A stretch of DNA of 64,000 bases from Luteibacter jiangsuensis. Its GTDB lineage: Bacteria > Pseudomonadota > Gammaproteobacteria > Xanthomonadales > Rhodanobacteraceae. The translations under genes were made by a program, and so were the position numbers. Location of the stretch: contig NZ_JAAQQR010000001.1 of the NCBI RefSeq assembly GCF_011742555.1, forward strand, positions 124,001-188,000, in the 5' to 3' direction. This document shows, piece after piece, positions 1 to 64,000 of this stretch. The notes beneath the pieces are model-generated. The model searched no databases and had not been told where the DNA came from. It saw only the letters and a list, made by a program, of their open reading frames with translations. How positions within the stretch are numbered: position 1 is the first letter of the stretch; each line of letters opens with the position of its first letter.

Positions 1-1
1 C

Positions 2-1492
2 ATCGCCGGCGAGATCGACGACATGCGCTACGGCGACGTTCCCGTCTTCGCAAACGTGCTGGACGAGGCGCAACGCGACGACGTGTTTCGTGCCTGGCTG
101 GACATGCGCATCGAACTGGAGGAACTGACCATTCGGGGCGCCCTCGTCACCGCCCACCTCAACGTCCGCCTCAACGACGACAAGCGCTCGCCTTACGATC
201 TGTCCGCCCGGCGGGCGCATGCCGGTGACCTGGACCGCAGGCGCCGGTCGATGGCCCGGGAGACGCTCGAACAACTCCTGCGCCTCTCGGTGCGTGGCAA
301 CGACGGCACCATGACCTGGATCAGTCCGATCCTCGGTCGCGGCGGTTGGACCATGCGGACACTGCAAGCCAATCTCTACGTGGGCCTGGGCGGTATCGCA
401 CTGGCACTGGCCGCGTACGCGGAAGAAATGCGGCATGGCCGCGTGGACGAGGTGGCCGGGGTCACCGGGGCACTGCAGGGCGTGCTCCGCATCCTGCACG
501 TCGCGGAAGACACCGACGAAGCCGAAGCCATCGGTGGCTTCATCGGATTGGGCTCGCAGGTGCAGACCTGGCTCACGCTGGAGCACCTGCGCCCCGGCGA
601 AGGCTTCCTTGCCCGCGCCGTCGCGCAAGCGGCCCGCATGGCACAGTGGGACATCGAGAACGAACGCGTGCTCGATATCCTCGAAGGCGTCGGCGGCGCG
701 ATCGTTCCCCTCATCAACCTCGCCGACGCCACCGGCGACGCACGATGGCTGGCACTGGCCGCGCGCGCGGGAAGGCATCTCGAGGCCACCGCCATCGTGG
801 ACGATCGCGGCGCGCGCTGGCCCGCGTCCATCTTCAGCGAGCCGATCGGCGGCTTCGCGCACGGCGCGACGGGCAGCGGCTGGGCGCTCACACGCCTCGG
901 GCTCAGCGGGGCGGGTGACGGTGGCGAGCGGCGCCGCTGGCTCGAGCTTGCCGAGCGGGCGTTCGATTTCGAGGAATCGCTGTACGACGCGAACGCGGGC
1001 AACTGGATGGATGTGCGCAAACCGGACAGCGGCGACTTCGCCAATACCTGGTGTCATGGCAGTGTCGGCATCGGCATGGCGGCATGCGATCTCTACGAGC
1101 GCACCGGGCACCCGCGTCATCTGGACACGCTGCGCCGCGCGGTACGCGCCGCGGCCGAGGGGGGCTGGGGACACAGCCATACCCTTTGCCATGGCGACCT
1201 CAGCACCTGGGAACTGCTGACCCGGGCGGCTCGCCTCTCCCCTGCCCTGGTGCCCGACACCGGCCTTCCCGCCGCGGTGATCGTGTTGTCCAGCATCGAG
1301 GAACACGGCATCGTCGGCGGCCTGGCTCGCGATGCGTTCACGCCGGGCCTGATGAGCGGCGTGTCCGGATCGATCCTGCAGTTGATCCGCATGCACCCCG
1401 CATCGCGGGTACCTTCGCCATTGCTGATGGAGTGTGGCGTGGAAGCGTCGCGGCGTGCGGCCGCCGAGGAACACGGCGTGCTCGCAAGCTGA
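2..1492 (+). CDS. Class II lanthipeptide synthetase (LanM), C-terminal part, 5' cut by window edge
   Basis: LanM enzymes dehydrate Ser/Thr in a precursor peptide and then cyclise Cys onto the dehydro residues. The frame is open to the first bases, so the true start lies outside the window. The first residues include IDDMRYGDVPVF, which matches the E-x-x-L-x-x-GDIPYF region closing the LanM dehydratase domain. The rest is a LanC-like cyclase: GGFAHGATGSGWAL, then zinc-ligand motifs NTWCHGSVGIGMA (nt 1052-1057) and HTLCHGDLSTW (nt 1187-1192), giving the expected Cys, Cys-His ligands, and a typical PGLMSGVSGS tail. Precursor and export genes must lie to the left; nothing downstream looks like one. 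The family call is secure, the product unknown. Confidence 0.88.
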   Translation: MAGEIDDMRYGDVPVFANVLDEAQRDDVFRAWLDMRIELEELTIRGALVTAHLNVRLNDDKRSPYDLSARRAHAGDLDRRRRSMARETLEQLLRLSVRGNDGTMTWISPILGRGGWTMRTLQANLYVGLGGIALALAAYAEEMRHGRVDEVAGVTGALQGVLRILHVAEDTDEAEAIGGFIGLGSQVQTWLTLEHLRPGEGFLARAVAQAARMAQWDIENERVLDILEGVGGAIVPLINLADATGDARWLALAARAGRHLEATAIVDDRGARWPASIFSEPIGGFAHGATGSGWALTRLGLSGAGDGGERRRWLELAERAFDFEESLYDANAGNWMDVRKPDSGDFANTWCHGSVGIGMAACDLYERTGHPRHLDTLRRAVRAAAEGGWGHSHTLCHGDLSTWELLTRAARLSPALVPDTGLPAAVIVLSSIEEHGIVGGLARDAFTPGLMSGVSGSILQLIRMHPASRVPSPLLMECGVEASRRAAAEEHGVLAS

Positions 1493-1657
1493 AAGCGGCG
1501 CCTCGTTCGACATGGCGCGAGTCGGTCGCCGTCGGGTGCCCGGCGCCGGAGGATGCAACCTTTTTCCGCCCCCGTGCATCCCTCCCACCGACGAGCCGAC
1601 GTCGGCCATCCGGCCGAGGTCGGCATTGCACGCTCCATCGCCCACAGGAAAGCCACG

Positions 1658-3133
1658 ATGCCGTTTCGCAAGCTCATCCTCTTGCTGATTTGCCTTGCCC
1701 CGATACCCGCCGCTGTTGCCGTGGCGCAAAGCGCTCCCGAATCCGAGCAGGCGCGGATGGATCGCGTCTTCCAGCGGCTGGGAACCCAGTTCGTTGCGGA
1801 CGGCCGCGCCGACGGCGTGTCGATCGCGGTTGTGAAGAACGGCCAGCCGCATTTCTACAACTTCGGTACGACCACGCGCGGCAAGGACAAACCGCCCACC
1901 GAAGACTCGGTCTATGAGATCGGCTCGGTCAGCAAGGTGTTCAATGCGCTGATCCTTGCTCACGCCGTGCTGGAGGGGAAGATCAACCTCCAGGACGACA
2001 TCCGTAAGTATCTCCCCGGCGACTATCCCAACCTCGAATGGGAAGGCACGCCGGTGCGCGTCGTCGACCTGGTCACGACCACTTCGGCGCTGCCCGACAA
2101 CCTGCCCAATCCCTTTCCCGTGGGCGTCGATCCGGACAAGGCACCCTTCATCGCGACGGACGCGATGAAACGCATCACACCGAACCAGGTGTACGAAGAA
2201 CTCAAGAGCGCAAAACTCAGTCGCAAACCCGGCACCCAGACGCAACACTCCAACCTCGCGCCGGTGCTCATGGGCCGCATACTCGAAAAGGTCTACGGCG
2301 AGTCGTATCAAAGCCTGGTGGCGCGCTACATCGAGAAACCCTTCGGCATGCAGACAGGGTTCGGAAAGAGCCGGGAAAGCCTTGAGGTCGACGGTTACAA
2401 CAAGCGCCATGTCGCCATGCCGCGCATGTACGAAGATGCATTCCTGATGGCGGGCGGGCTGCGCTACAGCACGCGCGACATGGCGAAATTCCTGACCGCG
2501 GAACTGGCGGCGACGGACCCGGCCATACGCCTGACCCAGAAACCGGCCTGGGGCGACCCCGCGGCGTCCGCGATGGGCCTCAACTGGGTGCTCAGCAGAA
2601 CCGTCGAGAACAAGCCGCGCCTGCGCATGTCCGGCAGCACCTTCGGGTGCGCCAGCTACATCGAAATGTATCCCGCGCTCGGCTACGGGATCTTCCTGGT
2701 GGCCAACCGGCCGGGCGAAGCGCAGAACGAACTGCAGGACCTTGCGAACAAGGCCCTGGACGATATCTGGGGAAGGCCGCCGGCACTCGTGGCGCTCGAA
2801 CGCGCGTTGCAGGACGACCGTTCGGGCAATGCCTCTCGCGTGATAGCGGACGTAAAGCGCAAGCACCCGGAGTTGCATCTCTCCGAGGAATACGTGAACA
2901 CCTGGGCCTACGGCCTGATGCGCGAGGGTAAGAGTGCGCAAGCGATCGGCCTCTTCCGCTACAACACGGAGCAGTGGCCGGGCAGCTGGAACGCCTTCGA
3001 CAGCCTGGCGGAAGGCTACGAGACGCTCGGCGACAAACCCAACGCCATCGCCAACTACCGCAAGTCGCTGGCACTCAATCCCTCCAATGCGCACGGCGCC
3101 GAGCACCTGAAGAAGCTCCAGGCCGGGCAATAG
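1658..3133 (+). CDS. Exported class C beta-lactamase-family serine hydrolase with C-terminal TPR
   Basis: A 491-residue protein of the beta-lactamase/D-Ala-D-Ala peptidase fold. The ATG at 1658 is preceded by AGGAAAG and begins a clear Sec signal peptide (MPFRKLILLLICLAPIPAAV, cut near AVAQS); the frame is open upstream but without a better start. The nucleophile motif is S90-V-S-K93. The second motif, normally Tyr-x-Asn, reads H197-S-N199, so the usual general-base Tyr is replaced by His. The third motif is the degenerate SGSTFGCASYIEMYP. Residues from about 390 to the end (LFRYNTEQWPGSWNAFDSLAEGYE..., LALNPSNAHG) form TPR-like repeats. It is likely a periplasmic esterase or peptidase; substrate unknown. 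It is 165 nt from the LanM gene with no visible functional link. Confidence 0.8.
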   Translation: MPFRKLILLLICLAPIPAAVAVAQSAPESEQARMDRVFQRLGTQFVADGRADGVSIAVVKNGQPHFYNFGTTTRGKDKPPTEDSVYEIGSVSKVFNALILAHAVLEGKINLQDDIRKYLPGDYPNLEWEGTPVRVVDLVTTTSALPDNLPNPFPVGVDPDKAPFIATDAMKRITPNQVYEELKSAKLSRKPGTQTQHSNLAPVLMGRILEKVYGESYQSLVARYIEKPFGMQTGFGKSRESLEVDGYNKRHVAMPRMYEDAFLMAGGLRYSTRDMAKFLTAELAATDPAIRLTQKPAWGDPAASAMGLNWVLSRTVENKPRLRMSGSTFGCASYIEMYPALGYGIFLVANRPGEAQNELQDLANKALDDIWGRPPALVALERALQDDRSGNASRVIADVKRKHPELHLSEEYVNTWAYGLMREGKSAQAIGLFRYNTEQWPGSWNAFDSLAEGYETLGDKPNAIANYRKSLALNPSNAHGAEHLKKLQAGQ

Positions 3134-3148
3134 CGCAATCGCCTCGGG

Positions 3149-3162
3149 TTGATCCTCGTCAA
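3149..3162 (+). promoter_or_regulatory. FNR/ANR-type box upstream of USP operon
   Basis: TTGATCCTCGTCAA fits TTGAY-N4-RTCAA. It ends 56 nt before the ATG at 3219, and a -10-like TACAAG (3185-3190) follows after 22 nt, placing the box centre about 41.5 bp upstream of a predicted transcription start near 3197, the class II FNR position. Confidence 0.7.
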
Positions 3163-3218
3163 TGTCCTCCCCGGGCGCACCCGTTACAAGGGTGCCATCC
3201 CCCGGGGAGGAACACGCC

Positions 3219-4112
3219 ATGTCCGTCACATCACGCTCCGCAACCACGCGCGTAGGCGAGGCATCCATCGGCTGGCACGACATCGGCAGCCTTGCCGCGC
3301 AGGTCAGCTGCGACAGTGCCGCGCTCGCTGCGGCGGCGACCATCGCCGCCACTGCGAAAGCCAAGGTGAGCGTCATCCAGCTGCTGCCGATGCCCGTGGA
3401 CGCCGCCACCGCCTGGGCGCTCTCCATGGACCCAGCCATTTCCGAGCGTCACGAACAGATCCGTGACGAGGCGCGGCGGCAGGCCCAGGACATTCGCCAT
3501 CGTCTGGCCTCGTATGGCGTTCCAGGTGATGTCACGACCCTCGAGGCCACCTTTCATGACCCCGCCAGTCTCGCTGCACTGGCTGCGCGCAGGACCGATC
3601 TCGTCGTGACCGCGCGCCCCTCGGGGTCGATCGCGGACGCCACCTATACCCACTCGCTCTTCGCAGGTCTCCTGCTCAACTCGGGAAGGCCGGTACTGGT
3701 CGTCCCGGAAGGCGCCAAGATGGCGCTCCCGATCCAGCATGCCGTAATCGCCTGGACCGATTCCCCGGAAGCGACCCGGGCGATGCACGACGCGTTGCCA
3801 TTGCTGCTGAATGCCACCTCCGTCGACCTCGTGACCATCGATCCGCCCGCCTCGCCGCTCGAGAGCACGGCCGATGCAGGGCAAGCCGCCGCGCTCCTGC
3901 TTCGATCGCACGGCGTCAACGTCGCTGTCCACCGGATTCACAGCGAGGGACGCGTGCCGAGCCGCCTGCTCCTGGACTATTGCCGGAACGTGAAAGCCGG
4001 GCTACTCGTTGCGGGTGGTTACGGTCATCCCCGGTGGCGGGAATGGACGGTCGGAGGCACCACGCGCGAGCTCTTTTTCGAAACCACCCTCCCGACGTTC
4101 TTCTCCCACTGA
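3219..4112 (+). CDS. Tandem universal stress protein (UspA family)
   Basis: A 297-residue cytosolic protein with two Usp-fold halves. The ATG at 3219 follows GGGGAGGAACACGCC, a strong ribosome site; the longer frame from 3162 would overlap the promoter. The first half is degenerate; the second (from about residue 160, AVIAWTDSPEATRAMHDALPLL) ends in GGYGHPRWREWTVGGTTREL, a G-2x-G-9x-G-S/T-like nucleotide-binding loop, and closes with PTFFSH. It closely resembles the USPs at 31228, 32165 and 36876, so these are paralogues. First gene of an operon with the attachment, BON and Nramp-like genes; an FNR-type box lies upstream. Confidence 0.88.
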   Translation: MSVTSRSATTRVGEASIGWHDIGSLAAQVSCDSAALAAAATIAATAKAKVSVIQLLPMPVDAATAWALSMDPAISERHEQIRDEARRQAQDIRHRLASYGVPGDVTTLEATFHDPASLAALAARRTDLVVTARPSGSIADATYTHSLFAGLLLNSGRPVLVVPEGAKMALPIQHAVIAWTDSPEATRAMHDALPLLLNATSVDLVTIDPPASPLESTADAGQAAALLLRSHGVNVAVHRIHSEGRVPSRLLLDYCRNVKAGLLVAGGYGHPRWREWTVGGTTRELFFETTLPTFFSH

Positions 4113-4129
4113 CACCCAGGGGGCTTTCC

Positions 4130-4609
4130 ATGTCCACGATCTGGATACTCGCTTGCGATGCCGCAAGAGCGCGGCTGTTCGAAGCACCCGACAGGAAAGG
4201 TGCATGGACCGAGGTGGCCGCATACGCCAATCCCGAACTGAGGGGACCGCCGATGGCCCTCAACACCGGACGCACGGTACCGCGATCGCAGGAGAGCGTT
4301 GGCGGTGCGAGACACGTCATTGAGCCTCGCGAAACCAGAAAGGATCACAGTGCCCGGGCATTCGCGAAGCACATCGTCGGACAACTGGGCGACGCGCATA
4401 CCCACCGTCGCTATACACGGATCTTTCTCGTCGCGCCGCCGCGTTTCCTCGGCATGCTTTGTGAGGAGATCGGCGACTTCGAGCTTGCCGGCGTCGCCGG
4501 CACACTCGGCAAGGATATTGTCGGCTTGCAAGCCGAAACGCTGGAGCGTCATGTGCGCGCCGGTTTTCCCGACGACTTCGCCGCCGAACCGAAGCGGCCT
4601 GCCGCCTGA
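4130..4609 (+). CDS. AtsE/'host attachment' family protein
   Basis: A 159-residue soluble protein of the family annotated 'host attachment protein' after Agrobacterium AtsE. Typical features are the N-terminal beta strand WILACDAARARLFEA, the central ARAFAKHIVGQL helix, and YTRIFLVAPPRFLGML followed by a C-terminal alpha/beta region. This fold resembles release-factor eRF1 domain 2/baeRF proteins, so the name probably does not describe a real adhesion role. It starts 17 nt after the USP stop with no promoter between, so it is probably co-transcribed. Genes of this family are often found beside USP and BON genes. Confidence 0.75.
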   Translation: MSTIWILACDAARARLFEAPDRKGAWTEVAAYANPELRGPPMALNTGRTVPRSQESVGGARHVIEPRETRKDHSARAFAKHIVGQLGDAHTHRRYTRIFLVAPPRFLGMLCEEIGDFELAGVAGTLGKDIVGLQAETLERHVRAGFPDDFAAEPKRPAA

Positions 4610-4707
4610 AGACCGCGGGGCGCCATGACCCGCGGCCGCGATCCCGATCGATTGGAGCGCTTCCCTCCTTGCCAGAAGCAAAGTCCCCTCTCAGCGGAGA
4701 AACGACC

Positions 4708-5370
4708 ATGAACGATATGCAACTTCGTCAGGAAATCATCGAGGAACTCGACTTCGAGCCGGGCATCGATTCCCGTGGCATCGCCGTGTCGGTTGCGGGG
4801 GGCGTGGTTACCCTCAGCGGCCACGTTCCCAGCTATTCGCAGAAGGTGGACGCGGAAAAGGCGGTCTGGCGTATCAAGGGGGTAAAAGCGCTTGCGCAGG
4901 AAATCGAGGTTCGGCTTGCCGAAGACGCGAAGGTCAACGACGACGAGATCGCTACACGCGCCGCCAGGATCCTCGCCTGGAGCAGCGCCGTTCCCACCGA
5001 TTCGATCCGCGTGAAGGTGTCGCATGGATGGATCACCCTGACCGGAACCGTCGACTGGCACTACCAGCGCTTCGCTGCCGAGGCAGCGGTAAGGCGGTTG
5101 ACGGGCATCCACGGTGTGATCAACAACGTGGACATAAAGCAGACGCTGAAGTCGGAAGACGTACGCGACAAGATCAAGGACGCGTTACGCCGCCACGTGG
5201 ACGGTGAAGCCGCGAGGATCCGTATCGATGTCGTAAGCCCTGGCGAGGTCACCCTCGAGGGCGATGTAGGCGACTACGAAGAACGCCGGGCCATAGAGCG
5301 CGCCGCGTGGGCTATTCCGGGGGTCAGGAAGGTACACGACAACCTGCACATCGAATGGCGTGCCGACTAG
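4708..5370 (+). CDS. Three-BON-domain protein
   Basis: A 220-residue protein built of three BON domains (about residues 3-70, 77-145 and 149-217), each with the pattern GVVTLSGHVPSY, GWITLTGTVDWHY or GEVTLEGDVGDY followed by an AERAVWRIKGV-type helix. No signal peptide is seen, so unlike OsmY it appears cytosolic. The ATG at 4708 follows GCGGAGAAACGACC. BON domains are thought to bind membranes or lipids; the role in this stress operon is unknown. The last codons overlap the GTG start of the transporter gene. Confidence 0.85.
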   Translation: MNDMQLRQEIIEELDFEPGIDSRGIAVSVAGGVVTLSGHVPSYSQKVDAEKAVWRIKGVKALAQEIEVRLAEDAKVNDDEIATRAARILAWSSAVPTDSIRVKVSHGWITLTGTVDWHYQRFAAEAAVRRLTGIHGVINNVDIKQTLKSEDVRDKIKDALRRHVDGEAARIRIDVVSPGEVTLEGDVGDYEERRAIERAAWAIPGVRKVHDNLHIEWRAD

Positions 5371-6628
5371 CGCCGCCAGCGTCGGCGCTGCGCGAACGAG
5401 AGGCGTCTGGCGACGGCTCGGGGCCGGTCTGGTCACGGGTGCCGCGGACGACGACCCCAGTGGCGTGGCCACCTATTCGCAGGTGGGCACGCAGCTAGGC
5501 TACGGGATGCTCTGGACCACCGTGGCCACGGTGCCGTTGATGATCGGCATCCAGACGATCTGTGCCCACATAGCCCGGGTAACGGGCATGGGGCTGACCG
5601 CGAATCTGGTGCGAATCCTGCCACGTGGCGTGGTGGTTGGCCTCGTGGCGTTGCTCGTCGTCAACAACGTGGTGAACCTCGCCGCGGATATCGGCGCCAT
5701 GGGCGATGCCCTGGCCATGCTCACCGGCGGGCACCCGCGCTATCTGGCCCTGCTCTGCGCCACCGTGTCGTTGCTGCTGGAAGTGTTCATTCCGTTCCGG
5801 CAATACGCGCCGATCCTCAAGCTGCTGACGATGAGTCTTCTCGCCTATGTCCTCACGGCATGCGTCGTGGGAATTCCCTGGCGGGACTTGCTCGCGCATT
5901 GGCGTCCGGCACAGTGGAACCATCAGACACTGGTCGCGCTCACGGCCGTGTTCGGCACAACCGTCAGCCCCTACCTCTTCTTCTGGCAGGCAGCGCAGGA
6001 AGTGGAGACCGAGCGGGCCGATCCGGACGCCCGGTCGCTGCTGTCCGCACCGGAAGACGCGCCGGAAGAATTCCGGCGCATACGTGTCGACACCGACCTG
6101 GGCATGATCTATTCGAACGCCGTCGCGTTCTTCATCATGCTGACCGCCGCCGTGGTGCTGCACGGTGCTGGCGTGACGTCGATCGAAACCTCGGCCGATG
6201 CGGCGCGCGCGCTGGATCCCCTCGGCGGCCACCTTGCGTCGACGCTGTTCACGCTGGGAATCGTCGGCACCGGCATGCTAGCTGTTCCCGTGCTGGCGGG
6301 TTCGGCCGCCTATGCGCTTTCCGAATGGCTTGGGCAGGAGGGCAGCCTGGAAAGCACCGTGCACCAGGCCCGCACGTTCTACGCGATCCTGGCGGTTGCC
6401 ACGGCGCTGGGAACGCTGCTGACCTTCCTGCCCGTCGCGCCGTTCCGGCTGCTGTTCTGGTCTGCCGTCATCAATGGCGTTGTCGCGGTGCCCCTCATGG
6501 GGGCCATCATGCTCGCCGCCTCCAGCAGCGCGCTTATGGGTCCGTTCGTCCTCAAGGGCTCGCTGCACGTCGTCGGGTGGATCGCCACGGGGGTGATGGC
6601 GCTCGTCGCCCTGGGTCTGTTCCTGTGA
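5360..6628 (+). CDS. Nramp-related divalent metal/Mg2+ transporter family protein
   Basis: A 422-residue membrane protein with about 11 hydrophobic segments, distant Nramp (COG1914) family. The start is GTG at 5360, overlapping the BON gene by 11 nt; no upstream ATG in frame exists. TM1 carries GAADDDPSGVATYSQVG (canonical Nramp has DPGN) and the TM6 region reads GTTVSPYLFFWQAAQEVE where canonical Nramps have a metal-binding Met in an MPH motif. Loss of that Met is reported for Nramp-related Mg2+ transporters, so manganese transport should not be assumed. A charged cytosolic loop (ERADPDARSLLSAPEDAPEE) follows. Confidence 0.8.
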   Translation: MPTSAASVGAARTRGVWRRLGAGLVTGAADDDPSGVATYSQVGTQLGYGMLWTTVATVPLMIGIQTICAHIARVTGMGLTANLVRILPRGVVVGLVALLVVNNVVNLAADIGAMGDALAMLTGGHPRYLALLCATVSLLLEVFIPFRQYAPILKLLTMSLLAYVLTACVVGIPWRDLLAHWRPAQWNHQTLVALTAVFGTTVSPYLFFWQAAQEVETERADPDARSLLSAPEDAPEEFRRIRVDTDLGMIYSNAVAFFIMLTAAVVLHGAGVTSIETSADAARALDPLGGHLASTLFTLGIVGTGMLAVPVLAGSAAYALSEWLGQEGSLESTVHQARTFYAILAVATALGTLLTFLPVAPFRLLFWSAVINGVVAVPLMGAIMLAASSSALMGPFVLKGSLHVVGWIATGVMALVALGLFL

Positions 6629-6661
6629 CCTCGGGACGACGGACCTGACGATATACCGTTG

Positions 6662-7162
6662 TCACGCCCTTCCGGCGAGCAACTCGTCCAGTTGCGCGAA
6701 CTGCTCCGGCAGCCCTTCCGCCGAACCGGCGATGGCGTCGTCGCGGGCCGCTTCGGTGGGATAGAGCTCGTGCAGGGTGACCAGCGTCTTGCCGGCACGC
6801 TCTTCGAACGTCACGGTAGTCACGGCGCCGTCTTCGCTTTCTTCGTTCGTCCACACGATGCGCGTGTTCGCGGTGACTTCCTTGTACGTGCCGAAGAACG
6901 CCATCGGCTGGTCGAAAGCCGGGTGGCGAAACACGAGTCGATACGTGCCTCCGGTGCGAATATCCATGTCGCACGAAACCAGCGTCATGCCCGCGGACTT
7001 CGGCACCCACCATTGCCTGAACAGGTCGGGCGTGCTCCAGGCCTCGAACACGATGGGCACGGGGGCATCGAATGTCCGCGTGACAACGAGTTCGCGATCG
7101 CCTTTGCGTTCCACGGAGGTCGGTTTCATGGCAGCCTGATTACCTTCTCTTTCGTTGGGCAT
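6662..7162 (-). CDS. SRPBCC/AHSA1 domain protein
   Basis: A START-like (Activator of Hsp90 ATPase 1 C-terminal-like) protein with RTFDAPVPIVFEAWSTPDLFRQWW, the GGTYRLVF strand and TTVTFEERAGKTLVTLHE. Start codons are possible at 7162 (MPNEREGNQAAM) or 7129 (MKPTSVERKG); the first overlaps the ArsR gene by 23 nt and favours translational coupling. Such proteins form hydrophobic cavities but the ligand here is unknown. ArsR-AHSA1 pairs are a common two-gene unit. Confidence 0.85.
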   Translation of the reverse strand: MPNEREGNQAAMKPTSVERKGDRELVVTRTFDAPVPIVFEAWSTPDLFRQWWVPKSAGMTLVSCDMDIRTGGTYRLVFRHPAFDQPMAFFGTYKEVTANTRIVWTNEESEDGAVTTVTFEERAGKTLVTLHELYPTEAARDDAIAGSAEGLPEQFAQLDELLAGRA

Positions 7163-7502
7163 CTGTCTTCTCCTTGCGTTTCAGTTGCTCGACGATCTCG
7201 TCCAGTGCGTCGAAGCGTGCGCTCCAGAGTTGGCGGTGCCGCTCGATCCAGGCAGCCTCCTCTTCCAGCCGGCGCGGCCCCAGCTTGCAGGTGCGAACGC
7301 GCCCTACCTTTTCCGTCGTCACCAGTCCGGCCTGCTCCAGTACGCCGATGTGCTTCTTCATGCCTGTCAGGGTCATGCGGAACCGTTCGGCGAGATCGGA
7401 CACCGAGGCTTCCGATTCGCCAAGCCGTTCCAGCACGCCCCGTCGGGTGACATCGGATAGCGCGGCGAAGGTGGCGTCCAGTGAGGCTTGATAGTGAACC
7501 AT
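7140..7502 (-). CDS. ArsR-family winged-helix regulator
   Basis: A 120-residue helix-turn-helix regulator (MVHYQASLDATFAALSDVTR; RRGVLERLGESEASVSDLAE; HIGVLEQAGLVTTEKVGRVR). No metal-binding CxC motif is present in the alpha-3 helix, so it is unlikely to be a classical arsenic or metal sensor. The ATG at 7502 is chosen because it is the usual MV-x-Y start of this subfamily; a GTG nine bases upstream (VNQM) is also possible. The start codon lies inside a perfect palindrome that is probably its own operator. Confidence 0.85.
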   Translation of the reverse strand: MVHYQASLDATFAALSDVTRRGVLERLGESEASVSDLAERFRMTLTGMKKHIGVLEQAGLVTTEKVGRVRTCKLGPRRLEEEAAWIERHRQLWSARFDALDEIVEQLKRKEKTDAQRKRR

Positions 7503-7512
7503 TTGGTTCACT
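7493..7512. promoter_or_regulatory. Palindromic operator over the ArsR start codon
   Basis: AGTGAACCATTTGGTTCACT has perfect 8-bp arms around ATTT. The CAT inside it is the reverse-strand ATG of the ArsR gene, so binding would block both transcription and initiation. It lies 113 nt upstream of the divergent dehydrogenase gene. Confidence 0.65.
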
Positions 7513-7625
7513 GTAAGCCCGGCATCGGCGGTTTGCAAGTGGCCGCCGAACCTAAACGAACTGTCACGTCCGCAGGACGCGCGGCGACGCTAACATCCCC
7601 AAATCACTCGGAGGGAAGCGCGGAC

Positions 7626-8843
7626 ATGATGAAAGTGGCAAACGCGGTGTTATTCGCGGCTTTGACGGCAAACGTGGCCCACGCCCAGACCAACGCCGGC
7701 GAGCAGAAGCCCGACCCCGATCTGCCCTTCACCATCACCAGGGTGGCCAGTTTGGAGGTGCCATGGCGCATCGCCTTCCTGCCCGACGGCCGCATGCTGG
7801 TCACCGAGAAGGTCGGCCGCGTTGCCCTCGTGACGCCGGAAGGCGCCAAGACCGACCTCGGGGGCATACCGGCGAGTTATTACCAAGGTCAGAACGGCAT
7901 GCTGGGCGTGTTCCTGTCGCCTCACTACGCCACCGACCACAACGTGTACCTCACCTATGTCGAGCCCGGCGATTACGGCGGAGCTGTGGCCCTGGGTCGC
8001 GGGCGCCTGGTGCTCGACGACAAGCCGGGGCTCGAGGGCTTCCAGGTGTTGTGGCGCCAGGTGCCCCCGGGCAAGGGTGGACAGCCCGGCGGTCAGATCG
8101 CCTTCTCACCGGACGGCAAGTATCTCTTCCTGACAGTGGGCGATCGCCAGCGCATGACGCCCGCGCAAGACCCCAGTCAACCGGTGGGCAAGATCCTCCG
8201 GCTGACGCTCGACGGCAAGCCCGCGCCCGGCAACCCCTGGGCCGGCAAGGTCGGCGCGAGCACGATTCCGCTGATCGATCCGCCGGCCGACACCGAGAAG
8301 GCCAAGACGGCGCCCGTCGTCAGCACCTATACGTTCAAGGGTCCCAACCGCACCCCGGCGGAAACCTGGAGCATCGGCCACCGCACGCCGTACGGCCTTG
8401 CGTTCGCGCCGGACGGCCGCCTGTGGGAACTGGAACATGGCCCGCGCGGCGGCGACGAACTGAACCTGATCGAGCGTGGCAAGAACTACGGCTGGCCGCT
8501 GGTCTCCTATGGCATCAACTACAACGGCGTACCGATTCCCAGCCCCGACACGCGCCCCGACCTCGTGAAGCCGGTGATCTATTGGAGCCCGGTGATCGGT
8601 CCTGGCAATCTCATGTTCTACAAGGGCAAGCGGTTCCCGGAGTGGAATGGCAGCGCGCTGCTGAGCGGTCTCGCCAGCCTGGACATCGTTCGCGTCGTGT
8701 TCGACCACAAGGGCGGAGCCACCGCGGTCCAGCGCTGGACCGTCGGCAAGCGCGTCCGCGATATCGAAGAGGCGCCGGACGGTTCGCTCTGGATGCTGGA
8801 AGACGGCTCGCCCGGCGGCCTTTACCACCTTCTGCCGAAGTGA
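7626..8843 (+). CDS. PQQ-dependent aldose sugar dehydrogenase (GSDH/YliI family), exported
   Basis: A 405-residue six-bladed beta-propeller quinoprotein that oxidises aldoses to lactones in the periplasm. It starts at 7626 after GGAGGGAAGCGCGGAC with signal peptide MMKVANAVLFAALTANVAHA. Family motifs are VPWRIAFLPDGRMLVTEKVG, GQNGMLGVFLSPHY with the catalytic His, and the PQQ/Ca2+ site IGHRTPYGLAFAPDGRLWE, HGPRGGDELN and GKNYGWP. It is divergent from the ArsR gene and convergent with the halogenase. PQQ synthesis genes are not in the window. Confidence 0.87.
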   Translation: MMKVANAVLFAALTANVAHAQTNAGEQKPDPDLPFTITRVASLEVPWRIAFLPDGRMLVTEKVGRVALVTPEGAKTDLGGIPASYYQGQNGMLGVFLSPHYATDHNVYLTYVEPGDYGGAVALGRGRLVLDDKPGLEGFQVLWRQVPPGKGGQPGGQIAFSPDGKYLFLTVGDRQRMTPAQDPSQPVGKILRLTLDGKPAPGNPWAGKVGASTIPLIDPPADTEKAKTAPVVSTYTFKGPNRTPAETWSIGHRTPYGLAFAPDGRLWELEHGPRGGDELNLIERGKNYGWPLVSYGINYNGVPIPSPDTRPDLVKPVIYWSPVIGPGNLMFYKGKRFPEWNGSALLSGLASLDIVRVVFDHKGGATAVQRWTVGKRVRDIEEAPDGSLWMLEDGSPGGLYHLLPK

Positions 8844-8860
8844 CCGTCGTCGACAGTGGT

Positions 8861-10456
8861 TCAGGCCGAGGCGTGGACAACGCCGGCGGCATGACCCTGG
8901 CCGCGCCGGACGTGCTCTTCACACAGCTGCTCGACAAGCGCCCGATGATCCGGCAGATCGTCGAGCGCGCGCAGGGCGGCCTGCTGGATCATGGCGAACT
9001 CGTGGCGCGCGGCGTCCACCTGCGGGTAAGCGCTGCGCATGGGTTCGAGATCGGTCTTGAACTCCATGCCGTACAACACGTATTGCCAGCTGGAGGTCAT
9101 GAACATCTCCAGGTCGCTGACGAAATCCAGCCTGTGCGGCGGGCGGCGCTTCCACTTCGCGAGCTTGTCCTGCAGGGTCGCCGGAATGCTCGCGGGGTCG
9201 GTGTTGTCGATCCAGAAACGCGAATCGCGGCGCTGGCTCAGGCAATAGTGCATCTTGATGAAGTCGATGATGCGATCGTAACGGGCCACCATCATCTCGT
9301 TGAAGTGACGCGCGGCGCCTTCCATCTCGTCGGTGTCGATGGGTAGAAGGTGCGTGAGCATATAGGTCGCCAGTTCCACCAGGGCAATGCCTGTGGATTC
9401 CAGCGGTTCCACGAAGCCGCCTGCGAGGCCTACCGCCACGCAGTTCTTGCGCCAATGCTCCGGACGGTACCCCGTTTCGAACTTGATGTGCATGGCCTTC
9501 AGGGCATCGCCCGCGGGGCCCACGTAGCGCCGGAATACTTCCTCGGCGCGCTGGTCGTCGGTGTGCCGCGACGAATACACGTAACCCACGCCACGCCGCT
9601 TCTGCAGGCCGATGTCCCAGATCCACCCGGCCTCCTGGGCCGTGGAAATCGTGTACGAGGCGATCGGGGCGTCGGGGGTGTCATAGGGTACCTGCATCGC
9701 CACAGCGCGGTCGGCGAACAGCACATCCGCGCGGCTGCGGAACGGCGACTGCATGGCGTTGCCGATGAGGGCGCCGCGCAGGCCGGTGCAGTCCACGTAG
9801 AGATCGGCGGTGAGTGCGCCCTCCTCCTTCGTCACCACCCGTGCGATGGCGCCACGCTCGTCCAGTTCCGTCCGCTCCACGGTCGCCTCATGGCGCACCA
9901 CACCGAGTGCCTGCTGGCCATGCTCCGCCAGCACGCGTGCGAAGCAGGCGGCGTCGAAGTGGAACGCATGGTTCATCGGGCCCTGGTAGTCCGCATCCCT
10001 TGCCCGTTTGGGCGCGCGCGAGTGATCGACCAGGGTGGTCTGCATCGACACGGCGTCGGCGAACGGCATGCCCGCGGGAGCGACGCCCAGCAGCCAGTAC
10101 GGCAGCAGCTCCGGCCCACCAGGCCGCTGGCTGGGAACGTTGAACGGGTGGAAGAAATGATCCGGCCCGGGTGCGCCGGGCGGGCGTACCCAGTGGCGAT
10201 AGTGGATGCCCTGTTTGTACGTTGCCGTGGCACCGACGAGGAAACGGCGCTCGTCGAGACCGATGGCCGACAGCGTGCCGCGAATGGAGGGGAACGTGGC
10301 CTCGCCGACACCCAGCAGACCGATGTCGGGCGATTCCACCAGGTGCACCTGCACGCTCCGCGGATCGACCGCGCTGACCGCCTTGGCGAGATAGCACGCC
10401 GCCAGCCATCCGGCGGTGCCGCCGCCCACGATCAATACTTTCTTCAGACGCGCCAT
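8861..10456 (-). CDS. Flavin-dependent tryptophan-halogenase family protein
   Basis: A 531-residue FADH2-dependent halogenase-like enzyme. The start at 10456 (MARLKKVLIVGGGTAGW) puts the FAD GxGxxG motif at the N-terminus; a TTG further upstream is less likely. The catalytic Lys is K81 in TYKQGI (PrnA K79) and the Glu is E353 in GGFVEPLESTG (PrnA E346). The WxWxIP motif appears as GWIWDIGL, with Gly replacing Pro. It lies downstream of a TonB-dependent receptor, the usual setting of the carbohydrate-locus halogenases of Xanthomonas and Caulobacter, whose substrates are mostly unknown. Free Trp is not implied. Confidence 0.85.
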   Translation of the reverse strand: MARLKKVLIVGGGTAGWLAACYLAKAVSAVDPRSVQVHLVESPDIGLLGVGEATFPSIRGTLSAIGLDERRFLVGATATYKQGIHYRHWVRPPGAPGPDHFFHPFNVPSQRPGGPELLPYWLLGVAPAGMPFADAVSMQTTLVDHSRAPKRARDADYQGPMNHAFHFDAACFARVLAEHGQQALGVVRHEATVERTELDERGAIARVVTKEEGALTADLYVDCTGLRGALIGNAMQSPFRSRADVLFADRAVAMQVPYDTPDAPIASYTISTAQEAGWIWDIGLQKRRGVGYVYSSRHTDDQRAEEVFRRYVGPAGDALKAMHIKFETGYRPEHWRKNCVAVGLAGGFVEPLESTGIALVELATYMLTHLLPIDTDEMEGAARHFNEMMVARYDRIIDFIKMHYCLSQRRDSRFWIDNTDPASIPATLQDKLAKWKRRPPHRLDFVSDLEMFMTSSWQYVLYGMEFKTDLEPMRSAYPQVDAARHEFAMIQQAALRALDDLPDHRALVEQLCEEHVRRGQGHAAGVVHASA

Positions 10457-10546
10457 GGAGTGTCCCCGCCGCTGCCGAACGATGATCAAAAAGAATTGCC
10501 GGGCCGCCCCACGCGAGCCCGGCAAGCGCCATTCACTGGGAGAGAT

Positions 10547-10571
10547 GGCGACGCCCTTCCGGGGCGTCGCC
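10547..10571 (-). terminator. Intercistronic stem-loop between TonB receptor and halogenase
   Basis: Perfect 10-bp arms GGCGACGCCC/GGGCGTCGCC with a 5-nt loop. No U-run follows on the minus strand, so it is more likely an attenuator or mRNA-stabilising hairpin than a full terminator. Confidence 0.5.
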
Positions 10572-10625
10572 AGAACGGCAAACCTCAGGCGGCCGACGCG
10601 TCATGGGGGCCGCCGTGCATCAGGG

Positions 10626-13055
10626 TCAGAACCAGACGCCGAGCTGGACGCCATACGTACGCGGCGCAAGGTACTGCGACACGTACTGCAGCGACCCGTC
10701 GGACATGAGGAAGCGGCCGGCGCTGGTGCGGATCTTCCCGTCGGAGACGTTCTGCACATACGCGTTCACCCACCACTTGTCGCCCGGCTCGCTGTAGCGC
10801 AGCGACACGTCGCCGCGGGTGTACGACTTCTGCCGGTCGCCCGAGCCCAGGTTGAAGTAGCTGAGCCACTGGGAGCTCTGGTACTGCGCGCTGATGCGTG
10901 GCGTGAGGCGGCCGCCGTTCGCGAGGTGGAACGTATGCTCGTAGATGCCGGTGAGCGACACGTTGGGCGCATGCGGCAGGTCGTTGCCGGTCACGTTCGC
11001 GCAGTTGGCGAGGTTGGACTCCGGCGGGCACGCGGGCAGGCCCTGGTAATCGTTCGAACCGGCATACACCAGCCGTCCCAGTTCCTTCTTCGGAATGGCG
11101 GAGAAGATCAGGTTGAAGCGATCGTCGGTGGCCTGATAGGCCAGTTCCGATTCGATGCCGAGGACCTTGGTGCTGCCGCCCACATTGGAGAAGCCCAGGC
11201 CATGATTGCCATCCGGGTACACGATGGGCGCCGAGAGCTGGAAGTTCTTGAAGTCTTCGTAATAGACGGCCGAGTTCCACGTCATGTGGCCATCGAGGAA
11301 GGTGAACTTGCTGCCGACTTCGTAGTTGGTCAGCGTCTCGGGCTTGTACAGCGTGCCCGCGTCCTGCGTGCCGCCCGACTTGTAGCCGGTGGACACGCTG
11401 GCGTAGAGCAAGCCGTTCTCGCTCACGTCGGTGTCCAGGCGCAGCAACCAGGTGGGCTTGCTCTTGCTGTAGCGGGCGGTGTTCCGCTGCGAGATGGAGA
11501 AGCCGTTCGACGGATTCGGATACACATCCGGGGAAATGGGTACCTGGGGAACGGTCGGGTCATACGCCCAGCCCCAGTTGATGCCGCCCTTGTTTTCCTT
11601 GGTGTCGTGCGACCAGCGCGCGCCGCCCGTCAAGCGCCAGTGATCGCTCAAGTGCCACGTGGCCTGACCGAACACCGCATACGACTCCACGGTTTCCTTC
11701 GGCTGGATGAAGGAACCCTGCCAGCTCACGGTACCGTAGCGCGTGCCGTTCATGATGGGGATGTCGAAGCGGATATCGTTGTCTTCGTAGCCGTAGTACG
11801 CACCGAGGATCCAGTCCACGGTCTGCGGGCCCACGGACTTGAGGTTGATTTCCTGGCTCCAGTTCTTGTAGTTGGAGTCGTTGGTGCGATCGTCCTGGTA
11901 GACGCCGTTGGTCGTGAAGCTGGTCGGTACGCTGACGCCCACATCCTGATCGAAGTCGCTCTTGCCGGAATACTTGTTGTAGCCGGCGATGTAGCTGAGC
12001 TGCACGCCGTCGTTGATCGTCCAGTCCATGCGGCTGCGCACGGTGTTCGACGTGCGGTGCAGGTAGGGCGCGGTGTCGATCAGCGCCGACCAGAAATCCT
12101 GGCCCTGGCGCGGAGTCTGCATCAGGCTGAGGCTGGGCGTGCCGCGATCGACGAAGTACTCGTACGACAGGTTCCACTTGAAGGCGTCGCTCGGCTGCCA
12201 CAACGTGCTGATGCGCGCGGCGGACTGATCCTGTGCGTTGTACTTGTCGCCGTTCTGCACGTACCAGCTGGGATCGATCGGCCTGAAGTTGGCCGGGTTG
12301 CCGCCGGAGGCGAGGTAGGCCTGTTGTTGCTGGGCCACACTGGGCAATTGCCCCGATGGCTTCTGGTAATCGACGTAGCCGTCGTGCTGCTGGTGCACCG
12401 CGGCCACGCGCATGGCGAAGGTATCGCTGATGGGCAGGTTGAACGCCGCCCTTGCACCCGACTGGTTGTAGTTGCCGGCTTCCACCTGCGCGTTGCCGTA
12501 GAAGCCCGCGCCGATGTCCGGCTTGGCGGTCTGGAAGCTGATGGCGCCGGCGGTGGAATTGCGGCCCCAGAGCGTGCCCTGCGGGCCACGCAGGGTTTCC
12601 ACGCCTTCCATGTCGAGCAGCAGGCCGGAAGCGGCCTCGGCTCGCGGCGCGTAGACGCCGTCGACGAAGGTGGCGACTTCCGGATCGGCGTATTCGGTCT
12701 TGGCGCTGTCATTGCCGATGCCGCGGAGCGTCAGCGTCACGACGCCATGATCGCCCTGCGAGGTGCCTTGCAGACCGGGAACCAGCTTCGTGAGGTCCTG
12801 CACCGTCATCACGCGTTCCCTGTCGAGCGTGTCGACCGTGATCGCGGTAACGGCCACCGGCGTCTTCTGCAGAGGCGTTTCGCGCTTGGTCGCGGTGACC
12901 GAGACGGCGTCCAGGTTCTGCACCTTCCGTTCGGCGGTCGCCGGGTTCTTCGACGCGGCATCCTGCCCCGTGGTTTCCTGGTCCGCGGCAAGCAGCGTGC
13001 CCGGAGCGATCACGAGCGATATGGCGACGTACAACAAGTTGCGATGCAGACTCAT
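10626..13055 (-). CDS. TonB-dependent outer-membrane receptor
   Basis: An 809-residue TonB-dependent receptor. The ATG at 13055 has GGAGAGCCAG directly upstream and opens signal peptide MSLHRNLLYVAISLVIAPGT. The plug carries the LDAVSVTATKR start and FVDGVYAPRAEAASGLLLDM/GVETLRGPQGTLWGRNSTAG; the barrel ends in VQLGVWF with a terminal Phe for Bam recognition. In this locus it most likely imports an oligosaccharide for the GH3 and GH35 enzymes. A palindromic LacI-type operator lies 103 nt upstream. Confidence 0.9.
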   Translation of the reverse strand: MSLHRNLLYVAISLVIAPGTLLAADQETTGQDAASKNPATAERKVQNLDAVSVTATKRETPLQKTPVAVTAITVDTLDRERVMTVQDLTKLVPGLQGTSQGDHGVVTLTLRGIGNDSAKTEYADPEVATFVDGVYAPRAEAASGLLLDMEGVETLRGPQGTLWGRNSTAGAISFQTAKPDIGAGFYGNAQVEAGNYNQSGARAAFNLPISDTFAMRVAAVHQQHDGYVDYQKPSGQLPSVAQQQQAYLASGGNPANFRPIDPSWYVQNGDKYNAQDQSAARISTLWQPSDAFKWNLSYEYFVDRGTPSLSLMQTPRQGQDFWSALIDTAPYLHRTSNTVRSRMDWTINDGVQLSYIAGYNKYSGKSDFDQDVGVSVPTSFTTNGVYQDDRTNDSNYKNWSQEINLKSVGPQTVDWILGAYYGYEDNDIRFDIPIMNGTRYGTVSWQGSFIQPKETVESYAVFGQATWHLSDHWRLTGGARWSHDTKENKGGINWGWAYDPTVPQVPISPDVYPNPSNGFSISQRNTARYSKSKPTWLLRLDTDVSENGLLYASVSTGYKSGGTQDAGTLYKPETLTNYEVGSKFTFLDGHMTWNSAVYYEDFKNFQLSAPIVYPDGNHGLGFSNVGGSTKVLGIESELAYQATDDRFNLIFSAIPKKELGRLVYAGSNDYQGLPACPPESNLANCANVTGNDLPHAPNVSLTGIYEHTFHLANGGRLTPRISAQYQSSQWLSYFNLGSGDRQKSYTRGDVSLRYSEPGDKWWVNAYVQNVSDGKIRTSAGRFLMSDGSLQYVSQYLAPRTYGVQLGVWF

Positions 13056-13158
13056 CTGGCTCTCCCCATCCATCGATTGAATATGTGTTGTCCGCCGCGT
13101 GCATCGGTCGTGACAAAGATTTCCCCTATTCCCCGAGCGGCACGTCATCGATCCTTGA

Positions 13159-13174
13159 ATGACAGCGCTGTCAT
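13159..13174. promoter_or_regulatory. LacI-family operator, TonB receptor promoter
   Basis: ATGACAGCGCTGTCAT is a perfect 16-bp palindrome 103 nt upstream of the receptor start. Its 14-bp core recurs exactly at 15981-15994 before the GH3 gene. The rest of 13056-13346 holds no gene. Confidence 0.75.
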
Positions 13175-13346
13175 CGTTGGATCATAGAACTCCGGGGCGA
13201 CGAATGCTTGCCGCATGGCAGCACGGCGGCATCGTCCATACACACCCTTCAAACACGGTTTTCCTTGACTACGCCGCGCCTGTCTCCCCGGGCATTTTGC
13301 TGCGGAGCAAACCGGCGCGACGCATGGTGCTTCACATCCGTGCGGT

Positions 13347-15923
<2,577 letters not shown>

Positions 15924-15980
15924 TGAACCCTCCTGGCTGCACGCCGGCGGCGCGCTTCACGGGGCGCATACTGGCAGGAA

Positions 15981-15994
15981 TGACAGCGCTGTCA
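15981..15994. promoter_or_regulatory. LacI-family operator, GH3 promoter
   Basis: TGACAGCGCTGTCA is a perfect palindrome 57 nt upstream of the GH3 start, identical to the core of the site at 13159-13174. It sits between the GH3 gene and the upstream LacI gene on the same strand. Confidence 0.75.
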
Positions 15995-16038
15995 ATTTGC
16001 TATGCAGCATGGCGGCGTGCTGCGCCGGACATGTACTT

Positions 16039-17052
16039 TCAGGGGACTGCCGCCGTAGAGCCGCGGATCTGCAGGGAGAAGGGCACCTGTACCAGGCGGC
16101 CGCTGCCGTGGTTGCGCAACTCGCCGAGCAGTTGCTCGGCGGCCATCCTGCCCATCTCGCGGCTCGGCTGTTGCACCGTGGTGAGGGCCGGCCAGAGCTG
16201 ACGGGACAGCGGCGTGTCGTCGAAGCCGCAGACCGACAGGTCCTGGGGCACCTTCAATCCGTACTCGCCCGCCGCCCACATCACGCCGGTGGCCATATCG
16301 TCGTTGGCAGCGAACACCGCCGTCGGGCGGGTGGGCAAGGACAAAAGTTGCCGCGCCGCGGCCACGCCGGAGGCGAAGGTAAAGGCACCCTGCACTACCA
16401 ACTCGGGCTCCTCGGGAATGCCTGCGGCGGCCATCGCCTCGCGATAACCGGCGAGGCGCCAGCGGCTGGCGCCGTGATTGGCGATGCCGATCACATGCGC
16501 GATGCGCCGGTGTCCCAGGGCGAGCAGGTGGTCCACGATGGCGCGGGCGGCCTGCTGCTCGTCCATCGTTACGCCAAGGGTCTTGCCCTTCCGCAGCGGC
16601 GACACACTGGCATACGGTACGTTGCGCTCGCGCAACCGCTTCAGCAGCGGTGCGTAATCGGTGAGGGGCGGAGTGAGCACTACGCCGTCCGGATGGTGAT
16701 CGGAGATCAACGCGTCGAAGCGGCGGATGAAGTCGCCGTCCCGCATGCGGAGCGGACGCACCATCATGCTGTAGCGATGTGCGTCGCAGGCCTCGAGCAC
16801 GCCGTCCTGGATTTCCGCCAGATAGGTAGACGACGGGTTGTCGTTGTTGTCGTAGAGCATCGCCACCAGGAATGAACGGTTCCCGGCGAGGCTGCGCGCG
16901 GAGGGATGCGGGCGGTAGTCCATGGCCTCCATGGCCGCGCGCACGCGCTGGCGCGTGGCCTCCGTTACGTTGGCCTCGTCATTCAGCACGCGCGAGACGG
17001 TCTTGGGCGACACGTTCGCTGCGCGCGCCACATCTTCGAGGCGTACCCGCAT
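16039..17052 (-). CDS. LacI-family transcriptional regulator
   Basis: A 337-residue LacI/GalR repressor. The N-terminal HTH and hinge are canonical: MRVRLEDVARAANVSPKTVS, RVLNDEANVTEATRQRV, then DYRPHPSARSLAGNRS. The periplasmic-binding-like effector domain follows, with GHRRIAHVIG, FAANDDMATGVMWAAGEYGL and SVCGFDDTPLSRQLWPALT. It probably represses the surrounding glycan genes through the TGACA-N4-TGTCA sites and is released by a sugar. Confidence 0.92.
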   Translation of the reverse strand: MRVRLEDVARAANVSPKTVSRVLNDEANVTEATRQRVRAAMEAMDYRPHPSARSLAGNRSFLVAMLYDNNDNPSSTYLAEIQDGVLEACDAHRYSMMVRPLRMRDGDFIRRFDALISDHHPDGVVLTPPLTDYAPLLKRLRERNVPYASVSPLRKGKTLGVTMDEQQAARAIVDHLLALGHRRIAHVIGIANHGASRWRLAGYREAMAAAGIPEEPELVVQGAFTFASGVAAARQLLSLPTRPTAVFAANDDMATGVMWAAGEYGLKVPQDLSVCGFDDTPLSRQLWPALTTVQQPSREMGRMAAEQLLGELRNHGSGRLVQVPFSLQIRGSTAAVP

Positions 17053-17170
17053 GGACTCTCCGTTTTTCGATCGCGCTATTGAATCGACTATGCCGCCGGA
17101 AGCGTACCGTTTACAAGCGTGATCGCGGCCGTGAATGCTGCGGTCGCAGCATGCGGGACGCGCGGGCCCA

Positions 17171-17184
17171 TGACATAACTGTCG
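17171..17184. promoter_or_regulatory. Imperfect LacI-type operator before the MFS gene
   Basis: TGACATAACTGTCG keeps the half-sites TGACA and TGTC at the same spacing as the two perfect operators but loses the central GCGC and last A. It lies 121 nt before the MFS start. The rest of 17053-17305 shows nothing else. Confidence 0.45.
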
Positions 17185-17305
17185 CCGGAGGAGGAAACCA
17201 TGACCCGCAAGAATCGAGGCGCAGGCTCACTGCGCACATGCCGAGCACGCTGTTCACAGGCGTGCGCGAACGGCATGCCGTCGCCGGCATGAAGGCCCGG
17301 CGCCG

Positions 17306-18799
17306 ATGAGGGAGCGATCCCCCCTTTCGTTCTGGCAGATATGGAACATGTGTTTCGGCTTCCTCGGCCTCCAGTTCGGCCTGGCCCTGCAGAACGCCAA
17401 TGTCAGCCGCATCTTCCAGACCCTGGGTGCGGATGTGAACGACATTCCCGCCCTGTGGATCGCCGCGCCGCTGACCGGACTGATCGTGCAGCCGATCGTC
17501 GGCCACTATTCCGACCGCACGTGGAACCGGCTGGGCCGGCGCCGTCCGTATTTTCTGGCCGGCGCGGTGTTCGCCTCGCTGGCACTGCTGTGGATGCCGA
17601 ACGCGCCGGCGCTGTGGATCGCCGCCGGCCTGCTGTGGATCCTGGACGCGTCGATCAACGTGTCGATGGAGCCGTTCCGCGCCCTGGTGGGCGATCAACT
17701 CCCCACGCGGCAGGGTCCTGCCGGCTTCGCCATGCAGAGCTTCTTCATCGGTGCGGGTGCCGTGGTCGCGTCCATCCTGCCCTGGGTGCTGGCGCACTTC
17801 GGCGTCGCCAACGTGGCGCCGGAGGGAGGCATTCCGGACACGGTGAAATACGCGTTCTACGCCGGCGGTGCCGTACTGCTGGGAGCGGTGCTCTGGACCA
17901 TGCTCACCACACGGGAATACCCGCCCACACAGTTGCGATCGTTTACCGACAACGTACCCGAAGGCCCATCGGCGGACGTGTCGCGCGCCGGGCGGCCGGG
18001 GTCGCTGCTGCTGTTGGCGGGCATGGGCGTGATCTTCGCCATAAGGCACTTCGCGCTCGAAAAGGAGGTTTATCTTCTGGGCGGCGGTTTGATCGTGTTC
18101 GGCCTCCTGCTCACCTGGCTCAGTCGCACCCGCAGCAAGGGCATGCTGCGCGAGGTGATGGGCGATCTGTACGGCATGCCTGTATCCATGCGCCGTCTGG
18201 CGGGCGTGCAGCTGTTCTCCTGGTTCGCCCTGTTCGCAATGTGGATCTACACCACGGCCGGCGTGACGCAGACGATGTACGCCGCCGCCGATACCGGGTC
18301 GTCGGCCTATAACGAGGGGGCCAACTGGGTGGGCGTGCTGTTCGCCGCGTACAACGGATTCGGTGCCCTGGCCGCGGTGGTCATCCCGCTGATGGTGCGC
18401 CATTGGGGACTGAGGTCCAGCCACATGATCAACCTTTGCCTGGGCGGCGCCGGGTTGCTGTCGTTCCTTTATATCCGCGACCCGCGCTGGTTGCTCCTGT
18501 CGATGCTGGGTGTGGGATTCGCGTGGGCGTCGATCCTGTCGCTGCCCTACGCGATGCTTTCGGATCGTCTGCCCACGACGAAAATGGGCGTCTACATGGG
18601 CATCTTCAACTTCTTCATCGTGATTCCGCAGGTGCTCGCCGCCAGCATTCTCGGCCTGCTGCTGCGCGTGTGCTTCCATGGTCAGCCCATCGCGGCGCTC
18701 GGGCTGGGCGGAGCCAGTCTCTTCATCGCCGGCCTGTGCACGCTGTACGTTCCCGATCCCCGCACCCGGCTCCGGAGCAAATTCCACAAAGTTGCATAA
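17306..18799 (+). CDS. MFS sugar transporter (SLC45/GPH-like)
   Basis: A 497-residue inner-membrane transporter with about 12 hydrophobic segments and the FWQIWNMCFGFLGLQFGLALQ start typical of SLC45-type sugar carriers. The loop motif GHYSDRTWNRLGRRRPYFLAG matches the MFS signature between TM2 and TM3. No strong ribosome site precedes the ATG at 17306. Its place between LacI and a beta-galactosidase suggests uptake of a di- or oligosaccharide from the periplasm. Confidence 0.87.
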   Translation: MRERSPLSFWQIWNMCFGFLGLQFGLALQNANVSRIFQTLGADVNDIPALWIAAPLTGLIVQPIVGHYSDRTWNRLGRRRPYFLAGAVFASLALLWMPNAPALWIAAGLLWILDASINVSMEPFRALVGDQLPTRQGPAGFAMQSFFIGAGAVVASILPWVLAHFGVANVAPEGGIPDTVKYAFYAGGAVLLGAVLWTMLTTREYPPTQLRSFTDNVPEGPSADVSRAGRPGSLLLLAGMGVIFAIRHFALEKEVYLLGGGLIVFGLLLTWLSRTRSKGMLREVMGDLYGMPVSMRRLAGVQLFSWFALFAMWIYTTAGVTQTMYAAADTGSSAYNEGANWVGVLFAAYNGFGALAAVVIPLMVRHWGLRSSHMINLCLGGAGLLSFLYIRDPRWLLLSMLGVGFAWASILSLPYAMLSDRLPTTKMGVYMGIFNFFIVIPQVLAASILGLLLRVCFHGQPIAALGLGGASLFIAGLCTLYVPDPRTRLRSKFHKVA

Positions 18800-18864
18800 A
18801 ACCCCAAAGTCACCCATCCTTCGGCCGACGCCGCAAAGGCGATCCGTCATCGATCGGAGGTGGG

Positions 18865-21747
18865 ATGATCTCGTTTCGTCGAGCTGGCTTCGTGCTGGCG
18901 TTCCTGGGCGCGTCCACCGCTGCAGCGGCTGCCGGCCATACGGTGGCCTACGACCGCTACTCGCTCGTCATCGACGGGAAACCCACGTATCTATGGTCGG
19001 GCTCGTTCCATTACTGGCGCCTGCCCTCCCCCGACCTCTGGCTCGACGTCCTGCAGAAGATGAAGGCCGCCGGCTTCAACGGCGTGGAGGTCTATTTCGA
19101 CTGGGGTTATCACTCGCCGAAGCGCGGGGTCTACGACTTCTCGGGCATCCGCGACGTGGACCGGCTGCTCGACATGGCACGTGACGTCGGCATCTACGTC
19201 ATCGCGTGCCCCGGCCCGTACATCAATGCGGAAACCGACGCGGGTGGGTTCCCCGGCTGGCTGGTGACGACCGCGGGAAAGCCGCGCTCCGACTCTCCCG
19301 AATACACCGCCGCCTACCGGGAATGGATGACGCAGATCAACCGGATCATCGCGCGGCACCAGGTGACCGACGGGCGTGGCACCGTGCTGCTCTACCAGGT
19401 GGAGAACGAACTCTACGACGAGTCCGACGACACGCGCCGTTACATGCAGGCCCTGGAAGACAAGGCCCGCGCCGACGGCATCACGGTGCCGCTCACGGGA
19501 AACCACAATGGCAATTTCGTGTCGGGTCTGGGCGCCACCGACATCCCGGGCCAGGACTCCTATCCGCTGGACTTCGACTGCTCGCACCCGGAGCGCTGGA
19601 ATGCCATCTACGACTTCAGCGCCGAACGCCGCGAACTGACACAGGCGCCCCTGTTCTTCCCCGAGTACCAGGGCGGTGCCTTCGACGTCTGGGGCGGCCC
19701 CGGCTACGAAGCCTGTCGGAAGCTCACCGGGCCGGCGTTCGAGCGGGTGTTCTACGAGTCGATGATGGCGGCCGGGTCTACTATGCTGAACTTCTACATG
19801 ACCTACGGCGGCATCAATTGGGGCTGGTTGTCGTCGCCGGGCGTCTACACGTCGTACGACTACGGCGCCGCGATCACGGCCAGTCGCCAGCTCACCGGCA
19901 AATACGATCAGCAGAAACTCATCGGCTACATGATCCATGCCGTGCCGCCGCTGGCCCGAACCGATGCGGTCGGGGCATCGGTGCCGGACAACCGCCGTCT
20001 TCGCGCCACCGCGCGCATCAACCCCGACGACGGCACGCGCTTCTACTTCCTGCGCCATGCGGAACCCCAGGACACGTCCAACGATGCCACCCACCTGAAG
20101 ATCGCGCTGGGTGGCGCAAGCGAGACCACGGTGCCGCAGCAGCCCGGCACGGCCATTCATGTGGATGGGCGCGACGCCAAGATATTGCTCGCAAACTTCC
20201 GTTTCGGAAAACAGAATCTCGCGTATTCCACCTCGGAACTGATGACCCAGCTGAGCGAGGGAGCGAAGGACCTCGCCCTGTTCTATGGCCGCCATGGCGA
20301 AGACGGCGAGACTGTCCTGCGTTATCCGGCGCAGCCATCGGTTCGTGTCCTCGAAGGAACCGTGGCGACGCATTGGGACGCCGCCACGCATTCGCTGCGG
20401 CTCAACTATCGTCATGACGGCCTTGCGCGCGTGGTCATCGAACAGGGTGAGGCCTCGCTGCTCCTGCTGATCGGAGACAACGACGCGGCGATCCGCTTCT
20501 GGCAGCTGGACACCGCCAAGGGCCCCGTGCTGGTTCGCGGCCCCTATCTGGTACGCGACGCGATGCAGGTCGGCGACACCGTCGCGCTCACGGGCGACAC
20601 CGAGCAGGCCGGCGAGCTGGAGGTTTTTGCCGCGTCCGATACGCGGGGCGTGACCTGGAACGGCGTGCCGGTCGATGCGGTGGCGACGCCTTCCGCCAGC
20701 CTTCTCGCGCATGTGGCTGGTCCCGCGCCCGTGACACTTCCCCGCCTCGACCGTTGGCGGGTGCATATGGGCGCACCGGAGATCGCGCCCACGTTCGACG
20801 ACAGCCGGTGGCAAGCCACGGACCGTGCGAGCTCGCCCAACCCGCACTGGGACCACCGCCTGCCCATCCTCGACAGCGACGCCTATGGGTTTCACCACGG
20901 CAACGTCTGGTATCGCGGGCACTTTCGCGCCACGGGCAAGGAGACCGGCGTCCGCCTGGCCGCCAACATTGGCGTGCATCTGGGCAACCACGGCATTTTC
21001 ACCGCCTGGCTAAACGGCCATTTCCTGGGCAACAACCCAAGCGGTGCGCAGGAGTTCGCCATCGATCCGGCGTGGCTGAAGAAAGGCGAAGACAACGTGC
21101 TGTCGGTACTGGTCGACAACCATGGCCATCTTCAGGAAGAACGCAATGGCGCGTTCCGTGAGCGGCGGGGCCTTCTCTCGGCAACGTTCGCCGGCGCGCC
21201 CACCGACATTCGCTGGAAGATCCAGGGCAACTCTGGTGGCGAGGACCTCCCCGATCCCGTACGTGGCCCGTTCAACGCCGGCGGACTGTTCGGCGAGCGC
21301 ATGGGCTGGCAGCTTCCCGGCTTCGACGACGGACGATGGAAGGCCGCCACCTTGCCGCAGGTTACCGACGCGCCGGGCGTCGACTGGTACCGCACCACGT
21401 TCCGCCTCGACCTGCCCGAGGGGCAGGACGTGCCCATCGCCCTGCGCATCCACGATGCCGCTCCCCACCACTATCGGGCGGTTGTGTTCGTCAACGGCTG
21501 GCAGATCGGCCGCTACATCAGCGACGTCGGACCGCAGACCGACTTCGAGCTACCGTCGGGCCTGCTGAATCGCCAAGGCGACAACACGATTGCCATCGCC
21601 GCATGGAGCACCGCGCAGGACGGTGGCCTGGGCGAGGTGTCGCTGGTGAGGCAAGGCAATTACCGCACGCCGCTGAGGCAACGAACGGTGGAGGCACCCG
21701 ACTACGACGCGCTGATGCGATCGCGGAAGGCCGCTTCTCGCCCGTGA
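18865..21747 (+). CDS. Glycoside hydrolase family 35 beta-galactosidase, exported
   Basis: A 960-residue GH35 enzyme. The ATG at 18865 follows CGGAGGTGGG and starts a signal peptide ending near AAAAAGHT. The catalytic barrel shows SGSFHYWRLPSPDLWLDVL, CPGPYINAETDAGGFPGWL, the acid/base E182 in QVENELYDE and the nucleophile E267 in FFPEYQGGAFDVWGG. The C-terminal ~350 residues form beta-sandwich domains with WYRGHFRA and WYRTTFRLDLPEG motifs. It starts 65 nt after the MFS stop, so the two are probably one transcript. Likely role: removing beta-galactosyl side chains from plant glycans. Confidence 0.9.
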   Translation: MISFRRAGFVLAFLGASTAAAAAGHTVAYDRYSLVIDGKPTYLWSGSFHYWRLPSPDLWLDVLQKMKAAGFNGVEVYFDWGYHSPKRGVYDFSGIRDVDRLLDMARDVGIYVIACPGPYINAETDAGGFPGWLVTTAGKPRSDSPEYTAAYREWMTQINRIIARHQVTDGRGTVLLYQVENELYDESDDTRRYMQALEDKARADGITVPLTGNHNGNFVSGLGATDIPGQDSYPLDFDCSHPERWNAIYDFSAERRELTQAPLFFPEYQGGAFDVWGGPGYEACRKLTGPAFERVFYESMMAAGSTMLNFYMTYGGINWGWLSSPGVYTSYDYGAAITASRQLTGKYDQQKLIGYMIHAVPPLARTDAVGASVPDNRRLRATARINPDDGTRFYFLRHAEPQDTSNDATHLKIALGGASETTVPQQPGTAIHVDGRDAKILLANFRFGKQNLAYSTSELMTQLSEGAKDLALFYGRHGEDGETVLRYPAQPSVRVLEGTVATHWDAATHSLRLNYRHDGLARVVIEQGEASLLLLIGDNDAAIRFWQLDTAKGPVLVRGPYLVRDAMQVGDTVALTGDTEQAGELEVFAASDTRGVTWNGVPVDAVATPSASLLAHVAGPAPVTLPRLDRWRVHMGAPEIAPTFDDSRWQATDRASSPNPHWDHRLPILDSDAYGFHHGNVWYRGHFRATGKETGVRLAANIGVHLGNHGIFTAWLNGHFLGNNPSGAQEFAIDPAWLKKGEDNVLSVLVDNHGHLQEERNGAFRERRGLLSATFAGAPTDIRWKIQGNSGGEDLPDPVRGPFNAGGLFGERMGWQLPGFDDGRWKAATLPQVTDAPGVDWYRTTFRLDLPEGQDVPIALRIHDAAPHHYRAVVFVNGWQIGRYISDVGPQTDFELPSGLLNRQGDNTIAIAAWSTAQDGGLGEVSLVRQGNYRTPLRQRTVEAPDYDALMRSRKAASRP

Positions 21748-21758
21748 CGGCCCCGCCG

Positions 21759-21782
21759 GTCCGGGCCCACGATGGCCCGGAC
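21759..21782. terminator. Bidirectional terminator-like hairpin
   Basis: Perfect 9-bp arms GTCCGGGCC/GGCCCGGAC with loop CACGAT lie in the 39-nt gap between the convergent GH35 and cytochrome P460 genes. No long T-run follows on either side. Confidence 0.5.
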
Positions 21783-21786
21783 GCCG

Positions 21787-22320
21787 TTACGGGGAGTATG
21801 TCGTGAATACGAAATCGTCTGCCGCGGGCAGTTTCGTGTGGCAAGCGAAACACGTCTGCATCAGTGGCCTGCCCGGATTTGCCTTTCCGTTCTCGAACTG
21901 TCCATACCCCCAACCGCCCGACGCCGCATAACGCTTCGAGTCCTTGACCGAGATCTGCACGTTCGTCGGGTCACCGGCCACGAAGGACTGTTGCCGGCCG
22001 AAGATGGCGTCGTTTCGTGCGGACGCCTCATATTTCCAGGCAATGCGAGCGATGATCGAGCCGTCCGGAAACGGCAGGGTATGGTCCCGAAAGGCCTTCA
22101 TGGCGACGTCGTTGCCAAGGATGACTCGTAAGTCGTTGAGGCTGCCGGCCTCGTGCGCCACGCTCACCACTTGCCAGTTCCTGTAGTCCGCAGGCAGTAC
22201 CACGCCATAGATCGGCGATGCGTTCCCGTCCGGGGGCGACGAGGCAGTTTCTCCCGCACGTATACCGAACACCGCGAACATGCCGAGAAACAGGAGAACC
22301 AGCGACACTTTCCAGACCAT
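21787..22320 (-). CDS. Cytochrome P460 family protein
   Basis: A 177-residue exported c-type haem protein. ATG at 22320 is preferred over GTG 22335 because GGAG stands 6 nt before it. The N-terminal hydrophobic stretch MVWKVSLVLLFLGMFAVF is a signal or anchor. The single haem motif is CFACH near the C-terminus; LPFPDGSIIARIAWKYEA matches the P460 core that includes the family's cross-linked Lys region. P460 proteins oxidise hydroxylamine or bind NO; the activity here is not shown. It follows the MBL-fold gene by 21 nt. Confidence 0.82.
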   Translation of the reverse strand: MVWKVSLVLLFLGMFAVFGIRAGETASSPPDGNASPIYGVVLPADYRNWQVVSVAHEAGSLNDLRVILGNDVAMKAFRDHTLPFPDGSIIARIAWKYEASARNDAIFGRQQSFVAGDPTNVQISVKDSKRYAASGGWGYGQFENGKANPGRPLMQTCFACHTKLPAADDFVFTTYSP

Positions 22321-22341
22321 GGGCGACTCCTGCACCTTCGC

Positions 22342-23298
22342 TCACTTCAAGCCGTCGTAGACGATGCGCGCGAAGAAGTCCGGACCGATCACGAAGTGGC
22401 CGTAGACGTCGTCGTACTTGGCGGTGGGCTTCGCCGCCACCACTTCGTCCCGCGTCTTTCCCTGTTTCTTCAGCGCGGCCACGTTGTCCCGGATGTCGGC
22501 GAGCATGTCGCGGAACTCCTTAAGCTGTTTCTTCGTGCCGACCGGACCGTGTCCCGGCACGATGACCACGTCGTCTTTGAGCCGGGCAAGGATCGCGTCG
22601 TCGGCAGCGATCATGCCGTCGATGCCGCCGCCGTGTTCGTTGTCGATGAACGGATAAACGCCGTTCCAGAAAAGGTCGCCCAGCGATGCGACGTTGGCCT
22701 CCTTGAAAATGACGTAGAGGTCGGTGTCGGTATGCGACGGCCGCGCCAGTCTCACCTCGATGGTCTGGCCCGCGAAGTGGTAATTCTTGTCCTTCTTCAC
22801 GATGTCGGTGGGAACGCCGCCGGCCGGCAAGGGCTGGAACGTGTAGTCCCAGAAGTCGACGCGCGTGACGGTGGACACGCGCTTCGCCGTCCCCGCCGTG
22901 CCGATGATCGTTGCACCCAGGTCGTGAAGCCACGGATTGCCGTCGGTGTGGTCCCAGTGGTAGTGGGTGTTGACGACATACTTCACCGGACCGCTCCCGA
23001 GGGCCCGTAAGGCTGCTTCGACGCGGGGACGCGAGACGGCGATGCCCGCGTCGACGAGGAACTGTCCTTCCTTGCCATTGAGTACGGTGATGTTTCCGCC
23101 GGAGCCCGACAACATCGTCAACGAACCGCGCAACGGTGTGCTCTCGATGGGCGCGGTGGCGGCCGCCTCGTTGATCTTGACGACCGGGCTGACCGGCTTC
23201 GCCTCCTGACCGAAGGCAATCGACGAAACCAGCAAACCACCAGTCAGCAGAAGGGACCACCTGCCGGAAAGGGAACGCGTGCAGTTGAGGAATGTCAT
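22342..23298 (-). CDS. Exported metallo-beta-lactamase-fold hydrolase
   Basis: A 318-residue MBL-fold protein with signal peptide (through SSIAFGQE). ATG 23298 follows AGGAACCGGT; an upstream in-frame start at 23334 would add 12 residues before the signal. Metal ligands are HYHWDHTDGN, the later SHTDTDLYV His and PGHGPVG. The order resembles periplasmic B3-like or quinoprotein-associated MBL hydrolases; the substrate is unknown. It is the first gene of a pair with the cytochrome P460. Confidence 0.82.
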   Translation of the reverse strand: MTFLNCTRSLSGRWSLLLTGGLLVSSIAFGQEAKPVSPVVKINEAAATAPIESTPLRGSLTMLSGSGGNITVLNGKEGQFLVDAGIAVSRPRVEAALRALGSGPVKYVVNTHYHWDHTDGNPWLHDLGATIIGTAGTAKRVSTVTRVDFWDYTFQPLPAGGVPTDIVKKDKNYHFAGQTIEVRLARPSHTDTDLYVIFKEANVASLGDLFWNGVYPFIDNEHGGGIDGMIAADDAILARLKDDVVIVPGHGPVGTKKQLKEFRDMLADIRDNVAALKKQGKTRDEVVAAKPTAKYDDVYGHFVIGPDFFARIVYDGLK

Positions 23299-23419
23299 AC
23301 CGGTTCCTGATGAATGCCCCTCGGGTCGGGACACGCAGCGTGACGACGCGAGACGATTCGCGTCTTGGTCAGGGCGCTTATTTTTGGTGCTTCACGTATT
23401 TCGGCTGCGTGGCGTGATT

Positions 23420-23501
23420 GTGGGAGCCGCTTCAGCCGCGATGGGTGCTCGCGGCAAGCTTGCCCGCTGCCGCGGGATCGCCGGCGTAGCCGGCTCCCAC
23501 A
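23420..23501. repeat. REP-like palindromic element, copy 1
   Basis: About 82 bp bounded by GTGGGAGCCGCTTCAG and GCCGGCTCCCACA, which pair as inverted ends, with an internal CTGCCGCGGGATCGCCGGC. Nearly identical to 41687-41768. It lies in the gene-free stretch 23299-23561. Confidence 0.75.
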
Positions 23502-23561
23502 CAAAAGCACCGAGACCCGAGACGTGCGCGATGCACCTGACCGACAAGAGGTGCCGATCGC

Positions 23562-24854
23562 TCAGGGCGACGTCCACCATAGTGCGAGTGCGAACACCGC
23601 GAGGATGACGACGGTGGCTGGGGCAACCTTCAACGCATAGCGCTTTCCACCTTTCGCATAGGCAAGTCCGCATTTGAAGACGGCGGCTGACGCGTACGCG
23701 ATGAGCACGCACGCGGACGCGAGTCCCAGTCCGATCTGCCCGTTCGCCGTCGACTGCGCCGCCGACGCGGCGGCCGCGTGCACGTCGGCGATGCCGGAAA
23801 ACACCATCAGCCACGGAAGGCTGCCGCTTCCCAACCATTCGCGGAGCATCGACGTCAGCAGGAGCACGCCCGCGAGGATGGCGACGAAGCGAAGCACGCT
23901 GCTCGGTCTGAACGGGCGGGATCCGGCGAGCCTGCCGGGGGTTGCCGTGGTGCCCGCGCCCCAGGCGGCCGCCACGGCGCAGACGGCCGTGACCAGACCG
24001 GCCGCCACCAGGGGGATCGCCAATCGTTCGAGCAAGGCAGGAGCGAGAGAGCCAACCACCACCGACAACTGCACGAGGCTGCCTACGTTTGCGAGGATCG
24101 CGGCACTGGCCGCCGTCGCCGCCAGCGCCGGTTCCTCCCTGGCCCGTTCGCCCATCGCGAGCACCGTTGCCGTGCTGGATGCGAATCCGCCGGCCAGACC
24201 CGCGACGGCCAGGCCAACCCTGGCGCCGAAGATGCGCAGCACCAGATACCCGACCGAGGCGATGGACATCACGGCCACCACCAGCCACCAGAGCCGGCGC
24301 GGGTTGATGCTTTGCCACGGGTCCACCGTGACGTCGGGCAGCAGCGGCAGCACCACGAACGCGGCCACGGCGAGGATGAGCAGGTCGTGCAGTTCCCGCT
24401 CCGAGAGCCATTGGCGCGCGAAGCGATGCAGGCGCGCCCGGCTGGCGAGGAGCGTGGCCACCACGACGCCGACGCCGCCCGCCAGGGCGGCGGACGACGC
24501 GGCCAGCACGCCGAGCAGAAAGGTCACGAGCATCGCCACTTCCGTGGTGAGGCCCGGCGGCGTTCGGCTGCCTGCGGCGCCCTCCTTTCCGTCCGCGGCA
24601 CTTCTCACGTAACTCGCCGTCGCGACGAAGGCCAGGAACAGTCCGCCGACACAGATGGCCGCGGTACCGGCGAATGCGGCGATCACGCCGCCCAGCCCGA
24701 GCATGCTGAAGGTTCGCACGCCCGCAGGCAGCGCGCGCGGGTGATGGTCCTTCGCGCGCTCCCGCTCGAGCCCGATCAGCAGACCCACGCCCAGCCCCAC
24801 GCCGAGCGCGACCACCTGCGGCGTAAAGGAGAGGATGCCGATATCGGTGGACAT
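23562..24854 (-). CDS. MgtC/SapB N-terminal + DUF4010 membrane protein
   Basis: A 430-residue, very hydrophobic protein with about 11-12 membrane segments. The start MSTDIGILSFTPQVVALGVG leads into GLLIGLERERAKDHH, the signature of the MgtC/SapB family, and the C-terminal half (FASSTATVLAMGERAREEP..., SGIADVHAAAASAAQ) is DUF4010. The ATG at 24854 overlaps the stop of the DUF2238 gene as TGATG, so translation is coupled. Transport function is not established. Confidence 0.85.
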   Translation of the reverse strand: MSTDIGILSFTPQVVALGVGLGVGLLIGLERERAKDHHPRALPAGVRTFSMLGLGGVIAAFAGTAAICVGGLFLAFVATASYVRSAADGKEGAAGSRTPPGLTTEVAMLVTFLLGVLAASSAALAGGVGVVVATLLASRARLHRFARQWLSERELHDLLILAVAAFVVLPLLPDVTVDPWQSINPRRLWWLVVAVMSIASVGYLVLRIFGARVGLAVAGLAGGFASSTATVLAMGERAREEPALAATAASAAILANVGSLVQLSVVVGSLAPALLERLAIPLVAAGLVTAVCAVAAAWGAGTTATPGRLAGSRPFRPSSVLRFVAILAGVLLLTSMLREWLGSGSLPWLMVFSGIADVHAAAASAAQSTANGQIGLGLASACVLIAYASAAVFKCGLAYAKGGKRYALKVAPATVVILAVFALALWWTSP

Positions 24855-25582
24855 CACCGCTGTGACCACGTGTCCGCGACGGCAGCCCTGAGGCCGCGCC
24901 AGCGCGCTGCGGCGAGCAGGCATGTCATTGCCACGCTCCCCAAGGTGGCGAGCAACATGTCTTTCTGGGCGTCCCATTCGTCTCCTTGCGTGCCGAGGTA
25001 CGTCAGCCCCAGATCGCCTCCGAAGACGAGTGCGGCCCCCCACTCCACCAGTTCGTACACCATGGAGTGCGCCATCACGAAGGTCACCGGGACAATCCAC
25101 CGCCACAGGCCTTGCAGCGCGGCCCGACTTGCGAAGAGTTCGAAAACCGCAGGCATCACGAAGAATCCGTAAGCGAAGTGCACCACGCGATCGTAGTGAT
25201 TGCGGGACTCACCCGCACCGGTCCACGCCAGGTCCGGCATCCACTCCAGCCACTGCGGATACGGGACCCTCGAATAGGTGTAATGCGCGCCGACCTCATG
25301 GAGGCAGAAGAAGACGAACAGCATCAGGTAACTCAGCGTCGAAAAGCGCAACCGGCGATAGCCGGCGACGAACAGCGGCAAGGCAATCGCCACGAGCGCA
25401 TTCTCCAGCAGCCAGTCGCCCCGGTCGTTCGGAGACCACCCTGACCAGACAAGAATCGGCACGGTGGCGGCCAGCAGGATGGGCGGAAGCGCCAGCCGCT
25501 GCCGAATCCGCGCAAGCGCCGCCGGCACGGCACCCGTGTCCTGGAGGCTTTCCCCTGGTCTGTTCGGCGATGGTGCGGACAA
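24854..25582 (-). CDS. DUF2238 (YjdF-like) membrane protein
   Basis: A protein with about six hydrophobic segments and the DUF2238 signature HEVGAHYTYSRVPYPQW and NHYDRVVHFAYGF. No ATG exists upstream of the first membrane helix. The frame is open to GTG 25687, but that start would lie beyond the FNR-type box at 25638-25651. TTG at 25582, 55 nt from the box, fits the spacing seen at neighbouring genes and is used here; GTG 25528 is another option. Function unknown. Confidence 0.75.
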   Translation of the reverse strand: MSAPSPNRPGESLQDTGAVPAALARIRQRLALPPILLAATVPILVWSGWSPNDRGDWLLENALVAIALPLFVAGYRRLRFSTLSYLMLFVFFCLHEVGAHYTYSRVPYPQWLEWMPDLAWTGAGESRNHYDRVVHFAYGFFVMPAVFELFASRAALQGLWRWIVPVTFVMAHSMVYELVEWGAALVFGGDLGLTYLGTQGDEWDAQKDMLLATLGSVAMTCLLAAARWRGLRAAVADTWSQR

Positions 25583-25637
25583 TGCGGCATTCCGGTGGCA
25601 ATCAGGCGCATAAGACTGCCACGTTGGGTGCGCCACG

Positions 25638-25651
25638 TTGACGCGGATCAA
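25638..25651. promoter_or_regulatory. FNR/ANR-type box shared by divergent DUF2238 and USP genes
   Basis: TTGACGCGGATCAA, one base from the perfect FNR palindrome. It is 77 nt from the USP ATG at 25729 and 55 nt from the proposed TTG at 25582 on the other strand. Confidence 0.62.
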
Positions 25652-25728
25652 GATGCGGGTCGGAGCGGCATCCAAAAATGGGGGCACGGCGGCCCTCGCG
25701 GCCCGCCGGCCACCACGGAGACCGCTCC

Positions 25729-26148
25729 ATGAAGATCCTCATAGCCATCGACGGTAGCGCGGCCTCGATTCGCGCACTGCGCTTCGTCCTGCGCCACCAG
25801 GTCGCTACCGAGGGGGCCGAACTGACTCTGATCCACGTCGACGCGCCGCTCAATGGCCACATCGCCACTTACCTGGACGAGGTCTCGATCGCGGCATTCC
25901 ACGCACAGAACCGCCAGACGGCCATGCGGCGGGCGCGAACGGTTCTCCGCGAGGCCGGCGTGGATTACGAGGAAGCCTTCGGCATCGGCGATGCCGCCGA
26001 TGAGATTGCCGCGCTGGCCCGCCGCGGCAAGTTCGACATGATCGCGATGGGTTCGCATGGGCGCAATGCGGTCATGACGGCATTCCTTGGATCAGTTGTC
26101 CGCAAGGTGCTCGAACGCACCAAAGTACCCGTGGTGGTCGTGCGCTGA
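25729..26148 (+). CDS. Single-domain universal stress protein
   Basis: A 139-residue canonical UspA-type protein, MKILIAIDGSAASIRALRFV, with an intact ATP-binding loop GSHGRNAVMTAFLGSV (G-2x-G-9x-G-S) and end VPVVVVR. GGAGACCGCTCC precedes the ATG at 25729. It is the cleanest ATP-binding type USP of the island. The phosphotransacetylase gene follows after 41 nt, probably on the same transcript. Confidence 0.92.
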   Translation: MKILIAIDGSAASIRALRFVLRHQVATEGAELTLIHVDAPLNGHIATYLDEVSIAAFHAQNRQTAMRRARTVLREAGVDYEEAFGIGDAADEIAALARRGKFDMIAMGSHGRNAVMTAFLGSVVRKVLERTKVPVVVVR

Positions 26149-26189
26149 CGCACCCGACGCCCCCATCGAACGCCGACTTCGGAATCGCC

Positions 26190-27152
26190 ATGTCCCCAAC
26201 GACCAACGAAACGGTTGCCGAAGGCGGCCTGCGTCATCCTCGCTTCCGCTTCCTCCTGGCACGCTGTCGCGATCGGCCGCGGATACCGATGGGCGTGATC
26301 CATCCGTGCAGCGCCGTTTCGCTCGAAGGAGCGCTCGATGCTGCGGCGCGGGGGCTGATCGAGCCCTGGCTGTTCGGCCCCGAGGCACAGATTCGGCAAC
26401 TGGCCGATACCCTGGGCCGCGGTCTCGAAGGCGTTACCCTCCGCGACGCGAGCGACGCCCATGCGGCCGCGCGGGCCGCGGCACTGGCAGGCCGCCGTGG
26501 CGACGTCGCCGCGCTGATGAAAGGCGACATCCACACGGCGGACCTGATGCACGTGCTGCTCGACCGGGACGCCGGCGTGCGCGGCAGCGGACGCATGTCG
26601 CATGCGTTCGCGATCGACACGCCGGCCTACTCGCACCCCGTGGTCATCAGCGACGCGGTGATCCATGTGCACCCCGGTCTCGAGGAAAAGCGCGACATCT
26701 GCCAGAACGCGATCGGGCTGGCGCAGACCATCGGCATCGAGCACAGGCGCGTCGCCGTGCTGGCTGCCGTGGAGACAGTGCACGAGGCCATGCCGGCGAC
26801 GCTGCACGCAGCGGCCCTGGCCAAAATGGCCGAACGCGGCCAGATCGTCGGGGCCGACCTCGAAGGCCCCCTTGCCCTGGACAACGCCATCAGCCACGCC
26901 GCGGCGGACATGAAGCACATCGAGGCGCGGGTCGCCGGAAGGGCCAACATCCTCATCGCCCCCGACCTCGAGTCCGGCAACCTGCTGGCCAAGGCCATGG
27001 TGCTCCTGGCCGATGGCATCGCCGCAGGCATCGTGCTGGGCGCGTCGATTCCGGTCGCCCTCACGAGCCGCGCCGACAGCCCGGCATCGCGCGTGGCATC
27101 GGCCGCCATGGCCGTGCTCGAAGCCACGCGTACGGAACACCCCTTGGGCTGA
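26190..27152 (+). CDS. Phosphate acetyl/butyryl transferase family enzyme
   Basis: A 320-residue protein of the PTA/PTB family, transferring acyl groups between CoA and phosphate. Motifs include ALMKGDIHTADLMHVLL, SHAFAIDTPAYSHPVVISDA and the PDLESGNLLAKAM substrate-phosphate region. It matches the C-terminal domain of the 'bifunctional enoyl-CoA hydratase/phosphate acetyltransferase' type in length, but has no hydratase domain. With an acetate kinase it would give substrate-level ATP under oxygen limitation, but no kinase gene is in the window. Likely co-transcribed with the USP upstream. Confidence 0.82.
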   Translation: MSPTTNETVAEGGLRHPRFRFLLARCRDRPRIPMGVIHPCSAVSLEGALDAAARGLIEPWLFGPEAQIRQLADTLGRGLEGVTLRDASDAHAAARAAALAGRRGDVAALMKGDIHTADLMHVLLDRDAGVRGSGRMSHAFAIDTPAYSHPVVISDAVIHVHPGLEEKRDICQNAIGLAQTIGIEHRRVAVLAAVETVHEAMPATLHAAALAKMAERGQIVGADLEGPLALDNAISHAAADMKHIEARVAGRANILIAPDLESGNLLAKAMVLLADGIAAGIVLGASIPVALTSRADSPASRVASAAMAVLEATRTEHPLG

Positions 27153-27259
27153 CGTCCGGGAACCATCCACGAGCGCATACTTGCCGTGCAGGGCCCCGTC
27201 CTCTTTAATGGGCGGCATTCGACCGGCGGGGCCCGGCGTACTCTCAAGGGACAGGGTCC

Positions 27260-27997
27260 ATGGCGGCCGACAAATCGGGCGACACGTTACTGATCGTCGA
27301 CGACGAAATCGACGTGACGACGCTGCTGTCGCGCTATTTCTCCGCCCAGGGTTTCCAGGTGCTCACCGCCGGCGATGGCAACGAGATGCGCCGCACGATC
27401 GCCGACCAGCCGGTCGACCTCGTCCTGCTCGATCTCGGCCTGCCCGGGGAAGACGGGTTCGCCCTCACGCGCTACCTGCGCGAGCAATGGCGTGGCCCCG
27501 TGGTGATCGTTACCGGGCGTGGCGAGTCGGTCGACCGCATTGTCGGCCTCGAACTGGGCGCGGACGACTACGTGACCAAGCCCTTCGACCTGCGTGAGCT
27601 GCTGGCCCGCGTTCGCAGCGTGCTGCGGCGTACACGCGGCTCTTCGGAGTCCACTCCTCCGTCGCCACCCGCGACACCCGGCGGATTCGCCTTCGACCGT
27701 TTCGTTCTGGACCTGCGCACGCATACGCTCGCCGACCGCGAGGGCTGCCGCGTCGAACTGACTACGGGCGAATTCGCCCTGCTGAAGACGCTCGTGGAGC
27801 ACCCCAACCAGGTGATGACCCGCGACCAGTTGATGAACCATGTGCATGGGCGCGAGGCGGGTCCGTTCGACCGCGCCATCGACGTGCAGGTGGGCCGCCT
27901 TCGCCGCAAGATCGAATCCGATCCGGCGCAGCCGCAGTTGATCAAGTCGGTGCGGGGTACCGGCTATCTCTTCACTCCCACGGTTCAACGCACATGA
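27260..27997 (+). CDS. OmpR-family response regulator
   Basis: A 245-residue regulator. The receiver has acidic D14/D15, phospho-acceptor D58 in LVLLDLGLPGEDG and K107 in YVTKPFD. The C-terminal winged helix has FALLKTLVEHPNQVMTRDQL, DVQVGRLRRKIE and RGTGYLF. The stop overlaps the ATG of the kinase gene by 4 nt (ATGA), so the pair is co-translated. Target genes are not evident from the sequence. Confidence 0.92.
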   Translation: MAADKSGDTLLIVDDEIDVTTLLSRYFSAQGFQVLTAGDGNEMRRTIADQPVDLVLLDLGLPGEDGFALTRYLREQWRGPVVIVTGRGESVDRIVGLELGADDYVTKPFDLRELLARVRSVLRRTRGSSESTPPSPPATPGGFAFDRFVLDLRTHTLADREGCRVELTTGEFALLKTLVEHPNQVMTRDQLMNHVHGREAGPFDRAIDVQVGRLRRKIESDPAQPQLIKSVRGTGYLFTPTVQRT

Positions 27998-29994
27998 CTT
28001 TATGGCCGAACCGTTCTGCGGACGCCGCCCTCTTCAGGGCCCTGTTCGAAACGGCCCCGGACGCCATGGTGGTCGTGGACAAGTCGGGCACCATCGTGCT
28101 GGCCAACCCGCGGGCCGAATCCCTCTTCGGCTACGCGCCGGGCACGCTGGCCGGGCAGCTCATCGAGATACTGCTCCCTGACCAGGTGCGCGCACTGCAC
28201 GTGGCACACCGCACGCATTACATGGACAGCCCGCGCGTCCGGCCCATGGGCGCCGGCTATGAACTCACGGGCGTGCGGGCGGACGGCTCGCCGTTTCCCG
28301 TGGAAATCGGCCTGAGTCCGATCGCCGGCGGCCCGGAGGCCCTGTTCGCCGCATCCATCCGCGACATCTCGGAAACGCAGCGCGCCCGTCAGGCACTTGC
28401 CCGCAGCGCCTACGATGCCGCGTTGGCGGACATCAGCCGACGCATCCTCGTCGCGCCCAGCCACGAGGCGGCCCTCGCCGAGATACCCGTATTGATCGCG
28501 TCGGCGCTGAGCGCGCCGGCGGTCGCGATCCTGCTGACCGACCCGCACGGGGACAAGCCTCGCGTCAGCGGCTCCTCGGGGCTCGATCCGGCATTCACGG
28601 AAAAGCTGTCGCACGCGCCCTGGTTCCCGATGCTGGATGCGCTGCAGCGCGGGAGGATGGAGGCGGGCGAGGTGGTCGAATTCCCCGCTATCGACGGCGC
28701 GCCGTCGCCACGCGCCGTACTGGCCACGTTGCCGGACCGGCGGGCGCCCGCCGGCTATCTGGTCGCATGGCTTCCCCCCGGCAACGGAAACGGCAGCGAT
28801 CGCGACAGGCACCACTTCGTGGGCGCCGTGGCCAACGTGCTTTCGGGAGCCATCCAGCGTGGACGCGCCGACGAGCAACTGGCCCATGCCCAGCGCCTGG
28901 ACGCCCTGGGTCAGCTTACCGGCGGCATCGCGCACGACTTCAATAACCTGCTCACGATCATCTCCGGAAACCTGCAGTTGCTGGAGATGGACGGCGCCAA
29001 GGACCCCGAAACCGCGGAAGTCGTGGCAAGCGCGTCGCGCGCCGTGGAACGAGGGTCGGCACTTACCCGGAAGCTGCTCGGCTTCTCGCGGCGCCAGCGC
29101 CTCACCCCGCGCGCTGTGCGGCCGGAATTGCTCCTGGCCGACTTGAGCGACATGCTCGGCCGCACGCTGGGCGAGCAGATTCGCGTGATGGCGAGTTGCA
29201 CGGACGCCCTGCCCGCCGTGTTCGCCGATCCGGGCGAACTGGAGGCCGCGTTGATCAATCTCGCCTTGAACGCGCGAGACGCCATGCCGAACGGCGGCAA
29301 GTTGATCATCTCGGCCCGGGCGCTGGAGGTCCAGACAGGCGAGGACCTCGCGCCGGGCTCCTACGTAGTGTTTTCGGTGGCGGACACCGGCGTCGGCATG
29401 CCGCCGGAAGTCAGTGCCCGTGCCTTCGAACCCTTCTTCACCACGAAGGGTCCCGGCAAGGGGAGCGGACTCGGCCTCAGCATGGTCTATGGGTTCGTGA
29501 AGCAATCGGGGGGGCGGCTCACGCTGGAAAGCGAAGTCGGCGCGGGCACGCGAATCGAGATGGTGCTCCCCGTGGCCGGCGCGGAGGTCGTCGGGCCGAC
29601 GGAAACGTCAGCCGTTGCCTCGAGCGGCGCGAGCATCCTCGTGGTCGAGGACGAACCCGAAGTGCGCCGAATCGCAGCGTCCTTCCTTCGCTCGGCGGGC
29701 TACGTACCCCTGGAGGCCGCCGATACCGCGTCGGCTCGCGCCATTTTCGACGCCCACGAGGACATCGAGATGCTGTTCACGGACGTCGTGCTCGGCGCCG
29801 GCGAATCCGGTATCGAGCTGGCCCACGAACTCAAGGCGCGGCGCCCGGCGCTCAAGGTACTGCTCACCTCGGGCTACGAATTCGATTCACGAGGCGACGA
29901 CCCCGCCGAAGAACCGGCCTTCCCTCTCCTGCGCAAGCCGTATCGACGCGAAGAACTGATCGCCGTCTGGCAGCGCGTTCTATCGCAGCCCTGA
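27994..29994 (+). CDS. Soluble PAS-GAF hybrid histidine kinase
   Basis: A 666-residue kinase with no membrane segment. Order: PAS (about 10-130), GAF-like (about 140-290), HisKA with H314 in GGIAHDFNNLL, HATPase (NLALNARDAMPNGG, DTGVGMPPEV, KGSGLGLSMVYGF) and a C-terminal receiver with D597 in MLFTDVVLG. The PAS contains RALHVAHRTHY with H69 in the place where FixL-type haem PAS domains have the proximal His, and MGAGYELTGVRADGSPFPVE, so an oxygen- or redox-sensing PAS is possible; the same pattern occurs in non-haem PAS domains. Its stop abuts the convergent Crp/Fnr gene. Confidence 0.9.
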   Translation: MTLWPNRSADAALFRALFETAPDAMVVVDKSGTIVLANPRAESLFGYAPGTLAGQLIEILLPDQVRALHVAHRTHYMDSPRVRPMGAGYELTGVRADGSPFPVEIGLSPIAGGPEALFAASIRDISETQRARQALARSAYDAALADISRRILVAPSHEAALAEIPVLIASALSAPAVAILLTDPHGDKPRVSGSSGLDPAFTEKLSHAPWFPMLDALQRGRMEAGEVVEFPAIDGAPSPRAVLATLPDRRAPAGYLVAWLPPGNGNGSDRDRHHFVGAVANVLSGAIQRGRADEQLAHAQRLDALGQLTGGIAHDFNNLLTIISGNLQLLEMDGAKDPETAEVVASASRAVERGSALTRKLLGFSRRQRLTPRAVRPELLLADLSDMLGRTLGEQIRVMASCTDALPAVFADPGELEAALINLALNARDAMPNGGKLIISARALEVQTGEDLAPGSYVVFSVADTGVGMPPEVSARAFEPFFTTKGPGKGSGLGLSMVYGFVKQSGGRLTLESEVGAGTRIEMVLPVAGAEVVGPTETSAVASSGASILVVEDEPEVRRIAASFLRSAGYVPLEAADTASARAIFDAHEDIEMLFTDVVLGAGESGIELAHELKARRPALKVLLTSGYEFDSRGDDPAEEPAFPLLRKPYRREELIAVWQRVLSQP

Positions 29995-30711
29995 TCAGGC
30001 GGCGACGGCCATCTCGCGCAGGCCTTCCGCATCGAGCACGCGCACTTCCCGGCGCTGAACGCTGATGAAGTGGCGATCGGCCAGGTGCGAGAGGGCGCGG
30101 CTTACCGTCTCGTGCTTGATCGCCAGGAAGCTGGCGATGTCCAGACGGCTCATGCGCAGGATGAAGTGCTTCGCGCTGTAGCCCATGCGTGCCTGTCTCG
30201 CCGCCATATCGATGAGGAACGCAGCGACTCGCGGCTCGGCGGCAAGCGTGGAGAGCAGCAGCATCCAGCTGCGGTCGCAGCGAATCTCCGCGGCAAGCGC
30301 AGCATGGATCTGCTCCTGCAAGCCGGTGACATGCGCAGCGGCCTTCATCACGGCCGGATACGGCAACTCCCAGCTTTCGCTGTCTTCGAGGGCAACGGCA
30401 TCGCACGCGTAGGAGCCGAGACCGATCGAATCCACCCCGATCAGCTCGCCGCGCATCTTGAACGCCGTGACCCTCTCCCGACCGTCGTCGGTCAGGCCGG
30501 ATGTCTTGAACGATCCCGAATGGATGAGGTGCAGCGCACGAAACGGCTGGCCCGCGTGGAACAGGTGCTGCCCGGCCTTGTGCTTCCGCCGGGTGACCGC
30601 GAGGTGCTGCTGCAGCGCCTCCAGATCGAGGCAGGCATCCGACGATGGTGCCGTAGGCCAGACCGTCCATGGAAGGGAGCGGGTGGATGAAGGGTCGATG
30701 CTCGTGCTCAC
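29995..30711 (-). CDS. Crp/Fnr-family regulator, FNR-type DNA reading head, no N-terminal Cys cluster
   Basis: A 238-residue regulator. Start GTG 30711 follows GGGAGACCCACC; the frame runs upstream to 30891 without a comparable ribosome site. The cyclic-nucleotide-like beta-roll (HLFHAGQPFRALHLIHSGSF) is followed by an HTH with E201-T-V-S204-R205, the E-x-x-S-R combination by which FNR reads TTGAT half-sites. Only C27, C103 and C145 are present, without the closely spaced CxxC ligands of [4Fe-4S] FNR, so its signal must differ. It is the best candidate for the TTGAY-N4-RTCAA boxes of the island. Confidence 0.88.
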   Translation of the reverse strand: MSTSIDPSSTRSLPWTVWPTAPSSDACLDLEALQQHLAVTRRKHKAGQHLFHAGQPFRALHLIHSGSFKTSGLTDDGRERVTAFKMRGELIGVDSIGLGSYACDAVALEDSESWELPYPAVMKAAAHVTGLQEQIHAALAAEIRCDRSWMLLLSTLAAEPRVAAFLIDMAARQARMGYSAKHFILRMSRLDIASFLAIKHETVSRALSHLADRHFISVQRREVRVLDAEGLREMAVAA

Positions 30712-30835
30712 GGTGGGTCTCCCTGGTTCGATCTCTATGCCGTGTAGCCACGTTAAACGCCGTCCGTCACGGAACGTGTTCTGTACCGCAACGGTTCGTA
30801 ACACTTTGTAACGGTTGCGCCGGATTTGTCCTCTT

Positions 30836-30849
30836 TTGACGGGCGTCAA
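30836..30849 (+). promoter_or_regulatory. FNR/ANR-type box upstream of truncated USP
   Basis: TTGACGGGCGTCAA, a perfect inverted repeat with 5-bp arms. It ends 59 nt before TTG 30909. A start at ATG 30849 would overlap the box, and ATG 30876 would precede the expected transcription start. Confidence 0.62.
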
Positions 30850-30908
30850 TGTCGGGGCGGCTCCATTGCGTTCCGATGGGGCTGCTTCCATTCCAAGGTG
30901 CCGCCAAC

Positions 30909-31280
30909 TTGTTTCCCCACCTGCTCGTCGCGATCGATGGCCGTGCCGGCACGCCGCGCGACGTTGCCCTTGGTTTCCGTATTGCCTCGCGCATCGGCGC
31001 CCGGGTCACCGTGCTGTTCATCGTCACGCCGGCGAACGGTGGCACCCAGCCGTCGTGGGGGCCCCGTTCGCAGGATGCCATCGACGCCGGCGAACGCCTG
31101 TTCCGCCACGTACGCCAGATGGCCGCGACGGCGGGCGTGCCATGCGTATGCCGCTATGCCTTCGGAAACGACGCCGAGATGATCGTGCGCGAGGCGTCCA
31201 CCGCGCACCGTTGCGACCTGGTGCTGTTCAATGCGCCAGCAGCAGGGGTACCCGAGACCGGTGCAACAGTGCTCGGGTAA
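30909..31280 (+). CDS. Universal stress protein with truncated C-terminus
   Basis: A USP half-domain, LFPHLLVAIDGRAGTPRDVA then RIGARVTVLFIVTPA and CDLVLFNAPAAG. The start TTG 30909 (after AAGGTG) is chosen because it gives the MFPHLL-type start and fits the box spacing; ATG 30876 is the alternative. The protein stops about where the G-2x-G-9x-G-S ATP loop should begin, and its last ~17 codons lie antisense to the end of the convergent USP (53-nt overlap). It may be a decaying copy. Confidence 0.65.
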   Translation: MFPHLLVAIDGRAGTPRDVALGFRIASRIGARVTVLFIVTPANGGTQPSWGPRSQDAIDAGERLFRHVRQMAATAGVPCVCRYAFGNDAEMIVREASTAHRCDLVLFNAPAAGVPETGATVLG

Positions 31281-32148
31281 CGCCGCCGAAGACATATTCC
31301 GCAGCGCGGCTGTGGCCGTAGCAGCCCATCACGATCAGGTCGGCCGAGGTGGTTCGGGTTTCGTCGAGCAGCACGTCTTCCGGAGGCCTGCCCTGGCCAT
31401 CGAGTACGTCGAATGTGGCCATGATGTCGTGGCTGGCGAGATGGCCGGCCAGTGCGGAGGCGCCGGTCGTACTCTCGTAGACGGCGCGCGCGTGCCCTGC
31501 CCCCGCGACGGTGACGATGCGCAAGGCGCATCCCGACGGTAGCCAGCGCAGGGCTTCATGCAGTGCCCGTGCCGACTCCGGCGTGTCGCTCCAGGCAACC
31601 AGGACGCGGCGCGGCCGACGGGCCAATGTCGCCCCACGGGGCAGGACGAGCGTGGGCCGGCCGCTTCGGACCAGAAGATGGCTGAACCACCGCGTGGCCA
31701 CCGGCCGCATGGGCGCGGCTTCGAGAGGAACGCCGGTCACCACACAGCCGGCACCGCGCGCGAGGCGCAGGACCCTGTCGACGAGTTGACCTTCGGGACA
31801 ATCGGCCCGTTCGCAGGTCGCCTTCGCATGCAGCCGCGCCAGCGATCGGCGAAGCGATTCGAGGTGCGCCTCGGCATCGCCGCGCCGCGCAAGGTGGTCC
31901 AGGGCCAACGCCCGCACGGGCGATTCGCCCCAGGGGCACGGCACGTGCTCAGGGAGCGGAACCGGCAACAGGGCGCGCCATTCGTCCCCGTGCGGCGCGA
32001 AATGCGCGGTGGCCTCGAGCACCGCCGCGTCGTGCGGCTCCTGCCCCAGGATGGAGACGATGCCGTTGAACGTGTCGGTCGACGCGTCAGCGGATCGCTT
32101 CGTCGTGCGATACCGCGACGGTGCGACGTCCGGCGTGGATCTTTGCAT
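31228..32148 (-). CDS. Tandem universal stress protein
   Basis: A 306-residue two-domain USP. ATG 32148 lies 16 nt after the stop of the upstream USP on the same strand, so the two form an operon. The C-terminal half has VLVAWSDTPESARALHEAL and a loop GCYGHSRAAEYVFGGVTRAL, ending VPLLLAH. The N-terminal half is degenerate. Its 3' end overlaps the convergent truncated USP by 53 nt. Confidence 0.83.
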   Translation of the reverse strand: MQRSTPDVAPSRYRTTKRSADASTDTFNGIVSILGQEPHDAAVLEATAHFAPHGDEWRALLPVPLPEHVPCPWGESPVRALALDHLARRGDAEAHLESLRRSLARLHAKATCERADCPEGQLVDRVLRLARGAGCVVTGVPLEAAPMRPVATRWFSHLLVRSGRPTLVLPRGATLARRPRRVLVAWSDTPESARALHEALRWLPSGCALRIVTVAGAGHARAVYESTTGASALAGHLASHDIMATFDVLDGQGRPPEDVLLDETRTTSADLIVMGCYGHSRAAEYVFGGVTRALLHRSRVPLLLAH

Positions 32149-32164
32149 GGGAACGGGCTCCGGA

Positions 32165-33055
32165 TCAGTGGGCGAAAAGCACTGGCACGCGTGCCTGGAA
32201 GAACAGGTCGCGGGTCGTGCCACCGATGACCCATTCGCGAACCTTGCCGTGTCCGTATCCGCCGGCGACGATCAGCTCCGCTGAAACATGCTGGGCGTGC
32301 GCAAGGATCGATTCGCCGATCGACCGGCCGCGCGACTTGCAGGTATCCAGGTGCGCCGCAATGCCATGGCGGCGCAGATAGCCGAGCGCGCCGCTGCCGC
32401 GGTCCTCCCGCGCTTCCAGCGCGTTGGCGACCGGATCGACCAGCAGCACGTTCACACGCTCGCACCCCTCGAGAAGAGGAAGTGCCTCCCTCAGGGCCCG
32501 TGCGGCTTCGGGCGTGTCCGACCACGCCACGAGCGCGCGTCGCGGCGGGTACGGCTGCAGATCGTTCGGTGGAACCACCACGATGGGGCGTCCCGATTCG
32601 TGCAGCAGCGCCGAGAAGTAGGTGTGGGCAATCGCCACGTCAGCCTGTCCATCCTCGGGTCGCGCCAGAACCACGAGGTCGCTCGAACGCGCGGCACCGG
32701 CGGCCAGGCTGGCGGGTTCCACGCACAGGGCTTCCAGCGTGCGAACGTCGCCCGGCACGCCCAGCCCCGCCAGCGTCTTGCGGGTGGAATCCGCCGCAGC
32801 GCGCGCCGATTCGCGCAAGTCATCGTAGATCTGGGGGAAGCTCGGATCGGGGATCATGGCCCATGCGTCGATCATCGGTGCGGGCATCACCATGAGCTGC
32901 AGCACCTGCAGCCTTGCATCGAACTGGCGGGCCACCGCGCCGGCGAATTCGATGGCGAGGGCATCGCTCCGCGTCTGCACCAGTGCCACGGCGATCTCGC
33001 GCCAGGGTGAGCTCACCGCATGGGGAACGGTCGTTTGGCTGGCAGGGAGGGACAT
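32165..33055 (-). CDS. Tandem universal stress protein
   Basis: A 296-residue two-domain USP starting MSLPASQTTVPHAV. The first half carries IAVALVQTRSDALAIEFAG and VLQLMVMPAPMIDAWAMIPD; the second has ALVAWSDTPEAARALREALPLLEG and GGYGHGKVREWVIGGTTRDL, ending VPVLFAH. Very close to the USPs at 3219 and 36876. An FNR-type box sits 57 nt upstream with TACAAC (33086-33091, minus strand) between box and gene. Confidence 0.88.
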   Translation of the reverse strand: MSLPASQTTVPHAVSSPWREIAVALVQTRSDALAIEFAGAVARQFDARLQVLQLMVMPAPMIDAWAMIPDPSFPQIYDDLRESARAAADSTRKTLAGLGVPGDVRTLEALCVEPASLAAGAARSSDLVVLARPEDGQADVAIAHTYFSALLHESGRPIVVVPPNDLQPYPPRRALVAWSDTPEAARALREALPLLEGCERVNVLLVDPVANALEAREDRGSGALGYLRRHGIAAHLDTCKSRGRSIGESILAHAQHVSAELIVAGGYGHGKVREWVIGGTTRDLFFQARVPVLFAH

Positions 33056-33112
33056 GTCGGCGCTCCGGTGTAATAGGTAAGTCTCGTTGTACGACGTCGC
33101 CGACAATGCACG

Positions 33113-33126
33113 TTGACGCACGTCAA
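33113..33126 (-). promoter_or_regulatory. FNR/ANR-type box upstream of the 33055 USP operon
   Basis: TTGACGCACGTCAA, perfect 5-bp arms. It is 57 nt from the start, with minus-strand TACAAC 21 nt downstream. It overlaps the last four bases of the preceding USP gene. Confidence 0.7.
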
Positions 33127-33731
33127 CTGGGTACGGCGGACTCGCCGGGTGCGGCGCTCCGGCACGTGAGCAGCGGCACGCTCGTTCGCGCGGCGACGCG
33201 ACGCGCAAGGCGGCCACCCCGCGCGCCCATCACGACGAGGTCGCAGCCGGTGTCCGCCACTGCCTGCAGAATGGCCCGGTCCGGATGCGGGTCGTAGGCC
33301 AGTCGCGTTTCGCAACGGACTCCCGCGTTCATGGCAAGCGAGCGCTGTCGTTCCAGGTTGCGTTCGGCGAGTGCGGCGCAGTCCGGGTCCACGGCGACCT
33401 CGGCGGCCGCGAACAGGCGCGCCAACACGCGCCCTCCCCGCCACGGCGTCGCCGCGTGCAGGAAGACGACGGACGCGACCAGGGCCTTGGCGAGCGAAAC
33501 CCCGAGCGCTGCCGCGTCGTCGGCAAGGGCCGATCCATCCGTCGCTATGAGTATCCGCGTAAATGGCGGCTTGCACTCGGTGACCATGTCGCCGCGCGGC
33601 AAGGTTTTTGCGCACGTTCGGCAGAGCAGGCGCAGTGTGTCGCCCGAAGGCAGCAGTTCGTCGGGAACCTCGCCTTCGGCGATGGGCTGGCGCAGGAGCG
33701 ATCGGTACGGCGTCGACGGCACTTTGTCCAT
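33123..33731 (-). CDS. Universal stress protein with N-terminal extension
   Basis: A 202-residue protein. ATG 33731 follows GGGAGGCCGCC. About 65 N-terminal residues precede the Usp domain and contain CRTCAKTLPRGDMVTECKPP, a Cys pair that could bind metal or sense redox. The Usp domain runs from ILIATDGSALADDAAALG to GARGGRLARRVAARTSVPLL; the loop is shortened relative to G-2x-G-9x-G-S. An FNR-type box lies 65 nt upstream. Confidence 0.82.
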   Translation of the reverse strand: MDKVPSTPYRSLLRQPIAEGEVPDELLPSGDTLRLLCRTCAKTLPRGDMVTECKPPFTRILIATDGSALADDAAALGVSLAKALVASVVFLHAATPWRGGRVLARLFAAAEVAVDPDCAALAERNLERQRSLAMNAGVRCETRLAYDPHPDRAILQAVADTGCDLVVMGARGGRLARRVAARTSVPLLTCRSAAPGESAVPS

Positions 33732-33796
33732 GGCGGCCTCCCGTTCATGTGTCGCGCGGACTGCCGACACCTTCGCGCGGCGCGCACCCGTCCGTC

Positions 33797-33810
33797 TTGA
33801 TCGCGGTCAA
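33797..33810 (-). promoter_or_regulatory. FNR/ANR-type box for the 33731 USP
   Basis: TTGATCGCGGTCAA. It is 65 nt from the ATG at 33731, the second-longest spacing in the set, and 33 bp from the box serving the divergent USP. Confidence 0.62.
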
Positions 33811-33843
33811 GTCCGGCAGCGTCGTCGGGCAGGAGTGCCGTAG

Positions 33844-33857
33844 TTGACCGGTATCAA
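33844..33857 (+). promoter_or_regulatory. FNR/ANR-type box for the 33913 USP
   Basis: TTGACCGGTATCAA, one base from the perfect FNR palindrome. A -10-like TAAAAG (33879-33884) lies 21 nt downstream and the ATG 55 nt downstream. Confidence 0.7.
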
Positions 33858-33912
33858 GTCGGCCTGGCGCCCAAGTCGTAAAAGGGTGTATCGACCCTCG
33901 TCTGGAGCGGAC

Positions 33913-34803
33913 ATGAACACGACCAAATCCTCGCAAGACACCGCATCCTGCTCACCGGCCAGCTGTCTGCCGCCCGTGGGCGATGTGCTTGCGATCGTCT
34001 CCGGCCCCCGCGAAGGCGCCGCCTACGTTGCCAGCCGCCTGGCTGCGCGCGACGGCGGATCGGTGACGGGCTGCGAAGCGTCGCCCGCGTTCCTGGGCGG
34101 CCGCGCCTTCCGCACGGACGCCACCGTTGCAGCGCTGCTGCAGCCCGCGCCGTCTGCCCAGCGCAAGGATGACCTGCGCCTGGGTGGCGATGGCGACGAG
34201 TTCATACGCATGGCCGAGACTGCCGGGGCACACGGTCCGCAGTGGGCGGTGCTGGGGAATGATCCCAACCATACGCTTGCGATGTTGAGCGCCTGGCACG
34301 ACCTGATCGTCGTCCAGCGGCCGGCCGACCCTCACGCCGACCCGCTCGAAGGATTGGGCTCCCTGTTGACCGGCACGGGCCTGCCTTGCCTCGTACTGCC
34401 AGACGTCTGTGCGCCGTCCGGCGTTTTCGATCGCGTGCTGCTGGCCTGGGACGGCAGCCGGCCGGCCATCCGTGCGATTCGCGCGGCATTGCCGCTCGTG
34501 GCGGCGGCCCAGCACGTGCTCCTGCTCGACGGGTGCGCAGCGCATGGGGCTGCCGGGGACAACGCGCCAACCTTCGATCCCATGGCGTTCCTGGCGCAGC
34601 ACGGCATCGAGGCGACCCATCAGCGCATGCATGCTTCCCCGGCCGAAGCGGGCGCCGCTATCCTCAAACACGCACGCCAGTACAAGGCCGATCTGCTCGT
34701 CATGGGCGCCTATGGACACACGCCGCTGAGGGAAAGGCTGTTCGGCGGCGCCACGCGGCACGTGCTTGCCCATGGCAACCTGCCCGCCTTCCTCTACCAC
34801 TGA
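33913..34803 (+). CDS. Tandem universal stress protein, divergent type
   Basis: A 296-residue protein with ribosome site GGAGCGGAC before ATG 33913. The N-terminal half (VGDVLAIVSGPREGAAYVAS) is strongly diverged; the C-terminal half is USP-like with RVLLAWDGSRPAIRAIRAAL and an intact-looking loop GAYGHTPLRERLFGGATRHV, ending LPAFLYH. The N-terminal region has two Cys (CSPASC). Confidence 0.82.
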   Translation: MNTTKSSQDTASCSPASCLPPVGDVLAIVSGPREGAAYVASRLAARDGGSVTGCEASPAFLGGRAFRTDATVAALLQPAPSAQRKDDLRLGGDGDEFIRMAETAGAHGPQWAVLGNDPNHTLAMLSAWHDLIVVQRPADPHADPLEGLGSLLTGTGLPCLVLPDVCAPSGVFDRVLLAWDGSRPAIRAIRAALPLVAAAQHVLLLDGCAAHGAAGDNAPTFDPMAFLAQHGIEATHQRMHASPAEAGAAILKHARQYKADLLVMGAYGHTPLRERLFGGATRHVLAHGNLPAFLYH

Positions 34804-34821
34804 AGCAAGCCGGCGGACTTC

Positions 34822-36204
34822 CTAAGCGAGCCGGCAGGGAGCGTCCAGCGCCGGACATGCCACGGAGATACCGCGTGCACGCAGCAGCTGTTCCATGACC
34901 TGCATGCCACCGTCCGGCTCCCCGTGCACCAGCAGCACCTTACGCCGCGGCGAATTCCCCAGCCACGCCAGCAGTTCCGGCTGCCCCGCATGCGCCGAGA
35001 AACCGTTGATCGTCCAGATGTGCGCGCGTACGGCGACGTCGTGGCGACCGATACGAACGCGCTTCTGTCCGTCGATGATCCGCCTCGCCAGCGTCCCCTC
35101 GGCGGCGTAACCCACGAACACGACGCCCGCCCGGTCCCGGTCCAGGTTGTGCAGGAGGTGATGCACCACGCGGCCGCCCGTACACATACCCGAGCCGGCA
35201 AGAATGATCGCACCGCCTTCGATCGTGTTGATCGCCATCGAGTCGTCCACACCGCGGGTGAAGCGCACGTGCGGCATGTCGAAGGGATCTTCCCGGGCCA
35301 GCAACGCGCGAAAGGCGTCGCTCAGGCCTTCCGGATGGCGCCGGAACACCTCCGTGGCGGAGATCGCCATGGGCGAATCCAGGAACACCGGCGTATTCGC
35401 GGGAATCGCTCCGCTTCGCATGCCCCGGTGCAGGCAGTAGAGGATTTCCTGTGCGCGTTCCAGGGCGAACGTGGGAACGATCACATTGCCATGCCGTCGC
35501 AGTGTGGTGGCCACGGCCTCGAAGAACTCGTTTTCCGTCGCCGCGAAATCGCGGTGCGGCCGGTCTCCATAGGTTGTTTCCATGACCACGACGTCGGCTT
35601 CCGGAGCGGGCGCGAGCTCGCGCAACATGCCGCTGCCGTGATGGCCGAGGTCGCCGGAGAAGACCATCCGCCGCCGGTTCGTCCCGTCGTCCAGTTCCAG
35701 CAGGATGCTGGCCGAGCCGAGGATGTGCCCCGCATCGAGGAAGGTGGCGCGGATTCCCGGTGCCACCTCGCGTGTTTCCCCATATCCGACGGCCCCGTCG
35801 AATGCCTCCATCGCGAGGAACGCGTCCGCGATGGTCGTGAATGGCGCGGCGTTCACGTCGCCGCGCGCGGCAGCCCGGCGCGCTTCCTGTTCCTGGAGCG
35901 ATGCGGCGTCCAACAACACGATGCGGGCGAGATCCCTTGTGGCGGCGGTGGACAGGACAGGCCCGGTGAAGCCATCGCGGACCAGCTTCGGCAACCTGCC
36001 ACAATGGTCCAGGTGCGCGTGCGTCAGCAGCACGGCATCGACCGAGCGCGGATCGAACGCGAACCCACGGACGTTCGCGTCGTCGGCATCACGACCGCCC
36101 TGGAACATGCCGCAATCGATCAGGACCTGGCTGCTGCCGCATTGCACGAGGTGACAGGAACCGGTGACGCCGCGCGCAGCGCCATGGCAGGTGTAGACGA
36201 TCAC
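34822..36204 (-). CDS. MBL-fold/beta-CASP exonuclease-like protein
   Basis: A 460-residue metallo-beta-lactamase with beta-CASP domain, the YSH1/RNase J-like RNA-processing family. Motif 2 is LTHAHLDHCGRLP; further ligands occur in DAGHILGSASILLE and FSGDLGHHG, and the beta-CASP part has VPTFALERAQEIL, GSGMCTGGRVVHH and GFSAHAGQPELLAWL. Such proteins often sit in USP and PTA islands. It starts 18 nt after the GNAT stop, so it should share the FNR-type promoter of that gene. Confidence 0.88.
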   Translation of the reverse strand: MIVYTCHGAARGVTGSCHLVQCGSSQVLIDCGMFQGGRDADDANVRGFAFDPRSVDAVLLTHAHLDHCGRLPKLVRDGFTGPVLSTAATRDLARIVLLDAASLQEQEARRAAARGDVNAAPFTTIADAFLAMEAFDGAVGYGETREVAPGIRATFLDAGHILGSASILLELDDGTNRRRMVFSGDLGHHGSGMLRELAPAPEADVVVMETTYGDRPHRDFAATENEFFEAVATTLRRHGNVIVPTFALERAQEILYCLHRGMRSGAIPANTPVFLDSPMAISATEVFRRHPEGLSDAFRALLAREDPFDMPHVRFTRGVDDSMAINTIEGGAIILAGSGMCTGGRVVHHLLHNLDRDRAGVVFVGYAAEGTLARRIIDGQKRVRIGRHDVAVRAHIWTINGFSAHAGQPELLAWLGNSPRRKVLLVHGEPDGGMQVMEQLLRARGISVACPALDAPCRLA

Positions 36205-36222
36205 GGTGCCTCCGTGCGCGGG

Positions 36223-36783
36223 TCAGAGCAGCAGGGTGTGGATGACGAGCGACGGATCGTCGGCGTCCTGTTTACGCGAGAAACCCAGAAACTCCGCCAG
36301 CTCCCGCATATCGTCGTTCTCGCCCAGGTCCCTCGAGTAGAGCGCCTTGAACCCTTCATGGCGCGCCACCTCGATAAGATGGCGCATGAGCAGCACCGCC
36401 AGGCCGCGGTGCCGCCAGTCGTCCGCCACCGTGACCGCGCATTCGCACCGCTCCATGCCCGGGTCGGCGGCATAGCGGCTGATGCCCACTTCACGTAATT
36501 CACCGTTGTCATGGGCGAGTGCGACGAAGGCCATCGCCCGGCGGCCGTCCACGTTCATGAGCTGGTCCAGCAGCCCTGGGGACGCTTCGCGGATCTCTCC
36601 CAGGAACCGGTTTCGGCGCGACGTGGAGGACAGCCGCCGGATGAAGGCCGCTTCCCTTGCGCGATCCTCCGGGCGCAGGGGACGGACGAGCACATGGGTG
36701 CCGTCCGCCAGCGTTTCGATCCAATGGTCGCCTTCGATGGCGGGGAAATCGGGTTTCGCCGATCCGGGGGTCGTTGCTGACAT
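36223..36783 (-). CDS. GNAT-family N-acetyltransferase
   Basis: A 186-residue acetyltransferase starting at ATG 36783 after GGAGAATCCGCC. The acetyl-CoA loop is VADDWRHRGLAVLLMRHLIE (R-x-x-G-x-A), preceded by RAMAFVALAHDNGELREVGI. Such GNATs occur alone or fused to acyl-CoA synthetases, where they acetylate metabolic enzymes; the target here is unknown. An FNR-type box lies 58 nt upstream. Confidence 0.86.
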   Translation of the reverse strand: MSATTPGSAKPDFPAIEGDHWIETLADGTHVLVRPLRPEDRAREAAFIRRLSSTSRRNRFLGEIREASPGLLDQLMNVDGRRAMAFVALAHDNGELREVGISRYAADPGMERCECAVTVADDWRHRGLAVLLMRHLIEVARHEGFKALYSRDLGENDDMRELAEFLGFSRKQDADDPSLVIHTLLL

Positions 36784-36841
36784 GGCGGATTCTCCGAATG
36801 AGTTCGTGGGACAGGTATAAACCGCGCGTATCCCCGTCGAG

Positions 36842-36855
36842 TTGACCGACATCAA
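36842..36855 (-). promoter_or_regulatory. FNR/ANR-type box for the GNAT-MBL operon
   Basis: TTGACCGACATCAA on the plus strand. It is 58 nt from the ATG at 36783, with a minus-strand TTTATACC -10-like element (36814-36821) about 20-22 nt downstream. Confidence 0.7.
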
Positions 36856-36875
36856 GCCAGACACATCCCGTGGCC

Positions 36876-37814
36876 CTAGTGCGCGAAAAGAACGGGAATG
36901 GACGATTCATGGAAGAGCTCGCGCGTGGTGCCGCCGATGGCCCATTCGCGCATCCGTCCGTGTCCGTATCCCCCGGCAACGATGAGTTGCGCCTGCTTGC
37001 GGTACGCCTGCTCCAGCAGCGCGCGGCTGACGGGCGAACGGCCCGACGAACAGAGCGTGACTTCGGCGCGTACGCCGTGGTGGCGCAGGTGAGTCGCAAG
37101 CCCTTCGACCGACTCTTCCACTGCGTCTTTAGAATCCTTAGGCGCGTTCACGACCACGATGTCGACCGCTTCGGCCGTTTCGAGGAGTGGCAGGGCGTCG
37201 TGCGCGGCGCGGCTCGCTTCCGGAGTATCGGCCCAGCCGACGACTGCCCTTCTCGGCGGCATGCGAGCCGATGTGCCCTCGGGCACCACCAGCACGGGAC
37301 GCCCCGATTCCAGCAGCACGCCGGCGAAATAGGCGTGCGCTATTGCCGCGTCGGATGAGGTCGTTGCGGGACGGCCGATGACCGCCAGGTCCGACCTGCG
37401 CACCGCCGCAGCGGCCATCGAGGGAGGCGCGGAGCATAATGCTTCAAGGGTGAGCACATCGCCCTGTACGCACATGGCCGACATTCGGTGCTGCATTTCC
37501 CGCGCCTGCCGCGCGGCGTCGGCACGAATCTTCGCGAACCGCTCGATCAACGCGGGATCGGGAACCAAGGCCCAGGCATCCGGTGCCTCCACCGGCATCG
37601 CGACCATCTGCAGGATATGCAGGTGCCCCCCGGCTCGCCGCGCGAGGCCGCCCGCGCACGTGATCGCCAGGGTGTCACCCGGCAAGTGCGCGACCACGAC
37701 GGCAATGTCGCGGAACATGGTCACCGGGTCGGCTTCGTGCTTTCGCGCCGGTTCGCCGAGCGCGCGCCAGTCGAGCGCGTCGGCCGGATCCTGCGGAAAC
37801 ATGTTCTCGTTCAT
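36876..37814 (-). CDS. Tandem universal stress protein
   Basis: A 312-residue two-domain USP. ATG 37814 (MNENMFPQDPADALDWRALG) follows GGAAGGTG; a GTG at 37823 is possible. The second half has AVVGWADTPEASRAAHDALPLLET and GGYGHGRMREWAIGGTTREL, ending IPVLFAH. The first half holds VVAHLPGDTLAITCAGGLA and QMVAMPVEAPDAWALVPD, matching the same positions in the 3219 and 32165 proteins. Confidence 0.88.
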   Translation of the reverse strand: MNENMFPQDPADALDWRALGEPARKHEADPVTMFRDIAVVVAHLPGDTLAITCAGGLARRAGGHLHILQMVAMPVEAPDAWALVPDPALIERFAKIRADAARQAREMQHRMSAMCVQGDVLTLEALCSAPPSMAAAAVRRSDLAVIGRPATTSSDAAIAHAYFAGVLLESGRPVLVVPEGTSARMPPRRAVVGWADTPEASRAAHDALPLLETAEAVDIVVVNAPKDSKDAVEESVEGLATHLRHHGVRAEVTLCSSGRSPVSRALLEQAYRKQAQLIVAGGYGHGRMREWAIGGTTRELFHESSIPVLFAH

Positions 37815-37874
37815 TGCCGTCACCTTCCATTCGTGCTGGAGGTGTTGTTGTACGACCGGCGTCTTCTGGGGCGA

Positions 37875-37888
37875 TTGACACAGGTCAA
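37875..37888 (-). promoter_or_regulatory. FNR/ANR-type box for the 37814 USP
   Basis: TTGACACAGGTCAA, perfect 5-bp arms. Minus-strand TACAAC (37847-37852) lies 22 nt downstream and the ATG 60 nt downstream. It is 12 bp from the next box, which faces the other way. Confidence 0.7.
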
Positions 37889-37900
37889 TCGCGCCTCGTC

Positions 37901-37914
37901 TTGATCCCGGTCAA
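37901..37914 (+). promoter_or_regulatory. FNR/ANR-type box for the 37972 USP
   Basis: TTGATCCCGGTCAA, 57 nt upstream of ATG 37972. The -10 at the expected place (CATCCT, 37936-37941) is weak. Confidence 0.66.
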
Positions 37915-37971
37915 TTCGGCTCCCGGGGAACGGCCCATCCTCGGTTCAGCAGACGAGCCGCGGAGAGCACG

Positions 37972-38850
37972 ATGTTCAAGCACATCCTTCTTCCCACAGA
38001 CGGCACGCCGGCCTCGCTGAGGGCCACGCGCATCGCGGTCGAGCTTGCACGGCGGTGCGGGGCTCAGCTCACTGCACTGCATGTGGTGAAGCAACTGCCC
38101 GCTCATAACCCTCCAGGGGGCGTGGCCACGGTCGCGGACATTGACAGCACCGTGGAGGCGCAGCAGAACGCAGCGGCCTGCCTCGCGCACGTCGAGACCA
38201 TGGCACTGGCCCGAGGGATGCCTTGCCACGCCACCCAGGTCGCCCACGCATCGCCAGGTCGAGCGATCGTCGAGTTCGCAAAGCAGCATGCGTGCGACCT
38301 GATCGTCATGGGAACGCACGGCAGGCACGGGCTGGAACGGTTCGTGCTCGGCAGCAAGACGGAAGAGGTGCTCCTCGCCGCCCGCGTGCCTGTGCTGGTC
38401 TGCCAGGATGAGCCGTCCCTCACGTTCGAGCGCATCCTCATCCTTGTCGACGGTACCGACGCGTCGGAGCGCGCTGTCCAGCTATGCATGAACACCGCAG
38501 CCACCCTGGGCAGTCATGTCTACGCGCTCAGTGTCATCTCCCCGCTTCCGACAGTGAACCTTCTTGCCGACTACATCGAAGGCGGCGGTTGCTTCAAGCG
38601 CGTGACGTCCAGCGCCCAGGCCCTTCTCGACCAGGCGAAACACGCAGGGGACATGGTGGGGGTCAAAGTTTCCACCGAGTACACGTTCGACCATCGCCCC
38701 GATACCGTCGCGATCGCCCGAGCCACCGCCCACGGGTGCGACATGATCGTGGTGCCGGGCAAGGGCTCCGGACATCGCCGCAGCTTCCTGCACGACGTGG
38801 CGCGGAGCATTCTCAGGAACGGCGAGGTGCCGGTGCTGGTGTGCCCCTGA
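37972..38850 (+). CDS. Tandem universal stress protein
   Basis: A 292-residue protein, MFKHILLPTDGTPASLRATR, of a different type from the GGYGH paralogues. Domain 1 has an intact ATP loop GTHGRHGLERFVLGSKTEEV; domain 2 starts ERILILVDGTDASERAVQ and has a degenerate loop VPGKGSGHRRSFLHD. The start follows GGAGAGCACG. Confidence 0.9.
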   Translation: MFKHILLPTDGTPASLRATRIAVELARRCGAQLTALHVVKQLPAHNPPGGVATVADIDSTVEAQQNAAACLAHVETMALARGMPCHATQVAHASPGRAIVEFAKQHACDLIVMGTHGRHGLERFVLGSKTEEVLLAARVPVLVCQDEPSLTFERILILVDGTDASERAVQLCMNTAATLGSHVYALSVISPLPTVNLLADYIEGGGCFKRVTSSAQALLDQAKHAGDMVGVKVSTEYTFDHRPDTVAIARATAHGCDMIVVPGKGSGHRRSFLHDVARSILRNGEVPVLVCP

Positions 38851-38861
38851 GGCTTGACCTG

Positions 38862-38930
38862 CTAGTTGAGCTTGTAGTCGAAGGTCAGGAACATCTCGCG
38901 GCCGTTGCGTTTAGTCGCGGAAGGAGGGAC
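38862..38930 (-). pseudogene. Remnant of an outer-membrane receptor C-terminus
   Basis: Read on the minus strand, about 20 codons give SATKRNGREMFLTFDYKLN and stop, which looks like the last beta strand of a TonB-dependent receptor. No barrel sequence precedes it, so this is a fragment only. Confidence 0.45.
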
Positions 38931-38950
38931 CGACAAGAAGCGGCAGCGTG

Positions 38951-39364
38951 TCACGAAGGGGCTGGATAGGTCACCACGCCGTCCGTGATCACGGCACCGT
39001 CAGTGAGCCGGGCTTCTTCCACGTGCCCGAGGTCGAACAGATGCAGGACCTGGCGGCCGGCGGCCAGTGCGTAGTCGGTGATGATGCGACGGTGGCACCG
39101 CCACCAGAGCACTTCGGAGCACATCATGGTGCAGCGCTGCCCCGCGCTCAGGCTGAGCAGGTGCGCAAGCGACGACTGGAACCGCTCCGACATGGCGTGG
39201 TCGGCATAGTTGTGGAAGCTGGACACTCGCCAGAACGCGTTGACGTCCGGAGGAATGTCCTTCGACTTGCGCCGGCGGCCGCCGAGGTCGGGAAGGTATT
39301 CGTAGCGCATGCCGGCTTCCGCCAACGCATCAGGCAATTCCTCGATGTTGAACTGCGGGTTCGT
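38951..39364 (-). pseudogene. DUF488 protein, N-terminus missing
   Basis: The sequence STNPQFNIEELPDALAEAGM, RYEYLPDLGGRR and CSEVLWWRCHRRIITDYALA is the middle and C-terminal part of DUF488. The N-terminal third (normally TIGHSTR...DVR) is absent: upstream, the frame has only about a dozen unrelated codons before the TAG that ends the bufferin-type gene. A TTG at 39337 could start a 128-residue product, but it would lack the conserved N-terminus. Confidence 0.65.
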
Positions 39365-39409
39365 GCTTCGCAGGAGCTTAGGTGGATACGCAGAGGCCGA
39401 CGACCGGAC

Positions 39410-39694
39410 CTAACCGGTCTGAGTGAGCGTGCCGTGCCCCTTGGGGGTCTTGATCGATGTACACGTGCCGCCCGGGACGTTCATCCATGCGTTCTTCTGA
39501 TAGTCGGCTTTCGCCGTGCCCGCACAGATCGTGCCGGGCCCGGCCGAGCAATCGTTCTGGCCGGCCTTCGCGACACCCCAGCATTTCTCCACCGAGGCCT
39601 TCACCTCGGGCTGCTGCGGTTGATCCTCGGCGTGGGCGACGCCGGCCGCGGTGGCCAGTACGAGCGCGAGGGCGGCGATGTGACGGTTATTCAT
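39410..39694 (-). CDS. DUF2282 (BufA1/bufferin-type) small exported protein
   Basis: A 94-residue protein with Sec signal peptide [20 protein letters not shown] (cut near HAEDQ) and four Cys in [24 protein letters not shown] and [14 protein letters not shown], the pattern of DUF2282. Members of this family (bufferins) are copper-binding RiPP precursors whose Cys are modified by the DUF692 enzyme BufB with partner BufC. Neither partner is in the window. A 6-bp inverted repeat GACCGG/CCGGTC (39402-39419) overlaps the stop codon. Immediately downstream is the beheaded DUF488 gene in the same frame. Confidence 0.82.
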
Positions 39695-39859
39695 GGATCC
39701 CCTGCTGTTTGGCGCCGGCCGGATGCCGGCATGTGCCAGTTCGCTGCGAAGACCGCCCCGGTTACACGCGCTGGCCGCCCTGACTACCGGCACATGTGCG
39801 CATGTCCCCGGGGTTCCTATGGTCAGGCGTTTGCTCCTCGACCCAGGACCGTCCCGATC

Positions 39860-41587
39860 ATGCGACCTACCCTTCCGCTGGGCATCTGCCTCGCGCTGAG
39901 CGCCGCTGCGTGCTCCCCTTCCGCTCCGCCGGCCCCGCCGCCGCTCACGGATTTCACCATCAACTCCGGCGCACCTCTCACGCCCGAGCAGCAGGCCGTC
40001 AGCTTCGAGCACGCGGACCTGCATTTCCGCGTGGACCCGCAAGCCCGGCGCCTCGAAGGCGACGCCACCCTCACCTTCCAGCTGAAGGCACCGTTGAAAC
40101 GAGTGGTTCTCGACCTCGATCGGAACCTTCCGATCGATGCCGTGGAGGTGGACGGCCAGCGGCTTGCGGCGGCGGCGTATCGCAACGCCGACGGGCACCT
40201 CCAAGTGGATCTTCCGCGCCCGCTGGCCGCGGGCGCCACGACGTCGGTACGGGTGATCTACCACGGTCGCCCGCATACTGCGGTCAAGCCGCCGTGGGAC
40301 GGCGGCATGGTGTGGTCGACGACGCCGGATGGGCAACCGTGGATCGCCACGGCGGTGGAAGGCGAAGGATGCGACCTCTTCTGGCCCTGCATCGACCACC
40401 CGACAGGCCGCCCGAAGCTGGTGGACGAGCACGTGACCGTGCCCGCGCCGCTGGTGGCGGTGGGTAACGGCGTCGCCATGGGCATGGACGAGAAGGACGG
40501 CATGCGCACATACCATTGGCGCGCGCACGACGTGAGCACCTATGGCATTTCCCTCAATATCGGGCCATACCGCGAGCTATCGGGCACGTACAAGAGCCGC
40601 TTCGGCGACACCTACCCCATGCATTACTGGTATGTGGACGACGACGCCAAGGCGCGCGCGCTGTTCGCGGAATTCCCCCGCATGCTCGACTTCCTGGAAG
40701 GAACCATCGGGCCCTACCCGTTCCGCTCGGAAAAGATGGGCGTTGTGGAAACCCCGTACAAGGGCATGGAGCACCAGACGGTGAACGCGTACGGCAACGC
40801 GTACGCCAAGACGCCGTACGGTTACGACGACCTCCTGCAGCACGAGCTGTCGCACGAGTGGTTCGGCAACCAGGTGACCAATGCCGACTGGGACGACATG
40901 TGGATCCACGAAGCCTTCGCCACATACATGCAGCCGCTCTACGCCGGCGCCATCGGCGGCGAGCAGGCCTACTTCTCCACACTCATGCGCCTGCGCACCA
41001 TCGTCGCGAACCACCACCCGATCGTGTCGGGATCCCCGCGGCGCGAGGAAGACGTATACAACGACGAGCGCGGCGGCCCGGGCCAGGACATCTATAACAA
41101 GGGTGCGCTGATGCTGCACACCCTGCGTAACCTGATCGGCGACGACGCCTTCTACCGCTCGGTACGCCTCATGGTCTACGGCACCGAGACCCCGGCGCCG
41201 GGTAACTTCGCGCCCAGGTACGGCACGACGAAGGAGTTCATCGACATCGTCGACAAGGTCACGGGCAAGGACATGCACTGGTTCTTCAACGTGTACCTCT
41301 ACCAGGCCGCGCTGCCGGACCTTCAGGTCAAGCAGGAAGGCCGCACGCTGCACCTTGCCTGGTCGGTGCCCGGCAACGGCCCGTTTCCCCTGCCTGTCGA
41401 GGTGAAGGTCGGCGACCGCGTCGTGACCCTGCCCATGACCGACGGCCGCGGCGATGTCGAGCTTCCGGCGGAAACCACCTTGTATGTCGTCGACCCGGCG
41501 TCGAAGCTCCTCCGCCAGGACGCGGCCATGGACGCCTACCGCAATTATGTCGAGCAGCAGCGCAAGGCCAGGAAGAAAGGTTCGTAG
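39860..41587 (+). CDS. M1-family aminopeptidase lipoprotein
   Basis: A 575-residue zinc aminopeptidase. ATG 39860 opens a lipoprotein signal with lipobox LSAAAC (Cys18), so it should be membrane-anchored in the periplasm or outer membrane. Zinc ligands are H328-E329-x-x-H332 in [11 protein letters not shown] and E351 in WIHEAFATY; the substrate loop is [13 protein letters not shown]. It lacks the long C-terminal helical domain of PepN, as is usual for this bacterial subgroup. The next gene on the strand is over 700 nt away. Confidence 0.9.
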
Positions 41588-41590
41588 CGG

Positions 41591-41646
41591 TGCCTGCGGC
41601 GAGGTTGCCCGCTGCCGCGGGATCGCCGGCATAGCCGGCTCCCACA
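41591..41646. repeat. REP-like element, partial copy
   Basis: Right-hand portion of the REP-like unit (CTGCCGCGGGATCGCCGGC ... GCCGGCTCCCACA), matching the 3' half of the full copies. It begins 3 nt after the aminopeptidase stop. Confidence 0.65.
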
Positions 41647-41686
41647 GAGAGCAAATTGGCTCCCACGCAGAGCGGCCCGGCTTTTT

Positions 41687-41768
41687 GTGGGAGCCGCTTC
41701 AGCGGCGATGGGTGCTCGCGTCAAGCTTGTCCGCTGCCGCGGGATCGCCGGCATGGCCGGCTCCCACA
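41687..41768. repeat. REP-like palindromic element, copy 2
   Basis: Full-length copy, nearly identical to 23420-23501, with inverted ends GTGGGAGCC/GGCTCCCAC. Confidence 0.75.
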
Positions 41769-41837
41769 AGAGCATTGATCGAGGATCGGGGGACTTAAGC
41801 GCGGATCGTCGCCATTGATCTCAACGACCGGCGATAC

Positions 41838-41867
41838 GAAGCCCACACCGCTGAAGCCCACACCGCT
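41838..41867. repeat. Tandem 15-bp repeat
   Basis: GAAGCCCACACCGCT occurs twice head to tail without mismatch. Confidence 0.7.
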
Positions 41868-42128
41868 GGTTAGCATTAGCATCGTCATGACACGCGTGTC
41901 TTAATGCAGACACAATGGCGACGTTTAGTTGACGCGCGTCGCAAAAATGGCGTCCGTCCCTTTGAGCCATCCGGACTGCCATCTATTCTGGGTTCGTGAG
42001 CTGGCCCTCGATTCCCCCTGCACCTTGGGGGCCGGCATGGCGAAGGACATCGTGATCGACCACGAACGGCGTCGGCATGGGCGGAAAGTCATCGCCCTCC
42101 GAAATGCGTCCGCCTCATGACCCTGTCT

Positions 42129-42147
42129 TCGCACCATTATGGTGCGA
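42129..42147. promoter_or_regulatory. 19-bp palindrome resembling an NtrC site
   Basis: TCGCACCATTATGGTGCGA has perfect 9-bp arms. GCAC-N7-GTGC is the core of the enteric NtrC box. It lies 156 nt before the first exopolysaccharide gene. Confidence 0.5.
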
Positions 42148-42265
42148 TTCAAAGCGCTCGGCCCGCGGGGGCCGGCGCGTTGGCGCCTGCCTGCAATGTT
42201 CATGCGAATCAGCAACTTATACAAATCATCTTCCCGACCCATTCAGACTATTGGCGATATAAACG

Positions 42266-42286
42266 TTTAGACGTCCATTCAGATTC
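42266..42286 (+). promoter_or_regulatory. Shared exopolysaccharide upstream motif, copy 1
   Basis: TAGACGTCCATTCAGATTC (from 42268) matches 56495-56513 (TAGACGTCCGTTCATATTC) at 17 of 19 bases. It ends 17 nt before the kinase ATG. Confidence 0.5.
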
Positions 42287-42303
42287 GGGAACGCCCAAGC
42301 CGC

Positions 42304-44496
42304 ATGACGACCAAGATTGATCCGGTTCATGACGAAGACACCATCGATCTGAACGCGTTGTTCGGCACGTTGCTCGACCACAAGTGGATCATCGCCGCGA
42401 TCACCGGCACGTTCTTCGTGGCCGGCGTGCTCTACACGATGCTCGCCACGCCGATCTACCAGGCCACCGCCGTCGTACAGGTCGAACAGAAGACTCCGAG
42501 CCTGCCGGGCCTGAGCGACCTCACCCAATCCCTGGGAACCACCGCCTCGCAAGCCACCACGGAAATCGCGCTCATCACCTCGCGCCTGGTCGTGGGTACG
42601 GCGGTGAACGATCTGCGCCTCGACGTGCAGGTCCAGCCGCGTCGGCTGCCCCTCTTGGGCGACTACCTGTCGCGGGGCCACAAACCGGGCGACCTCGGGC
42701 GCCCGCGCTTCGGACTCAGCCGCTTTGGCTGGGGCGGCGAGGTCGTGGACATTTTCAGGCTCGACCTGCCCGACTCGCTGATGGGCAAGAAGCTCGAACT
42801 CAGGGCGGAAGACGGTGGCAGGTACGCTCTGTACGACGACGACGGCAAGCGCATCCTTTCCGGAGCGGTGGGCCAGCTGGTGCGCGGCGGCGGCGCGACG
42901 ATGCAGCTGAAGCAGCTCACGGCCAACCCGGGCACCCGGTTCGATGTGCTGGTGCAGCCGACGCTTACCACCATAAGCAAGCTCCAGGGCGACATCGTCG
43001 CGCTCGAGCAGGGCAACGATTCCGGCATCATCGGGCTCAGCTACAACAATGCCGATCCGGACCTCGCGCGGCGGGTGCTTGCGCACATCACCTCGGCCTA
43101 TGTCAGGCAGAACGTGGAGCGCAACTCCGCGGAGGCGGCCAGCCAGTTGCAGTTCGTGAAAGACCAGTTGCCCAAGGTGCGCCAGGAACTGGACCGCGCG
43201 CAGGCGGCCATGAACGACTTCCAGACGAAGGCGCATTCGATCGACCTGAGCATGCAGACCAAGGGCCTGCTCGACCAGATCGTGGCCGTCGAGAACAACA
43301 TCCAGCAGCTGCATCTCCAGGAAGCGGACATCGACCGGCGCTTCACGCACGACCACCCCGCCTACAAGGCCCTGCAACAGCAGATGGGCCAGCTGCAGGC
43401 ACAGAAGGACAAGATGCAGAAGGAAGTCGGCGACCTGCCCGACACCCAGCAGCAGTTGCTCAAACTGAACCGCGATGTCCAGGTGAGCAGCAACACCTAC
43501 ACGAGCCTGTTGAACCAGGCCCAGCAGCTCGACATCGCACGCGCCGGCACCGTCGGAAACGTGCGCATCGTGGATACGTCGGCGGTGGACAAGACTCAGC
43601 CGGTACAGCCGCGCAAGGCGCTCGTGGTGGTCGTGGCGACCTTCCTCGGCGGCTTCCTCGCACTGGCATTCGTGTTCCTCCGGCAGGTGCTCAACCGTGG
43701 GATCGAAGACCCGGCGGCTATCGAAGACCTCGGCCTACCGGTATACGCGTCGGTGCCGCTGGGCACCGGACCCGGGATCAAGGCGGCGACGCGGGCCCGG
43801 CAGGGAAAGCCATCGCGTGGCCCGTTGCTCGCCATCGCCTCACCGAACGACCTCGCGGTGGAAGCGATCCGCAGCCTGCGCACGAGCCTGCATTTCGCAC
43901 GGCTGGAAGCAAAGAACAATGTGCTCATGATCACAGGCTCCAGCCCCTTTGCCGGCAAGACCTTCGTCTCGGCGAACCTCGCCGCCGTGATCGCGCAGGC
44001 GGGGCAGCGCGTGCTGCTGGTGGACGGCGACATGCGCCGGGGCACCTTGCACCAGGTGCTCGGCATCAAGCCCGCGCTGGGCCTGTCCGATCTCCTGGTC
44101 GGCGGGGCCGAACTCGCCGAAGTGATACAGCCGGGCCCGCTTCCGAACGTCTCGTTCGTCGCGCGTGGCCGGGTGCCGCCGAATCCGTCCGAGCTGTTGA
44201 TGCACGAGAACTTCACTCGGTTCATCGCCAGCGTGGTGCCCTCGTACGACCTGGTGGTCATCGATACGCCGCCCATCCTCGCCGTAACCGACGCCGCGGT
44301 GATCGGCCACCACGCCGGCACGAGCCTGCTGGTGGCGCGCTTTGGCCTGAACAAGGCACGCGAGCTCGCCCTGGCGAAACAGCGCTTCGAACAGAACGGC
44401 GTGGAGCTGAAAGGCGCGATCTTCAACGCCGTCGAGCGCCGTGCCTCCGGTTATTCCACCTACGCCTACTACAAGTACAAGGCCGATCCGGCCTGA
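42304..44496 (+). CDS. Wzz/GNVR chain-length regulator fused to BY tyrosine kinase (Wzc/Etk type)
   Basis: A 730-residue inner-membrane co-polymerase and autokinase. TM1 is about residues 31-50 and TM2 about 439-460, flanking a periplasmic coiled coil. The cytosolic kinase has Walker A GSSPFAGKTFVSANLAA (about 545-561), Walker A' LLVDGDMRRG, Walker B DLVVIDTPPIL and a Tyr-rich tail YSTYAYYKYK for autophosphorylation. It controls polymer length with Wza; the low-molecular-weight phosphatase at 62637 should reverse its phosphorylation. First gene of the assembly operon. Confidence 0.92.
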   Translation: MTTKIDPVHDEDTIDLNALFGTLLDHKWIIAAITGTFFVAGVLYTMLATPIYQATAVVQVEQKTPSLPGLSDLTQSLGTTASQATTEIALITSRLVVGTAVNDLRLDVQVQPRRLPLLGDYLSRGHKPGDLGRPRFGLSRFGWGGEVVDIFRLDLPDSLMGKKLELRAEDGGRYALYDDDGKRILSGAVGQLVRGGGATMQLKQLTANPGTRFDVLVQPTLTTISKLQGDIVALEQGNDSGIIGLSYNNADPDLARRVLAHITSAYVRQNVERNSAEAASQLQFVKDQLPKVRQELDRAQAAMNDFQTKAHSIDLSMQTKGLLDQIVAVENNIQQLHLQEADIDRRFTHDHPAYKALQQQMGQLQAQKDKMQKEVGDLPDTQQQLLKLNRDVQVSSNTYTSLLNQAQQLDIARAGTVGNVRIVDTSAVDKTQPVQPRKALVVVVATFLGGFLALAFVFLRQVLNRGIEDPAAIEDLGLPVYASVPLGTGPGIKAATRARQGKPSRGPLLAIASPNDLAVEAIRSLRTSLHFARLEAKNNVLMITGSSPFAGKTFVSANLAAVIAQAGQRVLLVDGDMRRGTLHQVLGIKPALGLSDLLVGGAELAEVIQPGPLPNVSFVARGRVPPNPSELLMHENFTRFIASVVPSYDLVVIDTPPILAVTDAAVIGHHAGTSLLVARFGLNKARELALAKQRFEQNGVELKGAIFNAVERRASGYSTYAYYKYKADPA

Positions 44497-44531
44497 CCCA
44501 TGAGCACCCGGCCACGCATGAAGCGAAGACC

Positions 44532-45764
44532 ATGACCCGCATCCTTATCGTCGGCAATCACACCTGCGGGAATCGCGGGGACTGCGCCATCCTGCGCGGC
44601 CTGCTGGAATGCCTGGAAGATGCCCTGCCGGGTTGCCGCATCGACGCGACCAGCCGCTTCCCCGTCAGCTCGGAATACCTGCTGGGCCGCCCGTTGCTTC
44701 CGGATGTGTTGAACGGATATTACCTGGAGGCCGCGAAGAAGCCGTTCGGTACCCTGCGCGCGAAACTGCTGCGCCGATGGGTGCCCTGGCTGCTGCATGC
44801 GCACTTGCGAAAGAAGTGGTGGACCCGCTTGATCCCGCTGCCGGCAACCCACCGGGAGTTCATCGCGTCCCTCACGGGCTACGACGTGGTGATCCAGGTG
44901 GGAGGTTCGTTCTTCGTCGATCTCTATGGCGCCACCCAGTACGACCTGGCGAGCTGCGCGCTGCTGGCAGGTCGGCCCGTGTACATGCTGGGTCACAGCG
45001 TCGGTCCGTTCCAGCACGCTTTCTTCCGCCGGGTCTCCCGCGACGTGATGGCGCGGGTCGAGGCACTGGCCCTGCGCGAAGAGGTCAGCGCGCGTTACAT
45101 GCAGGACGCCGCCATTCCACAGGAGAAGCTGCGCTGGACGTCGGACACCGCATGGCTGGTGCATCCGGGCACGCCCGTGGCAGTGGATACGGCAAGGCCC
45201 GCGGTCGCGGTGACCTTTCGCGAGCTCGCGCCCTTCGACAAGCGCCTTGGCGTCAGTCAGGAGCAATACGAGACGGCGTTCGCGGAACTCCTCGACGCGG
45301 TCATCGAGGCCGGCTTCCACGTGCGCGCGTTTTCCACATGCACGGCCATCGACGGCTATCCGAAGGATGACCGGATGATCGCCCTCAAGGTGCGTGCCCG
45401 CCTTCGCCACCCCGAAGCCTGCGAGGTCGAGATGGACGAACTGAACGACGTGCAGCTCGGAAGGCAACTGGGCGCATGTGTGCTCACCATCGGCACCCGT
45501 CTGCACAGCGCGATCGTCTCGATGAATTTCGGTACTCCGTCCGTGGCGCTGAATTACGAGCACAAGTCGGAGGGGATCATGAAACGCCTCGGCATCGACG
45601 AACTGGCGGTGCCCGTGCACTCCCTGCTGGACGGCACGCTGCGCGACAAGGTGCTGTCCCTGCTCGCCGATACCGGACTGCGGGCGCGCGTCGCCGCCGC
45701 CGTGGCCCGCGAGAAGGCGTTTGCGCGCGAATCGCTGCTCGCCACGCTCGGCATGGGGTCCTGA
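44532..45764 (+). CDS. Polysaccharide pyruvyl transferase family protein (WcaK/AmsJ type)
   Basis: A 410-residue cytosolic enzyme expected to add ketal pyruvate from PEP to a sugar of the repeat unit. It begins MTRILIVGNHTCGNRGDCAI, the family's glycine-rich start, and has VIQVGGSFFVDLYG, YMLGHSVGPF and TIGTRLHSAIVSMNFGTPSV. Similar to WcaK of colanic acid and AmsJ of amylovoran. 35 nt after the kinase stop and 1 nt before the next ATG. Confidence 0.85.
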   Translation: MTRILIVGNHTCGNRGDCAILRGLLECLEDALPGCRIDATSRFPVSSEYLLGRPLLPDVLNGYYLEAAKKPFGTLRAKLLRRWVPWLLHAHLRKKWWTRLIPLPATHREFIASLTGYDVVIQVGGSFFVDLYGATQYDLASCALLAGRPVYMLGHSVGPFQHAFFRRVSRDVMARVEALALREEVSARYMQDAAIPQEKLRWTSDTAWLVHPGTPVAVDTARPAVAVTFRELAPFDKRLGVSQEQYETAFAELLDAVIEAGFHVRAFSTCTAIDGYPKDDRMIALKVRARLRHPEACEVEMDELNDVQLGRQLGACVLTIGTRLHSAIVSMNFGTPSVALNYEHKSEGIMKRLGIDELAVPVHSLLDGTLRDKVLSLLADTGLRARVAAAVAREKAFARESLLATLGMGS

Positions 45765-45765
45765 G

Positions 45766-46998
45766 ATGACCGTGCTGTTCGTTCTCGCCGAGTTCCCGAA
45801 GTATTCGGAGACCTTCGTCATTGACCAGATCGTCGGCCTGCTCGAACGGGGCTTCGACGTTCGGATCCTTGCCGTCAACCGCGGCGCCGAGCCGACGCCG
45901 GGAGACGTCGTCAGCACGCACGGCCTGATCGAGCGCACCACCTTCGTCTTTCCCCGCAAGGCCGGCGCCCGCGCCGGATGGCAGGTGGCCATGCAACGCG
46001 CCCGCGACGTGTTGCCCGGCCTGCCGCGGGCTCGCGTTCGCCGCGCACTTTCGGTTCGGCGTTACGGTCATGTCGCGAAGAGCCTCGCGCTGGCCGGCGC
46101 GGCGCGCCGGCTGCGCGAGCCAATCAAAGCCGGCGCCATCGTCGCCCACTTCGGCCCCACCGGGGTGCTTGCGGCACACCTGCGCTCGCTGGGCCTGCTC
46201 GACGGCCCGCTGTACACCGTATTCCATGGTTACGACCTCTCGCAGCACAAGGTGCTCGAGCGCCACTCGAGCGACTACCAGGGGTTGTTCGCCGCGGGCG
46301 AAGAGATGCTGCCCATCAGCGCCTTGTGGAGCCGCAAGCTGATGGCGCTGGGCTGCTCACCCGAAAAGATCCACGTGCACCGCATGGGCGTGGATCTGGA
46401 CAGCTTCCGCTTCACTCCGCCGCAGAGCCGTGTCCCTGCGCCGACCCGCCCGCTCCGCGTGCTCAGCGTGGCACGCCTGGTGGAGAAGAAAGGCATCGCG
46501 TATCTCTGCGACGCCGTGGCCCAGCTTGCCTGGCGAAGGGTGCCGGTCGAGCTCGAAATCATCGGTGACGGGCCCCTGCAGGCCGACCTCGAGCGCTTCG
46601 TCGCGTCGAAGTCGCTGGAGGGCTGCATCCACATCCAGGGGCGGCGCGACAAGGCGTACGTGCAGGCCGCCCTCGCGCGTGCCGACGTGTTCGCGCTGCC
46701 CAGCGTCACCGCGCAGGACGGGGATCAGGAAGGTATTCCGGTGTCGCTGATGGAAGCGATGGCCAGCGGCGTTCCCTGCCTCTCCACCGTGCACAGCGGC
46801 ATTCCGGAACTGATCGAAGACGGCCGCTCAGGCTGGCTGGTGCCGGAGCGCGACGTGGATGCGCTGGCCGACCGGCTCGCCGGCATCCAGCGCGGCGACT
46901 ACGACCTTCCCGCCATCGCGCGCCGTGCGCGTCACACGGTCGAAACGCATTTCAACCAGAGCCGGCTGCACGACCAGCTCGCCGCTCGCCTGGTCTAG
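45766..46998 (+). CDS. Family 4 glycosyltransferase (WcaL/AmsK-like)
   Basis: A 410-residue GT-B enzyme, MTVLFVLAEFPKYSETFVID. The C-terminal donor domain shows LRVLSVARLVEKKGIAYLCD, LEIIGDGPLQADLE and DQEGIPVSLMEAMASGVP, the E-x7-E retaining GT4 signature. The SETFV start and pairing with a pyruvyl transferase recall the WcaK-WcaL pair. Acceptor and sugar are not predictable. Confidence 0.87.
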   Translation: MTVLFVLAEFPKYSETFVIDQIVGLLERGFDVRILAVNRGAEPTPGDVVSTHGLIERTTFVFPRKAGARAGWQVAMQRARDVLPGLPRARVRRALSVRRYGHVAKSLALAGAARRLREPIKAGAIVAHFGPTGVLAAHLRSLGLLDGPLYTVFHGYDLSQHKVLERHSSDYQGLFAAGEEMLPISALWSRKLMALGCSPEKIHVHRMGVDLDSFRFTPPQSRVPAPTRPLRVLSVARLVEKKGIAYLCDAVAQLAWRRVPVELEIIGDGPLQADLERFVASKSLEGCIHIQGRRDKAYVQAALARADVFALPSVTAQDGDQEGIPVSLMEAMASGVPCLSTVHSGIPELIEDGRSGWLVPERDVDALADRLAGIQRGDYDLPAIARRARHTVETHFNQSRLHDQLAARLV

Positions 46999-47010
46999 GA
47001 GACAAGCGCC

Positions 47011-48435
47011 ATGCCTTCCGCCAGACGCGACGCCCTCTGGACTGCCGGTTCCACCATCGTCAGCGCCGCGAGCCAGCTGCTCCAGATCGCCGTGCTCGCC
47101 CACCACGTGGATGCGCATCTGCTCGGTGCGCTCGCGATCGTGAACGTGGTGAACGCGATCGCCACGCTGCTGCAGGACATGGGCCTCAGCAGCTATCTCG
47201 TGCACCGCCAGGACATTACCCGCCGCGAACGGACCTCGCTTTTCATGATCAGTGCGGGCTTGGGAGCCTCTTCCGCGCTGGTGCTCTTCGCGATCTCCTA
47301 CCCCATCGCCGCCTTCTACGGTTCGTCGCAGTTGGGCGAACTGCTGCGGCTTTCCACCGTGAACTTCGTGCTTCTCGGGTTGGCGGCGCAGTACCAGGCC
47401 AGCCTGATCAAGTCGTTCCGCCTTCCCCGGCTGGCCCGCATCGAGGTCTTCGGTCGCCTCAGCGGGCTCGTCACCCTGCTGGTACTGGTGCTGGTCTTCG
47501 GCGCGTCGATCGAAGCGGCCGTCTACGCGATGATCGTGAACAGCCTGGTGCGGCTGGTGTGTTTCGTGCTCGTGGCCGAGCGCGGCTGGCACCCCGGTGG
47601 CGGCTTCGATCGCGCCATCGTGCGTCAGGCTTTGCGTTATGGCGCCTTCCAGCTGGGCTCGCAGGTGATCAACCAGCTGCGCAGCCAGGCCGATCAGATC
47701 ATCCTCGGCAAGTTCCTCGGCCTCGCGGCGTTGGGCGTCTATTCGCTGGCGAAGGAGCTGGTGCTCCAGCCGACCAAGCTGATCATGCCGGTGGTCCAGC
47801 GCCTGGCCCTGCCGCGTCTAGCCACGCGGCAGGGCGATCCGCTGGCCTTGCGCGACCTTTACCTCGCCGGCCTGCGCCTGGTGTCCGTGGCCGCCGCCGG
47901 CGTATTCATCATGCTGGCGGTGTTCGCGCCCGCCGCCGTGACCATACTCTACGGGCAACGGTATGCCGGTGTTTCGGGCCTCATTCCGCTCATGCTGCTC
48001 TTCGGCATGCTGCGCCCGCTGGGTTCGCTGATCGGCGCGCTCAGCCAGAGCCTGGGTCGTTCCGACATTGAGTTCGGTTGGAACCTGAAGATCTGCGGGG
48101 TGGCGCTGCTGGTGACGGTCGTCGGCGCGTACTCGGGCTCGCTGCAGGTCATGGCGGTGGCGCTCGCGGTCAGCCAGGTGCTGGCAACGGTTCTTTCCTA
48201 CTACTTCTTTTCCTCGAAGATCATCGATATCACGGCCCGTGAATTCTTCGGTTCGTGGATGGTCGAGAGCTTCGTGCCCTATGCCTTCCTCATGTTGGCG
48301 GTGGCCCTCTATCCCGGCGAGGACTGGAAGGCCAGCGTGGTCCGCTTCCTTCTGGTGACGCCGGCCCTGCTCTGGGTGGTCTGGCGGAACCGGGACACCT
48401 GGCTCTCCCGATTCGCGCAGCCAGCAGGTGCCTGA
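47011..48435 (+). CDS. MOP-family polysaccharide flippase (Wzx)
   Basis: A 474-residue inner-membrane protein with about 12-14 hydrophobic segments. It has the polysaccharide-flippase pattern FQLGSQVINQLRSQADQIIL and LGLAALGVYSLAKELVLQPT of the WzxC type. It moves the lipid-linked repeat unit to the periplasmic face. The stop overlaps the ATG of the next gene (TGATGA). Confidence 0.87.
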   Translation: MPSARRDALWTAGSTIVSAASQLLQIAVLAHHVDAHLLGALAIVNVVNAIATLLQDMGLSSYLVHRQDITRRERTSLFMISAGLGASSALVLFAISYPIAAFYGSSQLGELLRLSTVNFVLLGLAAQYQASLIKSFRLPRLARIEVFGRLSGLVTLLVLVLVFGASIEAAVYAMIVNSLVRLVCFVLVAERGWHPGGGFDRAIVRQALRYGAFQLGSQVINQLRSQADQIILGKFLGLAALGVYSLAKELVLQPTKLIMPVVQRLALPRLATRQGDPLALRDLYLAGLRLVSVAAAGVFIMLAVFAPAAVTILYGQRYAGVSGLIPLMLLFGMLRPLGSLIGALSQSLGRSDIEFGWNLKICGVALLVTVVGAYSGSLQVMAVALAVSQVLATVLSYYFFSSKIIDITAREFFGSWMVESFVPYAFLMLAVALYPGEDWKASVVRFLLVTPALLWVVWRNRDTWLSRFAQPAGA

Positions 48436-49322
48436 TGACCGACACGACCATGCCCCTCGTGAGCGTCTACGTTCCCACGCGCAATCGGTCCGCCCTGCTG
48501 CGGCGGGCACTCGATTCGGTGCTGGAGCAGACCTGGCCGAGGATCGAGATCCTGGTGTGCGACGAAGCGTCCACCGACGACACGCCCGAGGTGCTCGCGT
48601 CGTATGCGCGTCGTCATCCGGGCAAGGTCACCGTGTTGCGCAACGACACGCCGCAAGGCGCCTGCAGCGCGCGCAACCGCTGCATCGAACAGGCCTCGGG
48701 CACCTACGTCACAGGTCTGGACGACGACGACTTCTTCCACCCTCAGCGCATCGAGTGCCTGGTGGAGCTGTACCGCCGTCACAGACCGTCGTTCGCATGC
48801 AGCCGATTCCGGTACTTCCAGTCGGTGGCCGACGTGGCGGCGCTGCGCGACCGCATGCACGGCGAGGCCGAACTGGCCAGGGCGGACAGGCTCGATCTGC
48901 ACGCCCTGCTGTACGCCAATCTCGCCGGCAACCAGGTGCTGACCGAGTTGTCGCGCATGCGGGAACTGGGCGGCTTCGACGAGAGCATGCCCGCCTGGCA
49001 GGACTACGACATGTGGATCCGGCTCGCAGAGCGATTCGGCCCCGCGGTGCGCGCCCGCACCCTTCTATCGTTCGTGGACGACGACCGCTCCCGTGCGCGC
49101 ATCCGCAACTCCAGCAAACGGGCCGAAGGCAGCGGGCGCTTCATCGCGAAGCACGAGCGCCTGATGAATGCGGACCAGCGGCGCAACCACCGGAACATCC
49201 AGTACGTGATGAACCGGGAGCGGCCGCCGCTGGCCGACATCGTGCGCAACGTGTCCCTGGGAGGCTACAAGTCGACCGTGAAGCTGCTGCTGCACAAGTT
49301 CTTTGGCGTGGCGATAGGATGA
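48435..49322 (+). CDS. Family 2 glycosyltransferase
   Basis: A 295-residue GT-A enzyme, LVSVYVPTRNRSALLRRALD, with nucleotide-sugar Asp motifs LVCDEASTDDTPE and VTGLDDDDFFHP, and WQDYDMWIRLAERFG near the acceptor site. Start overlaps the flippase stop; its own stop overlaps the polymerase start. Confidence 0.87.
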   Translation: MTDTTMPLVSVYVPTRNRSALLRRALDSVLEQTWPRIEILVCDEASTDDTPEVLASYARRHPGKVTVLRNDTPQGACSARNRCIEQASGTYVTGLDDDDFFHPQRIECLVELYRRHRPSFACSRFRYFQSVADVAALRDRMHGEAELARADRLDLHALLYANLAGNQVLTELSRMRELGGFDESMPAWQDYDMWIRLAERFGPAVRARTLLSFVDDDRSRARIRNSSKRAEGSGRFIAKHERLMNADQRRNHRNIQYVMNRERPPLADIVRNVSLGGYKSTVKLLLHKFFGVAIG

Positions 49323-50512
49323 AGATCAACAAGACGCGCGCCGCGGCGGTGACCCTGATGGCCATGCTCTTCGTGCAGGTTCCCCTCACGCACAGCACGG
49401 CCAGCAAGTCGCACGTGAATGTCTACCATCTCCTCCTCCTGCTGCTGCCGATGCTCTACTTCCCGGCGCTGCGCTATCTCAAGTTGAATCCGGCCACCGC
49501 GTTCATCGCCACCCTCGCCGCGACGTCGCTGGGCGCCGCCGCGGTCTACGGCGGCGGGATGCGATCGACGCTGGTGGTGTTCGTCGCCGCGTCGTACTTC
49601 CTCGGAAACGTGTTCGGGCGAAAGCTGCCGGACCTCGACCTGCGGCGCATTTTCGTGTGGATCCTTGGCTGCTGCATCGCGTTCATCGTCGTGCGCGACG
49701 CGGTGTACGCCGGCCAGCTCGGTGCGGTGTACGCCCGCACCGAGGGCGCCTCCAGCGTTCTTTACATGTCCACCGGCGGCCGCAACATCGAGGCCAGCCT
49801 GCTTGCCCTGCTCTCCATACTCCTCCTCGGCACGCGCGCCTATCCGATAGCGGCGGGCATCGCCTTCCTCACCAGTGCGACCATGCTTTCGCGTGCCGGC
49901 TTGCTCGGGGCCGCGGTATCCATCGGCATCGCCGCGTACCGTGCAAGGAAAACCCGGTCGTACTATTTCCATACCTTCATCGGGATCGCGGCGGTGGTCC
50001 TGGTCGCGGGGCTCGTGCTGTCCTCGGTGGTGGATATTCCGGTGCTCGACCGCTTCAACCTGCAGGCGGAAACCCAGCTCGAACACAAGAACGTGGGGCG
50101 CCTGGCCCTTTGGAACAGCGCCACGCTGGCGCTGGAACATAATCTGTTCGGTTACGGCGTGGGCAATGGCGTGCCGCTCATGGAAGAGATATCCGGCCTC
50201 ACCTTCGTCGAGAACAACGTCCACAACATCTACCTTCAGTTCCTGCTCGAAGGCGGCATCCAGTCGTTGCTGCTCTTCCTGATCATGGTGGGGCATATCC
50301 TGCTTCGTCCGGCCGAAGGTCAGCAACGCAACATCAAGGCCTTCCTGCTCCTCTACCTGATGCTGGCATTCATCGAGTTCAGCGGCTACGAGGCGTATTT
50401 CTGGTTCTTCGTGGGCATGTTCTACGCGCGGGAGGATGTGCGTCGCGCCCGCCTCCGGCAATCGGCGCGAACCAGGCGCGATGTCCTCCCCTCGGTGGCC
50501 CACCATGCTTGA
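49319..50512 (+). CDS. O-antigen/exopolysaccharide polymerase (Wzy-like)
   Basis: A 397-residue inner-membrane protein with about 10-11 segments and a large periplasmic loop. GYGVGNGVPLMEEISG and ENNVHNIYLQFLLEGGI match the Wzy/WaaL family region with conserved His and Asn. In this locus it should polymerise repeat units flipped by the Wzx next to it. Overlaps both neighbours by 4-8 nt. Confidence 0.82.
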   Translation: MKINKTRAAAVTLMAMLFVQVPLTHSTASKSHVNVYHLLLLLLPMLYFPALRYLKLNPATAFIATLAATSLGAAAVYGGGMRSTLVVFVAASYFLGNVFGRKLPDLDLRRIFVWILGCCIAFIVVRDAVYAGQLGAVYARTEGASSVLYMSTGGRNIEASLLALLSILLLGTRAYPIAAGIAFLTSATMLSRAGLLGAAVSIGIAAYRARKTRSYYFHTFIGIAAVVLVAGLVLSSVVDIPVLDRFNLQAETQLEHKNVGRLALWNSATLALEHNLFGYGVGNGVPLMEEISGLTFVENNVHNIYLQFLLEGGIQSLLLFLIMVGHILLRPAEGQQRNIKAFLLLYLMLAFIEFSGYEAYFWFFVGMFYAREDVRRARLRQSARTRRDVLPSVAHHA

Positions 50513-50987
50513 CGATTTTCGTGCCGACGTGCGCCGGTACCAATCCATGCCGGGCTACCGCGGGTTGCTCTGGTGGATGCTGGATCAGTCGTTCTGGGTG
50601 ATCCTGTGCTATCGCCTGATCGCGACGGCGCGCGGAACGCGCCTGCACGCGCCACTGCGCGTCTTCGAAAAGCTGGCCGAGTTCGTGCACAAGTGCTACC
50701 TGCCGACCACCGCGACGATCGGCCCCGGACTCGTGATCTATCACGCCTTCGGCATCGTCGTGAACGGCAAGACGACGATCGGCGCGAACTGCACGCTCTA
50801 TGCCCGCGTGTGCATCGGCAACCGCTGGCCCGGCGACGGCACGCCGGTCATCGGAAACAACGTCACCATCGGTACCGGGGCGTGCATCTTCGGACCGGTG
50901 GTCATTCCGGACAACTTCGTGGTGAAGGCCAATGCCGTCATCACCCCCTCCTCCCCCACCACGCCCCCTGCTGGAGCATCGTCATGA
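50505..50987 (+). CDS. Left-handed beta-helix acyltransferase (CysE/WcaB-like)
   Basis: A 160-residue hexapeptide-repeat enzyme, MLDDFRADVRRYQSMPGYRG, then TATIGPGLVIYHAFGIVVNG, GANCTLYARVCIG and VIGNNVTIGTGACIFGPVVI. The serine-acetyltransferase-like pattern with short length is typical of polysaccharide O-acetyltransferases such as WcaB. The C-terminal tail (ITPSSPTTPPAGASS) is Pro/Ser-rich and unlike the usual GNPAK ending. Both ends overlap neighbouring genes. Confidence 0.82.
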   Translation: MLDDFRADVRRYQSMPGYRGLLWWMLDQSFWVILCYRLIATARGTRLHAPLRVFEKLAEFVHKCYLPTTATIGPGLVIYHAFGIVVNGKTTIGANCTLYARVCIGNRWPGDGTPVIGNNVTIGTGACIFGPVVIPDNFVVKANAVITPSSPTTPPAGASS

Positions 50988-51805
50988 GCGAGGCCGCCGT
51001 GAGATTGTCCATTGTCATCATTACCTGGAACGAACTGGGCAACCTGGAGCGCTGCCTGCGCTCCCTTCTGGACAAGGTGGATTTTTCGCGCGACGAGGTC
51101 ATCGTCGTCGACAACGGTTCCACCGACGGCAGTGCGGAGTTCGTGGCTACCCTCCCGCAGATTCGCTATTTCCCTCTGGAGCGCAATTTCGGTGTGGGGC
51201 CGGCCCGGAACCGCGGGCTGTTCCTCGCCCGCGGCAAGTACTGCATGACGCTGGACAACGACACCATCTTCCTCACCGACGACCCGGGCAGCATCGTGGA
51301 CGACTTCTTCCTCTCTCACCCCGACGCGGGCGTAGTGGGCTTCGAACTGCTGAACATCGACCGGAGCCGGCAGGACTCCACGCGACGCTTCCCCCGTTTC
51401 TACCAGCCGATCGCGGCGCGCGTGCCGTTGAGCCGCCGCCTCGGCTTCGTGCGACGCGAACTGGAGCGGCACCTCATGCTCGACACCCGCTTCGACGAAG
51501 GGAACGACCCGATGGAGGTCGATTACGTGCTGGGTGCGAACCAGACCTTCACCAAGGACGTGGCCGCGCTGCTGATGGGCTATGACGACCGCATCTTCTT
51601 CGGACCGGAAGATGCGGAATTCTGCGTGCGCACGAAAAAGCTGGGGCTGCGGAACTACTACAGCCGCAGGATCTCCGTGATCCACGACTACAAGCGTCGC
51701 ACACGCAAGTTCTCGAAGCTCACCCTGAAGCACCTGGCCGGATTCGCCTACATGCTGAGGAAGCACGGCGGGGTCTACCGCTACTCCCTCAGCGAGCGCC
51801 GCTGA
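50984..51805 (+). CDS. Family 2 glycosyltransferase
   Basis: A 273-residue GT-A enzyme with LSIVIITWNELGNLERCLRS, VIVVDNGSTDGSAEFV, MTLDNDTIFL and YDDRIFFGPEDAEFCVR, the pattern of rhamnosyl-type GT2 enzymes. Start overlaps the acyltransferase stop by 4 nt. Confidence 0.86.
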   Translation: MSEAAVRLSIVIITWNELGNLERCLRSLLDKVDFSRDEVIVVDNGSTDGSAEFVATLPQIRYFPLERNFGVGPARNRGLFLARGKYCMTLDNDTIFLTDDPGSIVDDFFLSHPDAGVVGFELLNIDRSRQDSTRRFPRFYQPIAARVPLSRRLGFVRRELERHLMLDTRFDEGNDPMEVDYVLGANQTFTKDVAALLMGYDDRIFFGPEDAEFCVRTKKLGLRNYYSRRISVIHDYKRRTRKFSKLTLKHLAGFAYMLRKHGGVYRYSLSERR

Positions 51806-51818
51806 ACCGGAGGCCGCC

Positions 51819-53297
51819 ATGGATCGCCGCACGTTCCTCCGCCAGACGGCCGGCGCACTGGTGCTGGCATCCTTCCTGCCCCATGACACGTTTGCCGCTG
51901 CCTCGCCGGCGGGAAGGCGCTATTACGTCGACAGCGCCATGGGCGACGACGGACGTGACGGAAGCAGCGCCGCGACGGCCTGGCGCAGTCTCGGCAAATT
52001 GAACCAGACTACTTTCGGTCCGGGCGACCGGATCTTCTTCAGGCGCGGCGGAAGCTATGCCGGCGTGTTCGCCCCGAAAGGTTCGGGGCGCGCGGATGCA
52101 CCGATCGTCGTCGACGCCTATGGCGACGGCGACGCCCCCCATCTGCACGCGGACGGCAGCGCGGCATCGACCGTGCTGCTTCGCAACGTCCAGTACTGGA
52201 CGCTGCGAAGTCTCGCGATATCCAATCGCGGCCCGCAACCCGCGCCGCGAAGGACGGGCGTTCACCTGTTGCACGAAGATGCAGGCGTCGTGCACGGCAT
52301 CGCCCTGCAGGGGCTGCACATTCACGATGTCAATGGCTCGCCGATGAAGAAGGCCGGCGGGGGCAGTGCCGTTCTCGTGGAAACGAAGGGCAGGAGCCGC
52401 CCGACGCGCCACGACGGCCTTGCCATCGAGGACAACACGATCGAACGGTGCCAGCGCGACGGCATCCTGTTCCTGCGCGCCGGCAGCCGCGACGGCGGTC
52501 TTGCGACCTGCGTGGTCGTTCGCGGGAACCGCATTCGAGGGGTGCCCGGCGACTGCATCCTCGTGAAGGGCTGCCGTGGAGCTCTCGTGGAGCGGAACAC
52601 GGTCGGCGAATGCGGCACACTGCCCCGCGGCGAGGCCGCCGCGGGCATCTGGCCGTTCGACTGCGACGACACGCTGGTCCAGTACAACGAAGTGAGCGGC
52701 CATCGGGCTCCGGCCGACGGACAGGCTTACGACGCCGATTTCCAGTGCCGGGGCACGATCATCCAGTACAACTACAGCCACGACAACGTCGGCGGCATGG
52801 CACTGCTCTGCAACGACGGAAGCGATAAGCAGGGCATCGGTAACAGAGGCACCATCGTGCGCTACAACGTCAGCATCAACGACGCACTGCGCAAGACCGG
52901 CAGCGCCTCGCTGCGCATCTCGGGCCCCGTGGACGGCAGCCAGATCTACAACAACATCATCATCATTCCCGACAAGCCCGACGCCGGTTCGCAGCTGACC
53001 CTCTTCAAGGCCACGAGCTGGAGGGGCGTACCCAACGACACGGCCATTCACGACAACATCGTGGTCGCCCCGCGAGCGCCCGGCGTCGACATGAACCTGG
53101 CCACGCAGACACGGATGGCCGCGAACCAGGTCTACGCGGAGGGCGTGCCGGGAACATCGCCGGGCAACCGGCGGATACTGGAGCGCTTCCGGACCTACCG
53201 GCCAACCCTGGCCGAAGCGAACGCACTGGTAAAGGCCTGCTTCGCGAACGGCAAGCCCGTGCCCGACGCCCTGCAACGGATCGCCAGGCTGGCCTGA
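51819..53297 (+). CDS. Exported right-handed parallel beta-helix protein, polysaccharide-processing candidate
   Basis: A 492-residue protein. The N-terminus MDRRTFLRQTAGALVLASFL carries a twin-arginine-like motif (RRTFLR) and hydrophobic core, so Tat export is likely. After YYVDSAMGDDGRDGSSAATA (a common start in such proteins) come many short strand repeats of the pectate-lyase-like beta helix (DNTIERCQRDGILFL, NRIRGVPGDCILVKG, YNYSHDNVGGMALLCNDG). It ends the assembly operon 13 nt after the GT2 gene, so it probably cuts or edits the polymer. Lyase or hydrolase chemistry cannot be told. Confidence 0.8.
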   Translation: MDRRTFLRQTAGALVLASFLPHDTFAAASPAGRRYYVDSAMGDDGRDGSSAATAWRSLGKLNQTTFGPGDRIFFRRGGSYAGVFAPKGSGRADAPIVVDAYGDGDAPHLHADGSAASTVLLRNVQYWTLRSLAISNRGPQPAPRRTGVHLLHEDAGVVHGIALQGLHIHDVNGSPMKKAGGGSAVLVETKGRSRPTRHDGLAIEDNTIERCQRDGILFLRAGSRDGGLATCVVVRGNRIRGVPGDCILVKGCRGALVERNTVGECGTLPRGEAAAGIWPFDCDDTLVQYNEVSGHRAPADGQAYDADFQCRGTIIQYNYSHDNVGGMALLCNDGSDKQGIGNRGTIVRYNVSINDALRKTGSASLRISGPVDGSQIYNNIIIIPDKPDAGSQLTLFKATSWRGVPNDTAIHDNIVVAPRAPGVDMNLATQTRMAANQVYAEGVPGTSPGNRRILERFRTYRPTLAEANALVKACFANGKPVPDALQRIARLA

Positions 53298-53313
53298 TAT
53301 CGCGCGTACCGGA

Positions 53314-54291
53314 TCAATAGCGCGGCTGGAGGTGCCAGCGCCATGCGCTGTCGAGAATATCGTCCAGCACACCGATCCGCGGCTGCCAGCCGAGCATGCG
53401 GCGCGCCTGGAGGCTCGACGCCACGAGTGTGGGTGGGTCGCCCGGCCGCCGCGGTGCGATCGCGTGCGGCACCTCGCGGCCCGTGACCCGCTGCGCGGCC
53501 GCGATGACTTCGCGAACGCTGAAGCCTTCGCCATTGCCCAGGTTGAACGTGAAGGCGCCTTCGTTTTCTTCCAGGAATTCCACCGCCAGCAGGTGCGCGG
53601 AAGCGAGATCGTTCACGTGGACGTAGTCGCGAACGCAGGTACCGTCGCGGGTGTCGTAGTCGTCGCCGAACACCTTGAGGCCGGGCCCGTTGCCGAGCAC
53701 CGCGCGTAACAGGTTCGGGATGAGATGGGTTTCCGGATGGTGCGACTCACCGATGATGCCGGAGGGGTCCGCGCCGGCGGCGTTGAAGTACCGCAGGGCC
53801 ACGGAGCGCAGACCATACGCACGGTACGCATCCGCCAGCACCCGCTCGATCATCAGCTTGCTCTGCCCGTACGGATTGATCGGATCGGTCGGGTGGGTCT
53901 CGTCGATGGTGTCGCTACGCGGATTGCCGAACACGGCGGCGGTGGACGAGAACACCAGCCGCTGGATGCCCGCCTCGCGCATGGCGGCCAGCAGCATGAG
54001 CGTGTTGGCCACGTTGTTGCGGTAATACTGGTAGGGGTCCACGACCGATTCGCCGACCAGCGAGCGTGCGCAGAAGTGCATCACCGCATCGAACTTGTGG
54101 GTGGCGAACAGCCGCCACAACGTGACCGCATCGCCGATATCGCCGTGCACGAACGCCACATCGTCGGCCACCGCCTCGCGATGGCCTGTCGAGAGGTCGT
54201 CGTAAACCACGACATCGTGCTGGTTCTCCACCAGGTAACGCACCATGTGCGAGCCCACGTAGCCCGCACCGCCACAGATAAGGAACTTCAA
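53314..54291 (-). CDS. galE: UDP-glucose 4-epimerase
   Basis: A 325-residue short-chain dehydrogenase-type epimerase that interconverts UDP-glucose and UDP-galactose. NAD-binding motif LICGGAGYVGSHMVRYL, catalytic STAAVFG and Y-x-x-x-K in NPYGQSKLMIE, and GDDYDTRDGTCVRDYVHV typical of GalE. There is no ATG; TTG 54291 is the only start that keeps MKFLICGGAGYVGS. It is 41 nt downstream of wcaJ on the same strand. Confidence 0.92.
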   Translation of the reverse strand: MKFLICGGAGYVGSHMVRYLVENQHDVVVYDDLSTGHREAVADDVAFVHGDIGDAVTLWRLFATHKFDAVMHFCARSLVGESVVDPYQYYRNNVANTLMLLAAMREAGIQRLVFSSTAAVFGNPRSDTIDETHPTDPINPYGQSKLMIERVLADAYRAYGLRSVALRYFNAAGADPSGIIGESHHPETHLIPNLLRAVLGNGPGLKVFGDDYDTRDGTCVRDYVHVNDLASAHLLAVEFLEENEGAFTFNLGNGEGFSVREVIAAAQRVTGREVPHAIAPRRPGDPPTLVASSLQARRMLGWQPRIGVLDDILDSAWRWHLQPRY

Positions 54292-54332
54292 TCGATACCC
54301 CGCCGGAGAGTGGATAAAGGTGCCTGGTGCCG

Positions 54333-55757
54333 CTAGCTCGCTTCTTCGACGCGTACCTCCACGGCAGGCGCGGCCGCCGACGGCGCCTCGCTGTGCACGA
54401 AACCCTTGAAGATGGTGAGGAAGATGATGCGCAGGTCGAATGCGAGCGACCAGTGGTTGATGTAATAGAGGTCGTATTCGATGCGCTTGACGAGGTCGGT
54501 GTCGCCCCGCCAGCCATTGATCTGCGCCCATCCGGTAATGCCGGCCTTCACCAGGTGCTTGTGCATGTATCCGGAAATCTCGCCCTTGAACTTCTCGACG
54601 AACATCGGCCGTTCCGGCCGCGGTCCGACAATGGACATGTCGCCTCGCAGCACATTGATGAACTGCGGCAGCTCGTCGAGGCTGGTCTGCCGGATGAAGC
54701 GCCCGAAGCGGGTGGTGGTCTTCGCCTGCGCATTGCCCCACTGCACGGCCTTGTTCTTTTCCATGTCCACAGGCATGGAGCGGAACTTCAGCATCTCGAA
54801 TTCCTTGCCGTCCAGGCCGACGCGACGCTGCCGATACAACACGGGACCGGGGCTGGACAGTTTCACGCCAATCGCCAACGCCAGCATCAGGGGGCTGATC
54901 ATGAGCAGAATCATGGCCGCGATCGCGCGGTCCTCGAGCGCCTTCAGCAGCCAGGCATGGCCGAGCAAGGGGCTGTCGCGCAGCGTGACCATCGGTATGC
55001 CACCGCAGTCGACCATGCGCTGATTGATCAGCTGCCGACCCAACATGTCGGGCACGAACTTGACGGTGACCACCCGCTCTTCCATGCGGTCGAGCGCGTA
55101 ACCGATGGCGCGGTGCGCGCTCACCGGCAACGCCACCAGCACCTCGTCCCATTCGCCCCGGTCGAGGATCTCGTCGATATGCCGCAGCGAGCCGGCGCAG
55201 CGCACGCCCTCCGGAACACCCTGGTCGTGGCTCGTGGCGACGTAGGCACTGATCGTCATGCCCAGCGCCGGGTTGGCCCTGGCCTGACGAACCATGTGCA
55301 GACCCGACTCAGTCGCGCCGACAAGCAGGCAACGGCGCAGACCCACGCCCTGGCGCCTCAGGTACCACAGCGTGGCGGCGGCCAGTTGGCGTACGGCTGC
55401 CATCAGTGCCAGACCGAGAAAGAATGTGAGCGTCACCCATCCACGCGAATACAGGTCGCCGACCTTGAGCAGATAGCCCAGCGCGAGCAGCGCCGCGAAG
55501 CCGGTCGTCCATGACGCTGCGATGCAGCAATATTGCTCGTACGCGCGCTCCCCAAGGGGACGCTCATACACCCTGAACAGGATCGACGCGGCGAGCGTCG
55601 CAAGCATCAGGATGATCAGCGCGACGACGTAGAAGCTGCTCATTCGCCACGTGTCGAAGCGAATGAAGTAGGCGAGGTAAGCCGCGACGACCGCGCAGAT
55701 GGGGTCGCTCGCGCGAATCTCGAAATCCAGTAAGGCGTTGAATTTAGACAATTGCAT
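54333..55757 (-). CDS. wcaJ: Undecaprenyl-phosphate glucose phosphotransferase (WcaJ/GumD type)
   Basis: A 474-residue polyprenyl-phosphate hexose-1-phosphate transferase that starts the repeat unit on the lipid carrier. It has four to five N-terminal membrane segments, a Rossmann-like middle (RRCLLVGATESGLHMVRQ) and the C-terminal catalytic domain (KLSSPGPVLYRQRRVGLDGK, MLKFRSM, RQTSLDELPQFINVLRGDMS, GPRPERP). ATG 55757 after AAGGTACTTGTC is preferred; the frame is open upstream without family sequence. Confidence 0.92.
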   Translation of the reverse strand: MQLSKFNALLDFEIRASDPICAVVAAYLAYFIRFDTWRMSSFYVVALIILMLATLAASILFRVYERPLGERAYEQYCCIAASWTTGFAALLALGYLLKVGDLYSRGWVTLTFFLGLALMAAVRQLAAATLWYLRRQGVGLRRCLLVGATESGLHMVRQARANPALGMTISAYVATSHDQGVPEGVRCAGSLRHIDEILDRGEWDEVLVALPVSAHRAIGYALDRMEERVVTVKFVPDMLGRQLINQRMVDCGGIPMVTLRDSPLLGHAWLLKALEDRAIAAMILLMISPLMLALAIGVKLSSPGPVLYRQRRVGLDGKEFEMLKFRSMPVDMEKNKAVQWGNAQAKTTTRFGRFIRQTSLDELPQFINVLRGDMSIVGPRPERPMFVEKFKGEISGYMHKHLVKAGITGWAQINGWRGDTDLVKRIEYDLYYINHWSLAFDLRIIFLTIFKGFVHSEAPSAAAPAVEVRVEEAS

Positions 55758-56145
55758 GACAAGTACCTTCTGCCGGAGCGGGACGCGCCAAAACGGCGAA
55801 CCTCCCAAGGTACGTGTCCCCACTGTAGGCCCCGCCTGTCTGTTACTGCACCAGGCGACGGGCCGACACGTTTCGGACCGGACCTCCAGCACAGAAGGCC
55901 CGATCTGAGAAATGTCGTACTTATCCAGTCCGACGGCCCATGCTGCATCGCACGCAAAACCTTGCGCAATCCGACAACGTGAAATTTGGGAGTGGTGTCA
56001 CAAAAACAGTGGTCGGTATCGTGCGTTCAGCTGATTGCCTTGCTTACGGAACACAGTTGGCGGTGAATGCAATGCGCACCGCACGCGAGAGAACACGTTC
56101 ATGAACGCGGTGCGTCGTGCCCTTTCCCTCTTGGAGACAACGCTC
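55758..56145. other. Divergent promoter region between wcaJ and the gfc-like module
   Basis: 388 nt between divergent genes. A 12-bp palindrome CGTTCATGAACG is at 56096-56107, just upstream of the small gene. No other clear operator or gene was seen, and the shared TAGACGTCC motif is absent. Confidence 0.55.
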
Positions 56146-56469
56146 ATGAGACGTCTATTTGTTGCGTGCATCCTTCTTGCGGTCGCGGCACCGCTCCTCG
56201 CCCAGAGCCAGCGTCCGGCGAACGCCGACGACTCCTCGCAGAACAATTCCCGCAAACCGCGCGTGGCCACGCCTGGCCAGGCGCATCAGGCCGCACGCGG
56301 CGCCATCGCACCCGCTCGCATGGGCGCGGGCACGGCCGCAGTGGCGGCGGCATCCGGTGCCACCGCGAACGATGCGAACGGCACCGGCAACGACGGTACC
56401 GGCGGCACGGGAGGTACGGGCGGCACCGGTGGCACGGGCGGAACCGGCGGTACGGGGGGAACGCACTGA
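56146..56469 (+). CDS. GfcA/YjbE-like small exported Gly-Gly-Thr-rich protein
   Basis: A 107-residue protein. ATG 56146 after TTGGAGACAACGCTC begins a signal peptide MRRLFVACILLAVAAPLLAQ. The middle is Ala-rich (GAGTAAVAAASGATANDANG) and the tail is a GGT tripeptide repeated about seven times, ending TH. E. coli GfcA and YjbE, which begin the homologous gfc and yjb operons, are likewise short, exported and Thr/Gly-rich. The match is in composition and position rather than sequence. An upstream ATG at 56101 would add 15 residues before the signal. Confidence 0.68.
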   Translation: MRRLFVACILLAVAAPLLAQSQRPANADDSSQNNSRKPRVATPGQAHQAARGAIAPARMGAGTAAVAAASGATANDANGTGNDGTGGTGGTGGTGGTGGTGGTGGTH

Positions 56470-56492
56470 AAGACGACGCAGGCGTCTGGCCG

Positions 56493-56513
56493 TATAGACG
56501 TCCGTTCATATTC
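56493..56513 (+). promoter_or_regulatory. Shared exopolysaccharide upstream motif, copy 2
   Basis: TAGACGTCCGTTCATATTC (from 56495) matches the copy at 42268-42286. It ends 81 nt before the wza ATG. Confidence 0.5.
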
Positions 56514-56594
56514 CCGATCGGTTAATGTTTGATCGGTTTAAGTACGTCGATGGCCTCCTCACGAAGGCGCCACGATCGAAGGACCCCGTAAACG

Positions 56595-57710
56595 ATGAAG
56601 TTCCTGCCGACTCTCGGTCTGGCCGGGTGCTGCCTGTTGCTGCAAGCATGCATCCTCGCACCCGGCCAGCACATGAAAACCGGCGAGTTGAACGACAAGG
56701 AAAGCGCAACTGGCAGCCGTTACCAGCTTGTTCCCATCACGCCCAAGCTGATCGCCATGGACCGCGCCAGCGCGGTCGCGCCTGACATCGATCCCGCGCT
56801 CACCGCGTACAAGCCGGACTCATATCGTATCGGCCCCGGCGACTCCCTCTACATCACGGTATGGGAGCATCCGGAACTCACCTCCCCCGCGGGATCGCAA
56901 CAGCAGACCGCGGCAAACGGTCGCCTCGTGCGGCCCGATGGCACGCTCTTCTATCCCTACGTAGGCCTGCTGCACGCATCGGGCCTCACGGTGGAGGAAC
57001 TGCGCACCGCCATCACGGAGAAATTGACGAAGTACATCGAGAAGCCGCAGGTCGACATCAGCATCGTCAACTTCGCCAGCCAGAAGGTCACGCTGTCCGG
57101 CGCCTTCGTGAAAACCGACCCGCAGGACATCACCATAACGCCCCTGACGTTGAGCCAGGCCATCGGCTCCGCGGGCGTCAACGCACAGCTCGCCGACCTT
57201 TCCAATGTGGTGCTCCGGCGCGACAACCACGATTACCACCTCGATCTGGACGCGCTCTCCCGATCGTCGGAGGGCGGTCGCGACATCTATCTGAAAGGCG
57301 GAGACAGCATCTACCTCCCCTATAACGACCGCCACGAGGCCTATGTCATCGGCGAGGTGCTCCGCCCCCAGGCCATCGCCTTCAAGACGAGCGATCTCTC
57401 GCTCACGCAGGCCCTGGGCCGTGCCGGCGGCCTCAACCAGACGAGCGCCCGTGGCAAGTCGGTATACGTGATTCGCGGCGTGGAAGACTTCGAAAAAGCA
57501 CCCGCCACCATTTACCAGCTCGACGGCACCTCACCCTCCGCGTTCGCGGTGGCCGCACAGTTCGCCGTCAAGCCTGGCGATGTCGTCTTCGTGGGTCCTG
57601 CCGGCATTACCCGCTGGAACCGGTTCATCAGCCAGTTGCTGCCCTTCTCCGGGCTGATCAACAACGCGGCCACGGCGCAATACAACCTGGATCGCGACAG
57701 CAAGCTCTGA
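56595..57710 (+). CDS. wza: Polysaccharide export outer-membrane lipoprotein (Wza/GfcE type)
   Basis: A 371-residue lipoprotein with lipobox LLLQAC (Cys19), length close to E. coli Wza. It has the polysaccharide export start YRIGPGDSLYITVWEHPEL, then SLBB-type repeats (VTLSGAFVKTDPQDITITPL, AYVIGEVLRPQAIAFKTSDL) and a C-terminal segment RWNRFISQLLPFSGLI for the membrane-spanning helix. It forms the export channel docked on the Wzc-type kinase. Confidence 0.9.
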   Translation: MKFLPTLGLAGCCLLLQACILAPGQHMKTGELNDKESATGSRYQLVPITPKLIAMDRASAVAPDIDPALTAYKPDSYRIGPGDSLYITVWEHPELTSPAGSQQQTAANGRLVRPDGTLFYPYVGLLHASGLTVEELRTAITEKLTKYIEKPQVDISIVNFASQKVTLSGAFVKTDPQDITITPLTLSQAIGSAGVNAQLADLSNVVLRRDNHDYHLDLDALSRSSEGGRDIYLKGGDSIYLPYNDRHEAYVIGEVLRPQAIAFKTSDLSLTQALGRAGGLNQTSARGKSVYVIRGVEDFEKAPATIYQLDGTSPSAFAVAAQFAVKPGDVVFVGPAGITRWNRFISQLLPFSGLINNAATAQYNLDRDSKL

Positions 57711-57754
57711 GCGCTTGCGATCCACCCCACTTCAACACTCTACGGGCGACATAA

Positions 57755-59092
57755 ATGAAGGTCACCATATTCGGCACCGGCTATGTGGGTCTGGTCACGG
57801 GTGCCTGCCTCGCGGAAATGGGCAATCACGTGGTCTGCGTCGACGTCGACGAGGCGAAGGTCGAGGCGCTCCGCCGCGGCGTGGTTCCCATCTTCGAACC
57901 GGGGCTCGAGCCCATCGTCAAGCGGAACCATGCGTCCGGACGGCTGGACTTCACGACCGATCCCGGTCCGGCCGTCGCACACGGGGAGCTTATCTTCATC
58001 GCGGTGGGCACACCGCCCGACGAGGACGGCAGTGCCGACATGAAATACGTCCTCGGCGTGGCACGCACCATCGGCGAGCACCTCGGTGCGTATGCGGTCA
58101 TCGTCAACAAGTCGACCGTGCCCGTGGGTACGGCGGACCGCGTGCGGCGCGCCGTGAACGATGTGCTGGTGGAACGCGGCGCGGCGGTGGACTTCGACGT
58201 CGTATCCAATCCCGAGTTCCTGAAGGAAGGGGACGCGGTGGAAGACTGCCTGCGTCCGGATCGCATCGTGGTCGGCTCGTCGAGCGATCGCGCCATCGCG
58301 CGCCTGCGCAAGCTCTATGCCCCGTTCAATCGCAACCACGACCGCATGGTGGTGATGGACGAGCGTTCGGCCGAGCTGACCAAGTACGCGGCGAACGCCA
58401 TGCTCGCCACCAAGATCAGCTTCATGAACGAGATCGCGAATATCGCCGAGCGCGTCGGCGCCGACGTGGAACTGGTTCGCCAGGGCATCGGTGCGGACCC
58501 GCGCATCGGCTACCACTTCATCTATCCCGGCGTGGGTTACGGCGGATCGTGCTTCCCCAAGGACGTGCAGGCGTTGGAACGGATCGCGCGCGGCCACGAC
58601 TACGATGCGCGACTGCTCGCGATGGTGGAAGCCGTGAACGCCGATCAGAAGACGCGCATCCACGCGCAGATCTCCGAATACTTCGGCGGCGACCTGAAGG
58701 GCCGGACGGTGGCCGTATGGGGCCTGGCGTTCAAGCCGAACACGGACGACATGCGCGAAGCACCCAGCCGCAAGCTCATGGAGGCGCTCTGGGCCGCCGG
58801 TGCACGCGTGCGCGCCTACGATCCGGAAGCACGTGCGGAGACCCGCCGCATCTACGGCGACCGCGACGACCTGGTGCTTTGCGACGATCCGTACGAGGCA
58901 CTGGACGGCGCCGACGTCATGGCCCTGGTGACCGAATGGAAGGCCTTTCGGAGCCCCGACTTCGCCCGGATCAAGGCGGCTTTGAAAAGCCCTGCGCTGT
59001 TCGACGGCCGCAACCTCTATGATCCGCGCACGGTCGAAGACGCCGGCATCGCTTACTACGGCATTGGCCGCGGCCGATCCCTGCGGCACTGA
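57755..59092 (+). CDS. ugd: UDP-glucose 6-dehydrogenase
   Basis: A 445-residue enzyme making UDP-glucuronic acid, the likely acidic precursor of the polymer. NAD motif [20 protein letters not shown], catalytic C266 in [13 protein letters not shown] and [16 protein letters not shown]. It starts 44 nt after the wza stop in the same direction. Confidence 0.94.
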
Positions 59093-59106
59093 GAGCGCAG
59101 GCGATC

Positions 59107-60495
59107 GTGCGACGTCGCGCCCTGCCCCTCACGCGTCTGTCGCTGCGTGCCGCCTGCTTCGGCGGTATCGGTCTGCTGCTGACCGCGTTGACGGCATGCT
59201 CGTCGGTTTCCCGTGGCAGCCTGGAGTCGTTGCGGCTGGCGGTGCGGCGCGAGACGGTACATCCCACGCCGGCATCCGTCGCGGCTACGCCCTATTTCCA
59301 GATGCAGGCCAACGGCCCCGACGGCGAGGCCATTCTCATCCTCGCGCGCGTTGCCGACGGGGAACTGGGCTGGTACGGCGCGGGGCGCGATGCGGTGTTC
59401 ACCCGCGACGGGCTCGTGGTGAAGACGGTGGGCCTGCCACAGGATCTCGACGGAACGAATTTTCCCGCCGGCAATCCGTTCCACGACGGTTTGCAGCACC
59501 TGAGCGCACCTGTCACCTACAGTCGCCGGGTCGACTGGTCGCCGGGCTACCGCTATGGCATCGCCTTGACGGCCACGCTCGAGCCCAAAGCCATCGAAGA
59601 CGTCGACATCCTCGGCACGGTCCATCGTCTTCGCCGCATCGACGAGCACGTATCCGCGCCGGCGCTGGGCGTGAGCATGACGAACCGCTACTGGATCGAT
59701 CCGGCCGACGGCTTCGTCTGGAAGAGCCGTCAATACGTCGCCCCGGGCCTGCCTCTCGAACTCATTCAGCTGCAGCCGTACCGCGAGTCCACGGCGTCCG
59801 CTGATGCGAGTCCGCCACCGGCGGCATCTCCGGGCAACGGCGAGCGGCTCTCCGTGGCCACGGCCCGGCAGGCGCCACCTGACGCATACACCGTCGCCGC
59901 CGCATGGCTGCAACCCGGCCTGCGGCGCGAGCAGCTTCGCCTCCGTGCCGGCCTCGTGTACGAACTGGGGGCCATCCGTAACAAGGCGCTCGGCGAGGGC
60001 GACCTCACGCTGTCCGCGGCAGGCAAGTCGTTCCAGTCGTGGTTATCGGCGCTGCCCATCACCGGGAGACGAACAGGGGTCTCGCTGGATCCGGCCCGTC
60101 TCGAAGCCGGCCGGGCCAAGGATTGGCCCATGAGCACGGGCGACACCCTGGTCTATCCGGCCCGTCCCGATGACGTGCGCGTGGTCGGCGCCGTCGAGAA
60201 GGCCTGCCGCGTGGCCCACGTGGCCATGCAGGATGCACGCCGCTACCTCGCCGCATGTCCCGTATCCGCCGCGGCCGATCCGGATATCGTGTTCGTCGTG
60301 CAGCCCGACGGCACCGTGTTCGAGCAAGGCGTGGCCCTGTGGAACCGCTCCGCACCCCGGCCGCTCGCACCGGGTGCCTGGATCTACGTGCCATTCAACA
60401 GGCACGCCATCGCCGGCGCAGCGGACGATGCATTCAACCGGGACGTCGCCGACTTCCTTGCCACGCAGGTGCCTGGCGACGGCGGTGGCCCCTGA
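59107..60495 (+). CDS. GfcB/YjbF-GfcC/YjbG fusion lipoprotein
   Basis: A 462-residue lipoprotein (lipobox LTAC, near residue 31). Residues about 50-225 match the YjbF/GfcB lipoprotein family (GPDGEAILILARVADGELGW, RDGLVVKTVGLPQDLDG, NRYWIDPADGFVWKSRQYV). Residues about 255-455 match GfcC/YjbG (SFQSWLSALPITGRRTGVSL, MSTGDTLVYPARPDDVRVVG, PGAWIYVPFN). In E. coli these are separate neighbouring genes, so this looks like a fusion joined by a Pro/Ala linker. It starts 14 nt after ugd and overlaps the next gene as TGATG. Confidence 0.78.
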   Translation: MRRRALPLTRLSLRAACFGGIGLLLTALTACSSVSRGSLESLRLAVRRETVHPTPASVAATPYFQMQANGPDGEAILILARVADGELGWYGAGRDAVFTRDGLVVKTVGLPQDLDGTNFPAGNPFHDGLQHLSAPVTYSRRVDWSPGYRYGIALTATLEPKAIEDVDILGTVHRLRRIDEHVSAPALGVSMTNRYWIDPADGFVWKSRQYVAPGLPLELIQLQPYRESTASADASPPPAASPGNGERLSVATARQAPPDAYTVAAAWLQPGLRREQLRLRAGLVYELGAIRNKALGEGDLTLSAAGKSFQSWLSALPITGRRTGVSLDPARLEAGRAKDWPMSTGDTLVYPARPDDVRVVGAVEKACRVAHVAMQDARRYLAACPVSAAADPDIVFVVQPDGTVFEQGVALWNRSAPRPLAPGAWIYVPFNRHAIAGAADDAFNRDVADFLATQVPGDGGGP

Positions 60496-62633
60496 TGCGT
60501 CGCCGCACATGGCACGGCTGCTGTCGCACCGCGCTCGCCTTGCTCGCCGGGGGTGCATCGGTGGTGCACGCGCAGGAGGCCTTCACGCAAAGCGACTTCG
60601 GTGGCGTGGGACTGCTGCAGACACCGACGGCGCGCATGGCGGAGGAAGGCGAGTTCAGTTTCGTGCTGAGCCGCACGACGCCCTATACGAACTACAACGT
60701 CTCCATGCAACCGTTGCCGTGGCTGGAAGGCTCGTTCCGCTATACGAATGTGAGCAATCGCCTTTATGGGCCGCGCTCGCTCAGCGGCAGCCAGACCTAC
60801 AAGGACAAGTCCATCGACGCCAAGGTACGCCTGTGGCAGGAGAGCCGCTGGCTGCCTGCGGTGGCAGTCGGCGCGCGCGACGTGGGCGGCACGGGCCTGT
60901 TCTCGAGCGAATACGTGGTGGCGAGCAAGCGCGCGGGACCGTTCGACTTCAGCCTTGGCCTGGCCTGGGGCTATATGGGCGCACGGGGCGATATCGCCAA
61001 TCCTCTGGACATCCTGAGCGATCGCTTCAGCACGCGCCCCACAGGCGGAACGGGAACCGGCAAGTTCAGCGTCAACAAATTCCTGCGCGGCCGGCCGGGA
61101 TTCTTCGGCGGCGTGGAATACCGCTCGCCGTGGGAGTGGTTGATCCTCAAGGCGGAATTGGACGGCAACGACTATAAGCACCAGCCTCAGAACAACAACC
61201 AGCCAGAGCGCTGGCCGGTGAACCTCGGCGCGGTCTTCCGTCTCAACCGCAATGTCGACCTCACCGTGGGCTACGAGCGCGGCAACGTGGTCACGGCGGC
61301 TATCAACCTGCACAGTAACCTCGCGACGCACGTCGACCCACCGAAGGTTTTCGATCCCGCACCCGAGCCACTGGCCACAGACGCTTCGCCGCCCGACGTA
61401 CCGCCGCCGCCACGCGCCGCGCCGGAACAGGTCGACTGGCACGCGGTGGCCGAAAGGCTGCACGAGAACGCGGGCATCGACGTGTCGCGCATCGGACGGC
61501 GCGGCTCCGAACTCGTCATCCATGGCGAGCAGCAACGCTTCTTCTACACTGCCGAGGGCGTCGGTCGCGCCACGAGAATCGTCGACCGCCGCGTGGACGA
61601 CAGCATCGGATGGCTCACCGTCGCCAGCGAACGCAACGGGCTACCCATCGTGGAAACCAGCGTGCACCGGCCGCGATTCGTCGAACTGCTGGACGACCGG
61701 CTCTCACTCGCCGACTTCCGCCGCAGCGTGGAGCAGGACCCGGTGACCTCGCGCGAGGAACAAGTGCTCTATCGCGCGCCGCTCAAACGCTTCACGGGCG
61801 GTACGTCACTCGGCTACCAGCAGAATCTCGGTGGCCCGGACGCGTTCGTCCTTTACCAGGTATACGGCGCCGCCTCGGGTACGTTCAACTTCAGCCGCAA
61901 TCTGTGGCTCGATGGCGTGCTGGCCGTCAACCTCGCCAACAACTACGACAAGTTCAAATACGACGCCCCGAGCAACCTCCCGCGCGTGCGCACCGACCTG
62001 CGGCAGTACCTGACCCGCTCGGACGTGACCCTCCCCAATGTCCAGCTCACCGGAACGCGACGCCTCGGGCAGGATCTTTACGGGCTGGCCTATGCAGGCA
62101 TGCTGGAAAGCATGTACGGCGGCGTCGGCGGCGAGGTGCTCTACCGGCCGTTCGGCGAACGGTGGGCCGTGGGCGCCGATGTGAACTGGGTGAAGCAGCG
62201 CGGCTTCCGGCAGGACTTCTTCCTGCGCCGATACCACGTGATCACCGGGCAGGCCACAGCCTATTTCAACACCGGCTTCCACGACGTCACGGTGGCGGTG
62301 AGCGTCGGTCGCTACCTTGCCGGCGACTGGGGCAGCACGGTCGACGTGTCGCGCGAGTTCGCGAACGGGGCCCGGATGGGCGCCTATGCCACGATCACCA
62401 ATAAGTCAGGCAGCGCAGGATACGGCGAAGGCAGCTTCGACAAGGGCATCTACGTGTCCATTCCCTTCGACATGCTGTTGCCGCATTCCTCGCGCAGCCG
62501 CGCCACCCTGCTCTGGCAGCCACTGATACGCGACGGCGGCGCGCGCCTCAACAAGCGCTACACCCTGTACACGCTCACGAACGACCTGGACGGCGACCTG
62601 TTCGACAAGAATCTGGAGAAGATCCGCGAATAG
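60495..62633 (+). CDS. GfcD/YjbH-family outer-membrane protein
   Basis: A 712-residue predicted beta-barrel protein. Signal peptide through ASVVHAQE, then FTQSDFGGVGLLQTPTARMA, SLSGSQTYKDKSIDAKVRLW and WLPAVAVGARDVGGTGLFSS, the YjbH signature, and RATLLWQPLIRDGGARLNKR at the C-terminus. Length is close to E. coli YjbH. It completes the gfc/yjb-type module, which is linked to group 4 capsule secretion. Confidence 0.88.
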   Translation: MRRRTWHGCCRTALALLAGGASVVHAQEAFTQSDFGGVGLLQTPTARMAEEGEFSFVLSRTTPYTNYNVSMQPLPWLEGSFRYTNVSNRLYGPRSLSGSQTYKDKSIDAKVRLWQESRWLPAVAVGARDVGGTGLFSSEYVVASKRAGPFDFSLGLAWGYMGARGDIANPLDILSDRFSTRPTGGTGTGKFSVNKFLRGRPGFFGGVEYRSPWEWLILKAELDGNDYKHQPQNNNQPERWPVNLGAVFRLNRNVDLTVGYERGNVVTAAINLHSNLATHVDPPKVFDPAPEPLATDASPPDVPPPPRAAPEQVDWHAVAERLHENAGIDVSRIGRRGSELVIHGEQQRFFYTAEGVGRATRIVDRRVDDSIGWLTVASERNGLPIVETSVHRPRFVELLDDRLSLADFRRSVEQDPVTSREEQVLYRAPLKRFTGGTSLGYQQNLGGPDAFVLYQVYGAASGTFNFSRNLWLDGVLAVNLANNYDKFKYDAPSNLPRVRTDLRQYLTRSDVTLPNVQLTGTRRLGQDLYGLAYAGMLESMYGGVGGEVLYRPFGERWAVGADVNWVKQRGFRQDFFLRRYHVITGQATAYFNTGFHDVTVAVSVGRYLAGDWGSTVDVSREFANGARMGAYATITNKSGSAGYGEGSFDKGIYVSIPFDMLLPHSSRSRATLLWQPLIRDGGARLNKRYTLYTLTNDLDGDLFDKNLEKIRE

Positions 62634-62636
62634 AAC

Positions 62637-63074
62637 CTACAGGTAGCGCAGCCAGCTCTGCACGCCCTGCTCGATCATGCCGTACGCCTGCTCGTAAGCC
62701 GGCCGCCGCTGGCGGTAGGGATCGGGAATATCGCGACCGCCAATCCATTTGTCGAGCAGGAACACCTTGCCGCTGGCTTCGGGCGCCATGCGCCGGATCG
62801 CGTCGACATGGCTCCGTTCCATGGCCAGAACGAGGTCGGTGTCGCGCAGCAGGCGTTCGTCCACCTGTCGAGCGACATGACCTTCGCCATCCACGCCGTG
62901 CTCGCGCAGCAGCTCCAGTGCCGTGGCGTCCATGGGGTGGCCTGTCATGGCGCCGAGGCCGGCGCTCGACACGGTGGCGGCGTGGCCGGGACCGAGTCGA
63001 TGCCGAAGCAGGTATTCCGCAGTGGGACTCCGGCAGATGTTGCCGATGCAGACGATCAATAGGCGCTGAAACAT
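62637..63074 (-). CDS. wzb: Low-molecular-weight protein tyrosine phosphatase (Wzb/Etp type)
   Basis: A 145-residue phosphatase with C9-I-G-N-I-C-R15-S (C-x5-R) at the N-terminus and the general acid in DIPDPYRQ. In capsule loci this enzyme dephosphorylates the Wzc/Etk kinase. It ends 3 nt from the YjbH gene on the opposite strand and is not in the operon. Confidence 0.9.
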   Translation of the reverse strand: MFQRLLIVCIGNICRSPTAEYLLRHRLGPGHAATVSSAGLGAMTGHPMDATALELLREHGVDGEGHVARQVDERLLRDTDLVLAMERSHVDAIRRMAPEASGKVFLLDKWIGGRDIPDPYRQRRPAYEQAYGMIEQGVQSWLRYL

Positions 63075-63109
63075 GTGGCCATAATAGACAACCGATGGGA
63101 GAGTCGCAC

Positions 63110-63721
63110 GTGACGATATGGATGGCCATCACCGCACTGGGCGATAGCGCGGTGCTGCTTCCGATGATGGGCTGGATGACGATCTGCCTGGGCCTGCCGC
63201 CGTCCTGCCGACGCGACAGTTGGCGCTGGGTCGTGGCTGCCGCCGCGTGCGGCGGATGTGTGGCGCTTTCCAAACTGCTGTTCATGGCATGGGGCTTGCG
63301 GCCGCCGGGGCTCGATTTCACGGGTTTCAGCGGACACACCGCGCTTGCCATCTTCGTGTGGCCCGCGCTGGCGGCCCTGCTCTCGCGCGGTTGGGGACAC
63401 GCCGCCCATCGGGTGGCCATCGTTCTCGGCCTCGCAACCGGCCTTGCGGTCGGCATATCGCGGCTGGTCCTGCGTTTCCACAGCCCGTCGGAAGTGTGGC
63501 TGGGCGCGGCGCTCGGAGCCGCCGTCGCCTTCTGGTTCCTGCGCGGCGTGTCCTCGCCGCGCACCACACCGGACGTGTCGCAAGGCCCCTGGAAGGCGGT
63601 GCTCGGCTGCGGCGCCCTGACCATCCTGGCACTCTGCTACGGACGGGTGTTTCCTTCGCAACACCTGCTGCAAGACATCGCCATCTGGCTGAGCGACCAT
63701 CCTGCACCATTCACCCGCTGA
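63110..63721 (+). CDS. PAP2-family membrane phosphatase
   Basis: A 203-residue membrane protein with five to six hydrophobic segments. GTG 63110 is preferred because GGGAGAG stands 6 nt before it; ATG 63095 would add five residues. The PAP2 motifs are GFSGHTALAIF and SRLVLRFHSPSEVWLGAALG, with His conserved and Glu in place of the last Asp; the first KxxxxxRP motif is weak (SKLLFMAWGLRPP). It could recycle undecaprenyl pyrophosphate released by polymerisation. Confidence 0.75.
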   Translation: MTIWMAITALGDSAVLLPMMGWMTICLGLPPSCRRDSWRWVVAAAACGGCVALSKLLFMAWGLRPPGLDFTGFSGHTALAIFVWPALAALLSRGWGHAAHRVAIVLGLATGLAVGISRLVLRFHSPSEVWLGAALGAAVAFWFLRGVSSPRTTPDVSQGPWKAVLGCGALTILALCYGRVFPSQHLLQDIAIWLSDHPAPFTR

Positions 63722-63775
63722 GCGGCGGAACCGATCCGCCCGGCGGGCTATCCTGCAAACCAGCGGAGAGACGAC

Positions 63776-64000
63776 ATGGCAAGCGTGCTTTCGGTCAACG
63801 TCGGGTTGCCACGCGAGGTGGCATGGGAAGGCCGGATCGTTCGTACCGGCATCTTCAAGTCTCCGGTGGAAGGCCGGGTCATGGCCCGCACGCTCAACAT
63901 CGACGGCGACGGCCAGGCGGATACCGCGGGCCATGGTGGCCCCAACCGCGCCGTGATGGTCTATCAGATCGAGTCGTACCGCTATTGGGAGGCCTTCCTC
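63776..64000 (+). CDS. MOSC-domain protein, 3' end outside window
   Basis: 75 codons are visible from ATG 63776, preceded by CGGAGAGACGAC. The start MASVLSVNVGLPREVAWEGR, then GRVMARTLNIDGDGQADT and AGHGGPNRAVMVYQIESYRY, is the YiiM-type MOSC domain. Members often continue into a ferredoxin-reductase-like flavin domain, which cannot be checked here. Confidence 0.82.
   Translation, partial: MASVLSVNVGLPREVAWEGRIVRTGIFKSPVEGRVMARTLNIDGDGQADTAGHGGPNRAVMVYQIESYRYWEAFL

What the first reader, a model, noticed from the sequence alone, without database searches (positions are those of the whole stretch)
3149..37914. Island-wide FNR-type regulon with fixed promoter geometry
Nine sites all fit TTGAY-N4-RTCAA (3149, 25638, 30836, 33113, 33797, 33844, 36842, 37875, 37901). 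They lie 55-65 nt from the start codon of their genes, with one exception at 77 nt. At least five have a TACAAC/G, TAAAAG or TTTATACC -10-like element 20-22 nt downstream, which centres the box near -41.5. The downstream units carry nine USP genes, a PTA, GNAT, beta-CASP MBL, BON, AtsE-type, Nramp-like, DUF2238 and DUF4010 genes. This looks like one oxygen- or redox-controlled stress regulon, similar in idea to the low-oxygen-activated locus of Burkholderia, with a repeated promoter cassette.
Basis: partly seen in the sequence, partly recalled or inferred. Interest (0 to 1): 0.82.

Follow-up and report, generated by a model that had tools for sequence, protein, structure and literature searches.

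The report
Luteibacter stress island with FixK-like circuit
A soil bacterium keeps a block of survival genes whose switches look alike and appear to be thrown by a two-step control circuit encoded in the same block, resembling low-oxygen survival systems of other bacteria but wired differently.

Summary
The nine boxes are real: 9 found, 0.08 expected. The genome has 24 (reversed-pattern control 2); 12 lie in 59 kb here, three of them left of the window. Box-to-start spacing and a -10 element 21-22 nt past the box are near-constant and recur in related loci. The nearest named relative is a Luteibacter.

The likely reader is the Crp/Fnr protein at 29995-30711. It keeps an FNR-type recognition helix but lacks the Fe-S cysteines, so it is FixK-like, not an FNR oxygen sensor. 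In three relatives with 10-24 boxes, the only other Crp-type protein found is Clp-like.

New: most orthologous crp promoters hold GTTAC-N5-GTTAC, usually with a third copy, 32 nt before a -10. Of 62 strict triple repeats in 197 genomes, 49 lie just upstream of a Crp/Fnr gene. This fits binding by the neighbouring OmpR-type regulator, whose hybrid kinase has a FixL-like PAS domain.

Best reading: a two-tier FixLJ-FixK-like cascade driving an lxa/DosR-like survival island. Protein binding and the oxygen signal are inferred, not shown.

The parts
3149..3162 (+). Box; promoter of the USP gene at 3219-4112, probably an operon with 4253-4609 (Host_attach/AtsE-type), 4708-5370 (BON) and 5465-6628 (Nramp)
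   Evidence: operon extent inferred
3219..4112 (+). USP gene
   Evidence: Pfam Usp 32.6 bits
25638..25651 (+). Box; promoter of USP-PTA (25729-27152) and perhaps of the regulator and kinase genes; may also serve DUF2238/DUF4010 on the other strand
   Evidence: weak -10 (AAAAAT); operon extent inferred
25729..26148 (+). USP gene
   Evidence: Pfam
26190..27152 (+). Phosphate acetyl/butyryltransferase-type gene
   Evidence: Pfam PTA_PTB
27260..27997 (+). OmpR-type response regulator; candidate reader of the GTTAC repeat
   Evidence: Response_reg + Trans_reg_C; co-inherited with crp
27994..29994 (+). Hybrid histidine kinase with FixL-like PAS, HisKA, HATPase and receiver domain; candidate heme ligand His69
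   Evidence: heme binding inferred
29995..30711 (-). Crp/Fnr protein without Fe-S ligands; candidate reader of the boxes
30750..30755 (-). Predicted -10 (TAACGT) of the crp gene, 32 nt after the third repeat
   Evidence: alignment of 35 regions; position in the window counted by hand
30788..30812 (-). Triple direct repeat GTTAC-N5-GTTAC-N5-GTTGC, candidate response-regulator site
30836..30849 (+). Box between crp and a USP gene; fits the USP promoter geometry if that gene starts at TTG 30909; possible feedback on crp
30909..31280 (+). USP gene (start codon inferred)
   Evidence: Pfam 24.1 bits
31228..32148 (-). USP gene
   Evidence: Pfam
32165..33055 (-). USP gene
   Evidence: Pfam
33113..33126 (-). 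Box for 32165-33055 (and 31228-32148)
33123..33731 (-). USP gene
   Evidence: Pfam
33797..33810 (-). Box for 33123-33731; weak -10
33844..33857 (+). Box for 33913-34803
33913..34803 (+). USP gene
   Evidence: Pfam (given as 33910-34803)
34822..36204 (-). Beta-CASP metallo-beta-lactamase-type nuclease
   Evidence: Pfam; orthologues in the same eight genus genomes as crp
36223..36783 (-). GNAT acetyltransferase
   Evidence: Pfam
36842..36855 (-). Box for 36223-36783 and 34822-36204; not aligned in relative G112
36876..37814 (-). USP gene
   Evidence: Pfam
37875..37888 (-). Box for 36876-37814
37901..37914 (+). Box for 37972-38850
37972..38850 (+). Tandem-domain USP gene
   Evidence: Pfam

Best explanation
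This is a survival regulon inherited together with its own controllers. Step 1 (inferred): the hybrid PAS kinase at 27994-29994, probably sensing low oxygen or another heme ligand, passes phosphate to the OmpR-type regulator at 27260-27997. Step 2 (conserved site shown, binding inferred): the regulator binds the GTTAC triple repeat and switches on the adjacent crp gene. Step 3 (sites, geometry, selection and co-inheritance shown; binding and activation inferred): the Crp/Fnr protein, which lacks the Fe-S ligands, binds TTGAY-N4-RTCAA centred near -41.5 and activates about a dozen short-leader promoters as a class II activator. Step 4 (inferred from families): the products, nine USPs here plus PTA, GNAT, beta-CASP nuclease, BON, Hsp20 and others, favour survival without growth. 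A box ahead of USP-PTA-regulator-kinase would give positive feedback.
For: Box enrichment. Conserved gap: 63 of 131 intergenic boxes in 31 relatives' loci have a start codon at 52-68 nt against 154 of 1860 random intergenic positions. TA at +22 to +24 in 28 of 69 aligned promoters. TTGA/TCAA letters identical at 104 of 104 against flanks 949 of 1314 between own and G112, 13 of 14 promoters aligned. Eight genus genomes with the protein have 10-24 boxes, eleven without it 1-12; the mean is higher with it in 12 of 12 mixed genera. In G047, G112 and G152 the only other HTH_Crp_2 protein found is Clp-like. Repeat: 36 of 39 crp upstream regions; 49 of 62 strict copies in 197 genomes lie 73-191 nt upstream of a Crp/Fnr gene; TA at +33 in 28 of 35. 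PAS best matches FixL, E 3e-19; His69 in 32 of 32 ungapped rows.
Against: No expression or binding data. The genome also has an FNR with the Fe-S motif. G170 and G196 have 9 and 10 boxes with neither protein found, so boxes also have other users or background. G010, G133 and G178 carry a Cys-rich FNR-like paralogue, so only three genomes dissociate cleanly. Co-inheritance of boxes and protein is partly expected because the island genes travel with both. The FixL distal Arg is replaced by Tyr or Gln. 18 of 63 genomes with the crp orthologue lack the strict triple repeat, and 8 of 134 without it have one.
Confidence: 0.7

Rival explanations
1. The boxes are read mainly by the Fe-S FNR encoded on C16; the island is part of the ordinary FNR regulon and the local Crp/Fnr is minor.
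For: A protein with the Fe-S motif is present and FNR boxes have this consensus; a box stands by cydA/ompW near fnr (names by eye).
Against: Six genus genomes with the island give only weak matches to this FNR (E 1e-30 to 7e-33). Three of them have a diverged Cys-rich FNR-like paralogue, but G047, G112 and G152 have 24, 18 and 10 boxes and only the island and a Clp-like protein. Eight genus genomes with the FNR but no island protein have 1-12 boxes.
Confidence: 0.12
2. The Crp/Fnr protein senses a signal itself (heme, NO, nucleotide) and the two-component pair is only a neighbour.
For: Other Fe-S-less relatives such as DNR sense ligands directly (recalled); a cNMP_binding fold is present.
Against: The kinase-regulator pair sits beside crp in 31 of 32 loci, the exception being a 4-kb contig, and the crp promoter carries a rare conserved repeat.
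Confidence: 0.12
3. The cascade is as described but the signal is not oxygen (for example envelope, metal or nutrient stress).
For: Heme binding is not shown; the distal residue differs from FixL; USPs answer many stresses.
Against: 13 of the 14 PDB sequences matched at E up to 1e-5 by the PAS are FixL or Dos proteins; gene types match lxa and DosR (PMC6127331, passages).
Confidence: 0.25
4. The boxes are chance matches.
For: Short, partly degenerate pattern.
Against: in the 80 loci the reversed control pattern gave 0 matches.
Confidence: 0.01

Closest known systems
FixLJ-FixK2 cascade (Bradyrhizobium) and FixLJ-fixK (Burkholderia dolosa)
   Same: Kinase with a FixL-like PAS, a response regulator whose likely target is a Crp/Fnr gene, and an activator without Fe-S ligands reading FNR-type boxes (PMC6515984 and PMC5234846, passages).
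   Different: The regulator is OmpR-type, not FixJ/LuxR-type; the kinase is a hybrid with its own receiver; the activator is nearer FNR than FixK2; the candidate site is a GTTAC triple repeat.
lxa locus of Burkholderia cenocepacia
   Same: Block rich in USPs with Hsp20-type chaperone and metabolic genes; a Crp-type regulator suspected (PMC6127331, passages).
   Different: There BCAM0049 is not in the BCAM0276-0319 run (by gene numbers) and the pair is called FixLJ; here controllers sit inside the block. Gene order and orthology were not compared.
Mycobacterial DosR regulon
   Same: Hypoxia-type gene set: USPs, alpha-crystallin (PMC6127331, passages); erythromycin-esterase/PRTase and CBS proteins recalled.
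   Different: DosR acts directly as one tier (recalled); here a Crp/Fnr tier with FNR-type boxes intervenes.
FNR/ANR control of USP genes (Pseudomonas, Herbaspirillum)
   Same: USP genes under FNR-type control in low oxygen (PMC6127331, PMC5934665, passages).
   Different: There an oxygen-sensing FNR/ANR (Fe-S cluster recalled); here the controller has no such ligands.

Membership tests
FNR ([4Fe-4S] oxygen sensor) | N-terminal Cys motif (C-x2-C...C) and a further Cys ligand | tested here: not met
   Motif in 0 of 32 island-type proteins, 22 of 23 canonical-like; fourth Cys position holds Trp
FNR ([4Fe-4S] oxygen sensor) | Recognition helix with E..SR | tested here: met
   HETVSR in the window protein (HETVSR or HETVTR in the 14 aligned orthologues); role of these residues recalled
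FNR-type regulon | TTGAY-N4-RTCAA centred at -41.5 | tested here: met
   transcription starts not mapped
FixLJ-FixK cascade | FixL-type heme PAS kinase | tested here: inconclusive
   PAS E 3e-19 to FixL, His69 conserved, distal Arg replaced; heme not tested
FixLJ-FixK cascade | FixJ-type (LuxR/GerE) response regulator | tested here: not met
   Trans_reg_C, OmpR type
FixLJ-FixK cascade | Response regulator controls the fixK gene | tested here: inconclusive
   Conserved repeat upstream of crp; binding not shown
lxa locus | Induction in low oxygen | not testable with these tools
   needs expression data
lxa locus | Orthologous gene content and order | not tested
   no Burkholderia lxa DNA was compared
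DosR regulon | NarL-type DosR with GAF-heme kinases | tested here: not met
   OmpR-type regulator and PAS kinase; definition recalled

The most novel reading that the evidence does not exclude
In Rhodanobacteraceae a FixLJ-FixK-like two-tier circuit was assembled independently: a FixL-like hybrid kinase and an OmpR-type regulator with very few genomic targets (one or a few strict triple GTTAC sites per genome) drive an FNR-derived activator that lost its Fe-S sensor. The circuit is inherited with its dormancy-type island as one unit and persists in species that lack an Fe-S FNR.
Probability: 0.5. Interest if true: 0.72.

Novelty: new variant of a known kind. Interest (0 to 1): 0.62.

Why it matters
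It suggests that USP-rich low-oxygen survival blocks like lxa and DosR recur in a family of soil and plant bacteria under different wiring, and it names one testable master switch. The candidate regulator site is so rare (two-copy form twice in this genome) that it allows a clean test of how a sensing tier is coupled to an FNR-derived activator that no longer carries the Fe-S sensor. Six literature searches on these topics listed no paper on such a regulon in Luteibacter, Rhodanobacter or relatives; only part of the matches was listed, and the library holds open-licence papers only.

Tried and rejected
Chance origin: rejected. The local Crp/Fnr as an Fe-S oxygen sensor: rejected on missing ligands. 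Cys-based redox sensing in it: unlikely, since no Cys is among the invariant or nearly invariant columns of A1, an alignment of 14 island-type proteins and one FNR. The Fe-S FNR as sole regulator: disfavoured. Lower-ranked, mostly beta-proteobacterial hits (L118-L165 other than L122 and L134) as the same system: not accepted, since only three of them (L135, L158, L159) had a kinase match, of 30-38% identity, and none had a regulator match.

On checking I corrected an earlier view: of six genus genomes without a close FNR match, G010, G133 and G178 hold an FNR-like paralogue with C-x3-C-x5-C near its start, which my first motif test missed. Only G047, G112 and G152 are clean. The odds of the best and novel readings were set with this in mind.

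Rows dropped or limits: L086 (near-identical sister) left out; one search keeps only boxes with a start codon 50-68 nt away; one search drops L093, L110 and L134 (no two exact GTTAC copies) and uses the first repeat per region; one search counts one genome twice (L089 and G178), 25638 and C16:76414 align to the same G112 box and 36842 did not align. The clustering P value uses an interval chosen after seeing the sites. The orthologue set (63 of 197 genomes) was my cut, about E 1e-60. One search used only Crp/Fnr positions listed. Beta-CASP and regulator searches covered 23 genus genomes, crp 19 of them; the kinase was not searched genus-wide. Of 24 HTH_Crp_2 hits, 19 were inspected. No structure prediction was run.
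Full report
What is in the window. The window is C11:124001-188000 of a 4.33-Mb genome. The nearest named locus is from Luteibacter sp. SG786, with 94% identity of the Crp/Fnr protein; I call the genus Luteibacter on that ground. TTGAY-N4-RTCAA occurs nine times where 0.08 are expected. The genome has 24 such sites against 2 for the reversed pattern, and 12 of the 24 lie in C11:103199-161914 (Poisson 2e-15 for an interval picked after the fact). Three lie left of the window, near genes of the erythromycin-esterase, Hsp20 and phosphoribosyltransferase-hydrolase types. Two on C16 stand beside what I read as glycogen enzymes and beside a USP followed by what I read as a P-type ATPase and a CBS protein (all but the USP by eye). 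In relative G112 counterparts of these pieces lie together, with 13 boxes in about 31.5 kb, one of them inside a called gene. The window version is therefore split: no perfect box lies between 3163 and 25637.

Geometry. Gaps from box to start codon are 55-65 nt, with one of 77 (one gap assumes a TTG start). In 31 relatives' loci that carry the same crp and kinase genes, 131 of 138 boxes are intergenic. Of these 131, 63 have a start codon 52-68 nt away, against 154 of 1860 random intergenic positions. In 69 promoters aligned on the box and picked for a gap of 50-68 nt, TA stands at +22 to +24 in 28, against 0 to 4 at every other single position, and T at +27 in 55%. That is a -10 element where a class II promoter needs it.

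Selection. In 13 of 14 own promoters alignable to G112, TTGA and TCAA are identical at 104 of 104 letters, the Y/R letters change only by transition (7 of 26), and flanks are identical at 949 of 1314. Two of the 13 align to the same G112 box; the fourteenth (36842) did not align.

Which protein reads them. The genome has three HTH_Crp_2 proteins above cut-off and one hit below: the island protein, an FNR with the Fe-S motif on C16, and one on C13 that I read as Clp-like. The island protein's best PDB match is an FNR (E 4e-33); FixK2 follows at E 4e-16. It keeps HETVSR, but the Fe-S motif is found in 0 of 32 island-type proteins, against 22 of 23 canonical-like ones. Of 19 genus genomes, the eight with this protein have 24, 23, 24, 20, 18, 18, 10 and 13 boxes, and the eleven without have 6, 12, 5, 4, 4, 1, 1, 9, 12, 3 and 10. 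Over 197 genomes the mean is 21.9 with (63) and 13.8 without (134); it is higher with the protein in 12 of 12 mixed genera, permutation p 0.0005, the floor of 2000 shuffles. Six of the eight have only weak matches to the Fe-S FNR. Three of those six (G010, G133, G178) carry a diverged FNR-like paralogue with C-x3-C-x5-C. In the other three (G047, G112, G152) the only HTH_Crp_2 proteins found are the island one and a Clp-like one. Against a simple one-to-one link, G170 and G196 have 9 and 10 boxes with neither protein.

The tier above. Kinase and crp genes stand together in 32 named loci, and the response regulator is there too in 31; the exception is a 4-kb contig. These are mostly Rhodanobacteraceae, with a Lysobacter and a Stenotrophomonas. 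Close orthologues of the beta-CASP protein and of the regulator (61% identity or more) occur in the same eight genus genomes as crp; 23 were searched, crp itself in 19. Upstream of crp, 36 of 39 regions (one genome counted twice) hold GTTAC-N5-GTTAC. In 35 of 38 regions aligned, a third, looser copy usually follows, then 32 nt, then TA-N3-T: TA at +33 in 28 of 35, T at +38 in 91%. The two-copy form occurs twice in this genome. The strict three-copy form occurs 62 times in 197 genomes, 0 for the reversed pattern. Of these, 49 lie 73-191 nt upstream, same strand, of a Crp/Fnr gene; strict copies are in 45 of 63 genomes with the crp orthologue and 8 of 134 without. In L109, L111 and L113 a second copy lies between the regulator gene and a divergent USP gene. 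Direct repeats of about one DNA turn are typical of OmpR-family sites (general knowledge), so the neighbouring regulator is the natural reader. Binding is not shown.

The sensor. The kinase PAS matches FixL at E 3e-19; of 14 distinct PDB sequences at E up to 1e-5, 13 are FixL or Dos proteins. His69 aligns with the FixL heme histidine (His200, recalled) and is present in 32 of 32 ungapped rows. The position of the FixL distal arginine (recalled) holds Tyr or Gln in 31 of 33 rows. Heme and oxygen sensing are likely, not shown.

Comparison. I read passages, not whole papers. PMC6127331 describes lxa with six USPs and alpha-crystallin, the Crp-type BCAM0049 and the parallel with DosR. PMC3759415 and PMC9104464 report BCAM0049 up in low oxygen and loss of anoxic survival without both anr genes in strain H111, which lacks lxa. 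PMC5234846 shows FixLJ inducing fixK in B. dolosa; PMC6515984 states that FixLJ induces fixK2; PMC5934665 lists two USPs among strongly activated Fnr targets. The window system works like FixLJ-FixK but is not a member: its regulator is OmpR-type and its activator is nearer FNR. It resembles lxa in gene types; membership was not tested.

Verdict. The regulon is very probably real. Its reader is probably the island Crp/Fnr protein, itself probably switched on by the two-component pair beside it. Oxygen as the signal is the least certain step.

Noticed in passing
window 6662-22320: Segment without boxes that splits the block: my readings by eye include a TonB-type receptor, a tryptophan-halogenase-like gene and a LacI-type regulator; a metallo-beta-lactamase and a cytochrome P460 gene by Pfam.
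   Followed up: no
window 42304-62633: Exopolysaccharide-type gene cluster (chain-length, glycosyltransferase and sugar-nucleotide genes, read by eye).
   Followed up: no
L109:13523, L111:13717, L113:13554: Second copy of the triple GTTAC repeat between the response-regulator gene and a divergent USP gene, suggesting direct USP control by the regulator in some relatives.
   Followed up: partly
G003:C11:39727 and G058:C98:22010: Strict triple repeat upstream of a more distant Crp/Fnr gene (36-38% identity) in genus 4, so the promoter design may be older than this orthologue group.
   Followed up: no
L173, L174, L178 (G178, G133, G010): Diverged FNR-like paralogue with C-x3-C-x5-C near its start and an ATVTR helix instead of ETVSR.
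   Followed up: partly
L080-L082 (G042): 16 boxes in 55 kb, including boxes ahead of genes that look like nitrate reductase (by eye) and a homologue of the gene at C16:255967 that I read as hemN, supporting a low-oxygen role there.
   Followed up: no
G000:C14:233204-233218: The only other two-copy GTTAC repeat in the genome, upstream of an unassigned 411-aa reading frame.
   Followed up: no
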